Source of the DNA: a virus
DNA length: 64,000 bases
Virus record (IMG/VR): IMGVR_UViG_3300027743_000026
Location: 1-64,000 of that record
Direction: 5' to 3' (one strand)
Of the stretch, positions 1 through 64,000 are shown one piece after another; the stretch's first letter is position 1, and the number at the start of each line of letters is the position of its first letter. The notes under the pieces are model-generated. The model worked only from the letters and a program-made list of their open reading frames with translations. It made no database searches and was not told where the DNA came from. The position numbers and the translations under genes were made by a program.

Positions 1-114
1 GATCTAACCGGGGCTGCGGTCGAGAGCTTCCGCAACGTCTTCGCCGAGGCTGGAAACAACATGCTGTCGCTGATGAACGGCGGCGGTGGCGGCTCGCCGC
101 GACAGATCAAGTGA
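1..114 (+). CDS. C-terminal end of a phage tail/baseplate gene (partial)
   Basis: The frame is open from base 1 and encodes 37 residues ending in a glycine run and SPRQIK before a TGA. The stop lies 8 bases before the start of a tail-fibre gene, so this is probably the last gene of a baseplate or tail block cut by the window edge. No domain can be recognised in so short a piece. Confidence 0.6.
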   Translation, partial: DLTGAAVESFRNVFAEAGNNMLSLMNGGGGGSPRQIK

Positions 115-121
115 GGCGATA

Positions 122-1060
122 ATGGTCGCGATTGATTTTCCCGCCGCTCCAGTCCTTGGTCAGGAGTTCATTGCGGCCGGCATCCGGTATGCGTGGAATG
201 GCTACGGCTGGGTGGTTGTCCCTGCCTCCGCCGATTCAGCCGAAGCCTTCGTGCTGACCACCGGCGACACCATGACCGGTGACCTGATTATCCACAAAGG
301 CAACCCGGCATTTACACTGAACAAGAATGCCGCGGGCGAGCGCAACTCACTGCGCGGACAGACCAATGGTGTCGATCGCTGGCGCGTTCAACTGGGCGAT
401 ATCACGGCGGAAGCGGGCGGGCATTCCGGCTCGGATTTTGTTGTCGAGGCTTATAACGACAGCGGTGTGTTGAGCAGCACGCCTATTCGAATTGACCGGT
501 TGACAGGGCTGGCCAAAGTCGTCGCCGATCCGCTGGTGCCGCTGGGCGTCGCTACCAAACAGTACGTTGATGCCAAGCCGTCCACGCCGATCTCGACGCT
601 GGCAGAGGCTCGCGCCGGCATCATCGATACCAAGGCCGTTTCGCCTTACGGGCATCGCTACTCGCATTCGCCAGCGTTTCAGGCCGTCAGCGGGCCGATG
701 GGTATATCGCCGAACACGTACACGGCGGTCACCACCTTCGGAGAATCGCTCGATACCGACAACTGCTTCAACGGCGTCAGCTTCCGCCCCAACGTCGCCG
801 GCTGGTACGACATCGGCGGCACGATCAACATGCCGACGCTCGGCGTCAACTATTGCTCGGTGATTCTGTGGGTCAATGCCGGCGGCACCTACTACGGCAC
901 GCAGACTTCGCAAGGCTCGGTTCAGACCATCATGATGCAGGCGCGCGGTGTGCTGCATTTTAACGGCACCTCCGACTACGTCGAACTCGTTGGACTATCG
1001 GACCATCCGGTTGGCCGCTTCAATGCTGCGCACTTCTGGGGATACAGGTTGTTTGCATGA
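122..1060 (+). CDS. Tail fibre protein
   Basis: A 312-residue protein. The start ATG at 122 follows the upstream stop by 7 bases; an earlier in-frame ATG at 86 lies inside the preceding gene. Residues about 50-60 read GDTMTGDLIIHKG and about 150 read PLGVATKQYVDAK, two short motifs typical of fibre shafts in many tailed phages. The C-terminal third is rich in G, T, N and aromatics, as in receptor-binding beta-structures. It overlaps the next gene by ATGA (1057-1060), so the two are probably translationally coupled. A host-recognition role is inferred from motif and context. Confidence 0.75.
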   Translation: MVAIDFPAAPVLGQEFIAAGIRYAWNGYGWVVVPASADSAEAFVLTTGDTMTGDLIIHKGNPAFTLNKNAAGERNSLRGQTNGVDRWRVQLGDITAEAGGHSGSDFVVEAYNDSGVLSSTPIRIDRLTGLAKVVADPLVPLGVATKQYVDAKPSTPISTLAEARAGIIDTKAVSPYGHRYSHSPAFQAVSGPMGISPNTYTAVTTFGESLDTDNCFNGVSFRPNVAGWYDIGGTINMPTLGVNYCSVILWVNAGGTYYGTQTSQGSVQTIMMQARGVLHFNGTSDYVELVGLSDHPVGRFNAAHFWGYRLFA

Positions 1061-1434
1061 CATATTTCTGCATCGGCGCTTGGCACAAGAACGATGGGAC
1101 GATCGCGACGCACCAGGCCGCCACCATGGTGTGGCCGAAAACGCTCGAGCCGGCACTCCGTGACGCACCGTCCGCGCAGGTCCAGCCCGTCAATTCGATG
1201 CTGCTGTGTCTCGCCTGCCAACGCATGCTGACCGATCCAAAGCCAGATCCAAAAGCAACCGAACTGCAACGGCAGATGAACCCGATGCTGCCGACAGGAG
1301 ACGATCGCGCGATGGACTACGAGCATGCGCGCTGGTGCTTCCTGTCGATACAGGATGATTTTACGGCGAGTACGACCGGACCGCCGCCGCCAGCGGATGA
1401 AACGAATAGCGATGAAGCGAGGGAAGTCCGATGA
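1057..1434 (+). CDS. Hypothetical protein in the tail-fibre operon
   Basis: 125 residues, starting in an ATGA overlap with the fibre gene and ending in an ATGA overlap with the next. It contains the pair CLACQRM near residue 50 and a proline-rich acidic C-terminus. No family is recognised. Its position suggests a fibre-associated or fibre-assembly function, but nothing in the sequence shows that directly. Confidence 0.65.
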   Translation: MTYFCIGAWHKNDGTIATHQAATMVWPKTLEPALRDAPSAQVQPVNSMLLCLACQRMLTDPKPDPKATELQRQMNPMLPTGDDRAMDYEHARWCFLSIQDDFTASTTGPPPPADETNSDEAREVR

Positions 1435-2609
1435 CTGCAATGCATCCGGATTCTGGCGTGCCGTGGACTGACGCCAAGAACAGCATTCCCAGCGACGTCG
1501 AGCAGTCACTACAGAACTGTAACGAGTTATGGTACTCGACCTCGCGCTGTCAGCCGCGGTTTGATCCAGCCGCGGCGAATGCTGTGCTCGCCGAGTTGGT
1601 CAACACGATCAACAAGGCGGAGATGGTCTATGACTGCAGCAAGCTCGACCAGATTGAGCATGCGGTTCGCTATTTGATCCAGCGCGGCATCCCGCGCGGC
1701 GGTGCCCTGGCGGGCGGGAGTCAATCGTATACGCTGGCGCTCGATCCGCCGGCGACTCGTTACAACAATTGGATGACGCTGACGGTCATACCGAACGTCG
1801 ATAACGGCGGCTATGTCCGGCTGGACGTCAACGGTCTTGGTCTTCGCCCAGTTCTCCGCAATGACGCGCAAGAGTTGAGGGCCGGTGATTGGCTGGCCAA
1901 TGTCCCAGTCATAATCGCACACTGGAACAACGCTTGGTACGTCATCGGCCCGGTCGCTTCGCAGTTCGGATTCCCGCAGCAGGCACGTTTCGAGACGCCT
2001 GGAAACTACACCTGGGTCGTGCCACCCGGCGTGCATTCGATCATGGCTGAAGTCTATGGCGGAGGCGGCGCTGGTGGCACCGCGATGGTCACCTACAACG
2101 GTGGTGCGGGCGGCGGCGGTTCTGGCTACGCACGCGAATATATCGCGACCACTCCAGGGTCAGCACTGGTTGTCACCGTCGCCGCGGGCGGGCTCTCTGG
2201 TCCTGCTGGTTCGGTGACCAACGGCGGCAGCGGCGGCACAAGCTATTTTGCCAGCACCATCATGGCGACCGGCGGCGGTGGAGGCATGGCTGGCTCTGTT
2301 GAGTACCCAGGCACGCCTGAACTGTCGATCCCAGGCATGGGCTACGGCGGCGACATCAATCTGCAAGGCGCCTACGGCTCGTCCGGCGCATCGGGCACCA
2401 ATCTCACCGGCGGCTACACCGGTTACGGCGGCCTCGGCGGCATGTCGCCCGGGCCCGAGGGCGGAGCAGGCGGCGGCATGTCGACTGGTTCGTCGATGCC
2501 AGGTGTCGGGTTCGGCGCTGGTGGCTCGGGCGGTGGTTCAGCTGCCGGCATCAACTCTCCGGGCGGCAACGGCCACGACGGCGCTGTCATCATCAGCTAC
2601 TTCGGATAG
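1431..2609 (+). CDS. Glycine-rich tail protein
   Basis: 392 residues. After an N-terminal domain of about 180 residues comes FETPGNYTWVVPPGVHSIMA, the usual entry into a phage glycine-rich domain, followed by about 200 residues with runs such as GGGGAGG, GGAGGGGSG and GGSGGGSAAG. Such polyglycine domains occur in receptor-binding adhesins and fibre-tip proteins of tailed phages. The start overlaps the previous stop (ATGA). Function as a fibre tip or adhesin is inferred. Confidence 0.75.
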   Translation: MTAMHPDSGVPWTDAKNSIPSDVEQSLQNCNELWYSTSRCQPRFDPAAANAVLAELVNTINKAEMVYDCSKLDQIEHAVRYLIQRGIPRGGALAGGSQSYTLALDPPATRYNNWMTLTVIPNVDNGGYVRLDVNGLGLRPVLRNDAQELRAGDWLANVPVIIAHWNNAWYVIGPVASQFGFPQQARFETPGNYTWVVPPGVHSIMAEVYGGGGAGGTAMVTYNGGAGGGGSGYAREYIATTPGSALVVTVAAGGLSGPAGSVTNGGSGGTSYFASTIMATGGGGGMAGSVEYPGTPELSIPGMGYGGDINLQGAYGSSGASGTNLTGGYTGYGGLGGMSPGPEGGAGGGMSTGSSMPGVGFGAGGSGGGSAAGINSPGGNGHDGAVIISYFG

Positions 2610-2618
2610 GTGCGAATT

Positions 2619-3020
2619 ATGCGAGTCATCATCGAACGTGGCATCGTCAAGGACATCGTCGACGGCGCGGCGCTGCCAGACCCGTTGCCGGCTGGACTTG
2701 TCGTCGTCGACGCTCCGCCCAACGTGAGACCGGGCTGGGGCTATAACGGCAGTCTGTTCAAGATGCCGACATCAACGGGAGAGATTGATCCGCCGCACCC
2801 AAACCATCGCAACGCGCAAAAAGCGAAGCGCCAACTGACGGAGTCGGAACGGGCGATCACCCATTTCTACGAGCTGGCGACGCCGGTCTCGCAGGATTGG
2901 ATCACGTATCGATCGACGCTGCGCAGCATCATCCAGCTTGAGAACGATCAGTCGACGCCACCGATAACGGTCCCGTCGCGGCCGCCGCTGCCTCCTGGGA
3001 TGATCGAACCCGGACTCTGA
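2619..3020 (+). CDS. Small tail-associated protein
   Basis: 133 residues. ATG at 2619 is preferred over GTG at 2610 because AGG at 2608-2610 is well spaced as a ribosome-binding site. Residues 30-45 read PPNVRPGWGYNGSLF, a short pattern seen in tail-fibre accessory proteins. The C-terminus is predicted to be helical then proline-rich. It sits between two fibre genes. Assembly factor is a guess. Confidence 0.65.
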   Translation: MRVIIERGIVKDIVDGAALPDPLPAGLVVVDAPPNVRPGWGYNGSLFKMPTSTGEIDPPHPNHRNAQKAKRQLTESERAITHFYELATPVSQDWITYRSTLRSIIQLENDQSTPPITVPSRPPLPPGMIEPGL

Positions 3021-3023
3021 TTT

Positions 3024-5210
3024 GTGGCCGAAGACTTCAATATATCGGGCGAGCCTGGAAACGACGTCCACCTCAACCCGGGCGTCGGCGGCTCGATCGT
3101 TCTCGACCCGGGCACTGGCACACAGACCAGGACGATCGTCGGCCGGGACAACGGCTACCTGAATCTGCCGCATAAGGGCCCTCCGCCGGCACCGATCAAC
3201 GGCGACGTCTGGACGACACCGGCGGGCATGTACACCCGCATCAGCGGTCGGACCGTCGGCCCTCTGGGCACCGGCGGCAGCGGCGGAGGCGGCGAGCAAG
3301 GCCCACCGGGGCCTCCCGGTCCGACAGGGCCGCAAGGCCCTCCTGGCGCAACCGGTCCGGCTGGTCCTCCCGGAGCACCCTCAAGCGTTCCCGGCCCGGT
3401 GGGTCCGATGGGCCCGCAAGGGCCAAAAGGCGACACCGGCGCTGCAAGCACCGTTCCCGGGCCAGCGGGGCCTCCTGGTGCGACCGGCGCGCAGGGGCCG
3501 AAAGGTGATACCGGCGCGGCTTCGACCGTCCCAGGCCCCACGGGACCGGCTGGTCCGCAGGGTGATCCCGGCGATCAGGGCCCGCAGGGACCGCAGGGCA
3601 TCGAGGGACCGCAGGGTGTCGCCGGCACCGGCATCACGATGCAGGGTTCGGTCGCCACCGAGGGCGATCTGCCGGCGAGCGGCAATACCCAAGGCGACGC
3701 CTACATCGTGCAGGCGGACGATAGCCTGTGGATCTGGGACGGCACCGCGTGGGTGTCGGGTGGCTCGATCCAGGGACCGCCGGGTTCGCAGGGTCCGCAA
3801 GGCCCGCAAGGTGTGGCAGGTCCGCAGGGACCACAGGGCGATACCGGGGCCACGGGTCCGCAGGGCGACACCGGTCCGCAGGGACCGATTGGTCCGGAAG
3901 GGCCGACAGGTACCGGCGCCGGAGCCGCGACTGGATTCTCCGCCCACAAATCCATCGACCAGACCATCACCAGCGCGACCTGGACTAAGCTCGCGTTCGC
4001 GACGACCGGCTACAACAACGGCAACTTTTTCAACACCAGCTCGAGTCGCTGGACACCGCCAGCCGGCGAGACGACGTTTGTAGCGTCGGCGTTCGCCACC
4101 GGGCTGGCGCTCGGCAGCAATCTTTTTCTCGCGATCTACAAGAACGGCACGCTGTTCAAGTTCGCGACCAGCAACACCACCGACGGCTTCGCGCATATCG
4201 TCTGCAACGATAACGCCGGCGGCACCGACTTCTACGAGGTGTGGATCAACGGGCAGGCATCGGGCAGCACGTTTATCGTGCCGACCGGGAGCAACGACGG
4301 CATCTATTTCCAAGGCTTCCAGGCGAAGGGCCCGCCAGGTCCAGCCGGTCCACCCGGTGCCGATGGCGTCAACGACGGCGACAAGGGTGACATCACTGCC
4401 AGTGGTGGCGGCACCGTCTGGACGATCGACAACAACGCCGTCACCTACGCCAAGCTGCAGGACATCAGCGCGAGCGGGCGCATCCTGGCGCGCAAGAGCG
4501 CCGGCGCGGGCGATGCGGAAGAGGCAACGCTTAGCGAGATCCTCGACTTCATCGGCTCGGCGGCACGCGGCGATATTCTGTTTCGCGGCAACACCGGCTG
4601 GCAACGGCTTCCGGCTGGCACAGCCGGCAACTTTCTAACGACGCAAGGCACAGGCGCTGACCCAACCTGGTCGGCACCGACAGCTGGCGGCGCTGGTAAG
4701 CAGACGATCTGGGTGCCGGCTGGGGCAATCGTGTCGCGTGCGACCGCTGGTGCGGCTCCTGGCACGATGGAGACGACGACCAATAAGAACATGATCCGTA
4801 CGCTCGACTACGATGGCGCGACGCAGGAGTTCGGGCAGTTCGAAATCGCAATGCCGAAGTCGTGGGACGAGGGCCCGATCACGTTCGTTCCGATCTGGTC
4901 CCACGGCGCAACAACAACGAACTTCGGTGTGGTATGGGCGCTGCAAGCACTTGCTCGCAGCGACGGTGACGCGATCGACGCGGCGTTCGGTACCGAACAG
5001 ACTTCGACCGACACCGGCGGAACGACCAACGTGCAGTACACCGCGCCGGAGTCAGCGGCGATCACGATCGGCGGCTCGCCTGTCGAAAACGATGTCGTAT
5101 TGTTTCAGATCAAGCGCAATCCAACGGCTGGCGCTGACACCCTCGCGATCGACGCCCGCCTGCATGGCGTCAAGCTGTTCTACACGACCAACGCCGGGTC
5201 CGACGCCTGA
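3024..5210 (+). CDS. Collagen-like tail fibre protein
   Basis: 728 residues from a GTG start three bases after the previous stop. Gly-X-Y triplets run at about residues 91-200 and 248-296, with a short third stretch near 425-440; many are GPP, GPQ and GDT. Between and after them lie globular segments, one with [17 protein letters not shown] and [12 protein letters not shown], a shaft motif found in many phage fibres. Collagen-like repeats in phage fibres form stiff trimeric rods. The DNA of the repeats is itself repetitive, so copy number may vary between isolates. It overlaps the next gene by TGATG. Confidence 0.85.
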
Positions 5211-6496
5211 TGCTGCGGGTCAACCCTCTTATCCTGCCGTCCGGCGGAAGCCTGGATGATTTCCCGGCTGGTGCAGTTTGCTTCATGGGGAGCACGTATC
5301 TAAATCGCGGTGCGGAACTGACTGGAAATGCCAACAGCCGAGTCGGCACGCTGTCATTCTGGTTCAAATACGGTTCGTGGGGTGCCAGAGTATATATCCA
5401 CGATTTCCCCGGCAGCTGGAGTCCGTGTTACGTCGAGAGTGACGACTGTGTGTACTTCTATCCTAATGACCCAAGCGGAAGCATAGCCTGCATTGGGCTG
5501 GGCACCAGTGCGATCCCGCGCGATCAACTTTGGCACCACATCATCTTTGCATTCGATCTGAGGACGGCCGGTGCGTACATGGCTTTCCTCGATGGAGTAA
5601 ATGTCACTAGGCTGGTGACAGCTGTCACCAATACAGATATCGGCTGGACGGGCAGAGGGTCATTTCTCGTTGGTCGTCGCTACGACACTAATGATGGTTG
5701 GCTGTATGGCAGCTTGGCTGAGTACTACTTCAACAACAAAGAATTTGTTGACGTTCGCGTTCCCGCCAACATGGCGAAGTTTCGCAATGCGGCGGGCAAA
5801 CCGGTTCCGCTTGGGCCGGATGGCTCATGGGTAACGGGCAAGCCGCCGATCGTTTATTTTAGCCGGAGCACGTCAGAGCCACACAGTACATTTCAAAAGA
5901 ACCGCGGCACTGGTGGTAATTGGAATGCCTCTGGTTTTTCTATGGCAGGAATCTTCTATCCAGAGCCGACAAGCCCCAGTTCGTTTTGGCGCAATGTTGC
6001 TGGCACAGTCTGGTCGGGCACTAACACCGGATGGGCTGGCTACACTCTCAGACTCTACATTCCTGCCGCCAACATCAAGAACGTGCCGCCGGGACAGACT
6101 CAAGTTCGTGTCACTGTTGGCTCCGACTACAACGGAAACGCAGCCATCTTTGACAAGATGTGCATCGGCAATTGTCCCTATCCGTCTGGTGAATCTTGGG
6201 ATGCAACTGACCTAGCGCAGTTATTCTTTGGCGGTGCCCGAGGCGCAACTGTGCCCGCGGTCGGCGGCAGTCAGGGAGGCTTCTTAACGTCTGACGCCGC
6301 AAACTGGAAGTACCTTGGTGGGGCCATTTTGCAAACCGTTCACTTCACATCTGCTGGCGCATCGATGTACGGCCTCAATTACCAGTGTCAGAATTATTTT
6401 GCCTCTGGTGATTATGCCGACGTCTTGGACGTTTCGGGCTTCAGTGCTTCGAGTGCCCAGTACATGATTTTCTTCAGAGACATCGAGATGCTATGA
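5210..6496 (+). CDS. Tail fibre with LamG/concanavalin-like domain
   Basis: 428 residues. Residues about 40-190 fit the jelly-roll LamG/concanavalin-A-like pattern: GTLSFWFKYG, LWHHIIFAFDLR, AYMAFLDGVNV, FLVGRRYDTNDGW and LYGSLAEYYF are the expected strand sequences of a laminin-G-like sandwich. The C-terminal half is unassigned. Such domains in fibre genes commonly bind surface glycans, so a receptor role is likely but inferred. Codon use is less GC-rich than in neighbouring genes, which hints at horizontal exchange of this fibre module. Confidence 0.75.
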   Translation: MLRVNPLILPSGGSLDDFPAGAVCFMGSTYLNRGAELTGNANSRVGTLSFWFKYGSWGARVYIHDFPGSWSPCYVESDDCVYFYPNDPSGSIACIGLGTSAIPRDQLWHHIIFAFDLRTAGAYMAFLDGVNVTRLVTAVTNTDIGWTGRGSFLVGRRYDTNDGWLYGSLAEYYFNNKEFVDVRVPANMAKFRNAAGKPVPLGPDGSWVTGKPPIVYFSRSTSEPHSTFQKNRGTGGNWNASGFSMAGIFYPEPTSPSSFWRNVAGTVWSGTNTGWAGYTLRLYIPAANIKNVPPGQTQVRVTVGSDYNGNAAIFDKMCIGNCPYPSGESWDATDLAQLFFGGARGATVPAVGGSQGGFLTSDAANWKYLGGAILQTVHFTSAGASMYGLNYQCQNYFASGDYADVLDVSGFSASSAQYMIFFRDIEML

Positions 6497-7161
6497 CCAA
6501 ATTCTCGACCGAGAAGTTGGCTCCGCTCGATGCTCCGGTGTTCACTGGCGATGCGCGCGCGGTAACTCCTGCACCTGGGGACGCAGACACAAGCGTCGCA
6601 ACGACTGCATTCGTCGCAGCATCCGGCGGCGGCTTCACGACCGGCGACGCCAAGCTCACGCTCAAGACCGTGGCCGATGCCGGTTGGGTCTTGATGAATG
6701 ACGGCACCATCGGCGATGCAACGTCCGGTGCCACCACGCGCGCCCACGCCGACACGCAGGCGCTGTTTGTCCTGATGTGGACGAACATGAGTAACGCTTG
6801 GTGTCCGGTTTCTGGCGGGCGCGGCGCTACTGCGTTGGATGATTTCAACGCGCATAAGACGTTGTTGATGCCGTATCAGCTTGGGCGATCCATTGCGATT
6901 GCTGGTGCTGGCTCCGGCTTAACGTCTCGCGTTCTCGGATCACTGGCTGGCGCTGAAACAGAGTCACCGACCATTGGCAAGACCGCTTCACACAACCACA
7001 GCATGGGACACGGTGCGATTCTGGTAGATGGAGGCGCGACTTATACCGGCCTTGCGCTACTGTCACCAAGCTACACGCTTTACACCAATAATCAGGGCGG
7101 TGACGCGCCGCTCAACATCCTCGATCCCACAAGCTACTGGAACGTAATGATCAAGCTATGA
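6493..7161 (+). CDS. Tail-collar-like fibre protein
   Basis: 222 residues, ATGA-coupled to the LamG-like gene. The N-terminus carries LDAPVFTGDARA...ADTSVATTAFV, a common fibre-trunk motif. Residues 60-200 follow the tail-collar pattern GWVLMNDGTIGDATSGAT, LMPYQLGRS and a terminal HNHSMGHG segment; His-rich turns in collar domains bind metal along the fibre axis. Probably a fibre tip or adapter. Confidence 0.75.
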   Translation: MTKFSTEKLAPLDAPVFTGDARAVTPAPGDADTSVATTAFVAASGGGFTTGDAKLTLKTVADAGWVLMNDGTIGDATSGATTRAHADTQALFVLMWTNMSNAWCPVSGGRGATALDDFNAHKTLLMPYQLGRSIAIAGAGSGLTSRVLGSLAGAETESPTIGKTASHNHSMGHGAILVDGGATYTGLALLSPSYTLYTNNQGGDAPLNILDPTSYWNVMIKL

Positions 7162-7589
7162 AGCAAGTGCATCAGCATCCGGATGGAATGGTTTTAGTTC
7201 GTGTTGATGGCGCGACCTATCGCGATACGCCGGACAATTTCGCGATCGACTTTGGCTTTCTGTTGCCAGAGCTGCCCGAGGGCATGAACGAGCGCATCTA
7301 CGATCAGAACCGTCGTCATGTGTTCGCGGGCGAGAACGACACCGGCGCGATCACCAGCGGCGGCGAGATGCCGTGGCCGCTGGGCGACAGGGCCATCCTC
7401 AACATCGAGGCCGGTTTGAATGCGCAGAGCACGCGCATGGCGGCCGAACAGGCGGCCATGTCGCCGCCTCCAAAACCCGGGCCAACACAACGCGATCTCA
7501 TCGCGTTCGACCACGAGAACCGGCTCCGCGTCTTGGAAGGCAAGCAGCCAATATCCGCCAGCGACTTCTTCGTCGGGAAGAAAATATGA
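7158..7589 (+). CDS. Tail-fibre-associated protein (assembly factor?)
   Basis: 143 residues, ATGA-coupled on both sides, the last long gene of the fibre operon. It has a beta-rich N-terminus, a polar middle and the C-terminal segment FDHENRLRVLEGKQPISASDFF. Its small size and its place after the collar-like gene resemble fibre-assembly chaperones, but no conserved motif was recognised. Confidence 0.6.
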   Translation: MKQVHQHPDGMVLVRVDGATYRDTPDNFAIDFGFLLPELPEGMNERIYDQNRRHVFAGENDTGAITSGGEMPWPLGDRAILNIEAGLNAQSTRMAAEQAAMSPPPKPGPTQRDLIAFDHENRLRVLEGKQPISASDFFVGKKI

Positions 7590-7930
7590 AACGCGAATGG
7601 TGGTGGGCGATCCTGGCAGCTGCAACGGCGGTGGTGATCGCCTATAGCCTCATCAGCTTGGCGAGCGATGCTGAGTCCAAGGTGGCCTACGATTGTGTCG
7701 ATCCCACCGAAAGGGAGCGAGTGCGGCAGCTTGTGTTCGATGGCGTCGATAAAGGGTTGGTGGGAGCAATGGCCCATCTGTTTGATGTTTGGCAGAGGGA
7801 TCCAGGAACTGCTCAGCCGCAGCGAGCGCAGGTCGGGACCACGAATGCAGTGAACGCACATAACCGCGCGCGGAAGCTGGCGCTCGCTTGGGATCCACCA
7901 CCGTGCCCAAAGGATGAAGGGAAACCGTGA
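7586..7930 (+). CDS. Small membrane-anchored protein
   Basis: 114 residues. ATG at 7586 overlaps the previous stop (ATGA). MKREWWWAILAAATAVVIAY is a single N-terminal membrane helix with a basic start; the rest is soluble and probably periplasmic, with two cysteines (YDC near 34 and PPPC near 105). The location after the fibre genes and the membrane-anchor topology would fit a lysis accessory (inner spanin) or an envelope protein. There is no clear coiled coil, so spanin is only a possibility. Confidence 0.6.
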   Translation: MKREWWWAILAAATAVVIAYSLISLASDAESKVAYDCVDPTERERVRQLVFDGVDKGLVGAMAHLFDVWQRDPGTAQPQRAQVGTTNAVNAHNRARKLALAWDPPPCPKDEGKP

Positions 7931-7931
7931 C

Positions 7932-8066
7932 ATGATCGTTCTCGTAAACTGTTCGCAAGGTTGCACGGCAGCGATTCCGATGCCGGGATATCCGCCAGGC
8001 TTCGTGCCGGCCGCGACGGCCGCGACATCATCGACTGCAAGAAAGGATGATAATCGGCCGCGTTGA
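7932..8066 (+). CDS. Possible 44-residue peptide
   Basis: ATG at 7932 begins two bases after the previous stop and reads MIVLVNCSQGCTAAIPMPGY before a Pro/Ala-rich tail. AGGG lies about 10 bases upstream. No family is recognised. It is the only open frame in the 170-base gap to the next gene; it could be non-coding. Confidence 0.3.
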   Translation: MIVLVNCSQGCTAAIPMPGYPPGFVPAATAATSSTARKDDNRPR

Positions 8067-8103
8067 CGCTGCGAGGTGATCTTAACCAAGAAGGAGAAGT
8101 GAT

Positions 8104-8340
8104 ATGGCTGACGAAAATACCAATCAGGACAACACCGAGCGCGATCAGAAGATCAAAGAGGAATACGATGAGCTGATCCGCCGCGGCACCCACGACACCG
8201 CAAGCGCCACCAACGCGCTTTCGATCCAGTACAGACTCAGCTCGGAAAGGATCCACGCCATAGTGGGGCCGCAGCCGAAACCAGAAGAGGACAGAGACGC
8301 CCATGCCTCTCAAGAAAGGCAAGTCCGCCGAGACGATTAG
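8104..8340 (+). CDS. Small acidic/helical phage protein
   Basis: 78 residues with a strong site AAGGAGA eight bases before the ATG. Very polar (MADENTNQDNTERDQKIK...), with a helical central part. The end overlaps the start of the next small gene by 38 bases in another frame. No known domain. Confidence 0.6.
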   Translation: MADENTNQDNTERDQKIKEEYDELIRRGTHDTASATNALSIQYRLSSERIHAIVGPQPKPEEDRDAHASQERQVRRDD

Positions 8341-8443
8341 CTCAAACATTAGAAAGTTGCGCCACGAAGGCCGCCCGCAGAAGCAGGCGGTCGCGATTTC
8401 CATGCGGACCGCCGGCAAGGCAAAGCCGCGGGGCAAGAAATAG
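8303..8443 (+). CDS. Small basic conserved phage protein
   Basis: 46 residues: MPLKKGKSAETISSNIRKLR followed by HEGRPQKQAVAISMRTAGKA and a basic end. Short proteins with the core KGKS...TISxNIxxLxxEGRPQKQAVAI are common in phages of proteobacteria, function unknown. It starts inside the preceding gene in a different frame. The familiar sequence makes the call firmer than its length suggests. Confidence 0.7.
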   Translation: MPLKKGKSAETISSNIRKLRHEGRPQKQAVAISMRTAGKAKPRGKK

Positions 8444-8517
8444 GTCTCGCGAGACCCTGCGCCGGGCAGGTTAGCGCAAAGTGAGGCGCCCCGGCACACT
8501 CCTAAGAGGAGGCGATC

Positions 8518-8700
8518 ATGGGTGCGAATATCTGGTTCTGGATTCTCTTCGTCATCACGCTGATCTTCGGGATCTTCGTGCAAAGCCCGTGGCGACAGGG
8601 CGGTACCGTTTATCCGTGGGCCCCGTTCGGCTCCTGGTTGATCTTGTTCATCTTGATCGGCATTCTCGGGATTGGAGTGTTCGGCTCCCCGATCCGATAG
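8518..8700 (+). CDS. Small two-helix membrane protein
   Basis: 60 residues with a strong site AAGAGGAGG before the ATG. Two membrane helices (IWFWILFVITLIFGIFV and SWLILFILIGILGIGVF) are joined by a short polar loop. Size and topology would allow a holin, but no holin motif is present and the endolysin lies at 55.0 kb, so this remains a hypothetical inner-membrane protein. Confidence 0.65.
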   Translation: MGANIWFWILFVITLIFGIFVQSPWRQGGTVYPWAPFGSWLILFILIGILGIGVFGSPIR

Positions 8701-8778
8701 GGCAGGCGGCCGCTATCGGTCGCCGCCGATCTCGGTGCCCGAGCTGCCGCCCACCCCACACATCATGGTTCCGGAACG

Positions 8779-9033
8779 ATGAGCCACGTCCTGGCAATCC
8801 TGGGCGTGGCTTTCTTTTTGACCAGCGCGCAGGCCGGCGAGAGCCACAGCCTCTACGATGTCAACGGAAATTACGCTGGCAGCCTGGTGACTGCAGGCGG
8901 CAAGACGTCGTACTTCACGCGCGAAGGCTGGTTAATCCGGAAAAATGACGTGAAGAGCGAGCGTCACGCGGGGGCACGGGGCTTACGCTCTTCACGATCG
9001 AGCCGCTCTTATCGACGGCCTCGAACTCGTTAA
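8779..9033 (+). CDS. Small exported protein
   Basis: 84 residues. MSHVLAILGVAFFLTSAQAG is a convincing signal peptide with cleavage after AQA. The short mature domain (SLYDVNGNYAGSLVTAGGKT) resembles a beta-hairpin; the tail is Arg/Ser-rich. The end overlaps a leftward gene by 4 bases. No family recognised. Confidence 0.55.
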   Translation: MSHVLAILGVAFFLTSAQAGESHSLYDVNGNYAGSLVTAGGKTSYFTREGWLIRKNDVKSERHAGARGLRSSRSSRSYRRPRTR

Positions 9034-9185
9034 CGGTTTTCGTTGGGGTTCGGCCGCGGCGGCTGCGGGTTACCCGGCTGATGATCCCGGTTCGGATCGT
9101 TTTCCTTATCCGGATTCGGCTCCGGCATCGGCTGCGGTTGGCGCGGCGGCGTCGGATTCGGGTTGTTCTGCGGCTGCGTTGGCAT
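9030..9185 (-). CDS. Proline-rich small protein
   Basis: 51 residues, start chosen at ATG 9185 because GGAG lies nine bases upstream. The sequence is almost entirely Pro, Asn, Gln and charged residues (MPTQPQNNPNPTPPRQPQ...) and should be disordered. It might be a linker-like peptide or not translated; low complexity prevents assignment. Confidence 0.4.
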   Translation of the reverse strand: MPTQPQNNPNPTPPRQPQPMPEPNPDKENDPNRDHQPGNPQPPRPNPNENR

Positions 9186-9258
9186 GTTGTGCATCTCCGT
9201 GGATGACTGACAACCACGAGGCCGATCGTAAAGTTCCATCAGGTCTAGGAGGCTTGAG

Positions 9259-9357
9259 ATGGCCATCGATTTTCTAGCGATTTGCTTTCAAGTCGCGATG
9301 TTCGCGCTGACCTTCGGGCTCGCGCTCACCGGCTACGCCTGGCTGGTCACACCCTAG
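9259..9357 (+). CDS. 32-residue membrane peptide, antisense to the next gene
   Basis: ATG at 9259 has a near-perfect ribosome-binding site (AGGAGG) upstream. MAIDFLAICFQVAMFALTFG and the following LALTGYAWLV form one continuous hydrophobic helix. The frame overlaps the 3' end of the leftward gene 9274-9663 by 84 bases on the opposite strand. The strong ribosome-binding site supports expression; alternatively the leftward gene once ended earlier, since its paralogue stops right after LRPEPKP. Confidence 0.5.
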   Translation: MAIDFLAICFQVAMFALTFGLALTGYAWLVTP

Positions 9358-9663
9358 CTCGGGCCGCAGGATGGGCTCAGTGACCGCGTTGATGTCGGAG
9401 TTGTAGTTCGCCATGTTGTCGTTGATGCCATCGATGCGCCAGATCGCCGCCATCAGCCGCTCGTTCTCAGCCTCAAACCGCTCTACATCTTGCCAACGCA
9501 ATTCAAGTACAGTCGACAGCGCATCGAGCTTGCTAAGCAGATGCTTTTTATCAGCCGTCAGCCGCTCAATTTCGGCGGCGACCTCCGCATAGCGGCGGCG
9601 TAGCTCGGGATCGTTGCTCCTGACAACTGCGCTGCATTTTAACCACTCAACGATGTCGCTCAT
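9274..9663 (-). CDS. Coiled-coil protein, paralogue of 9917-10303
   Basis: 129 residues starting MSDIVEWLK. Residues 25-75 are a coiled coil (EVAAEIERLTADKKHLLSKL). The segment IWRIDGINDNMANYNSDINA is nearly the same as IWRIDGINDNMACYNPDINA in the gene at 9917-10303, after which this copy has about 22 extra residues. The upstream gene 9690-9920 starts with the same MSDI. Small phage proteins of this kind are of unknown function. Confidence 0.6.
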   Translation of the reverse strand: MSDIVEWLKCSAVVRSNDPELRRRYAEVAAEIERLTADKKHLLSKLDALSTVLELRWQDVERFEAENERLMAAIWRIDGINDNMANYNSDINAVTEPILRPELGCDQPGVAGEREPEGQREHRDLKANR

Positions 9664-9689
9664 GGCTTGGGCTCCAGGGCGCGGCGGGC

Positions 9690-9920
9690 TCACGCGCCCT
9701 CATCCTGCTCGCAGTCATTCTCCATGCCCGAGTGCACTGAGGATGGTTTGTTCTCCAGGGCGCGGCGTAGCGCTTCCTCGCTGACTGCCAGCCGACGACG
9801 TTCAATGTCCAGCGCCGCACGCAGCCGCGCGATCTCGGCGCGCGCCTCCCGCAACACGCCTTCCAGCCGCTCGATCTCGCACCGCAGGGCGACGACTAGC
9901 CGCTCGATGATGTCGCTCAT
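9690..9920 (-). CDS. Short coiled-coil protein
   Basis: 76 residues, MSDIIERLVVALRCEIERLE..., heptad-patterned over most of its length with a polar C-terminus. Overlaps the stop of the upstream leftward gene (ATGA at 9917-9920). Related in opening sequence to the neighbouring coiled-coil gene; no catalytic motif. Confidence 0.6.
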   Translation of the reverse strand: MSDIIERLVVALRCEIERLEGVLREARAEIARLRAALDIERRRLAVSEEALRRALENKPSSVHSGMENDCEQDEGA

Positions 9921-10303
9921 GGCTTGGGCTCCGGCCGCAGGATGGGATCGGTGACCGCGTTGATGTCGGGATTGTAGCAGGCCATGTTGTCGTTGATGCC
10001 GTCGATGCGCCAGATGGCCTCCATCAGCTGTTCGATTTCGGCCTGCGCTTCCTTATATTTCTCATGCCATCGCTGCGCGCTCGCCCAACACTCGCTTTCG
10101 CTTCTAGCCTCGGCCATCAGTCGGTCGAGTTCGTCGGCGGCCTCGCGCGCCTTCACGATCAGGTCCGACATGCCTAGTTCAGCATGCTGATCAGCGCTTG
10201 TACGCAGCCGCTTGGCGATGTTGTTGGTCATGGCTGGTTTCACAGAACGGCGTAGGGCTCTGCCCATAGCCTTGTCTTCTTTGTCAGTTAGCTCTCGGGT
10301 CAT
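9917..10303 (-). CDS. Coiled-coil protein, paralogue of 9274-9663
   Basis: 128 residues. An N-terminal basic segment is followed by a long helical region (MSDLIVKAREAADELDRLMA) and the shared tail IWRIDGINDNMACYNPDINA ending LRPEPKP. It is ATGA-coupled to the genes on both sides. The shared tail shows that this gene and 9274-9663 arose by duplication. Confidence 0.65.
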   Translation of the reverse strand: MTRELTDKEDKAMGRALRRSVKPAMTNNIAKRLRTSADQHAELGMSDLIVKAREAADELDRLMAEARSESECWASAQRWHEKYKEAQAEIEQLMEAIWRIDGINDNMACYNPDINAVTDPILRPEPKP

Positions 10304-10533
10304 GGCTTAGACCCTACGACGCGGTCATAGTCGTGCTGACACTGCTCTGTCCACGGCTCTCCCGACTTAATCACAGACGCGAAAAACGCGATCGTTCGCT
10401 GCAGTTGCGAGATCTCGTGGCGCAGCTCCGCGATCGTTTTGATGTGGCGATCGGCTTCGGCCAACAGTTCCTGAAAACCCTTACAGGGCTCGGCGCCGTC
10501 CGGCATCATGCAATCGGGGAGATGTGGCGTCAT
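10300..10533 (-). CDS. Small helical protein
   Basis: 77 residues; start at ATG 10533, ATGA-coupled to the 38-residue gene upstream. Begins MTPHLPDCMMPDGAEPCKGF, then a helix ADRHIKTIAELRHEISQLQR. This polar-plus-coil design recurs in this operon. No known family. Confidence 0.55.
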   Translation of the reverse strand: MTPHLPDCMMPDGAEPCKGFQELLAEADRHIKTIAELRHEISQLQRTIAFFASVIKSGEPWTEQCQHDYDRVVGSKP

Positions 10534-10646
10534 GACTTGTCGAACTCCAGCCAGGTGAATCGAAGTCGCTTCCAACCGGCCCAATAGGCTAGGCCAACAG
10601 AGGCGGCCCACAGATAGAACAAGATAGTCCCGGTCTGAATCGTCAT
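10530..10646 (-). CDS. 38-residue membrane peptide
   Basis: MTIQTGTILFYLWAASVGLA followed by YWAGWKRLRFTW: one membrane helix with a basic cytoplasmic end. It is linked by 4-base ATGA overlaps to the genes before (10643-10646) and after (10530-10533), the signature of a real gene in a translationally coupled chain. Confidence 0.6.
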   Translation of the reverse strand: MTIQTGTILFYLWAASVGLAYWAGWKRLRFTWLEFDKS

Positions 10647-10825
10647 GGTTTGATCCCATCGTGCCTGTGGCCCCACCGATCCTCAACATTGCAGCACCAG
10701 CGGCACATGGCGCAGACCGGCCAATGATCGATCGCGATGCTGCGGTACACGGTCGTGTCGCACAGCCCGCACTGGAAATGATCTGGGCCGACCGTGACCT
10801 TGGGTACGAAATCAACGACGGTCAT
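10643..10825 (-). CDS. Small zinc-binding-type protein
   Basis: 60 residues with CGLCDTTV near residue 20 and CAMCRWCC near residue 40, the paired CxxC pattern of a zinc ribbon. ATGA-coupled both sides. Likely binds zinc; nucleic-acid binding is a guess. Confidence 0.6.
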   Translation of the reverse strand: MTVVDFVPKVTVGPDHFQCGLCDTTVYRSIAIDHWPVCAMCRWCCNVEDRWGHRHDGIKP

Positions 10826-11091
10826 GCGTGCCCCGTTAGGTCCGGCTGACCCTCGAATCGCTTGAGCTGCGCCTTGAGCATGGTCACGACGTCACCGCGG
10901 TCGGCGTTGGAAATGTAGTTGCAGCGGCCTCCGTGATCCTCGAACGGAAACACCATCAGCACGAAGCCGGTATGCTTCGGCCGATCTGGGCCGTTGAAGA
11001 ATCCGTCGAGCTTCTTCGCCAGCTCGTTCATCATGTCACGGTGCTTCAGCTCGATCGGTGCGTCGCCTAACGTGTGTTTCTGGGTGGTCAT
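10822..11091 (-). CDS. Conserved hypothetical phage protein
   Basis: 89 residues. The central GFVLMVFPFEDHGGRCNYIS followed by NADRGDVVTMLKAQLKRFEG looks like a small alpha/beta domain; this sequence pattern recurs in short phage early proteins of unknown function. ATGA-coupled in the leftward operon. Confidence 0.65.
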   Translation of the reverse strand: MTTQKHTLGDAPIELKHRDMMNELAKKLDGFFNGPDRPKHTGFVLMVFPFEDHGGRCNYISNADRGDVVTMLKAQLKRFEGQPDLTGHA

Positions 11092-11243
11092 GGTTTATTC
11101 TCCAGCAGAGAACGAAGTCGTTCGATCTCGATGCGATCATATTTACGAAGCTCTCGACAAGTATCGATTTGCTCTTTCAGATTCACAATCTCGGCTCGTA
11201 AGTCCTCAACGTGTCCGAGTACAGCCCGCAGTTCATCGGTCAT
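11088..11243 (-). CDS. Short coiled-coil peptide
   Basis: 51 residues (MTDELRAVLGHVEDLRAEIV...). Start at ATG 11243, ATGA-coupled to the upstream gene. Leucines follow a heptad spacing throughout and the end SLLENKP resembles the internal ALENKPS of the gene at 9690. No motif beyond the coil. Confidence 0.5.
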   Translation of the reverse strand: MTDELRAVLGHVEDLRAEIVNLKEQIDTCRELRKYDRIEIERLRSLLENKP

Positions 11244-11515
11244 GGCTCCAGCTCGCGCTTGGTTTCTTCGCTTTCGACCACGACCTTGCTCTCGAGTTTG
11301 ATGAAACAATCCATGCAGAGACGCTTGGGCTTGCGCGGCGCGTGCCAGCGATACTGCACGTCGATGCCGCAGTGGCTGCAGACACCCTTGAGGTTGTCGG
11401 TGAACGGCGACGGCGAGCCCCACGGCACGCAAACGAGATAGGTGCACTCCTCTGCCTTCTCGTCGGAGACGACAGGGATGGACAGGCCGGCGACGTTAAT
11501 CTTTTTGTCAACCAT
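11240..11515 (-). CDS. Zinc-ribbon protein heading the leftward operon
   Basis: 91 residues. CSHCGID near 46 and CMDCFIK near 67 form a zinc ribbon. It is the first gene of the ATGA-linked chain that runs leftward to 9.27 kb. A palindrome at 11532-11552 lies just upstream and may control it. Confidence 0.65.
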   Translation of the reverse strand: MVDKKINVAGLSIPVVSDEKAEECTYLVCVPWGSPSPFTDNLKGVCSHCGIDVQYRWHAPRKPKRLCMDCFIKLESKVVVESEETKRELEP

Positions 11516-11531
11516 CTGTTAACCTTTTCGT

Positions 11532-11552
11532 GGAACAGACCATGTTTGTTCC
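11532..11552. promoter_or_regulatory. Inverted repeat, possible operator
   Basis: GGAACA-n-AC-nnn-GT-n-TGTTCC: eight of nine bases per arm are symmetric. It lies 17 bases before the start of the zinc-ribbon gene (11515) in a 64-base gap, where a repressor site would sit. No clear -35/-10 pair was found around it. Confidence 0.45.
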
Positions 11553-11579
11553 GTTTTTAATACATTACACGATGTGTTC

Positions 11580-11882
11580 TCACCCCGGCCGCAAGCCGGG
11601 GTTTTTTGTTTCTGCCAGCCATTCGACCGAACGGCGGACCACGCGGTCGACGGCCGCGAGCACGGCCGGGCCGTTCATCACCACCTCGATGGCGCAGTCG
11701 CCAGTCTCGCAGTCAGGATGCACCGCAGTCAGGCTGGCGTGCCCGGTGGTCAGCTCCTCGCATTCGTAGCAACCGCCGGCAGCAATGAACTGCTCAGCCA
11801 GCTGCTCGATCTCCGGCGGGCGCTCGACCTCGACAGGGCGGCGCTCACCGTCTGGGCGCAAATATTGGGTGAACGGAATCAT
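11580..11882 (-). CDS. Hypothetical cysteine-containing protein
   Basis: 100 residues from ATG 11882 (MIPFTQYLRPDGERRPVEVE). The middle has GGCYECEELTTG and HPDCETGDCAIEVV, four cysteines that may bind a metal. Overlaps the upstream gene's stop by one base. No family recognised. Confidence 0.6.
   Translation of the reverse strand: MIPFTQYLRPDGERRPVEVERPPEIEQLAEQFIAAGGCYECEELTTGHASLTAVHPDCETGDCAIEVVMNGPAVLAAVDRVVRRSVEWLAETKNPGLRPG
11583..11607 (+). terminator. Hairpin with T-run (rightward terminator form)
   Basis: CCCCGGC-CGCAA-GCCGGGG followed by TTTTTT. In form it is a rho-independent terminator for rightward transcription, but the genes on both sides read leftward and the hairpin encodes the last residues (NPGLRPG) of the gene at 11580-11882. 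It may stop antisense transcripts entering the leftward operons. Confidence 0.55.
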
Positions 11883-12196
11883 CAGTCCATCCTGCAGACT
11901 TCGAAGCTGCGATCGGGCTGGATGATCGCCACCCAATCGTGCTCGTAGAGAATGATCAGTTCGTTCCGCAGCTGGGTCTTCGCCAGCGGCTTCAGCGGCG
12001 GATCACCAGGGTAGCTCAGTGAGTTGTTGCCGTGCAGCGTGAACCCCGGCATCGGATCCCAGCCGCCGCCATGCTGATAGCCGCTATCGAACTGCTCGCG
12101 CGCCGGCCGCTGGTCGAACGCGCTGAGCATGTGGGGCAAATACGGCCCAAGACTTCTGAGATCGTACCGCCGATCCAATGAGACCCAGGTCGTCAT
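11882..12196 (-). CDS. Hypothetical protein
   Basis: 104 residues, MTTWVSLDRRYDLRSLGPYL..., with a Gly/Pro-rich middle and ELIILYEHDWVAIIQPDRSF near the end. ATGA-coupled to the exported-protein gene upstream. The fold is not recognised. Confidence 0.55.
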   Translation of the reverse strand: MTTWVSLDRRYDLRSLGPYLPHMLSAFDQRPAREQFDSGYQHGGGWDPMPGFTLHGNNSLSYPGDPPLKPLAKTQLRNELIILYEHDWVAIIQPDRSFEVCRMD

Positions 12197-12381
12197 GAAC
12201 AGCTCGTCTTGATCACGGAGCCAGAACGATAGCTCCGGCAGTTGGTGTTGAGCGCCCGCGGATTGCTGGTGTCGCTGCAGACCGTGCGGGTCTCGTTACC
12301 GGACTTATACGTCCGACAATCCGTACCGGCGTAGGCGAGGCTCGGGGCGAGGACGATGAGGAGTACGAGGCAAGTTTTCAT
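12193..12381 (-). CDS. Small exported protein with duplicated cysteine motif
   Basis: 62 residues. MKTCLVLLIVLAPSLAYAG is a signal peptide. The mature part is two copies of one motif, DCRTYKSGNETRTVCS and NCRSYRSGSVIKTSCS, each with a cysteine at both ends, so each copy could close a periplasmic disulfide loop. Starts inside the gene at 12305-12508 in another frame. Function unknown. Confidence 0.6.
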   Translation of the reverse strand: MKTCLVLLIVLAPSLAYAGTDCRTYKSGNETRTVCSDTSNPRALNTNCRSYRSGSVIKTSCS

Positions 12382-12508
12382 TGGGTGTTCCTTTCTTCTC
12401 GAGTTGTGACATCCGTAGCTGGAATGTCGGGCAGATCGGCAGGAAGCAAATCTGCATGATCTCCTTCTGCGTGATTCCGCAGACGGTACAGCGCTTGGGC
12501 CAGTTCAT
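12305..12508 (-). CDS. Small CxxC protein overlapping the next gene
   Basis: 67 residues with AGGAG nine bases before ATG 12508. MNWPKRCTVCGITQKEIMQI contains a CxxC, with further cysteines at CFLPIC. Its last 77 bases overlap the signal-peptide gene in another frame, so the true end may be functional only in the first half. Confidence 0.5.
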   Translation of the reverse strand: MNWPKRCTVCGITQKEIMQICFLPICPTFQLRMSQLEKKGTPNENLPRTPHRPRPEPRLRRYGLSDV

Positions 12509-12516
12509 TGTTTCTC

Positions 12517-12954
12517 CTAGTTTCTACGTTGCATCCACGGCAGTACGGCCAAGTTGAACTTCACGTTGGCCTGCTTGAGCGTGAACATTGTCATCAGGGT
12601 CGGAATATTGAGCACGCGCTCCAGCAGCTTGATATAGACGCCGACAAAATCGGCGCCGTGACCGTCGCTGCGGCCGTTCTCATCCGAGGTGAGCGTGTGA
12701 GCCAGCTCGTGCAGAATCACCCAATCGGGCGTATAGGCCGGCAGTCTGATCTCGCCACGACAACCAGCGGCCAGGATGCGCGTCGTCTGCTTTGGCATCA
12801 TGCTAACCTGCGGCGGGTACAGCCACCCGTGCGCCAGCCATACACCGTCGACGAACGCCTGGGCCTGGTCGAAGGGAACGCTCCTCTTACTCAGAGGAGC
12901 GACCACGCTGTTTTCCCAGTCGTAGACCTTCTGCTTTTGGCTATCGCGGGTCAT
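12517..12954 (-). CDS. SprT-like zinc metallopeptidase
   Basis: 145 residues. HELAHTL at about residues 81-87 is an HExxH zinc site, followed about 12 residues later by HGADFVGVY, the third-ligand HGxxF pattern of SprT/SprTN-like phage metallopeptidases. ATGA-coupled to the DUF2786 gene upstream, a pairing that recurs in phages. Substrate unknown; it may act on host or DNA-bound proteins. Confidence 0.75.
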   Translation of the reverse strand: MTRDSQKQKVYDWENSVVAPLSKRSVPFDQAQAFVDGVWLAHGWLYPPQVSMMPKQTTRILAAGCRGEIRLPAYTPDWVILHELAHTLTSDENGRSDGHGADFVGVYIKLLERVLNIPTLMTMFTLKQANVKFNLAVLPWMQRRN

Positions 12955-13703
12955 TTCAGATGGCCCTTGATCGCATCACCTTGGCTGAGCGGCCGAGACA
13001 GATTGACCTTGTTGCCGGCCTGGGCGCCCGCGTTAAACGCACCGTAATTGCCGACGCGATAACCGGTACGTGCACTGCGCAGCTTGAAACCTTCCTTCTT
13101 GAACGCCTCCTCGGTCAGCTGACCCTTGAGCACCACCAACGCCGTGCTGGTACTGTGCTCTTTCAGCGCGTTGTCCTGCTCCTTCTTCATTTGCTGCAAG
13201 CGCACGGACAAACGCGCGGCCATGCCGCGTTGGAAACTGATGCAAGCGGACGCCCGCAAGCCGCGCTCGCCGATCACAACGTATTCCTCGGCTCCCTTGA
13301 ACGCTTGGACTTCCGATTCCATCGCGGACATGATCAGCTTGAACAGGTACTCCACCATCTGCAGATCCTGCTCCTGCCCGAAGAACGCATAAGTCGAATC
13401 GGCTCCGGTGCCCCAGCGTTTGTGAAACCAGGCCTTGGTGCCGGTCAACGCGGCAATGGCCGGCACGCAATGATCGACCGGATGCCGGCGCTGACGGCCA
13501 ATGTGCATGTGAATGGTTTTGTAGCTGGCGTCACGAACGTCCAGCTCATTCATTGACAAGTTGTATTGCGTCAGCAGCCGGCCGACGACGTTCATCGCTG
13601 CAAGCGCCTCCTCTTCGGTGGCGCCGCGATCGACGGTCTTGGCGGCAAGCGCTTTGATCTTGAGCTTGACGCGGTCGAGTTCGGAATATTGAGCGGTGTT
13701 CAT
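12951..13703 (-). CDS. DUF2786-type phage protein
   Basis: 250 residues. The N-terminus (KLKIKALAAKTVDRGATEEE followed by ALAAMNVVGRLLTQYNLSMN) matches the DUF2786 helical domain, and the rest matches the region usually found after it in phage proteins. Function is unknown in the family. The start is preceded by ACCAGGAGACT and a TTGAAG-loop hairpin. Confidence 0.75.
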   Translation of the reverse strand: MNTAQYSELDRVKLKIKALAAKTVDRGATEEEALAAMNVVGRLLTQYNLSMNELDVRDASYKTIHMHIGRQRRHPVDHCVPAIAALTGTKAWFHKRWGTGADSTYAFFGQEQDLQMVEYLFKLIMSAMESEVQAFKGAEEYVVIGERGLRASACISFQRGMAARLSVRLQQMKKEQDNALKEHSTSTALVVLKGQLTEEAFKKEGFKLRSARTGYRVGNYGAFNAGAQAGNKVNLSRPLSQGDAIKGHLK

Positions 13704-13745
13704 TTTCAGTCTCCTGGTTTTGAGGCTGCTTCAACAGCCCGGGTT
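13704..13745 (-). promoter_or_regulatory. Leader module copy 1: hairpin plus RBS, no promoter
   Basis: Between two co-directional genes. Read leftward it has GGCTG-TTGAAG-CAGCC (13739-13724) then ACCAGGAGACT before the ATG. It shares hairpin loop and RBS with the other copies but lacks their -35/-10, which points to a role for the hairpin in RNA rather than as a promoter part. Confidence 0.7.
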
Positions 13746-14003
13746 TTAGATGCCTTCTAAGCCATCATTGAGTTCGACGGCGCCGCCGCCCATGCCGGTG
13801 AGCGTCTCGCCCTTGTAGACAAGCTTGCCCTTGGGCGGGTTGAGCAGGCGCCTGCGCTGGGCGAGGAGCTTCTCCAGCTCGCGCGCGGCACGCAGCAGCT
13901 TGCGCTGCCAGCGGTCGATCGCCTCGGCGTTGATGGCGAGCTTGGTCTGGCGCGCCTCGACCTTCATCTCGGGGTGCTTGGGAACAATACGACGACGCTT
14001 CAT
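13746..14003 (-). CDS. Small basic helical protein
   Basis: 85 residues starting MKRRRIVPKHPEMKVEARQT. The start is set by the leader RBS (ACCAGGAG). A long basic helix (RWQRKLLRAARELEKLLAQR) is followed by GKLVYKGETLTGMGGGAVEL. Probably nucleic-acid associated because of charge; no family recognised. Confidence 0.6.
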   Translation of the reverse strand: MKRRRIVPKHPEMKVEARQTKLAINAEAIDRWQRKLLRAARELEKLLAQRRRLLNPPKGKLVYKGETLTGMGGGAVELNDGLEGI

Positions 14004-14086
14004 TTCTAGGCTCCTGGTTGAGGGCCGCTTCAACGGCCCGGCATTTTGTATTCCCATTTGATATACGAGTTCAAACAGAAAGTCAA
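14004..14086 (-). promoter_or_regulatory. Leader module copy 2: promoter, hairpin, RBS
   Basis: Read leftward: -35 TTGACT (14086-14081), 17-base spacer, -10 TATCAA (14063-14058), then stem-loop GGGCCG-TTGAAG-CGGCCC (14039-14022) and ACCAGGAG before ATG 14003. All parts have counterparts at the other module copies. Confidence 0.75.
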
Positions 14087-14090
14087 CAGT

Positions 14091-14345
14091 TTATTTAATC
14101 TCCGCCTTGAGGATCGCTGCCCGGCGCGTGGCGTTGTCCTGGTTGATGCTGCGGTACTCAGCCGCGCTGATCTCGATCGCCGGGACGATCTCGGCGCCCT
14201 TTGCCGCCTTGTAGGCGAGGCCTACCGCACTCGCCCATTGCGCGGCTTTCCAGCCGGGAGAATGAGCATGGCTGTACTTGCGGCCGGCGGTCGATCGCGT
14301 GAACGTCTGGCCGTTTGAGAAGGTTGCCTTGTAGTAGGTAGTCAT
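14091..14345 (-). CDS. Hypothetical small protein
   Basis: 84 residues, MTTYYKATFSNGQTFTRSTA..., with a beta-rich start and helical end (EYRSINQDNATRRAAILKAE). Preceded by its own full leader module. No family recognised. Confidence 0.6.
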   Translation of the reverse strand: MTTYYKATFSNGQTFTRSTAGRKYSHAHSPGWKAAQWASAVGLAYKAAKGAEIVPAIEISAAEYRSINQDNATRRAAILKAEIK

Positions 14346-14428
14346 TTTTCAGTCTCCTGGTTGAGGCCGCTTCAACGGCCTTGCATCTCGTATGCCCATC
14401 TGATATACGCACTCAAATCGGAAGTCAA
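14346..14428 (-). promoter_or_regulatory. Leader module copy 3: promoter, hairpin, RBS
   Basis: Read leftward: TTGACT (14428-14423), 17-base spacer, TATCAG (14405-14400), stem-loop AGGCCG-TTGAAG-CGGCCT (14381-14364), ACCAGGAGACT, ATG 14345. Divergent to the RHH gene that starts at 14449. Confidence 0.75.
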
Positions 14429-14448
14429 GCAGACGAGGAGCCAGGACA

Positions 14449-14667
14449 ATGCCAAGCGGCGGAGCAAGAGAGAAGTCCGGACCGGAGAAACGGTTCGAGG
14501 AACGCATCATGATCAAGCTTTCGACCAAGCTGTTGGGGGCGCTCGACGAGATCACCCGCGATGGCGAGACCCGCAGCGAGGTGATCCGCCGGGCGCTCGA
14601 ACGCGAGGTGACACGGTGCCTCAAGATCCACAGTAAGACTGGCGGCAGGGCGTCGGCGCACCTATAA
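14449..14667 (+). CDS. Ribbon-helix-helix DNA-binding protein
   Basis: 72 residues. IMIKLSTKLLGALDEITRDG followed by ETRSEVIRRALEREV is a CopG/Arc-type ribbon-helix-helix. GAGGAG lies upstream of the ATG. It is transcribed away from leader module copy 3, so autoregulation or control of the module promoters is plausible; that target is inferred. Confidence 0.75.
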   Translation: MPSGGAREKSGPEKRFEERIMIKLSTKLLGALDEITRDGETRSEVIRRALEREVTRCLKIHSKTGGRASAHL

Positions 14668-14746
14668 TCTTCACCAGCGCTGAACGTGGCGGGTTTGCGC
14701 TCCTGGTTCCATCAAAAGAACAGCGAACCCTAACCCATCAGCGACA

Positions 14747-14780
14747 GGCCCTCGGCACGGCTTCAAACGTGCCGGGGGCC
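14747..14780 (+). other. Strong hairpin before the zinc-ribbon gene
   Basis: A 13-bp stem (one T-G pair) closes on GCTTCAAA. It lies 21 bases before the GTG start at 14802 and has no T-run, so a leader structure is more likely than a terminator. The loop holds CTTCAA, the reverse complement of the module loop TTGAAG, and CTCCTGGTT lies upstream on this strand, so it may be a relic of a leftward module. Confidence 0.45.
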
Positions 14781-14801
14781 GCTTCATATTTGGAGGCCGC
14801 T

Positions 14802-15173
14802 GTGCCGACACTGAAACCGCAAATGCCGGCCCCGCTGCAGCGTCCGCACGTCGACCCGGCGCCGCACCTGACCAGCGCCGGCTCCTGCTCTGACTGCGGA
14901 CGCAAAGCCGTCACCGCCGCCGACAATATGCTGGTGTGTCCGGAGTGCTTTGCGCTCTTGCGGCATGAGGATTACACCGCCGAGCTGCGGCGCAAGCAGG
15001 AACTCATCAACCAGAGAATGAAGGAGACCCGCGAGCGCAATCGCCAACTGGACCAGGAACGCAAGGAGCGGATCAGAGACGAGCGCCGGCAAATACAGCA
15101 GATGATCATCGCCGCTGAGGAAAAGCTAAAACCACCTCAGCAGGATAAGCAGCACGAAGATAACGGCCAGTGA
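14802..15173 (+). CDS. Zinc-ribbon coiled-coil protein
   Basis: 123 residues from GTG 14802, chosen because GGAGG lies five bases upstream. CSDCGRK and CPECFAL form a zinc ribbon at about residues 28-52, then a long charged coiled coil (RRKQELINQRMKETRERNRQ...) fills the rest. Probably a nucleic-acid or scaffold protein; function unknown. Confidence 0.65.
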   Translation: MPTLKPQMPAPLQRPHVDPAPHLTSAGSCSDCGRKAVTAADNMLVCPECFALLRHEDYTAELRRKQELINQRMKETRERNRQLDQERKERIRDERRQIQQMIIAAEEKLKPPQQDKQHEDNGQ

Positions 15174-15212
15174 CAGCAGACTGTAAAGCAGCGCCTGCCG
15201 GTGCGAACTCAT
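15126..15212 (-). CDS. Possible 28-residue membrane peptide
   Basis: MSSHRQALLYSLLSLAVIFV followed by LLILLRWF reads as a single membrane helix. It is antisense to the end of the preceding gene and lacks a clear ribosome-binding site, so it may be chance. Confidence 0.3.
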   Translation of the reverse strand: MSSHRQALLYSLLSLAVIFVLLILLRWF

Positions 15213-15337
15213 CAGAAGATCCACACAGTTGCGGGTCGCGGTCGCCGGGGATTACGAAAGACGCCGCGACCCGCACCGCTGATGCTAGAGGACAGCGGTC
15301 TCGTCTGCTTTATTCTCTCGCCGCTGCGGGAGCAAGC

Positions 15338-15556
15338 TCATATCATCCACGCGAAGATCATGATTATCATGATGTAGCTGAGCACGTAGGTGATCGCGTG
15401 CTGCCAGTCGTAGTAGATGAGCGCCCAGATCGCGATGAATACGCCGTAAGAAACCAGCGTCACATCGAGGCGATCAATCTTGAAGCGGCGGTGGCGATAG
15501 ACAACAACGTCGCCCCAATCCCAAAGGGTATTGAGCATTCGCCACCATAGTTTCAC
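15338..15556 (-). CDS. Small membrane protein
   Basis: 72 residues from GTG 15556, with GAGGAG upstream. A soluble start (VKLWWRMLNTLWDWGDVVVY) is followed by two membrane helices (TLVSYGVFIAIWALIYY and AITYVLSYIMIIMIFAWMI). The opposite-strand frame is judged a shadow. Function unknown. Confidence 0.55.
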   Translation of the reverse strand: MKLWWRMLNTLWDWGDVVVYRHRRFKIDRLDVTLVSYGVFIAIWALIYYDWQHAITYVLSYIMIIMIFAWMI

Positions 15557-15665
15557 AGCAAGCTCCTCAACTGGAAGCGGGTCCGGTCGGTCAGAGGTGC
15601 TAAACGTACCGGACCCGCCCCACACAGGCCGTCAAGCTTGGGTGAAATCGACAGCCTGTATTGCC

Positions 15666-16238
15666 TTACGTCGTGCTCTTCTTCTTACGCATCTTGCTGA
15701 GCGCGCCGAGACCGAGGAGGCCAGACGCGAACAGTGCCAATGCGCCGGGGATCGGCACCGGAGTCACAGCGAGATTGCCGCCGTAGCCCGACGTGCCACC
15801 ACCGATGCCGCTCAGCTGGAGATAGTAGCTGCCGGCTTCGAGGATGCCCGCACCAGCCAAGACCTGGCAGCTGGGCTGCAGGATGCAGGCTTGCGCGATC
15901 TCGGGACCAAACCGCAGGATGTCATCGGCCCCACCAAGCGCGCCTACCTGCTGGTACACTGCGCCTTGGAAGTTCGTGATGAAATCCGTGGGCGCGGGGT
16001 AGACATTCGTCGCGCTCGTTATCGTGACGAAAGACGGCGAGCCGACCAGCTGAAACAAAACCTGGTCGGTGAACGCGCCGCCGCCGGTGCCGTTGATGCC
16101 GAGAGTACCGCTGGAGAAATCACCCGTCCGTGAGGTCGGATTGATCCCAAGGTTGTCGACAACAGCAGCGGACGCTGGTGCCATTCCAAATGAGAATAGG
16201 ACAGTGGCCGCCAGTAGTGCTCTCTTCGTTTTGTGCAT
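15666..16238 (-). CDS. Exported protein with VPxxP-CTERM-like sorting tail
   Basis: 190 residues. A signal peptide (MHKTKRALLAATVLFSFGMA, cleavage near ASA) opens it. The end reads VPIPGALALFASGLLGLGAL then SKMRKKKSTT: a VPxP motif, a membrane helix and a basic cluster, the three parts of PEP-CTERM/VPLPA-CTERM signals handled by exosortases. The Gly/Ser/Thr-rich middle contains a cysteine pair (ACILQPSC). Such proteins are rare in phages; the host would have to supply the exosortase. Confidence 0.7.
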   Translation of the reverse strand: MHKTKRALLAATVLFSFGMAPASAAVVDNLGINPTSRTGDFSSGTLGINGTGGGAFTDQVLFQLVGSPSFVTITSATNVYPAPTDFITNFQGAVYQQVGALGGADDILRFGPEIAQACILQPSCQVLAGAGILEAGSYYLQLSGIGGGTSGYGGNLAVTPVPIPGALALFASGLLGLGALSKMRKKKSTT

Positions 16239-16294
16239 ATTTTAGTCTCCATCTGCTGCAACGATGCAGCCGGTTTACGGTAGCGAAGTGTGGA

Positions 16295-16324
16295 CCGCCT
16301 GGGTAGTTGCCGCTCCCCAGGCGG
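16295..16324 (-). promoter_or_regulatory. Inverted repeat and shared leader motif between the two CTERM genes
   Basis: CCGCCTGGG and CCCAGGCGG form a perfect 9-bp stem with a 12-base loop. It contains an 18-base stretch (16301-16318; leftward it reads GGGGAGCGGCAACTACCC) that recurs exactly at 17027-17044 before the other CTERM gene. No T-run follows leftward, so it is not an obvious terminator. Confidence 0.55.
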
Positions 16325-16331
16325 GGTCGTT

Positions 16332-17003
16332 TTAGGCGGTCGCGAGTTCGGCCGCCTTGCGTTTCTTGTCAGCACGTTTCTTCAGCATACCGATACCGAC
16401 CAGGCCAGCCACGAACAAGCCCGCCGGCAGCGGGATCGGCACCAGCTGCGGAATCGCAGCCGCTTCGATTCTGAAGTGCTCGAAGCCAGTGATGTTGCCG
16501 CCTTGATCAAGCAAGACGATGCTGGTGATGACCTCGCCGTCTCGCGTTCCGAATGTGAAGCCGGATTGCGAGTTGTTGATCGCACCGAGCAGGAAGCTCT
16601 GCACAGTTTCCGGGTTGCCATTCGCATCGACGGCAGAGACCAACGCCGTCACGCTGCCGGTGCCACTCAGGGAGAACACTTCCGTGGTGGTGCCGATCAG
16701 GTTACCTTGGGCGTCGAACACCTGAATCCGCAGATTGTTGGTGTTCGCGATCTTGATATCGTTGCCGTTGGCGGCTGCGGTGAAACCAGTTCCCGCAGTA
16801 CATCCACCTAAGCAACTGAAATTAACGAACCCAGTGTGTTGCCCATTGAACGTACCAATGGCAAGGTTGGGCGACAGAGCGTTGAAGATCACGTTGTCGC
16901 CGGTGCCGCTCAGATTGCTCTGAACGAAAACCGCAGCCGATGCCGGCAGTGATGCGAGGGCCGTGCTCGCCAGGAGCGCGGCCGCAAATACAAGTTTGCG
17001 CAT
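16332..17003 (-). CDS. Second exported protein with VPxxP-CTERM-like tail
   Basis: 223 residues from ATG 17003 (GGAAA upstream). Signal peptide MRKLVFAAALLASTALASLP, cleavage near ASA. The beta-rich body has a cysteine pair (CLGGC) near residue 70. The end reads VPIPLPAGLFVAGLVGIGML followed by the basic KKRADKKRKAA, again VPxxP, helix, basic cluster. Body sequence is not obviously similar to 15666-16238, so two different cargo domains share one type of sorting tail. Confidence 0.7.
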   Translation of the reverse strand: MRKLVFAAALLASTALASLPASAAVFVQSNLSGTGDNVIFNALSPNLAIGTFNGQHTGFVNFSCLGGCTAGTGFTAAANGNDIKIANTNNLRIQVFDAQGNLIGTTTEVFSLSGTGSVTALVSAVDANGNPETVQSFLLGAINNSQSGFTFGTRDGEVITSIVLLDQGGNITGFEHFRIEAAAIPQLVPIPLPAGLFVAGLVGIGMLKKRADKKRKAAELATA

Positions 17004-17026
17004 TGAGGTTTCCTTGTCGTGTTGTG

Positions 17027-17044
17027 GGGTAGTTGCCGCTCCCC
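17027..17044 (-). promoter_or_regulatory. Second copy of the CTERM leader motif
   Basis: Exact 18-base match to 16301-16318, here 23 bases before ATG 17003. Leftward it reads GGGGAGCGGCAACTACCC, which can fold with GGG pairing to CCC. Confidence 0.55.
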
Positions 17045-17075
17045 CATGATGCTGCAAGAGCGCAGCGCACTAGCC

Positions 17076-17225
17076 CTAACCAGGGTTACTGCGATGCGTT
17101 CCGGCCAAGGTGACCTTCATCTTCTTGGTACGTTTGGTGAGCATAGCCTTTTTCTGCGCGCGTGGGCTAACGCCGGCCCAGGTCCGGAACTCCGGCAACC
17201 GCGGCGGGCGCTTGCGCTTGTTCAT
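17076..17225 (-). CDS. Small very basic protein
   Basis: 49 residues, MNKRKRPPRLPEFRTWAGVS..., with 14 Lys/Arg. ATGA overlap with the gene upstream (17222-17225) supports it. Possibly nucleic-acid binding; no family recognised. Confidence 0.55.
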   Translation of the reverse strand: MNKRKRPPRLPEFRTWAGVSPRAQKKAMLTKRTKKMKVTLAGTHRSNPG

Positions 17226-17500
17226 GACTCGGATTCGCTTAAAGCTGCCAACTGTCGCAGTGTCCGCTCAATCTCATCGGCGCTGTCTTTCCCGCCTGTT
17301 ATGTGCGCAGTCCACGCTTTTTTGACATGCTGAATCTGGGCTTCGAGTGGAATACCAAGTTGTCTGCACAGTCGAAAGAAGTCTTCGAACATCTGCAGGA
17401 CATTCTCCATGTTTCTCAACTTGTCGGGATCGCCCATCAACTCAAGATGGCGCTCACCGTACTCTCGGAGCAGCTTGAGTTGTTCAGATGTTGGTTTCAT
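17222..17500 (-). CDS. Small helical protein
   Basis: 92 residues, all-helical in pattern (MKPTSEQLKLLREYGERHLE...). ATGA-coupled both sides. No motif recognised. Confidence 0.6.
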   Translation of the reverse strand: MKPTSEQLKLLREYGERHLELMGDPDKLRNMENVLQMFEDFFRLCRQLGIPLEAQIQHVKKAWTAHITGGKDSADEIERTLRQLAALSESES

Positions 17501-17775
17501 TGGACGCCAGCCCGTCGCACGCGGCGGCTGATAGCTCTACGTTTCTGCAAAGCTTCGGCACAAGCTTCAGCAAAATCTTCCGCCGACATGTCAGAGTGCA
17601 GATCGACGATCTCGGCAACAAAAGCCAAGGTGATGCTGTAAATCGTTCCTACCATCTCTTGATCGGGTATGTCGGCCGCTTCGCACATCTCGTGCAGATG
17701 CGCCGCACCGCGGCGCATCTTCTCTCGGTAATCCTTGGCCAGATCGAGCAATATTCGCTTCTGCGTTAGATCCAT
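17497..17775 (-). CDS. Small helical protein
   Basis: 92 residues; helical, with AHLHEMCEAADIPDQEMVGT near the middle and a basic tail RRAISRRVRRAG. ATGA-coupled to the gene downstream. Size equals its neighbour's, but I see no convincing alignment between them. Confidence 0.6.
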   Translation of the reverse strand: MDLTQKRILLDLAKDYREKMRRGAAHLHEMCEAADIPDQEMVGTIYSITLAFVAEIVDLHSDMSAEDFAEACAEALQKRRAISRRVRRAGVQ

Positions 17776-17777
17776 TT

Positions 17778-18191
17778 TTACCGGCCCCCACTGAGCACTC
17801 CGGTCCAGGTCCTAACCTCGGTACGATCGCGCCACCATGGGGTGGCAAGATCGCTCATAATATCGCACCATTGGTAAAGAAAAGTCCCGTCGAGATCGCT
17901 ACGCTGGGAGACTGCGGATTCCCGAACGACCTCGACGGGGTTCACACTGGGCGGTTCGGTGGTCGTCATCGTCCTAGCCGCCCAATGCAACTGTGATTTC
18001 GATCTTCCTGGTCGGCCGGCATACCAGCACGCGCGGCCGTCAATGACACGCCAGGAATAGTACTGGCCACGCTGATGGCTCGGCTTCGCCGACAGACATT
18101 CATCCGCGCGCGCCACCAAGGTCCCGACCACGACGCTAACGGCGACAGCCAAAGCACCGGCAACCAGGGCCTCAAGCTCGGTCGTCCCCAT
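17778..18191 (-). CDS. Membrane-anchored protein of rhizobial type
   Basis: 137 residues. An N-terminal helix (LEALVAGALAVAVSVVVGTL) anchors it. Residues about 42-70 read RGQYYSWRVIDGRACWYAGR then KSQLHW, a pattern I associate with many small exported rhizobial proteins, which supports the host guess. Function unknown. Confidence 0.6.
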   Translation of the reverse strand: MGTTELEALVAGALAVAVSVVVGTLVARADECLSAKPSHQRGQYYSWRVIDGRACWYAGRPGRSKSQLHWAARTMTTTEPPSVNPVEVVRESAVSQRSDLDGTFLYQWCDIMSDLATPWWRDRTEVRTWTGVLSGGR

Positions 18192-18573
18192 GGCGCGGCC
18201 CTTGCGTCAGAAATTTTGGCACCGGCTTGCTATCGAGCGCGCCTGCCACCGCGGCGAGCCCGGCGCGGTCGGCCTCCGGATTGGGCCGCGGCGGGATCAC
18301 CGTCAGGGCGTCCCGGTGCTCTTCCATGCTGGCCCGCGCGGCCTGGCACTTCTGCATGTACTCGGAAACCCGACCGGCCATCTCCTCGTGCGCCGCCGTC
18401 ATCACGGTGGCGATCTCCTCGGCATAGTTGGCGACCGCCTCGCCCTCGCTCCTGGCCTGGGCGCCCAGCTCGCGAATCTGCTGCACCAGGGTCTGGCCGC
18501 TCTCACGGATGGCATCGGCGCTCAGCATGGCGGTTGCCCGCTTTTCCATCGTCGGTCCGTTAGCTCGCTGCAT
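18172..18573 (-). CDS. Helical phage protein
   Basis: 133 residues from ATG 18573 (AGGAAAA upstream). A long alpha-helical stretch (residues 15-90) with few turns, then a proline-rich C-terminus. Overlaps the next gene by 20 bases. No family recognised. Confidence 0.6.
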   Translation of the reverse strand: MQRANGPTMEKRATAMLSADAIRESGQTLVQQIRELGAQARSEGEAVANYAEEIATVMTAAHEEMAGRVSEYMQKCQAARASMEEHRDALTVIPPRPNPEADRAGLAAVAGALDSKPVPKFLTQGPRHGDDRA

Positions 18574-18895
18574 TACCGTTTTCCTTTCGGGATATCTCAT
18601 CGACCACGGCGCCGACGATCGTGGACGCGCTGCCGTCTGCCTCCCTGGTCATGGCGTGACGGATCGTTTCGAGCGGGACGTGATGTTGCAAGGCGAGCGA
18701 AAGCAGGATCGCACCATCGCGTGCGACAGCATCAAACGAACTACCCGACTTGGAGCCCGCGATGAACACCTCGGCGATCTCACCGTTAGGGAAACGTCCG
18801 ATCGTGATTGTAAACGCCGTGTTCTGCCCACCATGACGCAGCTCAAAGTTTTCAGCCAAGCGACGATTCTCGAGAATGCGACGAGTGTTCATCAT
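18560..18895 (-). CDS. Stand-alone TSCPD-domain protein
   Basis: 111 residues. GRFPNGEIAEVFIAGSKSGS followed by an alanine-rich helix and LQHHVPLETIRHAM fits the TSCPD domain, usually the C-terminus of B12-dependent ribonucleotide reductases. No reductase catalytic domain is present here. Phages sometimes carry it alone; role unknown. ATGA-coupled to the gene upstream. Confidence 0.65.
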   Translation of the reverse strand: MMNTRRILENRRLAENFELRHGGQNTAFTITIGRFPNGEIAEVFIAGSKSGSSFDAVARDGAILLSLALQHHVPLETIRHAMTREADGSASTIVGAVVDEISRKENGNAAS

Positions 18896-19281
18896 TGCCT
18901 CGTCGTCGGCGCCGGCAGCGCCAGCAAGGAGTCCTTCATTTTCTCGTAGATGGTAGAACCATCATCGTTAACAATGTGTGCAAGGAACGCTTCCTCGAAA
19001 GTCTCGATCCGGCTCTCGACCGAAACCATCTTCGACTTCACCGTCAGCAACAGAGCCCGCCAGCGCGCCCGTTGCTGCTGCGCGATCTTCTCGCTGGTGC
19101 CTTCCGGCACTTGCAGCACAAAGCGCACGCGCCGGCCGTTCTTCATGCTGAACGTCACCAGCGCGCGGCCAGGCTCGACCGCAAAGCCAAAGCTCGACGC
19201 ACCAAAGCGTGCCAGCACAGACTCGATGTCCGCGCGCGACTGCTTGACCGACACAGACGTGGTCGCTGCATAAGGTGCCAT
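18892..19281 (-). CDS. Conserved hypothetical protein, alpha/beta
   Basis: 129 residues. A compact domain with GFAVEPGRALVTFSMKNGRR and VRFVLQVPEGTSEKIAQQQR, ending in a helix-rich region. Similar short proteins occur in alphaproteobacterial phages near nucleases. Function unknown. Confidence 0.6.
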   Translation of the reverse strand: MAPYAATTSVSVKQSRADIESVLARFGASSFGFAVEPGRALVTFSMKNGRRVRFVLQVPEGTSEKIAQQQRARWRALLLTVKSKMVSVESRIETFEEAFLAHIVNDDGSTIYEKMKDSLLALPAPTTRQ

Positions 19282-19287
19282 TTCAGT

Positions 19288-19560
19288 TCATCGACGTACG
19301 AGAGCAGTCTCGATCAGGCGGGCGCCCTTGCGTTTGACGCGCTTGATTTTGTACGCCTCGCGGTTGATGTCCATCTTCTCGGCGAGCCGGTGGATTGTAG
19401 AATTGACCACAATCCTCGCGTGATACGGCCGATCGTCACCACGGTAGACCTTCGGCATTAATTGTTCTGAGGTCATAGGCGACCCGGCTGTCGCCAGGAT
19501 TTGGAACACCCGTAGCTCCGCGGGCGAATATCCGTTGGATTTAAGTTGAGGTTTAGCCAT
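19288..19560 (-). CDS. Winged-helix DNA-binding protein
   Basis: 90 residues from ATG 19560 (GGGGAGCG upstream). YSPAELRVFQILATAGSPMT, the following polar helices and KIKRVKRKGARLIE form a winged-helix resembling the output domain of response regulators, without a receiver domain. It has its own promoter (19586-19613) and heads the leftward operon to 17.1 kb, so it may be a phage regulator. Confidence 0.65.
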   Translation of the reverse strand: MAKPQLKSNGYSPAELRVFQILATAGSPMTSEQLMPKVYRGDDRPYHARIVVNSTIHRLAEKMDINREAYKIKRVKRKGARLIETALVRR

Positions 19561-19585
19561 TACGCTCCCCGTAAACAAAGGGCGA

Positions 19586-19613
19586 GAATTATTTATTTGT
19601 TTGTTGATGTCAA
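19586..19613 (-). promoter_or_regulatory. Leftward promoter for the winged-helix gene
   Basis: TTGACA (19613-19608), 16-base AT-rich spacer, TAATTC (19591-19586), then the leader to ATG 19560. It has a different sequence from the module promoters. Confidence 0.6.
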
Positions 19614-19617
19614 GCGC

Positions 19618-19740
19618 TCAGTAATAGCGCGCCCAGAACCAAATAGACATCAGCCACAGTGGAAGTATCGCTAAGACCACCATTGCGACGAACACAGTGG
19701 TCCGCCAGAACAAGTCAGAATTTAACCGCCCCCGTAACAT
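19618..19740 (-). CDS. 40-residue membrane protein
   Basis: MLRGRLNSDLFWRTTVFVAM followed by VVLAILPLWLMSIWFWARYY: one long membrane helix with a basic start. ATG 19740 lies inside the end of the gene upstream and GGGCG precedes it. Small hydrophobic genes of this size recur through the leftward region. Confidence 0.55.
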   Translation of the reverse strand: MLRGRLNSDLFWRTTVFVAMVVLAILPLWLMSIWFWARYY

Positions 19741-20080
19741 CGCCCTGCACCGCTAACCTCATATCCACACCTCGACGTTCCTCGACCGGGATACCCGCCA
19801 ACTCGGCAATCTCCCGCGCCTGCTGCATGCCAGGCGAGATGCCGCGATCAACATAGAGCACCATCGCCTCGGCGACGCCGACCCAGGCTAGGCCGGCGGC
19901 GATGCCAAGCTTGCGCTCGGCCACGAGTTCGTCACGCAAGATTCCTGGCTGTGTAAACAGCAAGTGCGACGCAATCGGGGCATCCCCACGCATGACCGCA
20001 TCGCGTACACAGGCCCGCGCATAGGCGACATTGGCATCGATGTCGCCGGCATACGGGCTCTCAAGAATAACCCGCCTCAC
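19715..20080 (-). CDS. Nucleoside deoxyribosyltransferase-like (DUF7768-like) protein
   Basis: 121 residues from GTG 20080, chosen because it overlaps the lipopeptide stop (GTGA). RRVILESPYAGDIDANVAYA, then SHLLFTQPGILRD and VLYVDRGISPGMQQAREIAE follow the Rossmann-like pattern of this phage family, related to nucleoside 2-deoxyribosyltransferases. Probably acts on nucleotides or nucleosides; exact reaction unknown. Confidence 0.65.
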   Translation of the reverse strand: MRRVILESPYAGDIDANVAYARACVRDAVMRGDAPIASHLLFTQPGILRDELVAERKLGIAAGLAWVGVAEAMVLYVDRGISPGMQQAREIAELAGIPVEERRGVDMRLAVQGDVTGAVKF

Positions 20081-20142
20081 CGCAGCGGCGCCTGGCACGC
20101 GACCAGGAGAAGCGGCAGCCCGAAGATCAGAAATAATCTCAT
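20077..20142 (-). CDS. 21-residue lipoprotein peptide
   Basis: MRLFLIFGLPLLLVACQAPL-R. LVAC is a lipobox, so signal peptidase II would leave only CQAPLR. The gene overlaps the one before by ATGA (20139-20142) and the one after by GTGA (20077-20080), strong evidence that it is translated. Function unknown; it is much shorter than known outer spanins. Confidence 0.6.
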   Translation of the reverse strand: MRLFLIFGLPLLLVACQAPLR

Positions 20143-20339
20143 TGGTCAGCCTCAAGTGTATGCTGCAGCGTTACCCTGGCACGATCGATCAAACCAGAAT
20201 TGAGTTCGACCAGGGCGAGCTTGAGCCCAGTACGCAGGTCGCGGATCGCCAGCGCCTGGTCGACCATGGTTTCACAATAGCGCTCACCGATCCGGATCGA
20301 GCAATTGAGCTTGCGCCGCAGTTCTTCTGCACTACTCAT
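20139..20339 (-). CDS. Small helical protein
   Basis: 66 residues, MSSAEELRRKLNCSIRIGER..., helical, with two cysteines. It follows the helicase gene directly and overlaps the lipopeptide start. No family recognised. Confidence 0.55.
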   Translation of the reverse strand: MSSAEELRRKLNCSIRIGERYCETMVDQALAIRDLRTGLKLALVELNSGLIDRARVTLQHTLEADQ

Positions 20340-21824
20340 CTAAACCACCCATTGACGCCAGTTGTCCCCGTTGATCACAGCGGCCATATCGATCTTGGCA
20401 CGAAGCGCCTGCAGAATTTTTTCATCCACAGTGCCGGGCACGACAAGATCGACATTGTCGACGCCGTGTTCCTTGTCCTTGCCCATTGTCCGCATCTCGG
20501 CCTGGTCACGCAGTTCGAGATTGTCCCGGTTGCTGTAGAACACCGCGAGGTCGGCCACGTCCCAGGTTCTACCCTTCCCGCCTGCGTCCGGCGTGGCCAC
20601 CATGAACCGGCACTCCGGATCGGTACGGAACGCCAGCTCCTCGGCTTCGCGGGTGGATTCATTGCCGCCGTAGAACTTGGCAACCGAACACTCGAATTCC
20701 TTGGCTAGTGCCGCCGAGACCTTACGCACGTCGTGGCCGTAGCTGCACCAGATGATGGCTTTACCGTCGTAGTCCTGCAGCAGATCGAGCAGCGCCGCGG
20801 TTCGCTTCTCCGGCAGCACATGCTCGACGCCTTCTTCATCGATCGTATGGCCAAGCAAGACCTGATGCATACGAACAATCTGCGCGATCACCACGGTGGC
20901 GGTGACGTGGCCGCCGGAGGCCAGCAGCGTGGTGGCGAACTCCTTGATCTCGTTGTACGCCTTGATCTGCTCCGCGGTCATCTCGACTTCGCGGATGGTG
21001 AACGTGCTCGGGATCTTGGGGCGGAATTCGACCCGGAACGAATGCGGCTCCATCCGCCGCTTGACCTCGGCGATCGCCTCCGGACGAAAGCCGCGCACAC
21101 CCTTCTTGGTGTCGATGATGTCGACCCAGCGGCCGCCAAAATTCTCCCGCTTCATGAACGCGACCTTGTTGCGAAACTGCGTCCAGTTCGATGCCAAGGT
21201 GCGGCCATAAGTAATATTGATGATGGTGGGATCGAGGAACCAGAGCTGGAAAAACACGTCGAGCAGCGAGCGCGGCGTGGCCAACCCGGAGAGAATGCGC
21301 CGATAGCCGGCCAGCGGCCTGATCTTGGACAGCACGAACAGTGTGCGCTCGGCTTTGTTCTTGATGACGGTCGACTCGTCGACCACCACGTAGGTCTTGG
21401 TCGGACGCCGGCTCAGATAGTTAATCACCAGATCACGAGCGCGGCCCGGCAGGCTGAGCGCCTCGACGTTGATTAACAAAGCGCGCGGACCCTCGTGCGC
21501 GAGAAAGTCCGGTACCAGGCCGGTAAACCGAGTAGACGAGAAGCTCGACGACCACACTAGCGTCTTGATCCGGCCCTGCAGATCAAGCGATAGATCGGCC
21601 TCCATCGCCCCGACCCAGGTACGATACACACCGCCCGGCGCGATCAGCAAAAAATCCTTGGCCTTGCCGAGCAGCTCGAGTTCGCCAAAGTCATCGAGCA
21701 CGACCTTGCTCTTGCGCGTTCTCATTGCCATCAACAACGCAAAGTGCAGCCGGCCGCGCATGCGCTGCAGCGCGGCGACCTGGTTCTCGTCGGCCTGACG
21801 CCGAGGCTGGTAGCGGGCACTCAT
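20340..21824 (-). CDS. SNF2-type DEAD/DEAH helicase with altered Walker A
   Basis: 494 residues, two RecA-like domains. VVVDESTVIKN (about residue 146) is the DExH-type motif II, LSGLATPRS matches the SGTP motif III, and QAEMRTMGKD holds the motif VI arginine. The expected Walker A (GxGKT/S) is replaced by MRTRKSK near residue 35, keeping a lysine but no glycine loop. Phage SNF2 helicases usually act in replication or recombination; this copy may hydrolyse ATP poorly. Confidence 0.75.
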   Translation of the reverse strand: MSARYQPRRQADENQVAALQRMRGRLHFALLMAMRTRKSKVVLDDFGELELLGKAKDFLLIAPGGVYRTWVGAMEADLSLDLQGRIKTLVWSSSFSSTRFTGLVPDFLAHEGPRALLINVEALSLPGRARDLVINYLSRRPTKTYVVVDESTVIKNKAERTLFVLSKIRPLAGYRRILSGLATPRSLLDVFFQLWFLDPTIINITYGRTLASNWTQFRNKVAFMKRENFGGRWVDIIDTKKGVRGFRPEAIAEVKRRMEPHSFRVEFRPKIPSTFTIREVEMTAEQIKAYNEIKEFATTLLASGGHVTATVVIAQIVRMHQVLLGHTIDEEGVEHVLPEKRTAALLDLLQDYDGKAIIWCSYGHDVRKVSAALAKEFECSVAKFYGGNESTREAEELAFRTDPECRFMVATPDAGGKGRTWDVADLAVFYSNRDNLELRDQAEMRTMGKDKEHGVDNVDLVVPGTVDEKILQALRAKIDMAAVINGDNWRQWVV

Positions 21825-22051
21825 GTCGGCTGACTGAGCGATTGACTGAGTGATTGATAGAACACGAAGTTGTCTGCGCGCTCCTTGTCCGACAGCGCCC
21901 AGCGCGTGTTGATAGCTCCGAATTCCAAGAGGGTACGATCAATCAGACTGATCCAGCTCAGGTCATGCCACTCGTCATCGGTGAGCGGCTGTTTGGCTGC
22001 GAACTTCATCATGGCGTCGTGGCAACGACGTGCCTGCTCGCGCCGAGTCAT
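21821..22051 (-). CDS. Small hypothetical protein
   Basis: 76 residues, MTRREQARRCHDAMMKFAAK..., helical, ending in a Ser/Gln-rich repeat (YQSLSQSLSQ). ATGA-coupled between HNH and helicase genes. Function unknown. Confidence 0.55.
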   Translation of the reverse strand: MTRREQARRCHDAMMKFAAKQPLTDDEWHDLSWISLIDRTLLEFGAINTRWALSDKERADNFVFYQSLSQSLSQPT

Positions 22052-22392
22052 CGCTTTATCCTCCCTCGCAAAACCTCAAACGGAGATACAGGCGTATCAT
22101 CGCCGATCGTGAGCTTCCATTTCTTTCCGAGCTGGTTAACAATTTTCCCACGGGTTTGATTGCATTCAAAACACGCCGCCACGACGTTGCCGGGCACGGT
22201 GCGGCCGCCCTGCCATACCTGCTCTAAATGGTCCGCGGTCATCGTGCGAGGACTGCACACACCGGCTTGGCCGGCGCTTGCCGGGTCCATCGACCTCCGA
22301 CACCAAAAGCACAATCCGTCCTGACGCATGAACGCCCGGCGGGCCAGCCGCCGAGCCATGATCTGATCATAGTGAGTACGCTTCAGACTCAT
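22048..22392 (-). CDS. HNH endonuclease
   Basis: 114 residues from ATG 22392. GLCFWCRRSMD and ACFECNQTRG are the paired zinc CxxC motifs around the HNH core TADHLEQVWQGG...NVVAAC. Phage HNH proteins often nick DNA or assist packaging. Its start follows a 9-bp hairpin by two bases with no visible ribosome-binding site, so its translation may be controlled. Confidence 0.7.
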   Translation of the reverse strand: MSLKRTHYDQIMARRLARRAFMRQDGLCFWCRRSMDPASAGQAGVCSPRTMTADHLEQVWQGGRTVPGNVVAACFECNQTRGKIVNQLGKKWKLTIGDDTPVSPFEVLRGRIKR

Positions 22393-22394
22393 GT

Positions 22395-22429
22395 GCGAGC
22401 CCGACAATGTGCGACAAAGCCGGGCTCGC
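22395..22429 (-). promoter_or_regulatory. Hairpin directly before the HNH start
   Basis: GCGAGCCCG and CGGGCTCGC pair over 9 bp with a 17-base loop and end two bases before ATG 22392. There is no separate ribosome-binding site, so the fold could gate translation or lead to leaderless-like initiation. Confidence 0.45.
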
Positions 22430-22456
22430 GACGACCGCAGCCATGCAAGGACAAAG

Positions 22457-22669
22457 TCACAAGGCCACCGCGGTCGCCGGCTTATTCTGCCCCGCGGAGA
22501 CCGCGCCAAGCAATTCCCATCGCAGCCCACTCAATAACGGCAGCCGGGTCTCACGCACAATGTGCATTGTCCCATTACGCTCGCGATAGACCGAGAACGG
22601 TCGGTCGAATATTGCAGCGCGCCGACGCGCCTCGCCGAATGCCCATTCACGAGTAAGGATATCCACCAT
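22457..22669 (-). CDS. Small hypothetical protein
   Basis: 70 residues from ATG 22669 with GGGAG upstream: MVDILTREWAFGEARRRAAI... followed by SVYRERNGTMHIVRETRLP. Overlaps the nuclease stop by TGATG. A compact beta domain is likely; no family recognised. Confidence 0.55.
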   Translation of the reverse strand: MVDILTREWAFGEARRRAAIFDRPFSVYRERNGTMHIVRETRLPLLSGLRWELLGAVSAGQNKPATAVAL

Positions 22670-23088
22670 CAAGCTCCCAGTATCTTGGCAATCGCATCCC
22701 AATCCCACGCCCTCGGCCCACCATCCCACCACTCCAGCGGGGTCGCTCCCGATATCCCACCCAACGCCAGCGCCCGCACGTCGGCACCCCGGTAGATGAG
22801 CAGCTCGTCGCGCGCTTGTCGCCGAAGGCCCGCCAGGCACCGCCATCGTACGATCACCAATACCCGGCCGCCGGCCCGCAGGCGCCGTTCGATCCAGCCG
22901 ATTTGCTCGGTCGAAATCCGCACCGCGTTGGTCGCCGTAGTCTTGAACTCGATCCACGTCTCGACTCCTTTCAAGCAAACATTGACATCGGGCACGCCCT
23001 GTCCAGTCGACCACGTTTCGACCGACTGAAAATGTGCCGCCTTGATGCGCTCCACAAATAGCGGCCGCAGCCCGCCATCACGCGCCAT
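22669..23088 (-). CDS. VRR-NUC-type nuclease
   Basis: 139 residues. GVPDVNVCLKGVETWIEFKT is the catalytic PD...ExK of the VRR-NUC fold, followed by STEQIGWIERRLRAGGRVLV, the conserved second half. Stand-alone VRR-NUC proteins are structure-specific nucleases, proposed as Holliday-junction resolvases in phages. Confidence 0.75.
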   Translation of the reverse strand: MARDGGLRPLFVERIKAAHFQSVETWSTGQGVPDVNVCLKGVETWIEFKTTATNAVRISTEQIGWIERRLRAGGRVLVIVRWRCLAGLRRQARDELLIYRGADVRALALGGISGATPLEWWDGGPRAWDWDAIAKILGA

Positions 23089-23281
23089 TGCGTTCTACTT
23101 TCCCCAAAATCTTAAGCAGCCCACGTCGCTCCTGATACTCATGCCATACAGTACGAACGACAGAAGCGTGCCTACGGCCATGACATTGCCAGATAACAGT
23201 CCATTGACCGTTGTGTACTTCCCACAGCTTACCGATCCATCCCTTTTGATCTGCCGGACGCTCGGCGGTGATTCTCAGCAT
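23078..23281 (-). CDS. Small hypothetical protein, first gene of the leftward early operon
   Basis: 67 residues, MLRITAERPADQKGWIGKLW..., Trp-rich with a beta pattern and a basic helix. AAGGTAGAG precedes the ATG. It is transcribed from the leftward half of the divergent promoter region at 23.3 kb. Confidence 0.55.
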   Translation of the reverse strand: MLRITAERPADQKGWIGKLWEVHNGQWTVIWQCHGRRHASVVRTVWHEYQERRGLLKILGKVERNGA

Positions 23282-23294
23282 TTTAAACTCTACC

Positions 23295-23336
23295 TTGACA
23301 TCCGATTAAAGATAGCCTTAAAACATAATTTGTCAA
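23295..23336. promoter_or_regulatory. Overlapping divergent promoters
   Basis: Leftward: TTGACA (23336-23331), 16-base spacer, TATCTT (23314-23309). Rightward: TTGACA (23295-23300), 17-base spacer, TTAAAA (23318-23323). The promoters face each other and overlap, so only one polymerase can bind at a time. They separate the leftward early operon from the Cro-like gene, a typical phage switch layout. Confidence 0.6.
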
Positions 23337-23361
23337 ATTCAAAGTTGGAGGATTATCGACA

Positions 23362-23577
23362 GTGGCAATTCGAAACCATAGTCCCGGTCTTAAGCTCGCA
23401 TTGAAGGCGCTCGAAGGCGGTCACGCCGAGCTGGCGCGGCAGCTCAAGACCACACCGCAAGCGATCTACCAATGGGCCGACATCCCACCTAACCGCGTAC
23501 TTGACGTCGAGCGCATTACCAAGATCGATCGCGAGAAGCTGCGCCCCGATCTCTATCGTCGGCGGAGACCCTCATGA
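23362..23577 (+). CDS. Cro/YdaS-like helix-turn-helix regulator
   Basis: 71 residues from GTG 23362 (GGAGG upstream). HAELARQLKTTPQAIYQWAD followed by IPPNRVLDVERITKIDREKL matches YdaS/Cro-like HTH proteins that recognise operators between divergent promoters. ATGA-coupled to the methyltransferase. Probably controls the overlapping promoters just upstream. Confidence 0.7.
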   Translation: MAIRNHSPGLKLALKALEGGHAELARQLKTTPQAIYQWADIPPNRVLDVERITKIDREKLRPDLYRRRRPS

Positions 23578-24110
23578 CTATTCGCGGCGCCAATTACGAG
23601 CGCAAGCCGAATGATGATTATCCAACGCCGCCGGAGGCGATCGACATCCTATTCGAGCATGTGAGGTTTGGGCCGGTGCTCGACCCCGCCTGCGGAAAAC
23701 TGCAGCGGATCGTGGAGGCAGCGAAGCGCCACGGTCTACCCGGCATTGGTCGCGACATCATCCTGGGCGAAAATTTCCTCGACAGCGACAGCTGCTACAA
23801 ACATGACATCGTCACCAACCCGCCCTACGGCGGCCGCTCCGGCCGGCTGGCGCGGGAGTTCATCGAGCATGCCCTGGCGCTGACCGAGGATCACCGAGGT
23901 CGGGTGGCCATGCTGCTGCCAGTCGATTTCGATTCCGGCAAGACCCGTCTGCACCTGTTTCAGCACCCAGCCTTCGCGCTCAAGCTGATCCCGGTCGACC
24001 GCATCAAGTGGTTCGACAACAAATCCGGATCGATCAATAACGCCTGGTACGTCTGGTGCTGGAGGCACAGCGGCCCGCCGATCCTGCGCTACACCAGGAT
24101 CCCGGTGTGA
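23574..24110 (+). CDS. DNA adenine methyltransferase-like protein
   Basis: 178 residues. DPACGKLQRIVEAAKRHGLP is the SAM-binding motif I region and TNPPYGG is the catalytic NPPY of amino-methyltransferases; an early YPTPPEAID matches phage N6A-methyltransferase N-termini. It may protect phage DNA from host restriction or mark replication. Specificity cannot be told from sequence. Confidence 0.75.
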   Translation: MTIRGANYERKPNDDYPTPPEAIDILFEHVRFGPVLDPACGKLQRIVEAAKRHGLPGIGRDIILGENFLDSDSCYKHDIVTNPPYGGRSGRLAREFIEHALALTEDHRGRVAMLLPVDFDSGKTRLHLFQHPAFALKLIPVDRIKWFDNKSGSINNAWYVWCWRHSGPPILRYTRIPV

Positions 24111-25264
24111 TGTTTAACCCGTGGCGATGGATCAAGCGCCTCTGGTCACCAGCCACCGAGCTAGTGATCCCGGTCACCGTTCCATTGCCCAAGCAACTCG
24201 CACTGGAAGAGCCCGAACTCGCACCGGAAGAGCCTGAACTCGCACTGAAAGAGCCCGAACTCGCACCGGAAGAGCCCAAACTCGCATCGGAAGAGCCCAA
24301 GGCCAAGCGCAAATACAATAGCTCCTACATCGGGCTACGCCGCGACCTCGCAGCCATGGCGAACTACATCCTTGACCGCTTCGAAAGCCTGCAGGTTAGA
24401 CGCTCGGCGGCGGATCACGACGGCCAAAACCGAGCCCGTCTCGGCGAACTCTGGGGCTGCGATTTCCTGATGCTGCACCGCGAGCTTGGCGAACGCATGA
24501 TCGGCGGCAGCAAGTGGTCCGCCGTGGACGCGACGGCCATCGAGCTGACCGCCACGATCTGGCCGATCGACTACGCCATTGCTGAACTCATGATAGCCGG
24601 CGAAGACGGAGCGATTCTCGATGGAATATTCCTGACCCGTATTTGCTCCGTCACTGCCAAGGAGGTGCGCAGCAAGGTCAAACGAGTTGCTCCCAAGATG
24701 GTGCGCTACATCATGGGCTACTTCTATGACAATGGGCAGTGGTCAGTTTGCGAGGGCTATGCCGGTTTGTTCGGAGAGAAATGGGTCATTCTGGCAATCG
24801 AAGCCGATGAGTGGCCGCTAGAGGAAAAGCAAGTCAGAGAAGACCTGATCAATAGGATATTCACCAGCGCCTTTACCGCCCGCTACGACTGGCACGTCGC
24901 GTTCGGAACCATCCCGGGCGGACCGCGGCTGTTGTTTCCAACCAACCCGACCGGCGCCCTGCACCTGTTCAACAACCGCGATCGCACGCCTGGCAAGGCC
25001 CGGCGCGAGGCGCTCAAGCATTGGGTCGATGAGCACTACCGCGACAATAACGAGGACCTCGCCTACGTCTGCAACCACCTCCGCGGCCAGACCCAGTTCT
25101 CCTGGTCCGGCTTCGACAGCGAGCTGTTCGTTTCTCAGTACGATCTGGAAATGAATAAATTCTTCAAGCTGCAGGCCAAGGAGTGGCGTTCGCAACGCAA
25201 GCACAATCGCGTCAAAGTCCATCTGAAAAAGAAGTCACACGAGGAGGCTCACCCGCATGCTTAG
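24110..25264 (+). CDS. Unknown protein with acidic seven-residue repeats
   Basis: 384 residues from ATG 24110 (TGATG overlap). Near the N-terminus five seven-residue repeats (LALEEPE, LAPEEPE, LALKEPE, LAPEEPK, LASEEPK) form an acidic linker. The rest is globular with no domain I can name. Eight-base overlap with the polymerase gene suggests a replication accessory role. Confidence 0.55.
   Translation: MFNPWRWIKRLWSPATELVIPVTVPLPKQLALEEPELAPEEPELALKEPELAPEEPKLASEEPKAKRKYNSSYIGLRRDLAAMANYILDRFESLQVRRSAADHDGQNRARLGELWGCDFLMLHRELGERMIGGSKWSAVDATAIELTATIWPIDYAIAELMIAGEDGAILDGIFLTRICSVTAKEVRSKVKRVAPKMVRYIMGYFYDNGQWSVCEGYAGLFGEKWVILAIEADEWPLEEKQVREDLINRIFTSAFTARYDWHVAFGTIPGGPRLLFPTNPTGALHLFNNRDRTPGKARREALKHWVDEHYRDNNEDLAYVCNHLRGQTQFSWSGFDSELFVSQYDLEMNKFFKLQAKEWRSQRKHNRVKVHLKKKSHEEAHPHA
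24197..24301 (+). repeat. Five tandem 21-bp repeats in coding sequence
   Basis: In-frame copies of CTCGCAcyGGAAGAGCCCGAA, with small substitutions, encode the LAxEEPE linker. Slippage could change repeat number without a frameshift. Confidence 0.8.
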
Positions 25265-27407
25265 CCCCGATCGTCCTCGACGCAAGCTCCTGTTCGACGT
25301 CGAAAGCCGCAGCACCGTCGACGTCACCGACGTCGGCCCCTACATCTACGCCACCCACCCGACCACCGAGATCCAGTTCTTCACCTACGCCGTCGACGAC
25401 GGACCGATCCTGATCTGGCGCCCCGGCGATCCAGTGCCGCAGCCATTCATCGACGCCGCCGAGAACCTCGACACCTGGACCGTCTACGCCCACAACGCCG
25501 GCTTCGACCGCCCCATGCACGAGCACATCCTGGTCAAGCGCCACGGCTTCCTGCCGCTGACGCTGGAGCAGTGGCGCTGCACCATGGCGCAAGGCCTGGC
25601 GGCGGCGCTGCCAGGGCGGCTAGAGCGGCTGGCCAAGGTGCTCAACCTGGAGCACCAAAAGGACAAAGCCGGCAGCCGGCTGATGAAGCAGATGGCGCGG
25701 CCGCGCAAACCGCGCAAAGGCGAAGACCCCACAGCCATCCTCTATTTCGACGACGCCGTACGCATGGCCGGACTCGAGAGCTATGGCGTAGCCGACACCG
25801 CCGCCATGCGCGAAGCCCATTACGGCCTGCCGGACCTGATTCCATTTGAACAAAAGGTTTGGTTGCTCGATCAGAAGATCAACGGTACCGGGTTCTACCT
25901 CGACCAGGAGTTAGCGCTGGCCGCCAACAAGATCGCCGAGGATGCCCACCCGATCATCAACGCCGAGCTGACGCAGCTCACCAATGGCCAGGTCACCGCC
26001 TTCACCCAGGTCGCCAAGCTGACCGAATGGCTGGCGCAATGGGTGCCGGTGGACTCGCTCAACAAGGCCACGATCGAGGAGCTGCTCGACCAGGAGCTTC
26101 CCGAGCACGTCCGGCGCGCCCTGGAATTACGTCACCTCGGGGCCCAGGCGGCGGTCGCCAAGGTCGACGCGCTGCTACAGCGCCGCTGCCCCGACGGTCG
26201 GGTCAGGGATTGCTTCGTTTACCACGCCGCCGGTACTGGCCGCTGGTCCAGCCGAGGCGCCCAGGTCCACAACCTTAAGCGGCCACAGACCGATTTCAGC
26301 AAAGACGAGGGCGCCGAGCTGCGGCGTGCCATCGAGATCATCGGCAGCGGCGACCTCGCCCTGGCACGAGAACATTATGACAACCCGTTATCGGTCATAG
26401 GCGACTGCATCCGAGCGATGATCGTCGCGCCGCCAGGACACACCCTGATCGGTGGCGATTTCTCCGGCATCGAGGCACGGGTCACCGCCTGGGTTGCTGG
26501 CGAGAAGTCCAAGCTCGACATCTTCCGCGACTATGACGAGGGCCGCGGGCCCGACCCGTACGTGATCTTCGCCGCCTCGGTGTTCAACCGCGACCCGGAG
26601 GAGCTGTCCAGGGCCTACAAGGCTGGCGATCCGGTGGCGCGCGAACAGCGCCAGATCGGCAAAGCAGGAGAACTCGCGTTCGGATTCCAGGGCGGAGTAA
26701 AGGCCTACCGCCGGTTCTCTCCGGGCGGAGCGCCGACCGCGACCACAGCATCGCAATCGGCCTGGATGAAAATGCACGGCGCCTTTGACCGTACCAAGAC
26801 GCCGCTGGCCGGCACCACGACTGAGTTCACCGACCTCGAAGTCAACCGCATCAAGAACACCTGGCGCCGTCTGCACCCCAACGTGGTGCGGTTCTGGGAC
26901 AATATCGACCGCGCCACCTACAAGGCCGTAACCAATCCGGGCTGCACGGTGACCTTCGGCAACCTCGCACTGCGCTGCGACGAGAGTCCGATGCTGTGGC
27001 TGACGCTGCCGAGCGGACGCTCGCTGGCCTACCCGCATATCCGCAAGACTCGAGCGTTCTTTTTCGAGGGCAAGATCGTCGAGCACGAGCGCGGCGAAAC
27101 TTGCGTGCTGTTCAAGGACGCCGCCATGGGACAGTGGCGCGACGTCAAGGTCTATGGCGGCCTGCTCACGGAAAACATCGTGCAGGCAGTGGCGCGTGAT
27201 CTGCTGGCCGAGGCCATGATTCGTGTTGACCGCGCCGGGTTCAAAATCGTCGCCCATGTGCACGACGAGATCGTGATCGAAATGCCGAAGGCGCGCGCCG
27301 CGGCGGCGGAGGTCACCTTCACCAAGCTGATGTCGCAGTGCCCGCCGTGGGCCAAAGGGTTGCCGATCAAAGTCGGCTCATGGAGCAATGACCGCTATGT
27401 TAAATAA
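25257..27407 (+). CDS. Family A DNA polymerase
   Basis: 716 residues with 3'-5' exonuclease and polymerase domains. Exonuclease: FDVES (D14, E16), NAGFD (about 80-84) and YGVAD (about 176-180), all acidic residues present. Polymerase: motif A GGDFSGIEARVTAWVAG, motif B RQIGKAGELAFGFQGG and motif C HVHDEIVIE. Probably the replicative polymerase of the phage. A start within the preceding gene's stop indicates coupling. Confidence 0.92.
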   Translation: MLSPDRPRRKLLFDVESRSTVDVTDVGPYIYATHPTTEIQFFTYAVDDGPILIWRPGDPVPQPFIDAAENLDTWTVYAHNAGFDRPMHEHILVKRHGFLPLTLEQWRCTMAQGLAAALPGRLERLAKVLNLEHQKDKAGSRLMKQMARPRKPRKGEDPTAILYFDDAVRMAGLESYGVADTAAMREAHYGLPDLIPFEQKVWLLDQKINGTGFYLDQELALAANKIAEDAHPIINAELTQLTNGQVTAFTQVAKLTEWLAQWVPVDSLNKATIEELLDQELPEHVRRALELRHLGAQAAVAKVDALLQRRCPDGRVRDCFVYHAAGTGRWSSRGAQVHNLKRPQTDFSKDEGAELRRAIEIIGSGDLALAREHYDNPLSVIGDCIRAMIVAPPGHTLIGGDFSGIEARVTAWVAGEKSKLDIFRDYDEGRGPDPYVIFAASVFNRDPEELSRAYKAGDPVAREQRQIGKAGELAFGFQGGVKAYRRFSPGGAPTATTASQSAWMKMHGAFDRTKTPLAGTTTEFTDLEVNRIKNTWRRLHPNVVRFWDNIDRATYKAVTNPGCTVTFGNLALRCDESPMLWLTLPSGRSLAYPHIRKTRAFFFEGKIVEHERGETCVLFKDAAMGQWRDVKVYGGLLTENIVQAVARDLLAEAMIRVDRAGFKIVAHVHDEIVIEMPKARAAAAEVTFTKLMSQCPPWAKGLPIKVGSWSNDRYVK

Positions 27408-27642
27408 TCCACTGCGTCACATTCTGATCGAAGATTCTGCCGAGGTTGTCGACTTCATATGCGGCCCGTTCTTGCTCGAACGTATGGGCAAGAACGACAT
27501 GGCCGTGATCAACGGCCTGATCGCGTCGATCGCCATCTTGGTTAAAGTTCACTGCGACAAAACCGGCCAGGACCTGGACGAGACCGTGCAGCTGTTTCAC
27601 GACAGCCTCGACGCGGCGGTCGACATTGTCGCAAACAAATAA
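27388..27642 (+). CDS. Small hypothetical protein
   Basis: 84 residues from ATG 27388 (a second ATG at 27397 is possible). Starts 20 bases inside the polymerase gene. All-helical pattern with KNDMAVINGLIASIAILVKV and LDAAVDIVANK. Possibly a polymerase accessory; no family recognised. Confidence 0.5.
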   Translation: MTAMLNNPLRHILIEDSAEVVDFICGPFLLERMGKNDMAVINGLIASIAILVKVHCDKTGQDLDETVQLFHDSLDAAVDIVANK

Positions 27643-27662
27643 ACATTCGCTTGACAACCCGT

Positions 27663-28859
27663 ATGCCTGTCGCCAAAGATCGCGCGATGAATAGACTAAA
27701 AATATGCGCCGTGTGTGGCGGCAGCTTCTGCTTGTTATCGCGCAAGCTGACATGCTCGGACAAATGCCATCGCGAACGCAAACGCATGGCAGATCGCAAA
27801 TATCGTCGGGGGCCTTATCGTGAGCACAAACGCGCGCAAGACCGCGCCTATCGTGAAGGGCCTATGCGCGAGCAACTTCTTGCAGGCAAACGCGAATGGG
27901 GCGCGGCCAATCGTGAGCGGATTCTGCAGCAGAGACGCGAATATCGTGAAGCCAATCGCGAGCAGATCAACGCATCTAAACGTGTGCCTGCAAGATTGCT
28001 CGCCTGCGTAGTATGTGGTGGTAGTTTCCAGACTAAAGTCTCGCGAAAACTGACCTGCTCGGCCGCATGTGCTCGCAAGCGCAAACACACGATCCGCGAC
28101 GAAGCGCATCGGGACCAGATCATCGCGCAGAAACGTGCATGGAACGCAGCGCATCGTGAGCAAATCAAAATATCGAACCGCAGATACGTAGAAGCCAATC
28201 GCGAGCAGATCAACGTACGCCGACGTGACTCACGCCATCGTCATCAGGAGTGGGTCAATGCGGTGTTTCCGCCTCGTCCACCGTGCCCTCGAGTCAACGC
28301 AGCCACGCTCAGCCCTCAGCATTATCGGGAATGGGTTAATGCAGTGTTTCCACCTCGGGCAAAAGGAAGGCGCGGTGGCGAGCGACCGGGAACAGGGCGG
28401 CCCAGAAAGGGTGTTACGCTGCCATTGAAAGTCTGCGTGTGCGGCAAAAAGTTTCGGGCTAAGCGAAGCACCTGTTCGAGAGCTTGTTACCGTAGCTACG
28501 TCTACGTTGCAGGACTGCCGCAGTATCCATTGTCGCAGGAAAGGCGTGGGGGCTGGCGCCCAGGCGGCGGGCGTCCCCGAACGACCCCGTTGGACTCGCA
28601 TGTTATGGCGTGGAAGTGGCACGTTGCGGGATTGTCGCCGGTGCCGTCGGCGCAAGGGCGCGGTGGCAAACGCCCAGGTGCAGGGCGTCCCCGAATGAAC
28701 CCGGTCGGATACGAACGCAAGTTCCAAATATCCTACGCAGTCCTGAAGAATCTCGGCATCTCACTGGAACATCTGCCGACGCGCTACCAGCAAATGCGCA
28801 TCGCATATGAATCGCTGAAGCAGCTTGGAGTATTGATACCAGAAGAGAAAGGAAATTAA
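27663..28859 (+). CDS. Modular zinc-cluster and AT-hook-like protein
   Basis: About 398 residues; the start is uncertain (ATG 27663 or 27687; neither has a clear RBS). Three CxxC...C clusters lie near residues 15-35 (CAVCGGSFC...CSDKC), 115-136 (CVVCGGSFQ...CSAAC) and 257-275 (CVCGKKF...CSRAC). Three GRPR-type cores occur at about 238-250, 296-306 and 334-344 (RPGTGRPRKG, RPGGGRPR, RPGAGRPRMN), similar to AT hooks. EWVNAVFPPR appears twice. The whole looks like a multivalent DNA binder built by repeated modules. Role unknown. Confidence 0.65.
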   Translation: MPVAKDRAMNRLKICAVCGGSFCLLSRKLTCSDKCHRERKRMADRKYRRGPYREHKRAQDRAYREGPMREQLLAGKREWGAANRERILQQRREYREANREQINASKRVPARLLACVVCGGSFQTKVSRKLTCSAACARKRKHTIRDEAHRDQIIAQKRAWNAAHREQIKISNRRYVEANREQINVRRRDSRHRHQEWVNAVFPPRPPCPRVNAATLSPQHYREWVNAVFPPRAKGRRGGERPGTGRPRKGVTLPLKVCVCGKKFRAKRSTCSRACYRSYVYVAGLPQYPLSQERRGGWRPGGGRPRTTPLDSHVMAWKWHVAGLSPVPSAQGRGGKRPGAGRPRMNPVGYERKFQISYAVLKNLGISLEHLPTRYQQMRIAYESLKQLGVLIPEEKGN

Positions 28860-28861
28860 AC

Positions 28862-29386
28862 ATGACGGATATCCACCCCAACATTGGCACGCTGGGACAG
28901 ACACGCTCGACTTGGCGCGATGATAATCATCTACGCGGTTTGCTGCTTCGGTTGGTCATAGAAAATCCGCAGGCCAATCGCGAGGAGTTGGAAGCACTTT
29001 ATCTTGACAAGGCCGAGTCAAACTCAACGCTAGTCGAAGAAGCACTTCGCCGCTCCTTTGATAACGACTATTGGCAGCTACAAAGGCCAGCGAAACGACG
29101 ACGTCAGCTACAAAGGCCAGCGAACCGACGACGTCCGCCGACCGAGGCCGAAATTACCGCCGTGGCAGAGCAGCTCCGAGTCGTCGTGCTGCTGGATCTG
29201 GTCCTGCCCAATGGCAAGAAACTACGCGAGTGCTCCGGCCAAGAATGTCGACAGGCAGGTGGTTGGTTAACAGCGGTAGCTGACCGTATCGGCAATCGCG
29301 GCATTGTCGGCGAGAAACTTAGTGAGGCTGAAGTTGCCGCGCTTTATGCTAATCCGAAGAGCAGAAGGAAAAAAGGCAAAGACTGA
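28862..29386 (+). CDS. Unknown protein with internal 10-residue duplication
   Basis: 174 residues. The middle carries QLQRPAKRRR and QLQRPANRRR, from a 30-bp tandem duplication (29075-29134). The C-terminus is basic. No known domain. Confidence 0.55.
   Translation: MTDIHPNIGTLGQTRSTWRDDNHLRGLLLRLVIENPQANREELEALYLDKAESNSTLVEEALRRSFDNDYWQLQRPAKRRRQLQRPANRRRPPTEAEITAVAEQLRVVVLLDLVLPNGKKLRECSGQECRQAGGWLTAVADRIGNRGIVGEKLSEAEVAALYANPKSRRKKGKD
29075..29134 (+). repeat. 30-bp tandem duplication
   Basis: Two near-identical 30-base units, in frame, differing by a few bases. Recent slippage duplication is likely. Confidence 0.75.
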
Positions 29387-29404
29387 CGCGACGAAACAAC
29401 AGAG

Positions 29405-29444
29405 TCCCACATTCTGATAAACTCAGGGCGTGGGATTTTCTTTT
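29405..29444 (+). terminator. Rightward terminator after the polymerase operon
   Basis: TCCCAC (29405-29410) and GTGGGA (29430-29435) close a 19-base loop and are followed by TTTTCTTTT. Weak stem but right place, before a new promoter. Confidence 0.5.
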
Positions 29445-29454
29445 AAAGCAGCAC

Positions 29455-29483
29455 TTGACACCGTCAAAGTGCGAGGATATTAA
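29455..29483 (+). promoter_or_regulatory. Rightward promoter with overlapping inverted repeat
   Basis: TTGACA (29455-29460), 17-base spacer, TATTAA (29478-29483). CACTTGAC-ACC-GTCAAAGTG overlaps the -35 box as a probable operator. CACCGTCAA at 29459-29467 recurs at 29506-29514 and 31655-31663. Confidence 0.65.
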
Positions 29484-29531
29484 AGGCCAGCTTTAAACGA
29501 CCAGTCACCGTCAAACACAAAGAGAACCGTC

Positions 29532-29741
29532 ATGAAGACCTACCGATTCACCCGCCGGCTCGCCGACGGCTCGACCTATATCCTCGGCCACGCCGTACAG
29601 AACGAGGCCGGCTGGCGCTTCCTCCCCAACGTCGCCTCCCGCAAGCCCAGCCGCAAGGCCCACAAGTCCTTGGAGAAATGCCTGCCGCGCTGGGTCGGCT
29701 ATCCCGACCATTGCCAGAGCGAGGTGGTCAGCCGTGGCTGA
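29532..29741 (+). CDS. Small hypothetical protein
   Basis: 69 residues, MKTYRFTRRLADGSTYILGH..., basic with a beta start. First gene behind the promoter at 29.46 kb. Overlaps the next start by 8 bases. Confidence 0.55.
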   Translation: MKTYRFTRRLADGSTYILGHAVQNEAGWRFLPNVASRKPSRKAHKSLEKCLPRWVGYPDHCQSEVVSRG

Positions 29742-29922
29742 TTTCATTTGCCAGTACGGCAACTGCGAAGAGATCTGTACGCCGATTCTCATCAGCAACA
29801 AGGTGACGCTGGAGCGTGCGCGGTTCTGCTGCCGCGAACATGCCGCGCTCTATCTCCTGCGCAACGCCTCCATGGCAACCTACGACCGTGTGCAGGAACA
29901 ATTCCGGAAGGATTTCCCGTGA
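29734..29922 (+). CDS. Small cysteine-containing protein
   Basis: 62 residues from GTG 29734. FICQYGNCEEICTPILISNK plus FCCREHAALY give five cysteines and a histidine, a possible zinc site. GTGA overlap with the next gene. No family recognised. Confidence 0.55.
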   Translation: MADFICQYGNCEEICTPILISNKVTLERARFCCREHAALYLLRNASMATYDRVQEQFRKDFP

Positions 29923-30188
29923 GACACGTCGGCACTCCGACATGGCGCCATGACTGCGAGCGCTGCCGCTTTCTCGGCCAGACGATCGGCGGCGGCCGGC
30001 TGCATGATCTCTATGTTTGCGAGCGGATCGGCAGCGACGGCCGCGAGATGTCGCCAAGCGTGATCGCCCGCTACGGCGACAACGGGCCGGAGTATTATTC
30101 CATCGACGCCAACTACGCCCATGCCACCGGTCACGCCGAGCTGTTCGCCGCGGCCTGGCTGTGGCGGGTCAGCGAGGAGGAGCAATAG
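29919..30188 (+). CDS. Small hypothetical protein
   Basis: 89 residues from GTG 29919 (GTGA overlap). HDCERCRFLGQTIGGGRLHD has a CxxC, and GDNGPEYYSIDANYAHATGH follows. Possibly a small metal-binding protein. Confidence 0.55.
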   Translation: MRHVGTPTWRHDCERCRFLGQTIGGGRLHDLYVCERIGSDGREMSPSVIARYGDNGPEYYSIDANYAHATGHAELFAAAWLWRVSEEEQ

Positions 30189-30190
30189 CC

Positions 30191-30508
30191 GTGTCCGCCG
30201 ACATCCCAGCCTGCGACATACGTGCTCCGCGGGCCGGCGAATTCTTTCGGATCAATCCTGATCCAGCCTTCCACACCGACGTCGCGCTGGTGCACGATCC
30301 CGAGGACAACAAGCTGTACAAAATTGCGCCGGAGCTTGTGCCCGAGGCGATGGAGCGCATTCCCGATAAGGTCAAGCATTGCACTATGTTCTTGGCACAG
30401 AACCAGGACGGCGAGATATTCCTCTGGCCGGTCGAGAAACCGGTCCCGGCCGAGCACCCAGTATACCGAGCAATGACCGAGTGGATTTCAATTCGACTGC
30501 AATCATAA
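30191..30508 (+). CDS. Conserved phage replication-region protein
   Basis: 105 residues from GTG 30191. EFFRINPDPAFHTDVALVHD followed by KLYKIAPELVPEAMERIPDK and QDGEIFLWPVEKP. I recognise this type of sequence from phage early regions next to Cas4-like nucleases, but function is unknown. Confidence 0.55.
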   Translation: MSADIPACDIRAPRAGEFFRINPDPAFHTDVALVHDPEDNKLYKIAPELVPEAMERIPDKVKHCTMFLAQNQDGEIFLWPVEKPVPAEHPVYRAMTEWISIRLQS

Positions 30509-30521
30509 CAGGAGCAAACCT

Positions 30522-31625
30522 ATGTCAGTCGTCACACCAGCGTTCAAGCAATTTGGCGAGCGCAAGCGGCCAGGGTTCTCGCGTCGTTCGCGCGAAACCA
30601 GTGTGGGCGCCAGCGAGATCGGTCAATGTGAGAGGAAGATCGGCTACGAGAAGCACGACGCCGATCAGGACGAAGAGTTCATCCGGACCTGGGGCGCGGC
30701 ACAGCGCGGCATCTCGATCGAGAAAAGTTTTTTCGTCCCGGCGATGAAAAAATTCTACGGCGAGAACTTCATCGCCGCTGGGTCGAAACAAAAGCGCCTG
30801 GTCGACGGCAACCTCTCGGCCACGCCGGACGCGCTGCTGGTCAACCAGCCACGCAATTTGCTCGCCGGCCTGATGGTGCCTGACATCGGTCCCTCCGGAT
30901 GCGTGGCGGTGGAATGCAAAACCGTGGACCCGCGCGTGAACCTGTCGAAGCCCAAGCCCGAGCACATCTTCCAGGTCGTGGTGCAACTGGGATTACTGCG
31001 CAAGCTCACGGAGTATCAACCGGACTACGCGCTGTTGTCCTACATCAATGCTTCGTTTCTAGACGACGTCGTCGAGTTCGTGATCGAGTTCGACGAGGCG
31101 GTATTCGCAGAGGCGTACAAGCGCGCCGACAAGATCATCAACGCCACCGCGGCGGCGCAGCTCAAGCCCGAGGGCTGGATTGCCGGCGGCGGCAGTGAAT
31201 CCGGCGAGTGCAAATACTGTCCCTACGCTACCGCCTGTAGGGCGCTACGCGGCGACATCCCGCTAGGAATAGACAAGCTCGGCTTTAACGACCCGCAGTT
31301 CATCGCCGAGGTCACCGACCTGGCATACCAGGAACGCGAGCGTCACGCCGCCGTGAAGGAGGCCGACGCACTGCATCGTGAGGCGCAGGAAAAAATAAAG
31401 GAGCGGATGCGCGAGAGAAGCTTGCGGACTCTGAAAACTTCCGACATCAATGTGGTCTGGTCGACCGTCAAAGGCCGACCGTCTTACGACTGGCCAGGCA
31501 TTCGCGCCGCAGTCGCTGAAGCTGGACTTGACCTTAGCCCTTACGAAACCACAGGCGAGCCTTCGGATCGCCTGAGCGTCACCGTCACGAAACGCGACCG
31601 ACTTGTTACCAAGCGTGCGTCCTGA
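30522..31625 (+). CDS. Cas4-like PD-(D/E)XK nuclease
   Basis: 367 residues. SATPDALLV (near 100) and VAVECKTVDP (near 133) are the nuclease D...ExK. GQCERKIGYE near residue 36 and CKYCPYATAC near residue 235 supply four cysteines in the Cas4/AddB arrangement that holds an iron-sulfur cluster. Phage Cas4-like exonucleases act in recombination and end-resection. No CRISPR genes are nearby. Confidence 0.75.
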   Translation: MSVVTPAFKQFGERKRPGFSRRSRETSVGASEIGQCERKIGYEKHDADQDEEFIRTWGAAQRGISIEKSFFVPAMKKFYGENFIAAGSKQKRLVDGNLSATPDALLVNQPRNLLAGLMVPDIGPSGCVAVECKTVDPRVNLSKPKPEHIFQVVVQLGLLRKLTEYQPDYALLSYINASFLDDVVEFVIEFDEAVFAEAYKRADKIINATAAAQLKPEGWIAGGGSESGECKYCPYATACRALRGDIPLGIDKLGFNDPQFIAEVTDLAYQERERHAAVKEADALHREAQEKIKERMRERSLRTLKTSDINVVWSTVKGRPSYDWPGIRAAVAEAGLDLSPYETTGEPSDRLSVTVTKRDRLVTKRAS

Positions 31626-31681
31626 ATCTGTGCATCATTCCGAGGCGCAGATGTCACCGTCAACAGAAGGAACTTTAAATT

Positions 31682-32548
31682 ATGACTACCAACGGAAACA
31701 ACGGTAACCTTCCCGCCATCCCCGCCAGCGGCGATCCCTGGTCGGACTATGCCTCCGAGGCCAACGCTCGCGGCCCGATCCAGGGCCTGCTCCTGCGCTT
31801 CACCAAGCACGGCGATTACCGCGCCGGCCAGGATGGTGAGGATGTGCCGGAGGGCACGCGCATGCTGGTCTACATGCCCGGCCTGCAGCGCGGCTGGGTC
31901 AAATGGGAGGACCAGAAGCCGATCCGCCACATCATCGGGCTCGTGGCCGAGGGCTACAAGCCGCCGCCACGGTCATCGCTGGGCGACATGGACCAGGCAG
32001 AGTGGCCGATGCTCAACGGCCGCCCGATCGATCCCTGGCAGAACACCAACTACGTCACCATGCTGGACGAAGGCGGGCAAATCTACACGTTCGTCACCGC
32101 CTCCAAGGGCGGCCTCTCGGCACTGGGCGAGCTGGTCGACCAGTATGCCAAGCGCCGGCGGATGAAGCCGGACGAGATTCCGGTGATCGAGCTGCACGCG
32201 CGTTCCTACCAGCACAAGGAATACGGCGAGACGTTTGCGCCGCAGCTCAAGGTGACGGGCTGGGCGCAGATCCCGGAGAACTTCACCGAGCTGGCCTCGG
32301 CGATGGAGCCCGAGGGTGAGGAGGGCGAGGGCGTTCCGTTCCAGCTCTCACCGCCGCCCGCGGCCCAGACCGAGGAAGTCTCGGCTCCGGCGCCGCGACC
32401 CGCTCCGGCTCCTGGCAAGCGGCCTCCGGGTCGGCCACCGAATGCCACCGCGCCGAAGGCGGCGGCCGCAGCTGCCGCCCCGGCGCCCAAGGCTGCCGCC
32501 GCTCCGCTACAGTCGGTACAGGGAGGCAAGCGGCCAGTGAAATTCTAA
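31682..32548 (+). CDS. Unknown replication-module protein with Pro/Ala-rich tail
   Basis: 288 residues. The first 200 form a globular domain (RGPIQGLLLRFTKHGDYRAG ... LKVTGWAQIPENFTE); the tail is Pro/Ala-rich with GKRPPGRPPNATAPK. A domain followed by a flexible tail between nuclease and primase would suit a single-stranded DNA-binding protein, but no OB-fold motif was identified. Confidence 0.55.
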   Translation: MTTNGNNGNLPAIPASGDPWSDYASEANARGPIQGLLLRFTKHGDYRAGQDGEDVPEGTRMLVYMPGLQRGWVKWEDQKPIRHIIGLVAEGYKPPPRSSLGDMDQAEWPMLNGRPIDPWQNTNYVTMLDEGGQIYTFVTASKGGLSALGELVDQYAKRRRMKPDEIPVIELHARSYQHKEYGETFAPQLKVTGWAQIPENFTELASAMEPEGEEGEGVPFQLSPPPAAQTEEVSAPAPRPAPAPGKRPPGRPPNATAPKAAAAAAAPAPKAAAAPLQSVQGGKRPVKF

Positions 32549-32571
32549 ACAGCCCATAGGCTAAAGCAGTC

Positions 32572-32612
32572 GGAGGGCGGCAACTTTTCTGGGCGATTAG
32601 TTGCCGCCCTCC
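32572..32612 (+). other. Perfect 14-bp hairpin between genes
   Basis: GGAGGGCGGCAACT pairs with AGTTGCCGCCCTCC around a 13-base loop, just after the stop at 32548 and 34 bases before the primase start. No T-run follows, so partial termination, RNA processing or mRNA protection are all possible. Confidence 0.55.
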
Positions 32613-32646
32613 TTGTCCCAACTCCTGTATGCGCAGGGGCGGAACA

Positions 32647-34950
32647 ATGGGTATCCCGGCAGATTTCCTGCTCGAAGCCTTTGCCGGACGCTCACAGGCG
32701 CCGGTCTGTATTTTGTGCTTGCCCAATATTCGCGGCGCGTTTCCACCAAGCGAAATCTACACCCGCGATCTGGCCGAGGCCGAAGCCTTCGTCAAGGAAA
32801 AGGACGGTCCTGGCGCCGCCATTTATTTCGGTGCCAATACTACCTTGCCGGGACGCAAACGCAACAAGGACAATGTTGCGGAGATCGTCACGCTGCACGC
32901 CGATCTCGATTTCAAGACCATTGCTGCAACGCCAGACATCATCGAACAGGTCCTGCGCGCGCTGCCATTGCCACCGTCTACGATCGTGGATTCCGGTAAC
33001 GGATTTCACGGTTACTGGCGCTTTCGCGAGGCGCTGCCGCCGGAGCTGCGGGAGCGGATCGAGGCGGCACTGCGGCGCCTGGCCTGGGCATTGGCCGGCG
33101 ACCCGGCCGTTTGCGAGATCGCCCGCATCATGCGGCTTCCCGGCTCGCACAACACCAAGGACGGCGCCTGGAAGCCGGTCCTGGTGCGCTGGAATAGCGG
33201 GCGGGAGTATTCCTTCGAGGAGCTGGACGAGTGGCTGGGCGGGCTCGAGAGCCCGTTGCTGGCCCGTCTGGCGCCGCCACCCAAGGCCGGCAATGGCCAC
33301 GCACGCGCCGGCCTGGCGGGTGCGGATGACACATTCGGGGCCTATGCCGCCGAGATTAAACCGATCCCGATCGACGTCGAGAACGAACTCGACGCCATGG
33401 AGTTTGGCGGCACGGATGGCAACGGGGTGAACCTGACCCAGCTCCGCGTGATCGGCTCACTCCTACACGATGAGACGCCAATCGAGCAGGCGATCGACTA
33501 CGTGGTCGACGCCACCTGGGCGCGCATCCCCGAGGCCATGGGGTGGAACCGGGCAGCCGAGGTTGCCCAGCTGCGGGATATGACGGTGCGAACGATCAAG
33601 GGCCGCCCCGAGCTGCTTGACCTGCAGGAGAATGTCCCGCGGTGGCTGGCCCAGCGGTTGGGCATAAGACAGACGGTAGAACCAGGGAAAGAGCCGCCGC
33701 TTAAAGCACTATTCGACGCCGCGACCGCGGCAGGGTCCAAGGCCGAACCAGAATCGGACGGGGAGCCTAAGCCCGAACCGCCGCCCAAGCCGCCGGGGAA
33801 GGGCCCAATTATCCTCAAGCGGTTGTTTCTTGAGGAGCTGCAGATACGGGCGGTGATCGCTCGCAAATGGGTGGTGGATCAGTTCGTCCTGGCCGGCCAG
33901 CTCAACGGCCTGTTCGGCGACGGTGGCGTGGGCAAGGATTATTTGCTGCTGCAGCTGGCGATCGCCATGACCTGCGGCGGCCAGTGGCTGGGGCGCGAAG
34001 TGTTGCAGGGCCGGGTGATCTATTTCCCGATCGAGGACGACCTCGATGAGGTGCGTCGGCGCGAGAGCAAGATCACCACGTTCATGGCCTCGAACGGGAT
34101 CTACGAGCCGCGCGACCGGGAGTTGATGATCGTGCCGATGGTGGGTGAGGACGCCGTGCTCGGGGTCTATGACAGCCGCCGCGGCGTGGTGCAGCCGACT
34201 GGGGTGTTCGCCGCCATCGAGAAGCTGGTCGCCGAGTTCAAACCCACGCTGGTGATCGTGGGCAACCGGGTCAATATTTTTTCGGTCAACCAGAACGACG
34301 ACGCCCACGCGGTGCAGAGTCTGCGGCTGCTTTCGGGCCTGTGCGCCAGGCACGAGACCGCGGTGCTGATGCCGGGTCATGTCAGCGTGACGGGTATGAA
34401 CACCGGCTCGGGCACCTCGGGCTCGGTGCAGTGGTCGAACGGGGTGCGGCTGCGCGGGTACCTGCAGCGGCCCAAGGACGAGGAAACAGGAGCAGCCGAT
34501 CCTGACCGGCGCGTGTTGCAGATCATGAAAACCAACTGGGGGCCGCCCGATCAGCAAATCGAATTGAAGTGGAGCGAAGGGCTGTTCGTTGCTGATGGGT
34601 TCAACATCACACCGCCGCAGCCGGAGCCTGGCGAGAGCACGGATCAGATGCGGGCGCGGCAAAAGCTGGCGATGGAAAGCGACGTCGAAGCCGAGTGCTT
34701 GCGGATGATCAACAAGGCGATCGCGATGGGGATCAGAATGAGCCCGCAGCCTCGGAGCAACAACAATCCAGCGACGATGTTCGCGCGCGATGACCGATTT
34801 ACCGAGTGCAAATATCGCGGGGAGAAGGGTGCCAAGCAGATGAATCAGGCGATCGGCCGATTGTTCATGCGCGGGCTGATCCGAGCGCAGAGTTATGGGC
34901 CGCCCTCCGATAAAACCAAGGAGATCGTGCTGGGTGAAAAGGATGATTGA
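32647..34950 (+). CDS. Primase-RepA-like helicase fusion
   Basis: 767 residues from ATG 32647. N-terminal RepB-like primase: HADLDF (84-89) with metal-binding aspartates, SGNGFHGYW (116-124) and RLPGSHNT (about 163-170). C-terminal RepA/RecA-like NTPase: GDGGVGKDYL (424-433) and a GTSGS...WSN region typical of the family. Walker A ends GKD in place of GKT/S, and the Walker B position reads LVIVGNRVNIF, lacking the usual aspartate. It lies just before the iteron cluster, so it probably initiates replication there. Confidence 0.85.
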   Translation: MGIPADFLLEAFAGRSQAPVCILCLPNIRGAFPPSEIYTRDLAEAEAFVKEKDGPGAAIYFGANTTLPGRKRNKDNVAEIVTLHADLDFKTIAATPDIIEQVLRALPLPPSTIVDSGNGFHGYWRFREALPPELRERIEAALRRLAWALAGDPAVCEIARIMRLPGSHNTKDGAWKPVLVRWNSGREYSFEELDEWLGGLESPLLARLAPPPKAGNGHARAGLAGADDTFGAYAAEIKPIPIDVENELDAMEFGGTDGNGVNLTQLRVIGSLLHDETPIEQAIDYVVDATWARIPEAMGWNRAAEVAQLRDMTVRTIKGRPELLDLQENVPRWLAQRLGIRQTVEPGKEPPLKALFDAATAAGSKAEPESDGEPKPEPPPKPPGKGPIILKRLFLEELQIRAVIARKWVVDQFVLAGQLNGLFGDGGVGKDYLLLQLAIAMTCGGQWLGREVLQGRVIYFPIEDDLDEVRRRESKITTFMASNGIYEPRDRELMIVPMVGEDAVLGVYDSRRGVVQPTGVFAAIEKLVAEFKPTLVIVGNRVNIFSVNQNDDAHAVQSLRLLSGLCARHETAVLMPGHVSVTGMNTGSGTSGSVQWSNGVRLRGYLQRPKDEETGAADPDRRVLQIMKTNWGPPDQQIELKWSEGLFVADGFNITPPQPEPGESTDQMRARQKLAMESDVEAECLRMINKAIAMGIRMSPQPRSNNNPATMFARDDRFTECKYRGEKGAKQMNQAIGRLFMRGLIRAQSYGPPSDKTKEIVLGEKDD

Positions 34951-35004
34951 GTTGTAACAACCAGAATCCACACGAAATAACCGGTTACCTCCAGAAAACA
35001 TCGG

Positions 35005-35216
35005 ATGCGTGGAGGGTGTGCGCGGAGGCAATAATTAAAAAATGCTGTGGTCTCAAGAGTTTATTTTTCTTCCACGCATAGCCCTCCACGCATTATGCGT
35101 GGAGTTTCGCGTTAAATCCTTATGCGTGGAGGTGAGCATATATCATAAATTGAAAAGCATTGAGATGTGCTGATAAGATCGATGCCGACGAGGGCTCCAC
35201 GCATGGCTCCACGCAT
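35005..35216. repeat. Iteron cluster, candidate replication origin
   Basis: Seven copies of CTCCACGCAT/ATGCGTGGAG core sequence: 35005, 35071, 35085, 35095, 35122, 35196 and 35208 (approximate starts), in both orientations. 35084-35104 is a perfect inverted pair separated by one base. AT-rich stretches lie between them. The cluster follows the primase-helicase gene. This is the usual layout of an iteron-type phage or plasmid origin. Confidence 0.7.
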
Positions 35217-35244
35217 AGGGTCAGAGCCTCCGCCCTCCGGTCCT

Positions 35245-35293
35245 ATATACTACGTATATGGGCGGGGCCCTCCTGAAGGTCGGGCCCCCGCCC
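35245..35293. other. AT palindrome and GC-rich hairpin next to the iterons
   Basis: ATATAC-TAC-GTATAT at 35245-35259 is followed by GGGCGGGGCCC pairing with GGGCCCCCGCCC (one bulged C) to 35293. Strong secondary structure beside iterons could mark a strand-opening or primer-start site. Confidence 0.5.
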
Positions 35294-35376
35294 TTGTGTG
35301 CGATCGCTTCGGCGCTGTGGTCTTGAGGATGACACCGGGCTGGGGCGGACCCTTGGATCAAATCGGAGTTTGAGCT

Positions 35377-35958
35377 GTGCCGGAATTGAAAGCGATCGAG
35401 ACACGATACCGGGGCTACCGCTTCCGTAGTCGGACGGAGGCGCGATGGGCAGTGTTCTTGGACGTTTTGAAAATTGAGTGGGAATATGAGGTGCAGGGAT
35501 TTGAGACTGAGGCGGGGCGGTACTTACCTGATTTTTGGTTGCCAAAGATTGCGACGTTCTTTGAGGTGAAGCCGATGTTCAGTGACGCTTACACTAGGGA
35601 TGAGGCGTTGCTTTCGGTGATATTCAATCGGGACAAAGAATATACTCAGGTCAAGAGGTTGATGAGCAGTCTCGTGGATATGTCTGGACATCGTGGGGTG
35701 ATTGCTGTTGGCGCTCCCAGTAGCTTTAAGCCACCGGTGCTGTACGAGTGTGATGGTCCTAGGGCCTTTCCAGAGTATCGATTTTCTCAGGCACGGATTG
35801 GGTGGTTTGTTGGGTCGAAGGAGATGTGGAAGGCGCATATTCAGCAGCATAGCAACGATCGATATTTGTACAGTTTGCTGGGCGGTCTGATTAGCCGGAC
35901 GGACGAGGCTATGTTGCAGGCGCAACAGGCGCGGTTCGAGTTCGGGGAGAGTGGCTAA
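35377..35958 (+). CDS. PD-(D/E)XK phage endonuclease
   Basis: 193 residues from GTG 35377. YRGYRFRSRTEARWAVFLDV followed by EWEYEVQGFE, LPDFWLP and FFEVKPM is the conserved N-terminal core of a common phage endonuclease family (D and ExK present). It sits next to the origin. Could act in recombination, end processing or host DNA breakdown. Confidence 0.7.
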   Translation: MPELKAIETRYRGYRFRSRTEARWAVFLDVLKIEWEYEVQGFETEAGRYLPDFWLPKIATFFEVKPMFSDAYTRDEALLSVIFNRDKEYTQVKRLMSSLVDMSGHRGVIAVGAPSSFKPPVLYECDGPRAFPEYRFSQARIGWFVGSKEMWKAHIQQHSNDRYLYSLLGGLISRTDEAMLQAQQARFEFGESG

Positions 35959-36053
35959 CCCACTGTGCGATTTCGGTCCTTCGGCTCTTGCGTTGATCAC
36001 TCGACCTGGCGTAGGACTCAGGGCGGACGGACTGCGGATCATCTTCGGGACCT

Positions 36054-36560
36054 ATGGCGTTCTGGGCGACGCTCGAGACCGAGAGTCAACGCGAATCAAT
36101 CGTTCGGCTGCTGATCATGCGGACCGGCCGGGAGACGTACCTCCCGCGGATCAAACATCACGCACGAGTCACGCCGTTATTTCCTCGCTACTTGTTCGTC
36201 AAAATCGTCGACGACCGATGGTGGGAGGTTCGTTGGACCCCGCATGTGCTGCGGATCCTTACGTTCGGAGAATATCCTCAGGCTGACGTCAGGCTCGAAG
36301 CTGCGATCGCGATGATCAAAAAGCAGGAACGGGACGGTCTGGTAAAACTTCCGGCCGCGGTGGCTTTGCGCAGGGGCGCCCCGGTCCGGATCAAAAGCGG
36401 AAGTTTTGCAGGCCACATCGGTATTCACGACGGCATGAGCGGAAAGGACCGGCAACGGGTCCTGCTCAAAATGCTGGGTCAGACCGTCCCGGTCGAGCTG
36501 CCCAATACCGACTGCCAACCTCTCACCGACCCACAGCTGCTAGAGAATTTACGGGCCTGA
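36054..36560 (+). CDS. NusG/RfaH-like transcription factor
   Basis: 168 residues. N-terminal NGN domain with RETYLPRIKHHARVTPLFPR and YLFVKI, then a KOW domain GAPVRIKSGSFAGHIGIHDG and RVLLKMLGQTVPVELP. NGN-KOW proteins bind RNA polymerase and suppress pausing or termination; RfaH-type paralogues act only at DNA or RNA signals in leaders. A phage copy may control long leftward or late operons; candidate targets are the hairpin leader modules, which is inference. Confidence 0.75.
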   Translation: MAFWATLETESQRESIVRLLIMRTGRETYLPRIKHHARVTPLFPRYLFVKIVDDRWWEVRWTPHVLRILTFGEYPQADVRLEAAIAMIKKQERDGLVKLPAAVALRRGAPVRIKSGSFAGHIGIHDGMSGKDRQRVLLKMLGQTVPVELPNTDCQPLTDPQLLENLRA

Positions 36561-36725
36561 GGCCCCAAGGCGTTGCGCCAGGCGTCGAGTTGCGCTAGAG
36601 AATCACCATCCCACAAACCCGGTAAGCTGTTATTTGCACGCGGAAATCCCTGAATTGGGGACCTCCGTGAGTCGCAGCGCGCTGTTCAAAGCCTTGAAAA
36701 GACTGCGTTCGAAGCGCCGGAGTTT

Positions 36726-36893
36726 GTGGGAACTCACGCCGATTGCTTCGATCATTGGGCGCCCGGCTGGTTCATCGTCCACCCAGCCTGGGCGCCCTTC
36801 CTCATCCCCGCAAACCGGGTCCTGATGCGCCTGATGCAGGCAGCCCCCAGGCAGGTAGCCTCCTGCGGCAAATCGAACCGGTGGCCTCCGTAG
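36726..36893 (+). CDS. Possible 55-residue protein or gene remnant
   Basis: GTG 36726 opens a frame reading MGTHADCFDHWAPGWFIVHP then AWAPFLIPANRVLMRLMQAA. It looks protein-like, and the frame stays open further upstream without a start codon, so it may be the end of a decayed gene. Spacing of GGAG to the GTG is too short for a good site. Confidence 0.3.
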   Translation: MGTHADCFDHWAPGWFIVHPAWAPFLIPANRVLMRLMQAAPRQVASCGKSNRWPP

Positions 36894-36924
36894 CTCCCTC
36901 CAGAGCTGGAGGTACTCGAGTAAG

Positions 36925-36999
36925 TTCACAGATTTCGCTTGGCATTCATGGATTTTGCATTCATGGATTTCGCAAACAAATAAATCACAGTTTTCGCAA
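36925..36999 (+). repeat. Direct-repeat cluster A (four copies)
   Basis: Four degenerate copies of TTCATGGATTTCGCAAA at about 36925, 36945, 36960 and 36984, upstream of a 63-residue gene. The same motif forms cluster B at 37206-37289. Confidence 0.65.
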
Positions 37000-37020
37000 T
37001 TCAATTGGGGAAATTGGGTG

Positions 37021-37212
37021 ATGGATCTGGCGTTGACCGAGGGCCCTACCGGCGGGGCGATCGCGCACCGGGCCGATTGTCCGCAAGTTCGCGCGCTGGC
37101 GGCCGCGGGCCAGCCAGTCATGACGATGCTCGGTTGCGAGAAGCCGCTGCCTGACGACGTGCCGCGGCATTCCTGCCTTGGGCCCGAGCAATCTGACTTG
37201 TTCGATTCATAG
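37021..37212 (+). CDS. Small protein between two repeat clusters
   Basis: 63 residues from ATG 37021. GGAIAHRADCPQVRALAAAG then VMTMLGCEKPLPDDVPRHSC has three cysteines and two histidines, a possible metal site. It is bracketed by repeat clusters A and B, so it may be a regulator or replication factor acting on them, but that is a guess. Confidence 0.5.
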   Translation: MDLALTEGPTGGAIAHRADCPQVRALAAAGQPVMTMLGCEKPLPDDVPRHSCLGPEQSDLFDS

Positions 37213-37289
37213 TTTTCGCAAATTCACAGATTTCGCAAATTCATGGATTTCGCAAATTCATGGATTTCGCAATTCATAGATTTCGCTTA
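37206..37289 (+). repeat. Direct-repeat cluster B (five tandem copies)
   Basis: TTCATAGTTTTCGCAAA, TTCACAGATTTCGCAAA, TTCATGGATTTCGCAAA, a 16-base version and TTCATAGATTTCGCTTA run head to tail, period 17. There are no spacers of varied sequence, so this is not CRISPR. Best seen as iterons or an operator array. A further partial match (TTTCGCAAAC) lies at 37802. Confidence 0.75.
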
Positions 37290-37396
37290 GCAGAACCCGG
37301 CGCGTCCGCGCCTGGACACGTCGAGGCGACGGAGCGGCGCCGGGCTGCTACGCGCAGGCCGGCGCCGACCGAGGCTGAGGCGAGCTTGCTTGCGCG

Positions 37397-37687
37397 CTAG
37401 GTCTTGTCGGGCACACGCACGAAGTCGGCTTTGGGCTTCGAGCTGGCGTTCTTCGGGCCCCAGCCTTTGCGCACCAGGCACTCGGCGCGGTAGGTGTTCC
37501 AGGCCGCGAGCCCAGGCGTGGCCTTGCGCTCGGCGCTCTCGCGCCACTCGGCGCCGCAGGTCCGCATCACGTCCGTGAACGTGATCTTGGGTGCGGCGGG
37601 CGCGGCGGTCGGCGCCGGTGCCTCCTGCCCGGCGGCGGTGCCGAGCGAGAGCGCGACCAGGGCGGCCGCGAGGATGGTTTGTCGCAT
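37397..37687 (-). CDS. Small periplasmic protein
   Basis: 96 residues with a signal peptide (MRQTILAAALVALSLGTAAG) and a Pro/Ala-rich linker, then CGAEWRESAERKATPGLAAW and ECLVRKGW. Two cysteines may pair. The tail resembles small rhizobial periplasmic proteins related to PsiF, but weakly. Transcribed from a class I module-type promoter without the standard hairpin. Confidence 0.55.
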   Translation of the reverse strand: MRQTILAAALVALSLGTAAGQEAPAPTAAPAAPKITFTDVMRTCGAEWRESAERKATPGLAAWNTYRAECLVRKGWGPKNASSKPKADFVRVPDKT

Positions 37688-37794
37688 GGTGTCGGTTTCC
37701 TTTTCGGTTCGGTTCGGTTGTCGGGGTCCGGACCATCCGGCGCCCTCTGTCGTTTCAGTATTGATAACGTATGCCTAGGTTCAAAAAGAGTCAA
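37688..37794 (-). promoter_or_regulatory. Variant leader module: related promoter, different hairpin
   Basis: TTGACT (37794-37789) is followed by TTTGAACCTAGGCATACG-like sequence as in the class I modules, but the spacing is two bases shorter, so the -10 may be TACGTT (37771-37766). The leader hairpin is CCGGA-TGG-TCCGG (37740-37728), without a TTGAAG loop or ACCAGGAG. Confidence 0.55.
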
Positions 37795-37865
37795 GAATTA
37801 TTTTCGCAAACAAACAAATAAATTGAAAGGCGCTCAAAGCCGCTAGGGCGGTCGCTGGTGACGTG

Positions 37866-37893
37866 AAAAAGCCCGGCTAGTCACCTAGCCGGG
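37866..37893 (-). terminator. Leftward rho-independent terminator
   Basis: CCCGGCTAG-GTGA-CTAGCCGGG followed by CTTTTT read leftward, between the stop at 37936 and the next promoter. It ends the operon 39571-37936. Confidence 0.85.
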
Positions 37894-37935
37894 CCCTCCT
37901 GGAAACGAGCGTACGGGCTCGCTAGCGCCTTCGGT

Positions 37936-38325
37936 TTAGTCTTGTTCTGTTAGCCCGTCGCAAAAGTCGCGCGTTACCGCCTCAAGTTCACCGTCGGTCG
38001 GTTCGACCGTTGAATAAACTACGGCTAGTAGTTTTTCGATCACGACATAGGCGGGTCGCAATGCTTCGGGCAAGGTGTCGCGGGCTTCGGTATGGTCCAT
38101 TAGGTCGCCCAGATTATCTTCGCTGCAAACGTCGACCGTAAACGCTGCGCGAACCTCCGAAGGCGCCGCAACCGCGGCCGCGATAGTCGCATCAATTGCC
38201 GCGTCGGTCGCGGTACACTCCGCCGCATCGGCAATTGACCAGCAACCGGCGCCGTATGGTTCAGCTGAAAATGCGGGCGCCGCAAACGCAAACGCCGCAA
38301 CGGTAGCAAGTAGAATCCGTCTCAT
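37936..38325 (-). CDS. Small periplasmic protein
   Basis: 129 residues; signal peptide MRRILLATVAAFAFAAPAFS. The mature chain is Ala/Thr-rich and acidic with four cysteines (GCW, AEC, VDVC, DFC), which could form two disulfides. Last gene before the leftward terminator. Function unknown. Confidence 0.6.
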   Translation of the reverse strand: MRRILLATVAAFAFAAPAFSAEPYGAGCWSIADAAECTATDAAIDATIAAAVAAPSEVRAAFTVDVCSEDNLGDLMDHTEARDTLPEALRPAYVVIEKLLAVVYSTVEPTDGELEAVTRDFCDGLTEQD

Positions 38326-38357
38326 AGGGTAGTCCTTTCATTTTCCGTTCTGGTGTC

Positions 38358-38395
38358 CGGCAGAATTGCCGATCATGGCGCCCGCGGGCGCCATG
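38358..38395 (-). promoter_or_regulatory. Two hairpins including a perfect 22-base palindrome
   Basis: 38374-38395 is a perfect palindrome (core GGCGCCCGCGGGCGCC). Next to it CGGCA-ATTC-TGCCG and GACACCAG read leftward toward ATG 38325, resembling a drifted leader module without the TTGAAG loop. Confidence 0.5.
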
Positions 38396-38410
38396 CGCTG
38401 CAATTCGGCT

Positions 38411-38590
38411 TTAGTGAAGCAACAAACCGAGCGCAATTAGCGCGCAAGCGCCTAATGCAATCGGTCCGATTTTCCACATTGCCCGAAAAATTAGAATGTT
38501 GAGATAGTTCCAAGCTGAACCGAGCAAGAAAAGCGCCGCGGCCAGCAACATTACGAGTATTTCCGGGTTGGCGTTAAAATAGTGTTGCAT
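38411..38590 (-). CDS. Small two-helix membrane protein
   Basis: 59 residues: helices at about 11-33 (ILVMLLAAALFLLGSAW) and 41-58 (IGPIALGACALIALGLLL). ATAGGACA precedes the ATG. It lies four bases after the gene at 38595-38780 in an operon headed by the Gp88-like gene. Confidence 0.6.
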   Translation of the reverse strand: MQHYFNANPEILVMLLAAALFLLGSAWNYLNILIFRAMWKIGPIALGACALIALGLLLH

Positions 38591-38594
38591 TGTC

Positions 38595-38780
38595 CTATCT
38601 CTCGATTTTGTTTGTTTCCGGGTGCCATTCCGACTTTATGACGGGGTCACCTATCGAGTCGGTTTCGTCCGTGTCTTCGGTTTCGCAATCATAATCCCAT
38701 AGTTCGACTATGACTCCGGGCGGTATGTTCTGAATCTCTTGAACAACGCCACCCGACACGATAATTCGAATCCGGTTCAT
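38595..38780 (-). CDS. Small acidic protein
   Basis: 61 residues, MNRIRIIVSGGVVQEIQNIP then a very acidic middle (CETEDTDETD). ATGA overlap with the Gp88-like gene. The MNRIRIIVSGGVVQEI start resembles short phage proteins of unknown role. Confidence 0.6.
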   Translation of the reverse strand: MNRIRIIVSGGVVQEIQNIPPGVIVELWDYDCETEDTDETDSIGDPVIKSEWHPETNKIER

Positions 38781-39571
38781 GCTGCATTCTCCCGCACAAC
38801 AAACCCGGACCGATCGCGCTTTGCCTTGTTTCCCTTGGGCGAAAGCCATACCACGACGTTTGCGGGGTCCAGGTGTCGCAAGTCGTGTTCGTCACCGTCG
38901 ATTGTGCGGTATCCGTTCCATTGCTTGGGGCGCGGCAATGCTGACACCACAGCAACGTTGCGGCCCTCCTGCAAAAGCTCGATGGCTTGCGCGTCGTTTT
39001 CTTCCGAGCGCGAAAACGTCAAGTAGTAGTTTGCTGGCAATGCGCGCTTGAACCGGCGCGCGCTTTTCGTGTAGTCGACAAATTGCACCGCGGGAAACGC
39101 GCTAAAGATAGTATGGGCGCCCGGCGTTACAGTGTGGCCGCTGATCGCGCTCAATTCTGCGGCGAATTCCGGCGTCACCATCACGCGCAAGCCTTCGTAT
39201 GCGATATCGGTCGACCCGTTCGGCCGCAACACAAGCTTGACGCGCTTGCGCTTTGCGGTGCGAATTGCCGCGGCGCTGTGGCGTAGCATTTCGAGCATGT
39301 AGGCTTGTCGGTCGCGCATGAAGTAGCGCGCCTTGCGTTCGCGAGAATCGCGGACCGAATTAGTCCAATCGGTCGCGGCCGATACCATCGAAGCTTGACC
39401 GGATTCGCGGCCAAGGCAAAGCGCAATGCAACCCGGACTAGCATCGGGGCACAAATTGCCGACCCCGGCGGATTCATGCGGCGCCATGTAGTTAATTCCG
39501 TTCAGGTAACGGAACTTTGCCGCTTTGATAGCCTTGGGGCTATCGAACGAATAAAAGCGCTTGAATTGCAT
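38777..39571 (-). CDS. Gp88-family phage protein
   Basis: 264 residues from ATG 39571. LCPDASPGCIALCLG holds the three conserved cysteines of the Gp88 family, and KLVLRPNGSTDIAYEGLRV plus later YYLTFSRSEEND match its body. Function of the family is unknown; a metal or iron-sulfur site is possible. Behind leader module copy 4. Confidence 0.7.
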   Translation of the reverse strand: MQFKRFYSFDSPKAIKAAKFRYLNGINYMAPHESAGVGNLCPDASPGCIALCLGRESGQASMVSAATDWTNSVRDSRERKARYFMRDRQAYMLEMLRHSAAAIRTAKRKRVKLVLRPNGSTDIAYEGLRVMVTPEFAAELSAISGHTVTPGAHTIFSAFPAVQFVDYTKSARRFKRALPANYYLTFSRSEENDAQAIELLQEGRNVAVVSALPRPKQWNGYRTIDGDEHDLRHLDPANVVVWLSPKGNKAKRDRSGFVVRENAA

Positions 39572-39661
39572 TTTAGTCTCTCCTGGTGTTCCGAGCGGCT
39601 TCAACCGCCCTTCTGAACATTAGTCGCTAATACGTATGCCTAGGTTCAAAAGAAAATGCAA
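39572..39661 (-). promoter_or_regulatory. Leader module copy 4: promoter, hairpin, RBS
   Basis: Leftward: TTGCAT (39661-39656), 17-base spacer, CATACG (39638-39633), stem-loop GGGCGG-TTGAAG-CCGCTC (39610-39593), ACCAGGAG, ATG 39571. In the transcript the second stem pair is G-U; on the other strand it would be A-C, which favours an RNA structure made by leftward transcription. Confidence 0.8.
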
Positions 39662-39685
39662 GAATTATTTTGGAAATAAACCAAC

Positions 39686-39711
39686 AAAAAAAAAAGCGCC
39701 CCGCGGGGCGC
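39686..39711 (-). terminator. Leftward terminator
   Basis: Perfect 16-base palindrome GCGCCCCGCGGGGCGC followed leftward by ten T, directly after the stop at 39721. Confidence 0.85.
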
Positions 39712-39720
39712 CCTCTTGGT

Positions 39721-40233
39721 TCAGATTCTGGTGATACATTCAGGGCCGAATCCCTGGTGAACCGAAGTCGGGACCGTAAGCTTGCGACCACAGCGGCCGC
39801 ATTTTCCTTCCGTCCATATTTCGAGCTGATCGGGCAAGCGGCCGCGAACCAAGGCGCGCCATGTCCAATCGAAGGCTTTAGCGGAGGGCGCGTCGCGGGA
39901 AACGTCACCGGGGCGTGGAACCTTGCGACCGAGCCAAAAAATGTCGCGCGAAATGCGACCTAAATATTTGTAGTCGGATTCGTTGTTTTGTCCGACCAAA
40001 AGCCCGACAAAATGACAAAGCCCGTCGTCGCTAACGGAAATGCGATAGGTGAACCGGGCGCCGGTTTTCTTGCTTGCGAGCGTAAATGTTGCGTTACCAG
40101 CGCGCAAGAATTTGAGCGCGTCGGGCGCCGTCGTGAGCTGTCCGCGCATATCGGCGCCCTTGGCGGGCGCGGGGTCCGCGTCAAGGTTTATATCGTGATC
40201 CAAGCCCGCGAAAATGTCAGAGTGATTGCACAT
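39721..40233 (-). CDS. DUF6011-type zinc-ribbon protein
   Basis: 170 residues. The C-terminus KCGRCGRKLTVPTSVHQGFG followed by PEC is the DUF6011-like cysteine motif. The N-terminal part (PDALKFLRAGNATFTLASKK then TGARFTYRISV) recurs with it in phage proteins. Function unknown. Single-gene unit with its own module and terminator. Confidence 0.7.
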   Translation of the reverse strand: MCNHSDIFAGLDHDINLDADPAPAKGADMRGQLTTAPDALKFLRAGNATFTLASKKTGARFTYRISVSDDGLCHFVGLLVGQNNESDYKYLGRISRDIFWLGRKVPRPGDVSRDAPSAKAFDWTWRALVRGRLPDQLEIWTEGKCGRCGRKLTVPTSVHQGFGPECITRI

Positions 40234-40324
40234 TGCTTGAGTCTCCTGGTGTTGCGAGCGGCTTCAACCGCCCTTCTGAACATTAGTCGTTAATATGTAT
40301 GCCTAGGTTCAAAGGAAGAGTCAA
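40234..40324 (-). promoter_or_regulatory. Leader module copy 5: promoter, hairpin, RBS
   Basis: Leftward: TTGACT (40324-40319), 17-base spacer, CATACA (40301-40296), stem-loop GGGCGG-TTGAAG-CCGCTC (40273-40256), ACCAGGAGACT, ATG 40233. Confidence 0.8.
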
Positions 40325-40326
40325 AT

Positions 40327-40354
40327 AAAAAAGGCGCCCCGCCCGCGGGGCGCC
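40327..40354 (-). terminator. Leftward (possibly two-way) terminator
   Basis: GGCGCCCCG-CGGG-CGGGGCGCC with six T following leftward and TTTT rightward, after the stop at 40373. Confidence 0.8.
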
Positions 40355-40372
40355 TTTTCGGAGTGATCCGGA

Positions 40373-40978
40373 TCAGGATCGGGGCGGGCGCGCGTTGCGG
40401 CCCTTCGGGGTAACGGCGCCCGCCTTGTTCAGAAGGCCTTTACTGATCAGCGAATCCTTGGCCGCTTGCCATTGCTCGCGGGTCGGGAATTGCGGCGTTG
40501 AGTCGTCGCGGCGCCAAGGATATTCCGCTTGAGTCTTGGCCATGGTGTAACGGTCTTGACCGTTATAGCTCGACTTGAACGAACACGTTGCGCTTAACAC
40601 AATCGACTCGTGTTCGCTCAATTCCGGCGCCGGCGCCGGTAACAGGGCCGCGGCGTTGTCCGGGTGCACGTAGAACGTCAATCCCATATCCTTGCCGCAA
40701 AAGAGCGAGTGTTCGACTACGGCAAAGCCGGGCTTTAGCGTAATGTGCTGATCCTTGCGCGACGAATCCCATGGCGCCGACATATTGTCGGACGCGGCGA
40801 TAGCGTCACCAGTAGCGAGCTGAACAAACCGAAACGTGTTGCGGGTACCGCCGGACCATAGACCAGCGTCCGAAGGAATCGTGACTTGCGTCACCACGAC
40901 AGCCTTAAACTTTTTGCCCGTGTATCCGCCGCGCAATTGCGCGGGAATCATCGCGGCGTCTAGATAGATTGCGTTCAT
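40373..40978 (-). CDS. Unknown phage accessory protein
   Basis: 201 residues from ATG 40978, MNAIYLDAAMIPAQLRGGYT... . A beta-rich first half (VTQVTIPSDAGLWSGGTRNT) and a helical C-terminus (TREQWQAAKDSLISKGLLNK) that resembles a small winged-helix. Own module and terminator. Function unknown. Confidence 0.6.
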   Translation of the reverse strand: MNAIYLDAAMIPAQLRGGYTGKKFKAVVVTQVTIPSDAGLWSGGTRNTFRFVQLATGDAIAASDNMSAPWDSSRKDQHITLKPGFAVVEHSLFCGKDMGLTFYVHPDNAAALLPAPAPELSEHESIVLSATCSFKSSYNGQDRYTMAKTQAEYPWRRDDSTPQFPTREQWQAAKDSLISKGLLNKAGAVTPKGRNARPPRS

Positions 40979-41068
40979 GTCGGAGTCTCCTGGTGTTGCG
41001 AGCGGCTTCAACCGCCCTTCTGAACATTAGTCGTCAATACGTATGCCTAGGTTCAAAGGAAGAGTCAA
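40979..41068 (-). promoter_or_regulatory. Leader module copy 6: promoter, hairpin, RBS
   Basis: Leftward: TTGACT (41068-41063), 17-base spacer, CATACG (41045-41040), stem-loop GGGCGG-TTGAAG-CCGCTC (41017-41000), ACCAGGAGACT, ATG 40978. Confidence 0.8.
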
Positions 41069-41069
41069 C

Positions 41070-41285
41070 TTATTTTCGCATCAATCCAATCGAGACACGG
41101 TCGCGGGCGATAAACCGAGCGGCGCCCACATCGGCCAATATTTCGTCGCGCGCGTTCCACCATGCAAAGCGCTTATTTGGCGCCGCGACATAGTAGCAGC
41201 GGGATTCGCGGATCGTGGTTCCGTCGGGCTTATCCCAATGCAGAGTCACGCGCCATTGTCGGACCGTCGGAATATTGCGGGACAT
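41070..41285 (-). CDS. Small hypothetical protein
   Basis: 71 residues from ATG 41285, overlapping the stop of the gene upstream (TAATG). RQWRVTLHWDKPDGTTIRES then RCYYVAAPNKRFAWWNAR, beta-rich and basic. No family recognised. Confidence 0.6.
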   Translation of the reverse strand: MSRNIPTVRQWRVTLHWDKPDGTTIRESRCYYVAAPNKRFAWWNARDEILADVGAARFIARDRVSIGLMRK

Positions 41286-41758
41286 TAGCGAGCCCTCGCA
41301 AACGTCTTGACCTGATCGCGGGTAATTTCCCAAGGCGCGTCATATTTTGGCACCATACGAATCGCCTCGGTGCGAATTGCCTCGATAATCTTGCAAGCAA
41401 CCGACTCTTCATAGTCGTTAGTCTCGCAAGCCTGATAATCGAAACAAGAGCAACCGCTAAGGATCAGCCCGACAAGCTTGTGTTGCGGCAAAGACTCGAG
41501 CCCTGCAAACGGGCTGAACTTATAGGACGCGACCGACTCGCCCTCGCGACCGGGCGCCGTTTCCTCGGTTTCGTTTGGATAACGGTTCAGAACCGAGCGA
41601 AGATTCTCGCCTAGCAAGATTCGACCGGTTTCGGTCGCGTTGTCGCTGGTGATATCGATGCAACGGGCGGGACCGTCGACGAAATAGCGCAAGCGCTGCG
41701 ACACCGCGAAAGTCACAAGCGCGTCAATATGATCGTGCGAGACAACAAAAGCAGACAT
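41285..41758 (-). CDS. Conserved phage/plasmid accessory protein
   Basis: 157 residues. MSAFVVSHDHIDALVTFAVS ... LGENLRSVLNRYPNE ... CSCFDYQACETNDYEESVAC. This opening and the LGxxLxxxNxxSxxxRY-like pattern recur in uncharacterised proteins of phages and plasmids. Possibly an anti-host factor; unproven. Behind leader copy 7. Confidence 0.65.
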   Translation of the reverse strand: MSAFVVSHDHIDALVTFAVSQRLRYFVDGPARCIDITSDNATETGRILLGENLRSVLNRYPNETEETAPGREGESVASYKFSPFAGLESLPQHKLVGLILSGCSCFDYQACETNDYEESVACKIIEAIRTEAIRMVPKYDAPWEITRDQVKTFARAR

Positions 41759-41800
41759 TGGGATTCTCCTGGTGTTTGCGGCTTCAACCGCGGTTGAGAC
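41759..41800 (-). promoter_or_regulatory. Leader module copy 7: hairpin plus RBS, no promoter
   Basis: Between two genes of one operon. GCGG-TTGAAG-CCGC (41791-41778) then ACCAGGAGAAT before ATG 41758. As at copy 1, hairpin and RBS are kept where the promoter is absent. Confidence 0.75.
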
Positions 41801-41944
41801 TTAGGCGAGGGCGAGCGCGACCGCGCGCAAGCCCATCTGGCGGATGGCGTACCGGTCCGCGCGCATGACGCAAAACGAGACCTGAAAGCGGCCGAGTCGG
41901 ATAAACCGGATTCCGCCGACGCGCTTGTTAGAGTAGTTGAACAT
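41801..41944 (-). CDS. Small basic protein
   Basis: 47 residues, MFNYSNKRVGGIRFIRLGRF then QVSFCVMRADRYAIRQMGLR. Strongly basic. First gene of its operon, behind leader copy 8, so likely expressed. No family recognised. Confidence 0.6.
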   Translation of the reverse strand: MFNYSNKRVGGIRFIRLGRFQVSFCVMRADRYAIRQMGLRAVALALA

Positions 41945-42031
41945 TTTCCGTCTCCTGGTTCCGAGCGGCTTCAACCGCCCTTCTGAACATTAGTCGTTAA
42001 TACGTATGCCTAGGTTCAAAAGGAAATGCAA
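41945..42031 (-). promoter_or_regulatory. Leader module copy 8: promoter, hairpin, RBS
   Basis: Leftward: TTGCAT (42031-42026), 17-base spacer, CATACG (42008-42003), stem-loop GGGCGG-TTGAAG-CCGCTC (41980-41963), ACCAGGAGAC, ATG 41944. Rightmost module of the 37-42 kb block, pointing away from the terminase genes. Confidence 0.8.
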
Positions 42032-42199
42032 GAAAATTCGACACCTGGAATCAAATTAAATAGACTAGGATTCAAAGTCGGAGGGCCCGGAACCGGGCTC
42101 GGTTCAGGGCAAGGGCCCGAAAAACCAGGGCTTGAACGGTACCCGACTACCAAATGACGGGCCGACTCGCCGGAACAAAACTAAATTAGCAGGCTAATA

Positions 42200-42769
42200 A
42201 TGCCGAAGGGCGGAATTCGCGCGGGCGCCGGGCGCCCCAAGGGCTCGGGAAAAGGCCATCGGGTCGTGGTCGAGAATCCCGACGGGCTCATGCCTATCGA
42301 ATGGATGCTAGCGGTTATGCGCGACCCGCTAACCGAGCCGTTACGCCGCGACCGGATGGCGGAAATAGCGGCGCCCTATCTGCATTCGAGACTCGCCGCG
42401 GTGTCCGTTACTGGTGAAGTGAAGGGCAGCACGTCAAACACCACAAACAACACGGTTAACATCTTTGCGGTGCCGCGCGGCGCCGCAGTGAATCTCAAAG
42501 ATGGAACGGTCGAAGTCGAAGGCATTGCGACCACGGACCTAGCAGCGCTTGAACCGTTCGAAGGCACACCCGCGCTCCCGGATCAGAGCGACGCGAATCG
42601 GGGCACGCAACCACCCAAGGGCCCGTTGCCCGTGCACGGTGTCGACACTAGCAACGTAACACGACTCAAGCGACCTGGTGAACCGGGCGCCATGGTGCAA
42701 CGGGTATTTGATGCGCTCGACAAGCGCGACACCAGCGACACTGGCAACACCAGCGACTCGAGCGCGTGA
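42200..42769 (+). CDS. Terminase small subunit-like protein
   Basis: 189 residues. GGIRAGAGRPKGSGKGHRVV at the start is a small-terminase-like DNA-binding opening, followed by PIEWMLAVMRDPLTEPLRRD and RMAEIAAPYLHSRLA, the conserved helical block of this phage family. The C-terminus is disordered. It recognises phage DNA for packaging together with the large subunit at 43977. Confidence 0.75.
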   Translation: MPKGGIRAGAGRPKGSGKGHRVVVENPDGLMPIEWMLAVMRDPLTEPLRRDRMAEIAAPYLHSRLAAVSVTGEVKGSTSNTTNNTVNIFAVPRGAAVNLKDGTVEVEGIATTDLAALEPFEGTPALPDQSDANRGTQPPKGPLPVHGVDTSNVTRLKRPGEPGAMVQRVFDALDKRDTSDTGNTSDSSA

Positions 42770-43112
42770 ACCAGGGCCCGCGCCGGGGCTCGCGGCCGCT
42801 CGGCAATGCACTAAGCCGCATGCCATAAGGCTAATGCGCGCCTAGCGGGCGGTACACTAAGCCGCCCGACGGGCGCCCGGCGCCGTCGGCAGTATGGTCC
42901 CCAGTATGGGCAGGATAGCGCGGGCGCCAGATAGTCCAGTAATATCAATGGGGCGACGCGGACACACTATCCGCGCCTAGCAGAAGCTATTCTGAAACCC
43001 GTTAGCTAAAAGCGTCGAAATTTGGGGGCGGCACGCCCTCTCTATGGTTTTCAAGCTTTTGATTTTTGCGGAGTTTTTGCAAAAAATTTTTTCCCGCGTA
43101 GGAATAAAATCA
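42770..43112. other. Non-coding gap with direct repeats, candidate packaging site
   Basis: 343 bases without a convincing gene. CACTAAGCCGC occurs at 42809-42819 and 42855-42865; CAGTATGG occurs at 42890-42897 and 42902-42909; GCGGA...TCCGC forms a small hairpin near 42960. An AT-rich run precedes the next gene. A position next to terminase small suits a pac or cos site. Confidence 0.5.
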
Positions 43113-43394
43113 ATGCGCCTACCGATACCCGACGACTGCGGCCGCGCTGCCCGAGAGCTGATTGCGCACGGCCTGGACCCGAACGAGCACCTTGAGTTCA
43201 TGCGCGGCGACGAGGTCAGCCTCCACGGCACCGCCCGCGCCTTCGCCACCCGCACCGTGGTCGAGACCCCGAACGGTCCCCGTCACGCGCCCTACCGGCC
43301 CTTCGATCGCACGGCAATGGTGCGTCTGGGCCTGGTGGTAGACCCGCCGGTGCGGCGAAAGCGCCGGCCGGCAAGATTGATCGTCCAGGACTGA
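43113..43394 (+). CDS. Small hypothetical protein
   Basis: 93 residues from ATG 43113 (AGGA upstream), MRLPIPDDCGRAARELIAHG... . A mixed fold with GDEVSLHGTARAFATRTVVE and a basic end. Lies between the terminase subunits; no motif recognised. Confidence 0.55.
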   Translation: MRLPIPDDCGRAARELIAHGLDPNEHLEFMRGDEVSLHGTARAFATRTVVETPNGPRHAPYRPFDRTAMVRLGLVVDPPVRRKRRPARLIVQD

Positions 43395-43432
43395 AAACGC
43401 ACGTACGGGCTCCTCGTCGCCTCGGGAACGCA

Positions 43433-43651
43433 ATGCCTTCAAATGCGGAGAAACGGGCCCTGATTGCGACCGCCCTGAACGAGGCGCTGGCCACACGGGT
43501 GATCCGGCTGTTTGAGGCGCTGTGTTCGGCAGAGAACATAGAGCTGGGGTTGATCCGGTTTAGTGAAGGAATGACCCAGGCTATGGAAGCCTACGAGGCA
43601 GCGAATGACCCCAATGCCCCGTGGTGCGGCGGCCGCCGGCTGGACGTGTAA
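43433..43651 (+). CDS. Small helical protein
   Basis: 72 residues, helical (ALIATALNEALATRVIRLFE), ending GGRRLDV. Overlaps the next start by one base (TAATG). Function unknown. Confidence 0.55.
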   Translation: MPSNAEKRALIATALNEALATRVIRLFEALCSAENIELGLIRFSEGMTQAMEAYEAANDPNAPWCGGRRLDV

Positions 43652-43974
43652 TGCGGTTCCGGCCGGCGGACGACCCACGCAACACCGTCGATGACATCCC
43701 CGGGGTCACCACCGACAAGACCGAGCCCGGGACGCCGGTGGAATGGGAGGATAATTTTCTCTCCAACACCTTCGCCTGGGCCAGCTACCGGCTGGTCCCG
43801 GATTGGTGCCAGACCCCGGAGCACTTCACTTCGCGGTTCACGCAATACCTCTTTACCGACTGTCCCTGCTGCCTGTTCTGGCGCGGATTGACCTTTGGCT
43901 ACGTGGTCGGCGGCGTTGTCGGGGCCATCGTCGGCATGATCGTGATGTGGTTGGGTGCGCAATGGTTGCACTAG
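43651..43974 (+). CDS. Small membrane protein before terminase large
   Basis: 107 residues from ATG 43651. A soluble N-terminus with a cysteine cluster (CPCC) is followed by one glycine-rich membrane helix at the end (GYVVGGVVGAIVGMIVMWLG). Unusual product for a packaging operon; role unknown. Confidence 0.55.
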   Translation: MRFRPADDPRNTVDDIPGVTTDKTEPGTPVEWEDNFLSNTFAWASYRLVPDWCQTPEHFTSRFTQYLFTDCPCCLFWRGLTFGYVVGGVVGAIVGMIVMWLGAQWLH

Positions 43975-43976
43975 TG

Positions 43977-45182
43977 ATGGGCGAGAACTTCACCCGCACG
44001 CTGTTCGCCAAGAACGTGCGACACAAGGCCCTGTATGGCGGCCGCGGCTCCGGCAAGACCTGGTCGATCGGCTCCTACCTGGTCTACACCGCCAACACCG
44101 AAAGGAAGCGCATCATCTGCGCCCGGCAGTTTCAGAACTCGATCCGGGACAGCTCCAAGGATCTGATCGAGCGCCGCATCCGCGACTTCGAGCTGGACCG
44201 CGAATTCAGTCTGACCGACCGCGCCATCACCCATCGCAAGACCGGCTCGGAGTTCTTGTTCATCGGGCTCGAGCGCAACATCGAGAGCATCCGTAGCTTG
44301 GAAGGCGCCGACATCGTGTGGATCGACGAGGCCCGCACCATCTCCAACCGCTCGATGGAGATTCTGCTGCCCACCGTGCGGGCGCCCGGCTCGCAGCTGA
44401 TCTGGTCCTGGAATCCTGAGGATCCTCTGGACCCGGTCGACGCCTATTTCCGCGCCGGCAAGCCACCGCCCAATTCGGTGATCACGTTCGTCGACTACAA
44501 CGACAATCCGTACTTCAAGCACACCACTTTGCCGCACGAGATGGAGGTCCTAAAACGCGGAAATTTCAACAGATATCGCCATGTTTGGCTGGGAGAATAC
44601 GATTTATCGTACGATTCCAAGGTATTTTCCAACATTCGCGTCGGCCGCATCGACGTGCCCTACGAAACTCCGCCGCTCTACGGCATGGACTTCGGTTTCG
44701 GCAAGGATCCGAGCTTCGTGGTCAAGTGCTATCACCTGGAGAAGACCAAACAGATTTTCATCGCCGCTGAGGCCACCGGCAGAGTTGCCTTGGACATGCT
44801 GCCGGCGATGTTGCGCACCGTGATCGCCGACGATGGCGACCTGGTGAAGGCCGACGCCTCACAGCCTGGCACCATCGAGTTTTTGCAGGCGCGCGGCTTC
44901 AATATCCACGCCGCCAACAAGGGACCAGGCTCGGTCAAGAGTGGCATCAACTTCCTGCAGGGCTACGAGATCGTCATCGACCCGAATTGCGAGGCGATGC
45001 GCGAGGAAGCCCGCCTTTACAGCTGGATGACCGACAAGCTCACTGGCAGAGTTCTCTCCGCCCCGGTCGACGCCTACAATCACGGTTGGGACGCCGTGCG
45101 CTACGCCACTGAGTCAGCCCAGGTCGAAAGCGCCATGGAAGGCAACAGTAACGGCGGCGTGATGTCGCTGAAGATATGGTGA
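43977..45182 (+). CDS. terL: Terminase large subunit
   Basis: 401 residues if it starts at ATG 43977; ATG 43962 and GTG 43974 are also possible. GGRGSGKT (about 26) is Walker A and DIVWIDEA (about 115) Walker B of the packaging ATPase; GMDFGFGKDPS and ADASQP with AYNHGWDAVRYA give the acidic residues of the C-terminal RNase H-like nuclease. Terminase_3-like family. Packages DNA into the prohead. Confidence 0.9.
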   Translation: MGENFTRTLFAKNVRHKALYGGRGSGKTWSIGSYLVYTANTERKRIICARQFQNSIRDSSKDLIERRIRDFELDREFSLTDRAITHRKTGSEFLFIGLERNIESIRSLEGADIVWIDEARTISNRSMEILLPTVRAPGSQLIWSWNPEDPLDPVDAYFRAGKPPPNSVITFVDYNDNPYFKHTTLPHEMEVLKRGNFNRYRHVWLGEYDLSYDSKVFSNIRVGRIDVPYETPPLYGMDFGFGKDPSFVVKCYHLEKTKQIFIAAEATGRVALDMLPAMLRTVIADDGDLVKADASQPGTIEFLQARGFNIHAANKGPGSVKSGINFLQGYEIVIDPNCEAMREEARLYSWMTDKLTGRVLSAPVDAYNHGWDAVRYATESAQVESAMEGNSNGGVMSLKIW

Positions 45183-45523
45183 GCGGCTCGGGTCAACCGC
45201 TCCTTGGTCTCTCGACTCGACGCTTTGGTGCCTGCTTTCCCTGCGTCTTGGGAGCGTCCGTGGAGCACCTTCGGACCTGAATGCGCGCGTTGACGACCTT
45301 GAACGGAAGATACCATCCTCGCGAGAGAACCGCAGGTCGCCTTTCTGAACTCCGAGCCGCGCGCTACCCGAAGGAAAATGCCCTCGCGAGGTAGTTAGTA
45401 ATGTTCGATCACCGCCTGGCAAGCCGTAACTTCTACACCAGCCGGCGCCACTGGCCGGGATTATCGGCGCGGGAGTGGCCGAGCCGCTGGCGGACACCGG
45501 ACGGCCATGCCGGTGACTTCAGC
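45183..45523. other. Non-coding gap after terminase
   Basis: 341 bases. GAGCGG...CCGCTC right after the terminase stop makes a small hairpin (about 45182-45203). Short frames exist but none has a ribosome-binding site or a recognisable product. Confidence 0.5.
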
Positions 45524-45793
45524 TCACCATCGCCGCCTTCGTCTGATGATGTAGCCACCGTAGCCGTAGCCGCCGCGCCATCCGCACAGACCCTGAATAA
45601 ACCCGATGATGCAGACGCCGAGCAGTGGCCACCGCATGCTGAGGATGACCAAGGAGAAAATGGTGGTGGCGGTGATGATCCAGGCCATTCCCTCGCCAAA
45701 GCTGGCTTGGTCACGCGGCGCGGTGAAGATGAACAGCAGAACGACTGCCATCCAGACTAAGGAAAAGATTTCAGATTTACTGAGCGGACGCAT
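45524..45793 (-). CDS. Leftward membrane protein inside the late region
   Basis: 89 residues with two or three membrane helices (LVWMAVVLLFIFTA; AWIITATTIFSLVIL; PLLGVCIIGFIQGL) and an Arg-rich end. It is the only leftward gene in the packaging/head region and carries a full leader module, so it belongs to the accessory regulon rather than the late operon. Confidence 0.65.
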   Translation of the reverse strand: MRPLSKSEIFSLVWMAVVLLFIFTAPRDQASFGEGMAWIITATTIFSLVILSMRWPLLGVCIIGFIQGLCGWRGGYGYGGYIIRRRRRW

Positions 45794-45868
45794 AATTTAG
45801 TTCTCCTGGTTGGGCTGCTTCATCAGCCGGTATGGTTAGTTGATATACGGGTTCAAAGAGGATTGCAA
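45794..45868 (-). promoter_or_regulatory. Leader module copy 9: promoter, hairpin, RBS
   Basis: Leftward: TTGCAA (45868-45863), 17-base spacer, TATCAA (45845-45840), stem-loop GGCTG-ATGAAG-CAGCC (45828-45813), ACCAGGAGAAC, ATG 45793. The first loop base differs (A for T) while the stem stays complementary. It is about 4 kb from the nearest other copy. Confidence 0.75.
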
Positions 45869-45912
45869 CCGTTATTTTTTCGTTTATTTGCTAGTGCTGG
45901 ATGGAGGCCGCC

Positions 45913-46122
45913 ATGAAGGAACGGTGGACGGCAGAGGAACTGGCTTACCAGGCCAAGATTGACGAGGTGGTCGAGGACGAGCGCTTTCGCCTTGAGCGTC
46001 AGATTCGCCGGCCGTTGACCGTCGCCGACAGCTTTCGCTTCGACATGTGGGTGGCCAACTATGAGGAAAGGGCCTGGCGGCAGTTTTACGGGCCGCCCAA
46101 GTCGGTAGGAGCAAGGCCATGA
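45913..46122 (+). CDS. Small helical protein
   Basis: 69 residues from ATG 45913 (GGAGG six bases upstream), MKERWTAEELAYQAKIDEVV..., helical and charged. ATGA overlap with the next gene. No family recognised. Confidence 0.6.
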   Translation: MKERWTAEELAYQAKIDEVVEDERFRLERQIRRPLTVADSFRFDMWVANYEERAWRQFYGPPKSVGARP

Positions 46123-46292
46123 CCCAGGCGCAATTCGACAGCTTGCCGTATGCGGTGCAGCTGCGCTGGAAGAACGAGGTCGACGGACTGCGGCGGCCGT
46201 CGCCGGATCTGATCGAGATCACCGAGTGGTGTCTGTCGGGCGCACAACGACCAGTGCCGCCGCCCGGCTTCTCGTATTTTTACATGCAATGA
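46119..46292 (+). CDS. Small hypothetical protein
   Basis: 57 residues, MTQAQFDSLPYAVQLRWKNE... . Linked by ATGA overlaps to both neighbours and preceded by TAGGAGC. Function unknown. Confidence 0.55.
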   Translation: MTQAQFDSLPYAVQLRWKNEVDGLRRPSPDLIEITEWCLSGAQRPVPPPGFSYFYMQ

Positions 46293-46480
46293 AAACGATG
46301 TGGTGGCAGGGCTGGGGCACGCCGCGTCAGATCCGTGAGCGACTGATGGTGACGTGCCCGTGCTGCCGCGGCAAAGGTCACATCAACCTGATTACGCACG
46401 ACGACGCAAAAAGCCGAACCGTGTTGACACATTTGCGTTGTTTGCAATGTGATGGGACCGGGGAGATCGAGGAGCTTTAG
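46289..46480 (+). CDS. DnaJ-like zinc-finger protein
   Basis: 63 residues. CPCCRGKGH and CLQCDGTGEI are two CxxCxGxG-type motifs, the zinc pair found in DnaJ. No J domain. Could help fold or hold head proteins; unproven. Confidence 0.6.
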   Translation: MKTMWWQGWGTPRQIRERLMVTCPCCRGKGHINLITHDDAKSRTVLTHLRCLQCDGTGEIEEL

Positions 46481-46482
46481 CC

Positions 46483-46686
46483 ATGGCTAAGCTGTCCGCG
46501 CGCTCTCGCAACAAGCTGTCGAGCAAGTCGTTCGCTTTATCTGGGCGTCGCTATCCGATCCATGACCGATCGCACGCCGCTAACGCTCTCGCCCGCTGCA
46601 GCAAGCACTGCACGCCGAGTCAAAAAGCTACGGTTCGCGGAAAGGTATGTGCTCGGTATCCTTCTCTCCCGAGCTGTAAGAAATAG
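46483..46686 (+). CDS. Conserved phage protein, cysteine-rich variant
   Basis: 67 residues. NKLSSKSFALSGRRYPIHDR then SHAANALARCSKHCTPSQKA is a widespread phage sequence. Here three or more positions usually occupied by Val or Gly are cysteine (ARCSKHC, VCARYP, SC), in line with the cysteine-rich virion genes downstream. Confidence 0.65.
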   Translation: MAKLSARSRNKLSSKSFALSGRRYPIHDRSHAANALARCSKHCTPSQKATVRGKVCARYPSLPSCKK

Positions 46687-46695
46687 GAGCGCCTT

Positions 46696-46905
46696 GTGGG
46701 TTGTGGTTGTGGTGGCGGTAAATCGTTTTCGGGACGCAGCGTATCGCGCGGCGGCAGTGTTGGGCGTGCGTCGATGGGGGCGCCAGTGAACTTCAAGCCG
46801 GGGCCAGGCGTGCCGATGCCGCATGCACCGCAGACAGCGCCGCAGCACATCGTGCAATCGGCTTCGCTGGCGCAGCGCAGAGCACAAACTCGACGATCGG
46901 TATGA
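46696..46905 (+). CDS. Small Gly/Cys-start protein
   Basis: 69 residues from GTG 46696 (TAGGAGC upstream): MGCGCGGGKSFSGRSVSRGG, then a proline-rich section. Low complexity, may be disordered or a small virion component. Confidence 0.5.
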   Translation: MGCGCGGGKSFSGRSVSRGGSVGRASMGAPVNFKPGPGVPMPHAPQTAPQHIVQSASLAQRRAQTRRSV

Positions 46906-47228
46906 CCTTCGCGCAGCTGACCGACAAGGTCGCACGCGCGGCTGGTCACCCGATCGCTGTCGCCAGCTCGATCGTTCTGGTCATCGTCTGGGCTTTGTTG
47001 GGCCCGCACTACGGCTGGTCGGAAGATCATCAGCTCTGGATCAACACCTCGACCACCATCGTGACATTCTGGTTGGTGTTCTTCATCCAAGCCACGCAGA
47101 ATCGCGACACGCTCGCGCTGCAAGCCAAGATCGATGAGCTGATCCGCGCGACTGACAAAGCGCGCAACGAGTTCATCGCCATCGACAAGCGCTCGACCGA
47201 CGAAGTCGAGCAGATGCGCGGCACCTAA
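46902..47228 (+). CDS. Low-affinity iron permease-like membrane protein
   Basis: 108 residues, ATGA-coupled. Two membrane helices (IAVASSIVLVIVWALLG and TSTTIVTFWLVFFIQATQ) followed by NRDTLALQAKIDELIRATDK match the small family annotated as low-affinity iron permease. Metal transport by such proteins is uncertain; a phage copy beside head genes is unusual. Confidence 0.65.
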   Translation: MTFAQLTDKVARAAGHPIAVASSIVLVIVWALLGPHYGWSEDHQLWINTSTTIVTFWLVFFIQATQNRDTLALQAKIDELIRATDKARNEFIAIDKRSTDEVEQMRGT

Positions 47229-47386
47229 TCGAGTTGCGGAACCTGCCCATCACGCGATCCCTCGATCTCGCGGCGACAGTGGGAGCGACCAGGGAAAGCA
47301 AGAGGGTACGGCCTAGGACCCCAGTCGCAGGGTAGGCACGACCCTCATCCCGTTTCATAGCTCTGACCGATGGACAAGCGGCCCCC

Positions 47387-48700
47387 ATGGCGCTGCGCGA
47401 TCTCCTATTCACCAAGAAGAAGCCTGACCGCCCGGTCTCGGATGAGCCCGAGAGTCCCATCTTTGTGATGGCGGGGCGCTCGGTTCGCTTGTTGCCGCCG
47501 ATGGCGGCGATGACCGCGGAGATCGCACAACGCAAGAGCCCGCAGCTCTACCGCATCACCAACTACGTCGCTTCGGCGGTGCAGTCGGTGCCGTGGTTCT
47601 GCGAGCCGGATCCTGACGTCATCGCCATGGAGCAGGCTGGTCCAGCCAAGGTCAAGGCGATCAACGATCTGCTGAAGTATCCCAACGACACGTTCAACGC
47701 CAAGCAGCTGCAGTATTGGATCGCGATGAACTTGATGCTCTACGCCAGAGCGCATTTTAAGGTTGGCGTGTCCTCGGCCGGCGTCCCTAACGGGATCTAT
47801 ACACTCGACGCTAAGCAAATGAGCGCCGTGCTCAATTCGCGTGGCACCGTCGATTACTACGAATATGGTAATGGGATATCCAAGCAGAAACTGCTCACGC
47901 GCCGGGGTTCGGAGCTGAAAGGCGGGCTGGACGCCTACGGTGCCGAGATCAGCTTTCCCTCTCTCACCGGTCAGGTCGACTACAAGAACAGTCCCGCGGC
48001 GATCGAATGCATCGCCCAGCCGATCGCCATTATCCACGCGCTGATGCAGCGTGCACTCGACACCGCCTCTGGTCACCCCAACGTCAAATACGTGATCTCG
48101 GCCGAGAAAACGCTCAACAAAAAGCAGCAAGAGGCGCTCGAGAAACACATGGCGGCGTCGGCGCCAGGCGAGGATGAATCGGGACAAGTGTTGTTTCTGT
48201 TCAACACCACGATCAAAGTCGACAAGCTCGACAACCAGCTCGCCGACATCCACTCCAAGATCCCGCTCGACGACATGACTCGACAGATTGCCGGTGTGTT
48301 TGGCGTACCGGTGCCGCTCCTTAGCCTGGGCTCGGCCGATGCTGCCAAGTACGCCGGCAACTATGTCGAGGCACGGCTGGCGTTCTGGCAAGATACCATC
48401 CTGCCCTGCTACCTGGCGCCGATCGCCGCCGGCATGACGCAGGCAATCTGCCCGCCAGGCGCGCGTATCACCTTCGATCTTGACGCCATTCCTGCGCTTT
48501 GGAAGGGCCGCGCCGAACTCGGCGAGACCCTGAGCAAGGTTACCTTCCTGACTGTGACCGAGAAGCGCGGAGTTCTCGACTTCAAGCCAACGACTGAAGA
48601 GCTGGATACGGCGAAACCGCCAGTACCCGCGCCGGCGCCGCCGGTGAGACCAACAAAGGACGAGGATACCAAAGTGATCGAATTTCAAGGGAGGTCGTGA
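47387..48700 (+). CDS. Portal protein (HK97-type)
   Basis: 437 residues. RITNYVASAVQSVPWFCEPD and VDYKNSPAAIECIAQPIAII, later VPVPLLSLGSADAAKYAGNY, follow HK97-family portals. The C-terminus is a Pro-rich tail. Forms the dodecameric DNA channel of the head. Overlaps the protease gene at its stop. Confidence 0.85.
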   Translation: MALRDLLFTKKKPDRPVSDEPESPIFVMAGRSVRLLPPMAAMTAEIAQRKSPQLYRITNYVASAVQSVPWFCEPDPDVIAMEQAGPAKVKAINDLLKYPNDTFNAKQLQYWIAMNLMLYARAHFKVGVSSAGVPNGIYTLDAKQMSAVLNSRGTVDYYEYGNGISKQKLLTRRGSELKGGLDAYGAEISFPSLTGQVDYKNSPAAIECIAQPIAIIHALMQRALDTASGHPNVKYVISAEKTLNKKQQEALEKHMAASAPGEDESGQVLFLFNTTIKVDKLDNQLADIHSKIPLDDMTRQIAGVFGVPVPLLSLGSADAAKYAGNYVEARLAFWQDTILPCYLAPIAAGMTQAICPPGARITFDLDAIPALWKGRAELGETLSKVTFLTVTEKRGVLDFKPTTEELDTAKPPVPAPAPPVRPTKDEDTKVIEFQGRS

Positions 48701-49515
48701 TGCCGCGCACGGATTGGAAAACTGGCGACATCCTCCAGCACGACATGAGCTTCGAGACCCGCGTGGTGACGGAGAAGCCCGACGGCTTCATTTCTGGCAT
48801 CGCCTCGAGTCCATCGATCGACGCCTACGGCCACGTCGTGGTGCCCGGTGCGTTCAGCGCCTCGATCAAGAAGAAGGGTTTCGGTGGACCTGGCGGCGTT
48901 CTCCTGCTCGCTCACCACGATCCGGAAAAGCCGATGGGCGTCATCCGCAAGCTGGAAACCGTGGGCAAGAACCTGGAGATTGAGGCTGAGCTGGCGCTCA
49001 AGTCCAGCCGCGTACGCGATCTTTATGAAGAGACCAAGCTCGCCGGCGGGCTCTCGTTCTCGGTCGGCTTTCGGCTTGAGGACTTCGACTTTGCCGAGCA
49101 GATGAACGATCAGGGCGAGAAAGAAGAGGTCTTCCTCATCAAGCAGGGCGACCTGCGCGAGGTATCGATCTGTACGTTTCCTGCCAACACCGACGCGCGC
49201 ATGAGCGTGGTCAAGCAGGAAGATATCAATCTCAAAGCCTGGCTCGCCGAAATGGCGCCGGCTCTCATGGCTCTCAAGAATTCAGTTACTGAGGTCGAAC
49301 TCGAACGAGCCCTTGCGGCCAAAGGGTTCGCCCGCAGTAGGAACGAGGCACACAAGTTCTTCGCCGTGATGAAGGCTTGCGCGCACTTGCTCCAAGACAA
49401 ACCCGCCCTTGCTGGTGGTGATGTCAAACCGCCGCCGCGTCCCGTGTTGGACGCTTCCATGTTGACCCCGGTGCTCGCCGAGATCGCCAAGGTGCGTGCT
49501 CTCGCGTTGCGTTAA
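48700..49515 (+). CDS. HK97-type prohead protease
   Basis: 271 residues from ATG 48700 (TGATG overlap; GTG 48697 possible). GFISGIASSPSIDAYGHVVV, LLAHHDPEKPMGV with the catalytic His, and GGLSFSVGF with the Ser match prohead proteases; the C-terminal 70 residues are extra. Cleaves capsid N-terminal domains during maturation. Confidence 0.85.
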   Translation: MPRTDWKTGDILQHDMSFETRVVTEKPDGFISGIASSPSIDAYGHVVVPGAFSASIKKKGFGGPGGVLLLAHHDPEKPMGVIRKLETVGKNLEIEAELALKSSRVRDLYEETKLAGGLSFSVGFRLEDFDFAEQMNDQGEKEEVFLIKQGDLREVSICTFPANTDARMSVVKQEDINLKAWLAEMAPALMALKNSVTEVELERALAAKGFARSRNEAHKFFAVMKACAHLLQDKPALAGGDVKPPPRPVLDASMLTPVLAEIAKVRALALR

Positions 49516-49540
49516 CCGGCACCTTCAAGGGATATTGACT

Positions 49541-50968
49541 ATGACCAAGCACATGTATCCTAAGCGTGGTGACTTCCTCACCAAGGAAGCACCGACCGAC
49601 CCACAAGTGGCTGCGGAAATCTTGAAGCCGCTGATGACGGAGATCGCTGATCTTACGGCCGCGATCGAGAAATCGAAAAAGGACGTTGCGGATCAGTACA
49701 AGGCGCTCACGAGCCATTACGATGGCGTCAAGGGCGAGAACGAAGAGCTGAAGAAGGCCGTTGCCGAGCAGACCAAGGTCTACGGTGAGTTGACTGCCAA
49801 GCTGCAGGGCCAGGAAGCTGCGCTTGATTTCTGCAAGAAGCAGCTCGACATGCCGCTGATCAAAGGCAACAAGGAGCTGGAAGAGAGCGATCGCAAGGCC
49901 GCGATCGAGTGTCAGAAGCGCGCGTTCCTGTTCAAGGGCGGTAGCGAAGACGACTTCAAGGAAGATCTCGACAATCTTGTTGATGTCAAAGCCTACCGCT
50001 CAGCGGTGCGCAAGTTGGTGCGCCACGTCGGCATCGAGCCCAAGCGCAAGGTAATTGCCAGCCTGAACGAGTACGAGCGCAAGGCGTTCGAGGCATCCTC
50101 GCTCGACAGCGCGATCTTTGTACCTGAGATGCTCGGCATTGAGTTGAACTGCCTTATCGACTGCGCCGGCATGACCGACCTCTACGGTCAGGTCAACGTG
50201 TCGAAGAGCACTTTCATGTATCCGCAAGTGCTCGATTACGGCGAGATCGGCAAGTATGATTGCGACGCTAAGTGCGACGCCGAGTACGGACCCGAGGGCA
50301 ACATCACGTTCAAGTCCGGTAACGTCTCGGACTACCGCGGCGTGTTCTGCTTCCAACGCAAGGTGCTCACCGAAGCCAACTACGACCTGTTGAACTTCAT
50401 GTACACGTCGGTCAGACGCGCGCAGACGATCGCACGCAACCGCGCGCTCATGGTTGGCTCTGGCATCAACGAGCCGCTTGGCTGGTTGACCGCGGGCTGC
50501 TTCACCAAGCTCAAGACCACAACGACCGACTTCACCCATATCGATTTTCGGTTGATGTACGGCTCAGCTCCGATCGAATACGGGCCGGTCACCGCGGTGA
50601 TGCATCAAAACATGTTCGCGAATCTTGCCGCGCGGACCGACGCCAATGGTCGCTTCATCTTTGGCGACGGTCTCATGACCTACTCACCGAACGACGTGCG
50701 CGAGAATATCCGGATCAGCAACTGTCTGCCTGATCCGACCTACGGCCTGACCAAGGGTACGGAGACTGCGCCGTTCATCACCGGTGACTTCCTCGTCGGC
50801 ATTGGTTCGTGGGCCTCGGCCTACTACGCTGTGTCGAAGCGCCCGCTGTGGATCGAGCAATGGGAGGGACAGTCGACCGCCTGGTGCGTGAAGTACGTGT
50901 TCGGTGCCGAGGACGGCGGATTCACCGCTTGTTGCCCGGCCGCGCGCATCATCACGGTTGGTCCGTAA
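49541..50968 (+). CDS. Major capsid protein (HK97-fold), cysteine-rich
   Basis: 475 residues from ATG 49541. An N-terminal coiled-coil delta domain (EELKKAVAEQTKVYGELTAK) of about 115 residues, then the capsid fold with LMVGSGINEPLGWLT and YAVSKRPLWIEQ. Twelve cysteines, with pairs CLIDC, CDAKC and TACC, are far more than usual for the family and suggest disulfide or metal cross-links between subunits. Confidence 0.88.
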   Translation: MTKHMYPKRGDFLTKEAPTDPQVAAEILKPLMTEIADLTAAIEKSKKDVADQYKALTSHYDGVKGENEELKKAVAEQTKVYGELTAKLQGQEAALDFCKKQLDMPLIKGNKELEESDRKAAIECQKRAFLFKGGSEDDFKEDLDNLVDVKAYRSAVRKLVRHVGIEPKRKVIASLNEYERKAFEASSLDSAIFVPEMLGIELNCLIDCAGMTDLYGQVNVSKSTFMYPQVLDYGEIGKYDCDAKCDAEYGPEGNITFKSGNVSDYRGVFCFQRKVLTEANYDLLNFMYTSVRRAQTIARNRALMVGSGINEPLGWLTAGCFTKLKTTTTDFTHIDFRLMYGSAPIEYGPVTAVMHQNMFANLAARTDANGRFIFGDGLMTYSPNDVRENIRISNCLPDPTYGLTKGTETAPFITGDFLVGIGSWASAYYAVSKRPLWIEQWEGQSTAWCVKYVFGAEDGGFTACCPAARIITVGP

Positions 50969-51007
50969 TCCTTCCATCCCATCACTCACACAGAAGGATT
51001 CACGACC

Positions 51008-51403
51008 GTGAATATCAATGTTGCAAGTCAGAACCAGGGAATGATCGCGTGGACCGGCACGGCAGCTCGTCCAATCGACATTCGCCACCACGTCCACTTC
51101 GCCTTCACGTTCGAGGTGACGGCAGACCTGGCCGCCGATGCCACCTTCAAGGTGCAGGCGGCACCGCCCAGCGATGCCGATCCGTGTCTCCCCGGCACGT
51201 TCTATGACGTGCCCGAGACGCTGACCTGTGCCGGGTGGGGGCAAGTCCCTGACCCGACCACCGGGTTCGTTATCCCGGCCGGGACCAAGAAGGGTGCGCT
51301 CTGTACCGCTGCGCTGCCGTGTCGGCCGGACGCCTTTGTCCAGCTGGTCGGCACCGGGGCGGCGGGCGTGCTTGGGGTCGCCGTTCTCGGCGGTCCGCGC
51401 TGA
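51008..51403 (+). CDS. Capsid-associated protein, paralogue 1
   Basis: 131 residues from GTG 51008 (AAGGA upstream). NVASQNQGMIAWTGTAARPI ... AGTKKGALCTAALPCRPDAF. It resembles the next gene along its length and shares four cysteines (DPC, TCAG, ALCTAALPC). Probably a decoration or head-fibre protein, judging by its place after the capsid gene. Confidence 0.65.
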   Translation: MNINVASQNQGMIAWTGTAARPIDIRHHVHFAFTFEVTADLAADATFKVQAAPPSDADPCLPGTFYDVPETLTCAGWGQVPDPTTGFVIPAGTKKGALCTAALPCRPDAFVQLVGTGAAGVLGVAVLGGPR

Positions 51404-51474
51404 AACCGCAGAGAGGTTGAGACATAGCTGCCCGAAAGTGCAGCTACGTTCTACCTCATCAGGAGTCTGAGAAC

Positions 51475-51894
51475 ATGAATCTCAACACAGCTTCCCAGAA
51501 CCGAGGTGTTCTGGCGTGGCGGGCAATCACGGCACAGAATCTCAATCCACCGATCGATGTTCGCCAGCACGTCAACTTCAGCTTCACGTTCCACGTCGTT
51601 GCCGACATTCTTGTGGACGCGGATTTTGAAGTTGTTGCAGCACCGGCGGATCCAGCTAATCCCTGTGTCCCTTTACTTCCGCAACATCCTGTTGAGGAAG
51701 TGATCACCTGTGCTGGGCCTTGGGGAGTTACCCCAAACCCAGAGTCGCATATCGTCATCCCGGCTGGAACAAAAGCGGGTGCGCTATGTACGGCGGCGTT
51801 GCCGTGCAAGCCTGATGCCTTTGTTCAGTTGGAGCCGGTTTCCGGCGATACCGGCAAGATCGAGGTCGTCGTTATTCTGAGCGGCCCCAGATAA
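51475..51894 (+). CDS. Capsid-associated protein, paralogue 2
   Basis: 139 residues, NTASQNRGVLAWRAITAQNL ... AGTKAGALCTAALPCKPDAF. Tandem paralogue of 51008-51403 with conserved cysteines; the C-termini differ (IEVVVILSGPR). Duplication may allow two subunits at different capsid positions. Confidence 0.65.
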   Translation: MNLNTASQNRGVLAWRAITAQNLNPPIDVRQHVNFSFTFHVVADILVDADFEVVAAPADPANPCVPLLPQHPVEEVITCAGPWGVTPNPESHIVIPAGTKAGALCTAALPCKPDAFVQLEPVSGDTGKIEVVVILSGPR

Positions 51895-52290
51895 ATGCGG
51901 GTGCCGGTCGGAAAGACTTTGCGTGTTGGGCCTGGCGACGAAGTCCATGTCGTTGCCAGGTTACGTCCAGAGGCGACACTCGGCCGTCTCTTCGTGTTTG
52001 CTAAAGAGGGCCGGAACGAAACGTTCTCGCCCTATACACCGATGGTGGATATTCTGGTCAATGGCCAGCCGCCGATACTGACGCCGTTGATGCTGCGGCT
52101 AACCACGCTGCAGCCGATGCGCGAATTGCAGTTCAATGCTGACTTCGATGGTTACGTTAGGATTTTTCAAGAGGTCGACACCGTTAAGGATGCGTTAGCC
52201 AGGGTCAAATTGGCGCGCAAAATTTGTCCATCTCTTGGTTGGCGTGATTGGTTGGTAAGGAGTTTACCATGGCGGCCGATGAGCGTCTGA
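51895..52290 (+). CDS. Small head-region protein
   Basis: 131 residues directly after the paralogue pair. MRVPVGKTLRVGPGDEVHVV then a beta-rich body and a helix. One cysteine only (KICPSLG). Function unknown, possibly virion. Confidence 0.6.
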   Translation: MRVPVGKTLRVGPGDEVHVVARLRPEATLGRLFVFAKEGRNETFSPYTPMVDILVNGQPPILTPLMLRLTTLQPMRELQFNADFDGYVRIFQEVDTVKDALARVKLARKICPSLGWRDWLVRSLPWRPMSV

Positions 52291-52583
52291 TCGTTCGCGA
52301 AGGCACACCGCCGGCAACAGCTGATGGCGCGTCATTGGGATGCATCATGCTGGTCTCTGGCGGCCACGACGATGAAATACAGTGGTTTGAATTCAAAACC
52401 AACTATATGTCAACGGCGATATATCGGGTCGAGTGGGAGGTTGAAACCATGTTCGTTGTCATCCCAACGGAGACAGCGAACTGGTTGATCAAGAGCGGCT
52501 ACGCGCGTCCGATGACAGTTCCCGAGGCACGCGCATACAACAACAGCCTCGAGAAAGAAGAGAGACCAAAGGAGACTGCATGA
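52269..52583 (+). CDS. Small hypothetical protein
   Basis: 104 residues from ATG 52269 (AAGGAG upstream), starting 21 bases inside the preceding gene. Ends KEERPKETA. ATGA overlap with the tiny cysteine peptide. Function unknown. Confidence 0.6.
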   Translation: MAADERLIVREGTPPATADGASLGCIMLVSGGHDDEIQWFEFKTNYMSTAIYRVEWEVETMFVVIPTETANWLIKSGYARPMTVPEARAYNNSLEKEERPKETA

Positions 52584-52663
52584 TCGTGACCCGATGCACA
52601 CCACCGTGTGCCCCGCAGGCGGCGCAAGCGCTCGCTTCGCCCGGCTGCTTCAAGTGTACGTAA
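52580..52663 (+). CDS. 27-residue cysteine peptide
   Basis: MIVTRCTPPCAPQAAQALAS-PGCFKCT with CxxxC and CxxC pairs. AAGGAGA lies upstream and the ATGA overlap (52580-52583) couples it to the gene before. Might be a small cross-linking or metal-binding virion peptide. Shares the cysteine richness of nearby structural proteins. Confidence 0.5.
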   Translation: MIVTRCTPPCAPQAAQALASPGCFKCT

Positions 52664-52728
52664 ACCTACTGAGCTAAGGCGCGGTCGCTCCCGCGCCTCC
52701 TTCTCTCACACAGCTGAGGACCACCGTC

Positions 52729-53433
52729 ATGCTGGCTTTGACGATCGACAGCCCGATGCAGTCCGACGGCTGCGTGACTTGTTGCTGCGAAACAATCTCG
52801 CTCAAGCCGGGCGAGACGCAGCCGCTGTATCTCAACTATGCCGGCTGGGCAGCGCCGATTGCGCTGCGTGGGCTGCATTGCGAGCCGACTGTCACGGTCG
52901 AGGAGAAGAAGACCTGTGATGTTATCACGACAGGCAATCTTCCTCCGGTTGCGTCGTCCGATACCGAGTTCGACGTTACGCTCAATACGCCGCTCACTGA
53001 CGATCTCAAGACCTTCGTCGTTGATCCTGAAAGCGATGCGTTGACCTTCAAGCCGTTGCTGCTGTACGGCACGCAGCATGGCAAATTCGACCTCAAGCCA
53101 GATGGCACCTTCACCTATACGCCGATGCAGGGCTATGTCGGTCCCGACAATTGCTTCGTCTCAGTCAGCGACGGGCACAATCAGCCGGTGGTGTTCGAGG
53201 TTCTGTTCGGTGTTGGCATCCCCGCGGCTAACGTGGGTTCAACCTGGGATTTGACTGTGGGCAAGCCCATCGTCAATCAGCGCCTGTACCTGGTGACCTT
53301 GCCGCTGACGGTGTCGCCGGCGGCGAGAACCTGCCAGATCTTCCGGCTCACCGTTCGTCAAGGCGCGCTCGATTGTGATTGCAACTGCTACTACCACGTC
53401 GACTGTGTCGATGTGCGGATCGCGCAATGCTAA
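52729..53433 (+). CDS. Ig-like virion protein with cysteine clusters
   Basis: 234 residues. Centre: TPLTDDLKTFVVDPESDALT then GKFDLKPDGTFTYTPMQGYV, a cadherin/Ig-like repeat seen in many surface proteins. N-terminal CVTCCC and C-terminal CDCNCYYHVDC flank it; 13 cysteines in all. Likely a head decoration or fibre. Confidence 0.65.
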   Translation: MLALTIDSPMQSDGCVTCCCETISLKPGETQPLYLNYAGWAAPIALRGLHCEPTVTVEEKKTCDVITTGNLPPVASSDTEFDVTLNTPLTDDLKTFVVDPESDALTFKPLLLYGTQHGKFDLKPDGTFTYTPMQGYVGPDNCFVSVSDGHNQPVVFEVLFGVGIPAANVGSTWDLTVGKPIVNQRLYLVTLPLTVSPAARTCQIFRLTVRQGALDCDCNCYYHVDCVDVRIAQC

Positions 53434-54128
53434 CCTTTGTCGTCGAGCCGCCCAAGGATCGCTTTGCTTCGCCGTTACCGGTGGGGCACAAGGAGCCGTT
53501 GGACTGGTCGACGCTGTTATCGATCGAACTCATCCGGCAGCATACCAAGACCGACGATGTCGCCGGCGTCTCTGATGAGATGCTGGATCTCTATCGTCGC
53601 GCCGCGGTCGAGGCTGCCGAACTCTATACCGGCGCGTTGCTGACCACGCAGATGACTGTCACCGAGCCGATCCAGGGACCGTCACGGCCTAAATTCGGCA
53701 AGCTGACTTACAAGCACAAGCTCAAGTATCCGGTCGCCGATGGGCTCGTGCATCTCTACGGCAGCCAGAACGTTGACGCCAATCATGCCATTCGCATCCC
53801 GGCCAATACCCGCACCATCCATGTGCCGATCTGGACCGGTTTCATCGATCTGACGAATTGCTGTGATCCATGCGCATCGCATCACCTCAACGTCGATATG
53901 ATGGCCGCCTACAAGGCCGGTTACAAATGCCCAGACGATGTGCCCAAAGGCATTACGCTCGGCATGTTGCAGTTTGTCGCTTGGATCCTCGAGCATCCTG
54001 GTGACATCTTGCTGACCGTGCGCAACAAGGAAGACAACTCGACCAAAGGATTGATGGGTAGCAACAACATCGCGCTGGCGAGTGGTGCGATCGAGACTTG
54101 GCGGCAGTACGACCCCGAGGCGTTCTGA
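53427..54128 (+). CDS. Head-tail connector protein
   Basis: 233 residues from ATG 53427. DEMLDLYRRAAVEAAELYTG is the helical opening of gp6-like connectors, here followed by a longer beta-rich body with CCDPC. Position between capsid and closure genes agrees. Overlaps neighbours at both ends. Confidence 0.65.
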   Translation: MLTFVVEPPKDRFASPLPVGHKEPLDWSTLLSIELIRQHTKTDDVAGVSDEMLDLYRRAAVEAAELYTGALLTTQMTVTEPIQGPSRPKFGKLTYKHKLKYPVADGLVHLYGSQNVDANHAIRIPANTRTIHVPIWTGFIDLTNCCDPCASHHLNVDMMAAYKAGYKCPDDVPKGITLGMLQFVAWILEHPGDILLTVRNKEDNSTKGLMGSNNIALASGAIETWRQYDPEAF

Positions 54129-54568
54129 TGACCATCGGAAAAACTGTTATCGCCGATCTGCGTCATCGCATCGTGTTGTGCACGATGCAGGATGTGGTCG
54201 AAGCTAATGGTACGATGGAGCTGACGCGCAAAGAGGTGATTGAGACCTGGGCGCGCATTCGGCCGTTTCTCACCTTCGGATCCAAAGGTTCGTTTATCGG
54301 CACTCAGGGTTACACCATTCTTGATCCGAAGCTGCATCAGAGCCACTGGATTAGCATTCGCTTTCAGCACGACCTCGACATCAACAGCACCGCGTGGGTG
54401 TATGAGGCTCGACGCAAAGGGCTCCCGCGCTGGTACAAAGTCCTAGGCTCCACTGAGACCGAAGATCATCGTTGGATCGAAATCGCCGTGCACTTGTACG
54501 AGCGGGCTGAGGCTGCGCAACCCGTACAAAGTGATCTCTCGCCAGTTCGGAGCAACGTCGCGCTCTGA
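54128..54568 (+). CDS. Head closure/joining protein
   Basis: 146 residues from ATG 54128 (TGATG). LRHRIVLCTMQDVVEANGTM then ETWARIRPF and later RWIEIAVHLYERAE follow the head-tail joining (SPP1 gp16-like) family. Seals the portal channel. Confidence 0.65.
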   Translation: MTIGKTVIADLRHRIVLCTMQDVVEANGTMELTRKEVIETWARIRPFLTFGSKGSFIGTQGYTILDPKLHQSHWISIRFQHDLDINSTAWVYEARRKGLPRWYKVLGSTETEDHRWIEIAVHLYERAEAAQPVQSDLSPVRSNVAL

Positions 54569-54636
54569 AGTCGGACGGCCCGTCAACCGGAACCTGTCCT
54601 CCCGTCGCGGCGGACGGGCCGTAAGGCATCCCAAAT

Positions 54637-55002
54637 ATGATTGAGATCAGTTTCCAGCCGTGGGGATATTTCCGCGCGGTCAAAGACAACTCGTCCATTC
54701 AAGCCTGGCTGGACGCGATCGGTGAAGCCGCCGAGGCCGCGTTCCGCGGTGGCATGGGTGGCTATCCACCGGCGTCGGCGCCAGGCGCCTGGCCGAACAC
54801 GCGCAGTGGCGGGCTCATTGGGTCAATCGCACACGAGACCACGTCCAACAGCATGACCATCGGCACGTCGATGCCGTACTCGGGCTTTCTGCGCGAAGGC
54901 ACGTCGCGGATGGCGCGCCGCAAGATGTCAGACAACGCACTGCAAGAGGGCATGAAGGCCGGCGCAGGTCGCCTTGGCCATTGGGTGCACTGGAGCAGAT
55001 AA
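54637..55002 (+). CDS. Tail-completion/gp10-like protein
   Basis: 121 residues, MIEISFQPWGYFRAVKDNSS..., then PPASAPGAWPNTRSGGLIGS and YSGFLREGTSRMARRKM, the conserved core of HK97 gp10-like neck proteins. TAATG overlap with the endolysin start. Confidence 0.65.
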   Translation: MIEISFQPWGYFRAVKDNSSIQAWLDAIGEAAEAAFRGGMGGYPPASAPGAWPNTRSGGLIGSIAHETTSNSMTIGTSMPYSGFLREGTSRMARRKMSDNALQEGMKAGAGRLGHWVHWSR

Positions 55003-56582
55003 TGACCACCTACGATTCAATCGTCATCTCGTCCGGTCATGGTTTGAAGATCCGTGGTGCCGCTGGCGATCCGTCGGGATCGCCAGATGATCCATATCTC
55101 GACGAAGTCGATGAGGCCAGGAAAGTGGTCGACGCGCTCGCCGAGGCGCTTGAGCAGCGCGATGTGCGCGTGGTCGTTTTTCACGACGATACCTCGACTA
55201 CTCAGGACACGAATCTTTCGACGATAGTCGCGGCTCACAACCGGGAAGACAGGCAGCTAGATCTCAGTGTCCACTTCAATGCGTACGATCAAGGCAGCAA
55301 GTGCATGGGCACTGAGATGCTTTATATCACGCAGGGCGCACTGGCTGATGAACTGTCGTACGTCGTTTCGGAGGCTGGTGAACTGATCGACCGCGGCCCG
55401 AAGAAAAATACCGGACTCTATTTTTTAAATAATACTGACATGCCGGCCGTGCTTCTCGAGATTTGCTTCTGCGATAGCTCGTGTGACACTAATTTATATC
55501 GTGAAAACTTTGACGCCATCATCGATGCGATCGCCGATGTGCTCGGTGGTGAGGGTGATGTCACCAGGCCGCCGGAGCCGATCCCGCCGTTCGAGCCACC
55601 GCCGCGGCCCGATCGTCCTCAGCGTCCACCGCCGGTATCAGCTGAGCGACCTACTTTGGGTGAAGGCGATTCCGGTAGTGATGTAGTCGCACTGCAAAAA
55701 TCTCTTGGCCTGCCTGCCGACGGTGATTTTGGCTCCATTACCGACACACAAGTCAGAGCGTTCCAGAAAGCGGTTGGCATTACTTCTGACGGTATCGTCG
55801 GTCCCACCACCTGGAAATATGTCGACGAACTCGATCGCCGCATGCTGCAAGGCGACAGCGGTTTGCCCAAGGGGCTCGCCGCGGAAGTGATTGCACTCGC
55901 CGAGTCCTCGTCGCTGATGGATTACGAATGGCCTGGCCGTAGCGTGGCGCCGCCCGGCTATATCCCCGGCATGGCGCTTTGCTACGCGCTCGCCGTGGTG
56001 AAAATGGACCAAGACAACTCCGCTGTCATGGTGATGGGCGAAGCCGCCGGCGACCCAGATGAAGACGCGCTCGCTTGGTATGAGGACGAACTCGGCAAAC
56101 TTGATCTCGATGTTTCTGACGCCGGTGTGGAAACCCTACGTGCGCTGTTCGTGATCCTGATCGGGCTCGGCATGCGTGAATCATCCGGTCGCTACTGTGA
56201 AGGTCGCGACATGTCGGCTGACAACGTTGCGTCTGACACCTGCGAGGCAGGCCTATTTCAGACTTCCGCAAACATGCACAGCGCCAGTCCAGAAATGAAG
56301 AAGCTGTTCGATGCCTACTGGAAAGATCCTCAGGGCTTCTTGGATGTTTTCCGCGAGGATATTTACCCGACATCGTCCAACCTTGATGTCTACGGCAGTG
56401 GCAAAGGCGCTTCCTACCAGTGGCTGTCGAAGTTCAGCCCCGCATTTGCCGTCTCCACCACCGCGATCGGCTTGCGCAAGCGCAAGGCGCATTGGGGCCC
56501 AATCCAGCGCAAAGAAGTAACGCTCTCTCCCGCCGCGCGCGATCTCCTCAGAAAGATCGAAGCGCTAGTGGCGACGGTATGA
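55002..56582 (+). CDS. Three-module endolysin or virion lysin
   Basis: 526 residues from ATG 55002. N-terminal Amidase_3: VISSGHG, later LSVHFNAY and LLEICF supply the zinc and catalytic residues. Middle: peptidoglycan-binding repeat SDVVALQKSLGLPADGDFGS ending VGPTTW. C-terminus: a lysozyme/transglycosylase-like domain with GMRESSGRYCEGRD. It lies between neck and tail genes, so it may also be a virion enzyme for entry, not only a lysis enzyme. No signal peptide. Confidence 0.8.
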   Translation: MTTYDSIVISSGHGLKIRGAAGDPSGSPDDPYLDEVDEARKVVDALAEALEQRDVRVVVFHDDTSTTQDTNLSTIVAAHNREDRQLDLSVHFNAYDQGSKCMGTEMLYITQGALADELSYVVSEAGELIDRGPKKNTGLYFLNNTDMPAVLLEICFCDSSCDTNLYRENFDAIIDAIADVLGGEGDVTRPPEPIPPFEPPPRPDRPQRPPPVSAERPTLGEGDSGSDVVALQKSLGLPADGDFGSITDTQVRAFQKAVGITSDGIVGPTTWKYVDELDRRMLQGDSGLPKGLAAEVIALAESSSLMDYEWPGRSVAPPGYIPGMALCYALAVVKMDQDNSAVMVMGEAAGDPDEDALAWYEDELGKLDLDVSDAGVETLRALFVILIGLGMRESSGRYCEGRDMSADNVASDTCEAGLFQTSANMHSASPEMKKLFDAYWKDPQGFLDVFREDIYPTSSNLDVYGSGKGASYQWLSKFSPAFAVSTTAIGLRKRKAHWGPIQRKEVTLSPAARDLLRKIEALVATV

Positions 56583-56585
56583 CCG

Positions 56586-57191
56586 ATGAACGTCCAGTTC
56601 GCAAACCCACCGCCGCCGAAACCAGCGGCGGAGAAGGTTCGTTTTCTGCCGGCGCTGGCAGAAGCAATCACCGAATGGTTTCCCGAACTCGGCGGACGTG
56701 CGCTTGCTGTCAGCAACGCGCATATAACCAAATTGAATGTACCGACGTTGCCGCTAGTGATGGTGGCGTTCGCGCGCGGTACTGGCGACCAGGCAGCTCA
56801 AAGTTACCATCCAAGTTTCAAGCAGGTCGATAAATTCATCATTGAGTTCTGGCTGCAGCCGGAGCGTTACAAAAAAGCTAACGGCGCCGAGACACCGTTC
56901 TGGAGTTACTACGACTACGAGGCCATTCGCACCAAGCTGCTCTCCAATCTCGGACGCTGGGAGACGCCTGATGGTGAGCACATCGCCTATCGGTATCTAA
57001 CCATCGGCGCTGATGAACTTGCTGTCACGCTGTCATTTGGTTTCGACGCCACCAAGAACTTTTGTCCGATCGATCCGGCGCGGGGCGAGCCCTTCGCCAT
57101 CAGTTTTGATTTGTGCCCACCGAAAGGCTGTTGCCCCGAGGTGGAGTGCTTCGATGTCCAGGAGAACGATAAATGCGATCCGTGTCCGTAA
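56586..57191 (+). CDS. Tail terminator/neck-type protein, Cys-rich end
   Basis: 201 residues. Starts three bases after the endolysin. Beta-rich body (VMVAFARGTGDQAAQS; FIIEFWLQPERYKKANG) and a tail packed with cysteine (CPPKGCCPEVEC, KCDPCP). Its place before the sheath suggests a tail-completion role. Confidence 0.6.
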   Translation: MNVQFANPPPPKPAAEKVRFLPALAEAITEWFPELGGRALAVSNAHITKLNVPTLPLVMVAFARGTGDQAAQSYHPSFKQVDKFIIEFWLQPERYKKANGAETPFWSYYDYEAIRTKLLSNLGRWETPDGEHIAYRYLTIGADELAVTLSFGFDATKNFCPIDPARGEPFAISFDLCPPKGCCPEVECFDVQENDKCDPCP

Positions 57192-57247
57192 ATTTTAAGC
57201 CGTCCAAGCAGAAAGAAAGCAAGGACGACAACCAGAGGAGGGCCGAT

Positions 57248-57514
57248 ATGGCCAACATCTATGTCAAGTGTAAGCCCGGCCGTCGGCACTACTACGAAGG
57301 CCGTGTGATCCCAACCGACAAGTTCGTTCCGGTCGATGGCAATGATCCGTTGATTCAACGGGCGATCCATCATTGGCACGACCTCGAGGTCGAGGGCGAG
57401 GCACCGCCGCCGCCGACCGAGGGCACGGACGCGCCAACTAGACGTTCACGCGCTCGACCTGACGACCCACCGCTGATGCCTGAACATCGGCAACCATCCA
57501 CCCCGAGGGAGTGA
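57248..57514 (+). CDS. Small tail-region protein
   Basis: 88 residues from ATG 57248 (GAGGAGGG upstream). MANIYVKCKPGRRHYYEGRV then a Pro-rich disordered tail. Short proteins with this beginning lie before sheath genes in related phages; function unknown. Confidence 0.6.
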   Translation: MANIYVKCKPGRRHYYEGRVIPTDKFVPVDGNDPLIQRAIHHWHDLEVEGEAPPPPTEGTDAPTRRSRARPDDPPLMPEHRQPSTPRE

Positions 57515-57571
57515 TCGGCTCGCGCCGCTCGTTCTCAAGATCCATTCGCCACCCCGAAGGAGTGATCGACC

Positions 57572-59095
57572 ATGTCGATTGACAGTCTACGAAGCGGCGC
57601 GATCGAGATCTGCTTCGATCCCAGCCTCAACGTCTACCCCAACAAGTGTCGGATCCTCATCGAGGGTCAGATGCTCGATACCGGCACTGCGCCCGACGGC
57701 GTGCTGATCAAGATGCCGTCGCTGCGCGACGTCAACGAGCTGTTCGGCGAAGGTTCGGTGATCGCCGAAGGTCTCAAGACCGCGTTTTTGTGCTGCGGCA
57801 ACAACGCCCTCGACTTCTATGCGCTCCCTCGCAAGGACGCATCAGTCGGCGCTGTCACCGGGGCGCAATACACCATCACCTTCACCGGCGAAGCCACCAC
57901 CTACGGTCGCGTCGATATGTATATAGGTGATGGTCGCTGGCGCACGTCGGATCGAGTCGTGGTCGGTACTACGGCCGATGAGGTTGCCACCCTCGTGTCG
58001 GAGACATTGACACGAGAGCCAGGCTTACCGTTCTCCGTCCTTTCCACTGCTGGTGGGGTCATCACGCTCCAGGCCAAGAACGGGGGCACTGTTGGTAACT
58101 GCATCCAAATTATCTACAATTGGCATGAGCGCCGTGACTACGCGCCAAAGGGTATCGAGTGCGAGATCGCCCAACTTCGACCGGGTGAAAACACCAGGGT
58201 CCAACCTCTCGACTACATCGCTCTGCTAGGTGAGTGCTGCTACTGCTGCATCGGGATGCTCTACGACGACACCTACTGGCAGGACGCGATGATCGCGTAC
58301 ATTGCCAACGCCTGGGATTGTTCCAAGCCTCAGTGTTTTGGCCATGGATACACGTACAATTCAGGCACGCTCGGCGAAATCATGTCGACCGACACGAACT
58401 CGGCCGAGGTCAGTCGTATCGCACAGTGCTGCACCGACCCTGGTCTCGGCTGGCTGAAGGTCGCTGCCTATGCCGCGCAGTCGTGCTGCCTGGCGGTCGA
58501 TCATCCGGAGATGAACATCCAGGGGCCGGATTTCGGCGTCCTGCGTTGTGTTCATGTTCCGGAGAGCTGCTTCCAGTGCTTCACTTACGAAGAGCAGCAA
58601 ATTCTGCAGGCTACCGGCTTTGTCGTGACCGTGCCTTATCAAGGCGGCACCGGCCATCTGACCTCGCCGATGATCGTCAACGACAGCACCAACAACCGCT
58701 ACGACGACGACATGCGGTTGAACTCGACTTGGTGGGATGTCAGCTCCCGCCGTCTCGCCGCGGTGACTGCCGATCAGATGGCGCTCGAACTCGGCAAGGT
58801 GCTTGGACTCGGACTGTTCACCAAGAACACGACGATTCCTCCGGGCATCCGAGGCACTAACCCCAAGCTCATTCTCGGGATGATCCGCACTTGGGCGAAA
58901 GCTCACATCGGCGTCTTGTTCAGTGAGTTCGACGACCTCGACAACGACATCCAGCTGCGCACCGACTTTGAGGTCGCTCCGCGGTGTCAAGGTGTCTGCG
59001 GCAAGCTGTGGGTGAACTTCATCTATCGGCCGCCGTGCCGCATTCGCAAGATCCACGTCAACGCCCAGCCGAGACTGCTGGACAACTGCTACTAA
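57572..59095 (+). CDS. Tail sheath protein, cysteine-rich
   Basis: 507 residues. The C-terminal third (VTADQMALELGKVLGLGLFT ... AHIGVLFSEFDDLDNDIQLR ... NFIYRPPCRIRKIHVNAQPR) is the sheath core fold, showing a contractile tail. Twenty-three cysteines, including GECCYCCIG, AQCC, QSCC and CFQCF, are exceptional for sheaths and may lock or tune contraction. Confidence 0.85.
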   Translation: MSIDSLRSGAIEICFDPSLNVYPNKCRILIEGQMLDTGTAPDGVLIKMPSLRDVNELFGEGSVIAEGLKTAFLCCGNNALDFYALPRKDASVGAVTGAQYTITFTGEATTYGRVDMYIGDGRWRTSDRVVVGTTADEVATLVSETLTREPGLPFSVLSTAGGVITLQAKNGGTVGNCIQIIYNWHERRDYAPKGIECEIAQLRPGENTRVQPLDYIALLGECCYCCIGMLYDDTYWQDAMIAYIANAWDCSKPQCFGHGYTYNSGTLGEIMSTDTNSAEVSRIAQCCTDPGLGWLKVAAYAAQSCCLAVDHPEMNIQGPDFGVLRCVHVPESCFQCFTYEEQQILQATGFVVTVPYQGGTGHLTSPMIVNDSTNNRYDDDMRLNSTWWDVSSRRLAAVTADQMALELGKVLGLGLFTKNTTIPPGIRGTNPKLILGMIRTWAKAHIGVLFSEFDDLDNDIQLRTDFEVAPRCQGVCGKLWVNFIYRPPCRIRKIHVNAQPRLLDNCY

Positions 59096-59159
59096 CCCAA
59101 CCCGCCACTAACCCAACCCGCCGTCGAGTCATATCGATCGGCTAAAGGAGAATTTTTCA

Positions 59160-59837
59160 ATGACAAACCCGACTCTCGCGATGATCATTCCTGTCGGCGG
59201 CGGCGGCGGCCCGGTTGATCCGGGCTGGGGCGGCGGGTGGGGCGGCGGCGGCCGTCCCGACAACTCGCTTCCTGGCGTCCCGGTTGACCCTGGCTTCGGC
59301 CAAGGTCGGCCGCCGGTTGATCCTGGCTATGGCCGCCCTGGTTGGTCCACCGGCCGCCCCGACAACAGCCTCCCCGGTCAGGGTGGCCGACCCGACAACA
59401 GCCTGCCGATCGCTCCGGGCCACCCCGACATTGGCCTGCCGCCGTTGCCGGTGTACCCCAGCAACGGCTTGCCGTGGGCACCAGTGCATCCAGATATCGG
59501 GTTGCCTGGTGGCCGTCTTGAGCGTCCTGACAACAGCCTGCCGGGCAGCGGTGGCCGTCCCGATCAGGGCTTGCCGCCCAGCCCCGGTCGTCCCGACCAG
59601 GGCTTGCCGGGCAGTGGCAACCGCCCCGACAACAGCCTGCCGGGTAGTCAGCCTGGCGTCGACAATACCCTGCCGGGCGAGCGTCGGCATGGATGGGTGC
59701 TCGCCTACGTGCCGCAATACGGCTGGATGTATATTCCGGTCGCAAGCGAGCCGATCCCTGTTACTGGCAACAGGCCAGATCAGGGATTGCCGCCGACCGC
59801 CGAGCCAAAATCAGCGTCGACGTCACAGCGTCGTTGA
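59160..59837 (+). CDS. RPDNSLPG-repeat protein between sheath and tube
   Basis: 225 residues. Beyond a Gly-rich start, about a dozen units of (R/H)PD(N/Q/I)(S/G)LP(G) occur (GRPDNSLPGQGG, HPDIGLPP, RPDQGLPPSPG, NRPDNSLPGS), then YVPQYGWMYIPVASEPIPVT. No family recognised. Likely an extended, polyproline-like rod; position between sheath and tube genes suggests a virion part. Confidence 0.6.
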   Translation: MTNPTLAMIIPVGGGGGPVDPGWGGGWGGGGRPDNSLPGVPVDPGFGQGRPPVDPGYGRPGWSTGRPDNSLPGQGGRPDNSLPIAPGHPDIGLPPLPVYPSNGLPWAPVHPDIGLPGGRLERPDNSLPGSGGRPDQGLPPSPGRPDQGLPGSGNRPDNSLPGSQPGVDNTLPGERRHGWVLAYVPQYGWMYIPVASEPIPVTGNRPDQGLPPTAEPKSASTSQRR

Positions 59838-59895
59838 TCACCACGGGGAGCCTTCGGGCTCCTCAATTTCCATTTGGGGTTAGGAGACAACGGCG

Positions 59896-60360
59896 ATGAC
59901 CTGCACAAACCAAGTGGGCGTCAAGAATATCTTGCTCACTTTCAGAGACTGCGACACCGACGCCGTGTACGGTCCGATCTCGCATCATCTATCCAGCGAA
60001 GATCTGCCGACGTGGCGACTATGCAATTACAACAACGAGCCGCTTCCCTGGGGCTACGTTAAACGTCAGCCAACCAATCCGGAGGTCGAGATCAAGGTGA
60101 TCCGCGACCTCCGCATCCCGCTCTCGATGTACCAGGGCTGCAGCGACGTCACCCTGCAGGTCGAGTATTACAACGGCCTGGTTTACTCGGCCGCGCGCGG
60201 CACCGGTACCGGTGATGAGAAGAGCGACACCCACGAAGTGACGATGACCATCGTGTTCCGGATCATCGACGAAATGCTGCCCGAGGGTACGCTCGAGCCC
60301 AACGCGGATGAGATCGCGGCAACCTTCCCGGTGCCGTACGTTCCGCCAGGAGTAACCTAA
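59896..60360 (+). CDS. Tail tube protein
   Basis: 154 residues with AGGAGAC before ATG. PEVEIKVIRDLRIPLSMYQG then VTLQVEYYNGLVYSA and VTMTIVFRIIDEMLPEGTLE. The order sheath, tube, chaperone, tape measure supports the call. Four cysteines. Confidence 0.7.
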   Translation: MTCTNQVGVKNILLTFRDCDTDAVYGPISHHLSSEDLPTWRLCNYNNEPLPWGYVKRQPTNPEVEIKVIRDLRIPLSMYQGCSDVTLQVEYYNGLVYSAARGTGTGDEKSDTHEVTMTIVFRIIDEMLPEGTLEPNADEIAATFPVPYVPPGVT

Positions 60361-60363
60361 GTC

Positions 60364-61014
60364 ATGGCGGAAGTTACGAAACTCGAGCCGCCGAAGCAGC
60401 CCGAAAAGATTCCGATCTCCTTCCAACTAGGAGATCGGATGATCGACGGCGCCGTGGTGAAGCCTGTGACGTTTGCTGCGTACATGAGCTTCATCACGGA
60501 GGCACAAAACCTGACCTCTCCCAAAACATGGGAAGGGAAGATTCGTCGTGTGCGGATGGCCAAGCAGGTCACTTACTTCATGGCGACCGCACCGATTCAA
60601 CTCTCTATGGCGGATGTACTGCGTATGCCGATTCAAGCTGCGCGCGAAATCGCGGCTAAGCTCGATGAGAATGAGGGCAAGCCGGGTAGGATTTCGCGTC
60701 CTGGTGACGGCATCGACAAGGCCATCATCTACGAACTCGGAACGCCGATCTCGACCGGCCAGGGCAAGTCGCCGATCAGCGAGCTTGAGTTCATGGCCAA
60801 GACCTATGGTGACGTTGAAGATGTGCTAGCCGCATCGACCTCGTTTCACCAGGGTCTGCAACTGATCGAGAGCGTTGCCAAGCCGCTCGGCAGCAGTCTG
60901 ACTTTGCTGCCATCTTGGGCGGTGAATCTGATTACGTTCGCCGACGGCTTCACTATCGTTCGTGAAGTGCTACCGCATTTTCTCGGGTCGCCAACCGAGT
61001 CGCAGAGCGAGTAG
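60364..61014 (+). CDS. Tail assembly chaperone (upstream frame)
   Basis: 216 residues. ISFQLGDRMIDGAVVKPVTF and later ISELEFMAKTYGDVEDVLAA, a helical tail-chaperone-like protein between tube and tape measure. Its last codons overlap a second frame that has no start codon; see the frameshift entry. Confidence 0.7.
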   Translation: MAEVTKLEPPKQPEKIPISFQLGDRMIDGAVVKPVTFAAYMSFITEAQNLTSPKTWEGKIRRVRMAKQVTYFMATAPIQLSMADVLRMPIQAAREIAAKLDENEGKPGRISRPGDGIDKAIIYELGTPISTGQGKSPISELEFMAKTYGDVEDVLAASTSFHQGLQLIESVAKPLGSSLTLLPSWAVNLITFADGFTIVREVLPHFLGSPTESQSE

Positions 61015-61160
61015 ACGAATTCCGCTATTACTGTGCGGCGGCTGGCGATCCGAGACCTCTATCCATCCCCGTGTTGACCGTTCGGGTCAACGGCTTCCTC
61101 AAGGTACACCGGCAGGAGATGCGCAATCGCATCGTTCTTGCTGGCGGCAAAGCAAAATAG
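60966..61160 (+). CDS. Tail chaperone extension, reached by -1 frameshift
   Basis: The -1 frame is open from 60966 to a TAG at 61158-61160 and reads RVANRVAERVDEFRYYCAAA then GDPRPLSIPVLTVRVNGFLK. It has no usable start before 61062. TTTT at 60978-60981 (CAT TTT CTC in frame 0) allows slip of the Phe tRNA by -1. This is the G/GT layout of lambda-like tail genes, although the slip site is not the standard X XXY YYZ heptamer. Confidence 0.6.
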   Translation, partial: SATAFSRVANRVAERVDEFRYYCAAAGDPRPLSIPVLTVRVNGFLKVHRQEMRNRIVLAGGKAK

Positions 61161-61167
61161 GTCAGCC

Positions 61168-64000
61168 GTGGCAAGTTTTGTTGAGCAGGCAACTCTTGTT
61201 GTCAAAGATCAGTCGACTGCGCAGATCAACAAGATCAACGCGGCACTGAAAAAGCTGTTTGCCACGGCGAACTCACTCAAGTCGATCAAGGTTGACATCA
61301 AAGTCAACGACCGCGGAATCCAAAAGGCCATCACGGACATCAATCGGCTCAAGTCCGCTATGCGGGGCTTGAGCAGCACGACGGTCAACATCAAAGCTAA
61401 CGCAGCTGGTCTGTCGAGTGCGATGCGACAGATCCAGCAGCTACGTGCCGCGGCGGCAAAACCAATCACGGTTAATACGGCAGCAGCAGCCCGCCAAGCG
61501 GCGCGGACGCCGCCGCCTAGGCCAGCTGCAGCACCACCGGCACCACCAGCAAGGCGTCCACCTGGCGCAGCACCGGCGCCACTTGGTGGGCGTGGTGGTG
61601 GCGGTGGCTATATCCGCGGTCCGATTTCGGTCACTGGCGCCGTCGCGGTTACGAATATGGACGCGATGGCGGGTGCGATAGCACGCGCCACAGGACGCGC
61701 GGCAAAGGAAGGCTACAGTCAGGTTGACACTGCCGACACCAAGATGGCGTTGCAGCAGTACAGCAAGCCGACCCAAGACGCGATCAATCTCGCCGTTGAC
61801 CAATTGCAACAGGACGCGCGGGATCGCAGAAATCCACAAACGGGTCAAGGAGGTGTGTACTGGAATCGCGCGCAACAGAAGGAATTACTTGTTGAGTCTA
61901 TGAACACTGCCGGCGGTGATGTCGCCGGCGCTTCTTGGTTGGTGAAACAAGCGGAATCCTTGGCCAAGATTGGCCATGGCATGGGGCAGACTCCCCAACA
62001 GGCGTACGAAGGCGCGCTGAGCTTCATCAAAGCCGGCGAACAGATGGGGCGCTTCCGCGACGTCGCGGGCAAGTTCGACTACGGCAGGGCTGAAGAATAT
62101 TTCAACACGATGCGTCAGGCGGCCATACAGGTCGGTCGAGAATTTACCGGCCAGCGATGGCTCACGACTATCGGTACGGCACAACAAGCGAAATACGGCC
62201 TCGACCCCAGAGGCATGATGACGATGGCGCTCGGCATGGAGGAGTCGGGTAGCAAGTTCGCCACCGGCATTAATGAGCTGATCAAGCAGTTCACTGGCGC
62301 GCGTCTCGATAAAGGCAAGCTCGCGAATCTTGAGGCGCTCGGTCTGGTCGACAAAGGCATGTTGGATTCAAAGGGTAAGCCCTTTGCAAAAACCAAGGTT
62401 CCGACCCCGAAGACGCTCATGGACGTCATGAGCAAGGGCGCGACCGATGAGGGAGAGCTGCGCAGGAATATCCACGGTTGGGTGCAGGACCACGTCAAGC
62501 CAGCGATGCAAAAGCTGGGCTTGGATATCAATAAACAGGCTGACCTCACTCAGTTTGCCGCAAAGTTTGCCGGAAAGACTACTAGCGGCAAAGGTACTGA
62601 CGCTCTCGTTAATCTGATCCAGCGTTCGCAGGAATGGGAGCAAGATATAAACCGCGCGCTGCTGCGCAGAGGTGATATCGAGGCTGGAGAAGCGGCGACG
62701 GAGGGATCTGGCCGAATTGCCGGTCAAGCGCTCAAGAATCAAATTCAGTCCACGCTCGGTGAAACCATCAACAAGATGGAGACCACATTCGTACCGCTCG
62801 CCTCGGGCATGGCCGAGAAGCTCAGCAAAGCGTCCGAGGCCATCAGCAAAGGCGAAGCACCGGACGCGCCTACGATGTTGGCCGCGGCAACTGCGGCAGC
62901 AGCAGCTGTCCCAGCGATAAGCCTGATGGGCATGGCGCAGGGCATACGCGCGTCGATGAGTGAAGACCCGGCGGTGTCATCGTTAGGTTCGGCTGGCACT
63001 TCGCTGAATGCAGCCGGTAGCGCGCTGACTTTTGCCGCGGGTGCGTTGGCGGCGGCAGCAGGCGTGAAACTGCCTACTGATATGACGCCAGGTGGACCTG
63101 ATAGTAAGAGGCCGGGTACGAGGCCTGGCGCGCCTAAACCAACGATGCCAGAAGCGCCGAAGGTGCCACCTGGCGGACCAACTGGCGGACCCGCATCACG
63201 AATTGGAACTGCCCTGAGGTGGTTGTTGCGTCCGGCGGCGCTCGCCGTAGGTGCTGTGACCGGTGTCACGGCGGCGACAATCTTAGCGCTGTCGACGCGA
63301 CCGGTGGGTGGCAAGAGCAACCAACCTGAGTTGGAGCGGCTCAATGATTCTTTGGAGGATTACAATAAAATTGCTCGACGGTACACGGAAGCGGAGGCCG
63401 AGAAGAAGAAGCTTACTGAAGGTGTGACAAGTGGAGAAATTAAACCGGATCAATACGAGGCAACGCGGGCCAAAATCAATGCCCTCAATGCTGAGCTACT
63501 TGGTCTGGAACAGCGAGCGGCAGCGGCTCGCAAGATCATCGAGGGAGAAGGCAAAACCTTGATGGAGCGGGCTGCTGAACAGGCGAAGAAAGACGCAGCG
63601 GAAGCTGAAGCCGATAAGAAAAAGAAGGCCACCGCCGAAAAGGCTCGGATGACAGAGCTAGAGAGACAAGCCGCTGAGCGGCGCGCAGCAGCAAAAAAGC
63701 GGGGCGAAGAGCAACCTGACCCCAACAAGGTGTATCCAGAGCCGAAGCCGAGCACGCCATACGTTCCCAAACCGCCGCTACCGCCCGGTGAGGTGGTGCC
63801 GGTGAAAGTTGTCGACCAAGAGGGAGGACCAAGAGCAGATGGTAAAGTTCTTGGTCCACCGCCGGGAGGCGTAACGCCGGCGCAAGCCGCAACATCTCAG
63901 ATCGACCTCGCTGGTCAGCTCACATCGGCTGCGCCCGCCATCGGCGCGGCAATGGCCGAGCCCATACTCGCGGCGTCTTTGAGCATCGGAGAAGCGATCG
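61168..64000 (+). CDS. Tape measure protein (partial, runs off the window)
   Basis: At least 944 residues from GTG 61168 to the window edge. It starts ASFVEQATLVVKDQSTAQIN with helical repeats, then a Pro/Ala-rich linker (61495-61600), a helical body, alanine-rich hydrophobic segments (62875-63060 and 63220-63300) and a charged coiled coil (63330-63720). Length and composition suit a tape measure that sets tail length. No cysteines seen, unlike the sheath. The 3' end is missing. Confidence 0.85.
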   Translation, partial: MASFVEQATLVVKDQSTAQINKINAALKKLFATANSLKSIKVDIKVNDRGIQKAITDINRLKSAMRGLSSTTVNIKANAAGLSSAMRQIQQLRAAAAKPITVNTAAAARQAARTPPPRPAAAPPAPPARRPPGAAPAPLGGRGGGGGYIRGPISVTGAVAVTNMDAMAGAIARATGRAAKEGYSQVDTADTKMALQQYSKPTQDAINLAVDQLQQDARDRRNPQTGQGGVYWNRAQQKELLVESMNTAGGDVAGASWLVKQAESLAKIGHGMGQTPQQAYEGALSFIKAGEQMGRFRDVAGKFDYGRAEEYFNTMRQAAIQVGREFTGQRWLTTIGTAQQAKYGLDPRGMMTMALGMEESGSKFATGINELIKQFTGARLDKGKLANLEALGLVDKGMLDSKGKPFAKTKVPTPKTLMDVMSKGATDEGELRRNIHGWVQDHVKPAMQKLGLDINKQADLTQFAAKFAGKTTSGKGTDALVNLIQRSQEWEQDINRALLRRGDIEAGEAATEGSGRIAGQALKNQIQSTLGETINKMETTFVPLASGMAEKLSKASEAISKGEAPDAPTMLAAATAAAAAVPAISLMGMAQGIRASMSEDPAVSSLGSAGTSLNAAGSALTFAAGALAAAAGVKLPTDMTPGGPDSKRPGTRPGAPKPTMPEAPKVPPGGPTGGPASRIGTALRWLLRPAALAVGAVTGVTAATILALSTRPVGGKSNQPELERLNDSLEDYNKIARRYTEAEAEKKKLTEGVTSGEIKPDQYEATRAKINALNAELLGLEQRAAAARKIIEGEGKTLMERAAEQAKKDAAEAEADKKKKATAEKARMTELERQAAERRAAAKKRGEEQPDPNKVYPEPKPSTPYVPKPPLPPGEVVPVKVVDQEGGPRADGKVLGPPPGGVTPAQAATSQIDLAGQLTSAAPAIGAAMAEPILAASLSIGEAI

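What the first reader, a model, noticed from the sequence alone, without database searches (positions are those of the whole stretch)
13704..45868. A dispersed phage regulon of near-identical promoter-hairpin-RBS leader modules
Nine leftward genes in three places (13.7-14.4, 39.6-42.0, 45.8 kb) share ACCAGGAG plus a stem-loop with loop TTGAAG (ATGAAG once). Stems covary: GGCTG/CAGCC, GGGCCG/CGGCCC, AGGCCG/CGGCCT, GGGCGG/CCGCTC. Seven have a promoter (TTGACT/TTGCAW, 17 bases, TATCAR or CATACR); two inside operons keep hairpin and RBS without promoter. A G-U pair that would be A-C on the other strand favours an RNA element. Modules mark small accessory genes, including one leftward gene inside the late region, so they look like mobile expression cassettes or one regulon.
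Basis: partly seen in the sequence, partly recalled or inferred. Interest (0 to 1): 0.8.

Follow-up and report, generated by a model that had tools for sequence, protein, structure and literature searches.

The report
Phage gene leaders with loop-coded hairpins
A virus of bacteria, known only from metagenome sequence, puts the same small RNA hairpin with an almost unchanging loop about 20 bases in front of nine accessory genes; its close relatives do the same, and more distant viruses use the same layout with a different loop of their own, so this looks like a real but undescribed kind of gene-start signal.

Summary
Nine leftward genes carry a hairpin (loop TTGAAG, once ATGAAG) followed 4-8 nt later by CAGGAG. 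Seven have a promoter with a 17-nt spacer; an eighth promoter copy (37771-37794) lacks the hairpin. A covariance model from the nine copies finds exactly nine in the 72-kb record and recovers copies in six relatives (E <= 6e-5). Four of six stem pairs covary (0/500 shuffles) and G-U far exceeds A-C: a sense-strand RNA element.

Beyond the finding: at two addresses the leader stays while the gene changes; one relative lacks exactly the m1 unit; in relative L016 the hairpin of one promoterless gene is stem I of a type II hammerhead ribozyme. More distant phages sharing one of the genes use the same layout with their own loop (CTAGCA, CTGCAAA, TGGC, TTGCC) and covarying stems. In 57 of 63 such leaders the hairpin ends 17-24 nt before the start codon, against 16% of hairpins at other genes.

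Best reading: a 5'-proximal mRNA leader, exposed by a promoter or by ribozyme cleavage, that protects the message and aids initiation, its loop read by an unknown factor. Closest known: mycobacteriophage SAS/ESAS, which lacks RNA-pairing support. Mechanism untested.

The parts
13723..13740 (-). m1 hairpin GGGCTG[TTGAAG]CAGCCT (no promoter; 250-aa DUF2786/DUF7168 gene 12951-13703); unit absent from the same site in relative L230
13711..13718 (-). m1 ACCAGGAG ribosome-binding site
14022..14039 (-). m2 hairpin GGGCCG[TTGAAG]CGGCCC before 85-aa gene 13746-14003
14058..14086 (-). m2 promoter TTGACT-N17-TATCAA with TTTGAAC in spacer
14364..14381 (-). m3 hairpin AGGCCG[TTGAAG]CGGCCT before 84-aa gene 14091-14345
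14400..14428 (-). m3 promoter TTGACT-N17-TATCAG
39593..39610 (-). m4 hairpin GGGCGG[TTGAAG]CCGCTC before Gp88-family gene 38777-39571
39633..39661 (-). m4 promoter TTGCAT-N17-CATACG
40256..40273 (-). m5 hairpin before DUF6011 gene 39721-40233 (followed by a terminator-like site 39717-39690)
40296..40324 (-). m5 promoter TTGACT-N17-CATACA
41000..41017 (-). m6 hairpin before 201-aa gene 40373-40978 (followed by a terminator-like site 40344-40332)
41040..41068 (-). m6 promoter TTGACT-N17-CATACG
41778..41791 (-). m7 hairpin GCGG[TTGAAG]CCGC (no promoter) before 157-aa gene 41285-41758; in relative L016 the same hairpin is stem I of a hammerhead ribozyme
41963..41980 (-). m8 hairpin before 47-aa gene 41801-41944; unrelated gene behind the same leader in L014
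42003..42031 (-). m8 promoter TTGCAT-N17-CATACG
45813..45828 (-). m9 hairpin GGCTG[ATGAAG]CAGCC before 89-aa gene 45524-45793 inside the late region; unrelated gene behind the same leader in L014, L009, L020
45840..45868 (-). m9 promoter TTGCAA-N17-TATCAA
37771..37794 (-). additional promoter copy (TTGACT-N15-CATACG with TTTGAACCTAGG) whose leader lacks the TTGAAG hairpin and CAGGAG; precedes a small gene starting near 37687 with a signal-peptide-like N terminus

Best explanation
Each module is a cis-acting 5' mRNA leader. A promoter (seven window genes) or, in a relative, self-cleavage by a hammerhead ribozyme places a short stable hairpin near the 5' end of the mRNA. The hairpin ends 17-24 nt before the start codon, near the upstream edge of an initiating 30S ribosome, and leaves the strong CAGGAG site free. 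I infer that it shields the message from 5'-end-dependent decay and supports initiation, and that the loop, kept while the stem drifts by paired changes, is read by a phage- or host-encoded factor, so that each phage lineage has its own loop code for its accessory genes. Shown here: RNA structure under selection, constant geometry, near-invariant loop, lineage-specific loops, SD free in predicted folds, ribozyme adjacency in relatives, leader retained while genes are swapped. Inferred: transcript starts, stabilisation, the trans factor.
For: Covariation: 4 of 6 pairs change on both sides, score 0.472 against 0.140 shuffled, 0/500; slid registers 0.133 or lower. TGGC-loop phages: 36/36 cells paired, null maximum 32. 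Sense-strand RNA: G-U 40 against A-C 6. Geometry: 57/63 leaders of five loop families end 17-24 nt before the start codon, against 16% of hairpins at other genes. SD mostly outside the hairpin in folds. Lineage loops CTGCAAA, CTAGCA, TGGC, TTGCC before other SD sequences in records that lack the window's motif. Type II hammerheads upstream of leaders in relatives: 17 with complete core, 0 in the reversed control, Rfam E 0.001-0.024. In L016 the TTGAAG hairpin is stem I, so the predicted cut leaves the hairpin at the new 5' end. Model R1 recovers relatives.
Against: No transcript data. The window itself has no hammerhead, and m1 and m7 have neither promoter nor ribozyme nearby, so their hairpins may be internal. 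In the TGGC phages the cut lies roughly 40-50 nt upstream of the leader hairpin, so the hairpin would not be strictly terminal. Loop conservation could partly reflect recent duplication: only nine distinct hairpins stand behind, several of them related. Three of the other loop families rest on one or two contigs with 5-8 leaders each. No candidate loop-binding factor was found. All Rfam hammerhead matches are below the gathering score.
Confidence: 0.5

Rival explanations
1. Passive insulator: any stable hairpin at this distance would do (it blocks decay and keeps upstream RNA from pairing with the SD); the loop is conserved only because leaders were copied and homogenised within a lineage.
For: Window leaders m4, m5, m6, m8 are near-identical over about 75 nt; more distant phages use different loops with the same geometry; the UGAA loop is a known rRNA tetraloop with a solved structure (PMC5311481).
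Against: Stems have diverged by paired changes while the loop stayed, the reverse of what homogenisation alone predicts; the other loops are not known ultrastable tetraloops and do not drift to GNRA or UNCG within a lineage.
Confidence: 0.3
2. Recombination linker: the leaders are short homologous adapters selected because they let accessory genes be swapped in and out (moron-like cassettes); effects on expression are secondary.
For: Same leader with unrelated genes at the m8 and m9 addresses, and a 32%-identity protein at m4; precise absence of the m1 unit in L230; two units end in terminator-like sites.
Against: Linkers need DNA identity, not paired changes in the stem or a fixed 17-24 nt distance to the start codon; between phages the leader does not accompany the gene.
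Confidence: 0.12
3. Translational operator: a phage protein binds the loop and represses these genes as a set, in the manner of phage coat-protein or RegA control.
For: Conserved loop beside the SD and shared by a dispersed gene set.
Against: The hairpin ends 4-8 nt before the SD and does not include it in predicted folds, unlike operators that overlap the initiation site; no repressor candidate identified.
Confidence: 0.1
4. Single-stranded DNA hairpin promoter like those of the phage N4 virion RNA polymerase.
For: Short hairpins with GAAG-C at the tip at several genes (N4 comparison from memory).
Against: G-U pairs kept in the stem would be A-C in the other strand; sigma70-like promoters upstream of seven copies; the longest window ORF that reads as a gene is 773 aa, far too short for a virion RNA polymerase. 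The Pfam RNA polymerase search had silent controls and tells nothing.
Confidence: 0.02

Closest known systems
Start-Associated Sequences (SAS) and extended SAS of Cluster K mycobacteriophages (PMC3203893), with a similar pair in Microbacterium Cluster EF phages (PMC7302621)
   Same: Repeated, unusually conserved ribosome-binding-site elements before a subset of mostly non-structural genes, about half with inverted repeats just upstream; consensus differs between subclusters; function unknown.
   Different: The authors report little support for RNA pairing of the ESAS repeats and favour DNA-binding sites; here pairing is supported by covariation. No sequence similarity of motifs; no ribozymes or dedicated promoters mentioned in the passages read.
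Type II hammerhead ribozymes flanking single genes in prophages (PMC3088659)
   Same: Short catalytic RNAs repeated between phage genes, proposed there to cut long transcripts into gene-length mRNAs; found here just upstream of leader hairpins in relatives.
   Different: The window has none; the passages read do not describe a repeated loop-conserved leader hairpin or its use as ribozyme stem I.
Phage morons (promoter-gene-terminator insertions; from general knowledge)
   Same: Small accessory genes with their own promoter and terminator-like site, one placed against the late direction.
   Different: Here a standard structured leader is shared by many units and stays when the gene changes.
5'-terminal stabilising hairpins such as the ompA leader (from general knowledge)
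   Same: Hairpin near the mRNA 5' end with a free SD.
   Different: Repeated across a gene set with a conserved lineage-specific loop.

Membership tests
SAS/ESAS of mycobacteriophages | Conserved 13-bp GGGATAGGAGCCC-type sequence at the ribosome-binding site | tested here: not met
   Window uses ACCAGGAG(A); different sequence
SAS/ESAS of mycobacteriophages | Placement directly before start codons of a subset of non-structural genes, in one orientation | tested here: met
   All nine on the minus strand before small or accessory genes
SAS/ESAS of mycobacteriophages | 17-bp inverted repeats without RNA-pairing support | tested here: not met
   4-6 bp stem around a 6-nt loop with covariation
Type II hammerhead ribozyme (window modules) | GAAA, UH and CUGANGA core with three stems | tested here: not met
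   No match in the window
Type II hammerhead ribozyme (L016 2662-2720, same gene as m7) | GAAA, UH and CUGANGA core with three stems | tested here: met
   Core and stems complete; Rfam Hammerhead_II 27.4 bits, E 0.024, below gathering score 37
Type II hammerhead ribozyme (L016 2662-2720, same gene as m7) | Self-cleavage | not testable with these tools
   Needs in vitro transcription
Any Rfam 15 family (window modules) | Score above gathering threshold | tested here: not met
   0 matches in the window
N4-type DNA hairpin promoter | Symmetric pairing in DNA and a very large virion RNA polymerase | tested here: not met
   G-U rich in the sense strand only; no ORF above 773 aa in the window
Moron | Own promoter, gene and terminator as a unit | tested here: inconclusive
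   m5 and m6 have promoter and terminator-like sites; terminator-like counts in the region are near shuffled expectation overall

The most novel reading that the evidence does not exclude
A general phage strategy: each lineage marks its accessory genes with a leader hairpin carrying its own loop code, recognised by a lineage-specific factor. New mRNA 5' ends next to these hairpins are made either by promoters or by small ribozymes (hammerheads and perhaps still unidentified ones in the same slot), so that swapped-in genes are adopted into the phage's RNA-level programme.
Probability: 0.3. Interest if true: 0.82.

Novelty: new variant of a known kind. Interest (0 to 1): 0.64.

Why it matters
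Phages constantly trade small genes of unknown function, and how a newly acquired gene gets expressed at the right level is unclear. A standard, structured start signal kept by the genome while genes change would be one answer. It would give a sequence handle for finding accessory (host-takeover, anti-defence) genes in uncultured phages, and it would give a role to hammerhead ribozymes that sit between phage genes without known purpose.

Tried and rejected
Rfam on the window: nothing at gathering score; permissive hits look like chance. Exact-pattern scan of 84,980 bacterial and archaeal genomes: 45 hits; only one had a stem of at least 4 bp and it lies in sequence that reads like coding DNA, so none is accepted. 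Nucleotide search of cultured phages with 39-46.4 kb: no match. TerL relatives at 65-68% identity: no modules; one (L025) uses other promoters and leaders. m1 protein search in viral contigs: none confirmed. The first hammerhead script had a pairing error and printed nothing; corrected. Generic repeated-leader screen: positive for G019, G020, G021, G023 but not decisive for the window. A loop-to-downstream pseudoknot (GUUGA with UCAAC in m2 and m3) was considered and dropped because other copies and other phages do not keep it (reading). RNA polymerase family search uninformative, controls silent. Cultured phage Lo5R7ANS, the first 50 kb of Milano, and an environmental podovirus showed no comparable repeated leaders. 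Two later viral scans returned mostly chance matches plus one true new relative, L230.
Full report
WHERE IT IS. The window is bases 1-64000 of a 72,469-base IMG/VR virus record. It carries a DNA polymerase, helicase, primase-like protein, RecE-like exonuclease, portal, major head and tail genes and a terminase large subunit at 43977-45182, so it is a tailed phage. The host is not known. Cultured relatives by TerL are distant: Synechococcus phage 54%, Agrobacterium phage Milano 44%.

THE OBSERVATION. Nine hairpin-SD copies lie on the minus strand exactly as reported, with zero expected by chance for the combined pattern. Seven have a -35/-10 pair with a 17-nt spacer and a conserved TTTGA(A/G) in the spacer. 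An eighth promoter copy at 37785 has a 15-nt spacer and another leader, so promoter and hairpin are separable: seven genes have both, two only the hairpin, one only the promoter. The genes are small or accessory: DUF2786/DUF7168, Gp88, DUF6011 and unknowns. Two units end in terminator-like sites.

RECURRENCE. Covariance model R1, built only from the nine window copies, finds exactly nine in the 72-kb record. In relatives it finds G002/L014 (8), L012 (4), L016 (4, plus a fifth at E 0.0055), G001/L009 (2) and L020 (1) at E <= 6e-5, while the next match in about 1.1 Mb is 0.13. L230 adds two at E below 1e-9 (in front of the homologues of the m2 and m3 genes). In one search two further loci (L221, L226) score E about 5e-9 to 9e-9, but they read as internal to other sequence and came from a scan for this very pattern, so I do not count them. 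TerL relatives at 65-68% lack the module. No bacterial genome in the exact-pattern scan has an accepted copy. The module is thus confined, as far as seen, to one narrow phage lineage.

RNA. On 21 hairpins (9 distinct), four of six pairs change on both sides; covariation 0.472 against 0.140 in shuffles, 0/500, and at most 0.133 in slid registers. L016 has GGGCGA[TTGAAG]TCGCTC, a G-C to A-U change beside the loop. With G-U and A-C both allowed, G-U outnumber A-C 40 to 6 over all families (copies not independent). The fold leaves the SD mostly unpaired.

LEADER STAYS, GENE CHANGES. At the m9 address the window has an 89-aa gene, and L014, L009 and L020 have an unrelated 80-92-aa gene behind the same leader. 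At m8, the window and L016 share a 47-aa gene while L014 and L012 have an unrelated 98-aa gene. At m4 the protein is 92% identical in L016 but only about 32% identical in L014. At m1, relative L230 has the flanking coding sequence at high identity but lacks the hairpin-SD unit. For the gene at 38325, the window has no such hairpin, L014 has CGGGCTT[TTGAA]GGGCCCG, and L016 has a hammerhead.

OTHER PHAGES, OTHER LOOPS. Homologues of the m7 protein occur in 43 viral loci. None of 20 of these records tested has the window's motif, but several have their own repeated leader: loop CTGCAAA before AACCAAACGGAG (G014), CTAGCA before GGAGTCTACA (G019), (A/T)TGGC before GCGAGGA (G016, G020, G021, G023), TTGCC before CAAGGA (G012, G013). 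Stems covary: TGGC 36/36 cells, no shuffle above 32; CTGCAAA p 0.013; CTAGCA p 0.05. The leader therefore belongs to the genome, not to the gene. Other records with a homologue, for example G017, G025 and G027, showed no such repeated leader in the screen, so this is not universal.

GEOMETRY. Across the five loop families 57 of 63 hairpins end 17-24 nt before the start codon. Among 268 hairpins at other genes of the same contigs, 16% do. The members are partly related, so the binomial value printed there is not a true probability, but the contrast is large and is seen in each family. That distance is close to the upstream edge of an initiating ribosome (general knowledge).

HAMMERHEADS. Seventeen type II hammerheads with complete core were found in 24 contigs and none in the reversed control (G020 and G021 are near-duplicates, so fewer are independent, and the one in G015 has no stem II by the script's count). 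Rfam supports those tested at E 0.001-0.024, below its gathering score. Many lie just upstream of a leader hairpin. In L016, at the gene corresponding to m7, the TTGAAG hairpin is stem I itself, so cleavage would leave UGCGG[UUGAAG]CCGCA at the 5' end, followed by CCAGGAG and the gene. The window's m7 lacks the ribozyme core. Published work found type II hammerheads flanking single prophage genes and suggested that they cut long transcripts into gene-length mRNAs (PMC3088659). The present data suggest what the cut may be for: exposing a leader hairpin near the new 5' end. This is inference.

MECHANISM. I favour a 5'-proximal leader that stabilises the mRNA and aids initiation, with the loop read by a factor (0.5). 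The main rival is a passive hairpin with the loop conserved by descent (0.3). Linker and repressor readings are less likely; a DNA-hairpin promoter is very unlikely.

KNOWN OR NEW. The nearest described system is SAS/ESAS (PMC3203893; PMC7302621). It shares placement and gene class, but its authors found little support for RNA pairing, and the sequences differ; membership is not claimed. Searches of the open-access library found no description of lineage-specific loop hairpins before phage SDs; closed-access papers were not searchable. I file it as a new variant of a known kind.

LIMITS. Relatives are metagenomic fragments, independent covariation events are few, host and transcripts are unknown, and no factor is identified.

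Noticed in passing
window 38350-38410 (-); also G002 3876, G016 14095, G020 43116 and 43743, L123 2421: A conserved structured element, TGATTGCAG...[hairpin]...ATCGGCGGCAATCA-N-GCCG, with a covarying 7-bp outer stem (for example GAATTGC/GCAATTC, GGATTGC/GCAATCC). It occupies the same slot upstream of leader hairpins as hammerheads and matched nothing in the Rfam searches run; possibly another ribozyme.
   Followed up: partly
G016 12576, G020 45555, G023 12048: A second unidentified conserved element (GCAATATTACCGGAACC core) directly before TGGC leader hairpins.
   Followed up: no
L204 (Mesorhizobium phage Cp1R7A-A1): A cultured phage with about 11 copies of a promoter-like sequence plus leader GTCAACGCAAACGGAG before small genes, including a relative of the m7 gene, but without a clear hairpin.
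   Followed up: partly
window 36959-37272: Tandem and dispersed repeats GAATTTGCGAAATCCATGAA downstream of the leftward block, possibly iterons.
   Followed up: no
window 12517-12954 (-): The gene after m1's gene encodes HELAH, a zinc-metalloprotease-like motif (seen).
   Followed up: no
G019 (L115) 11.4-18.1 kb: CTAGCA leaders are often preceded by a second, longer repeated hairpin block (TACTAAGCG ... CGCGTCATAGTGTTC) of unknown role.
   Followed up: no
L106 4477-4564 (-), L110 2586-2661 (-): Sub-threshold matches to antitoxin RNA PtaRNA1 (E 0.0006 and 0.07).
   Followed up: no
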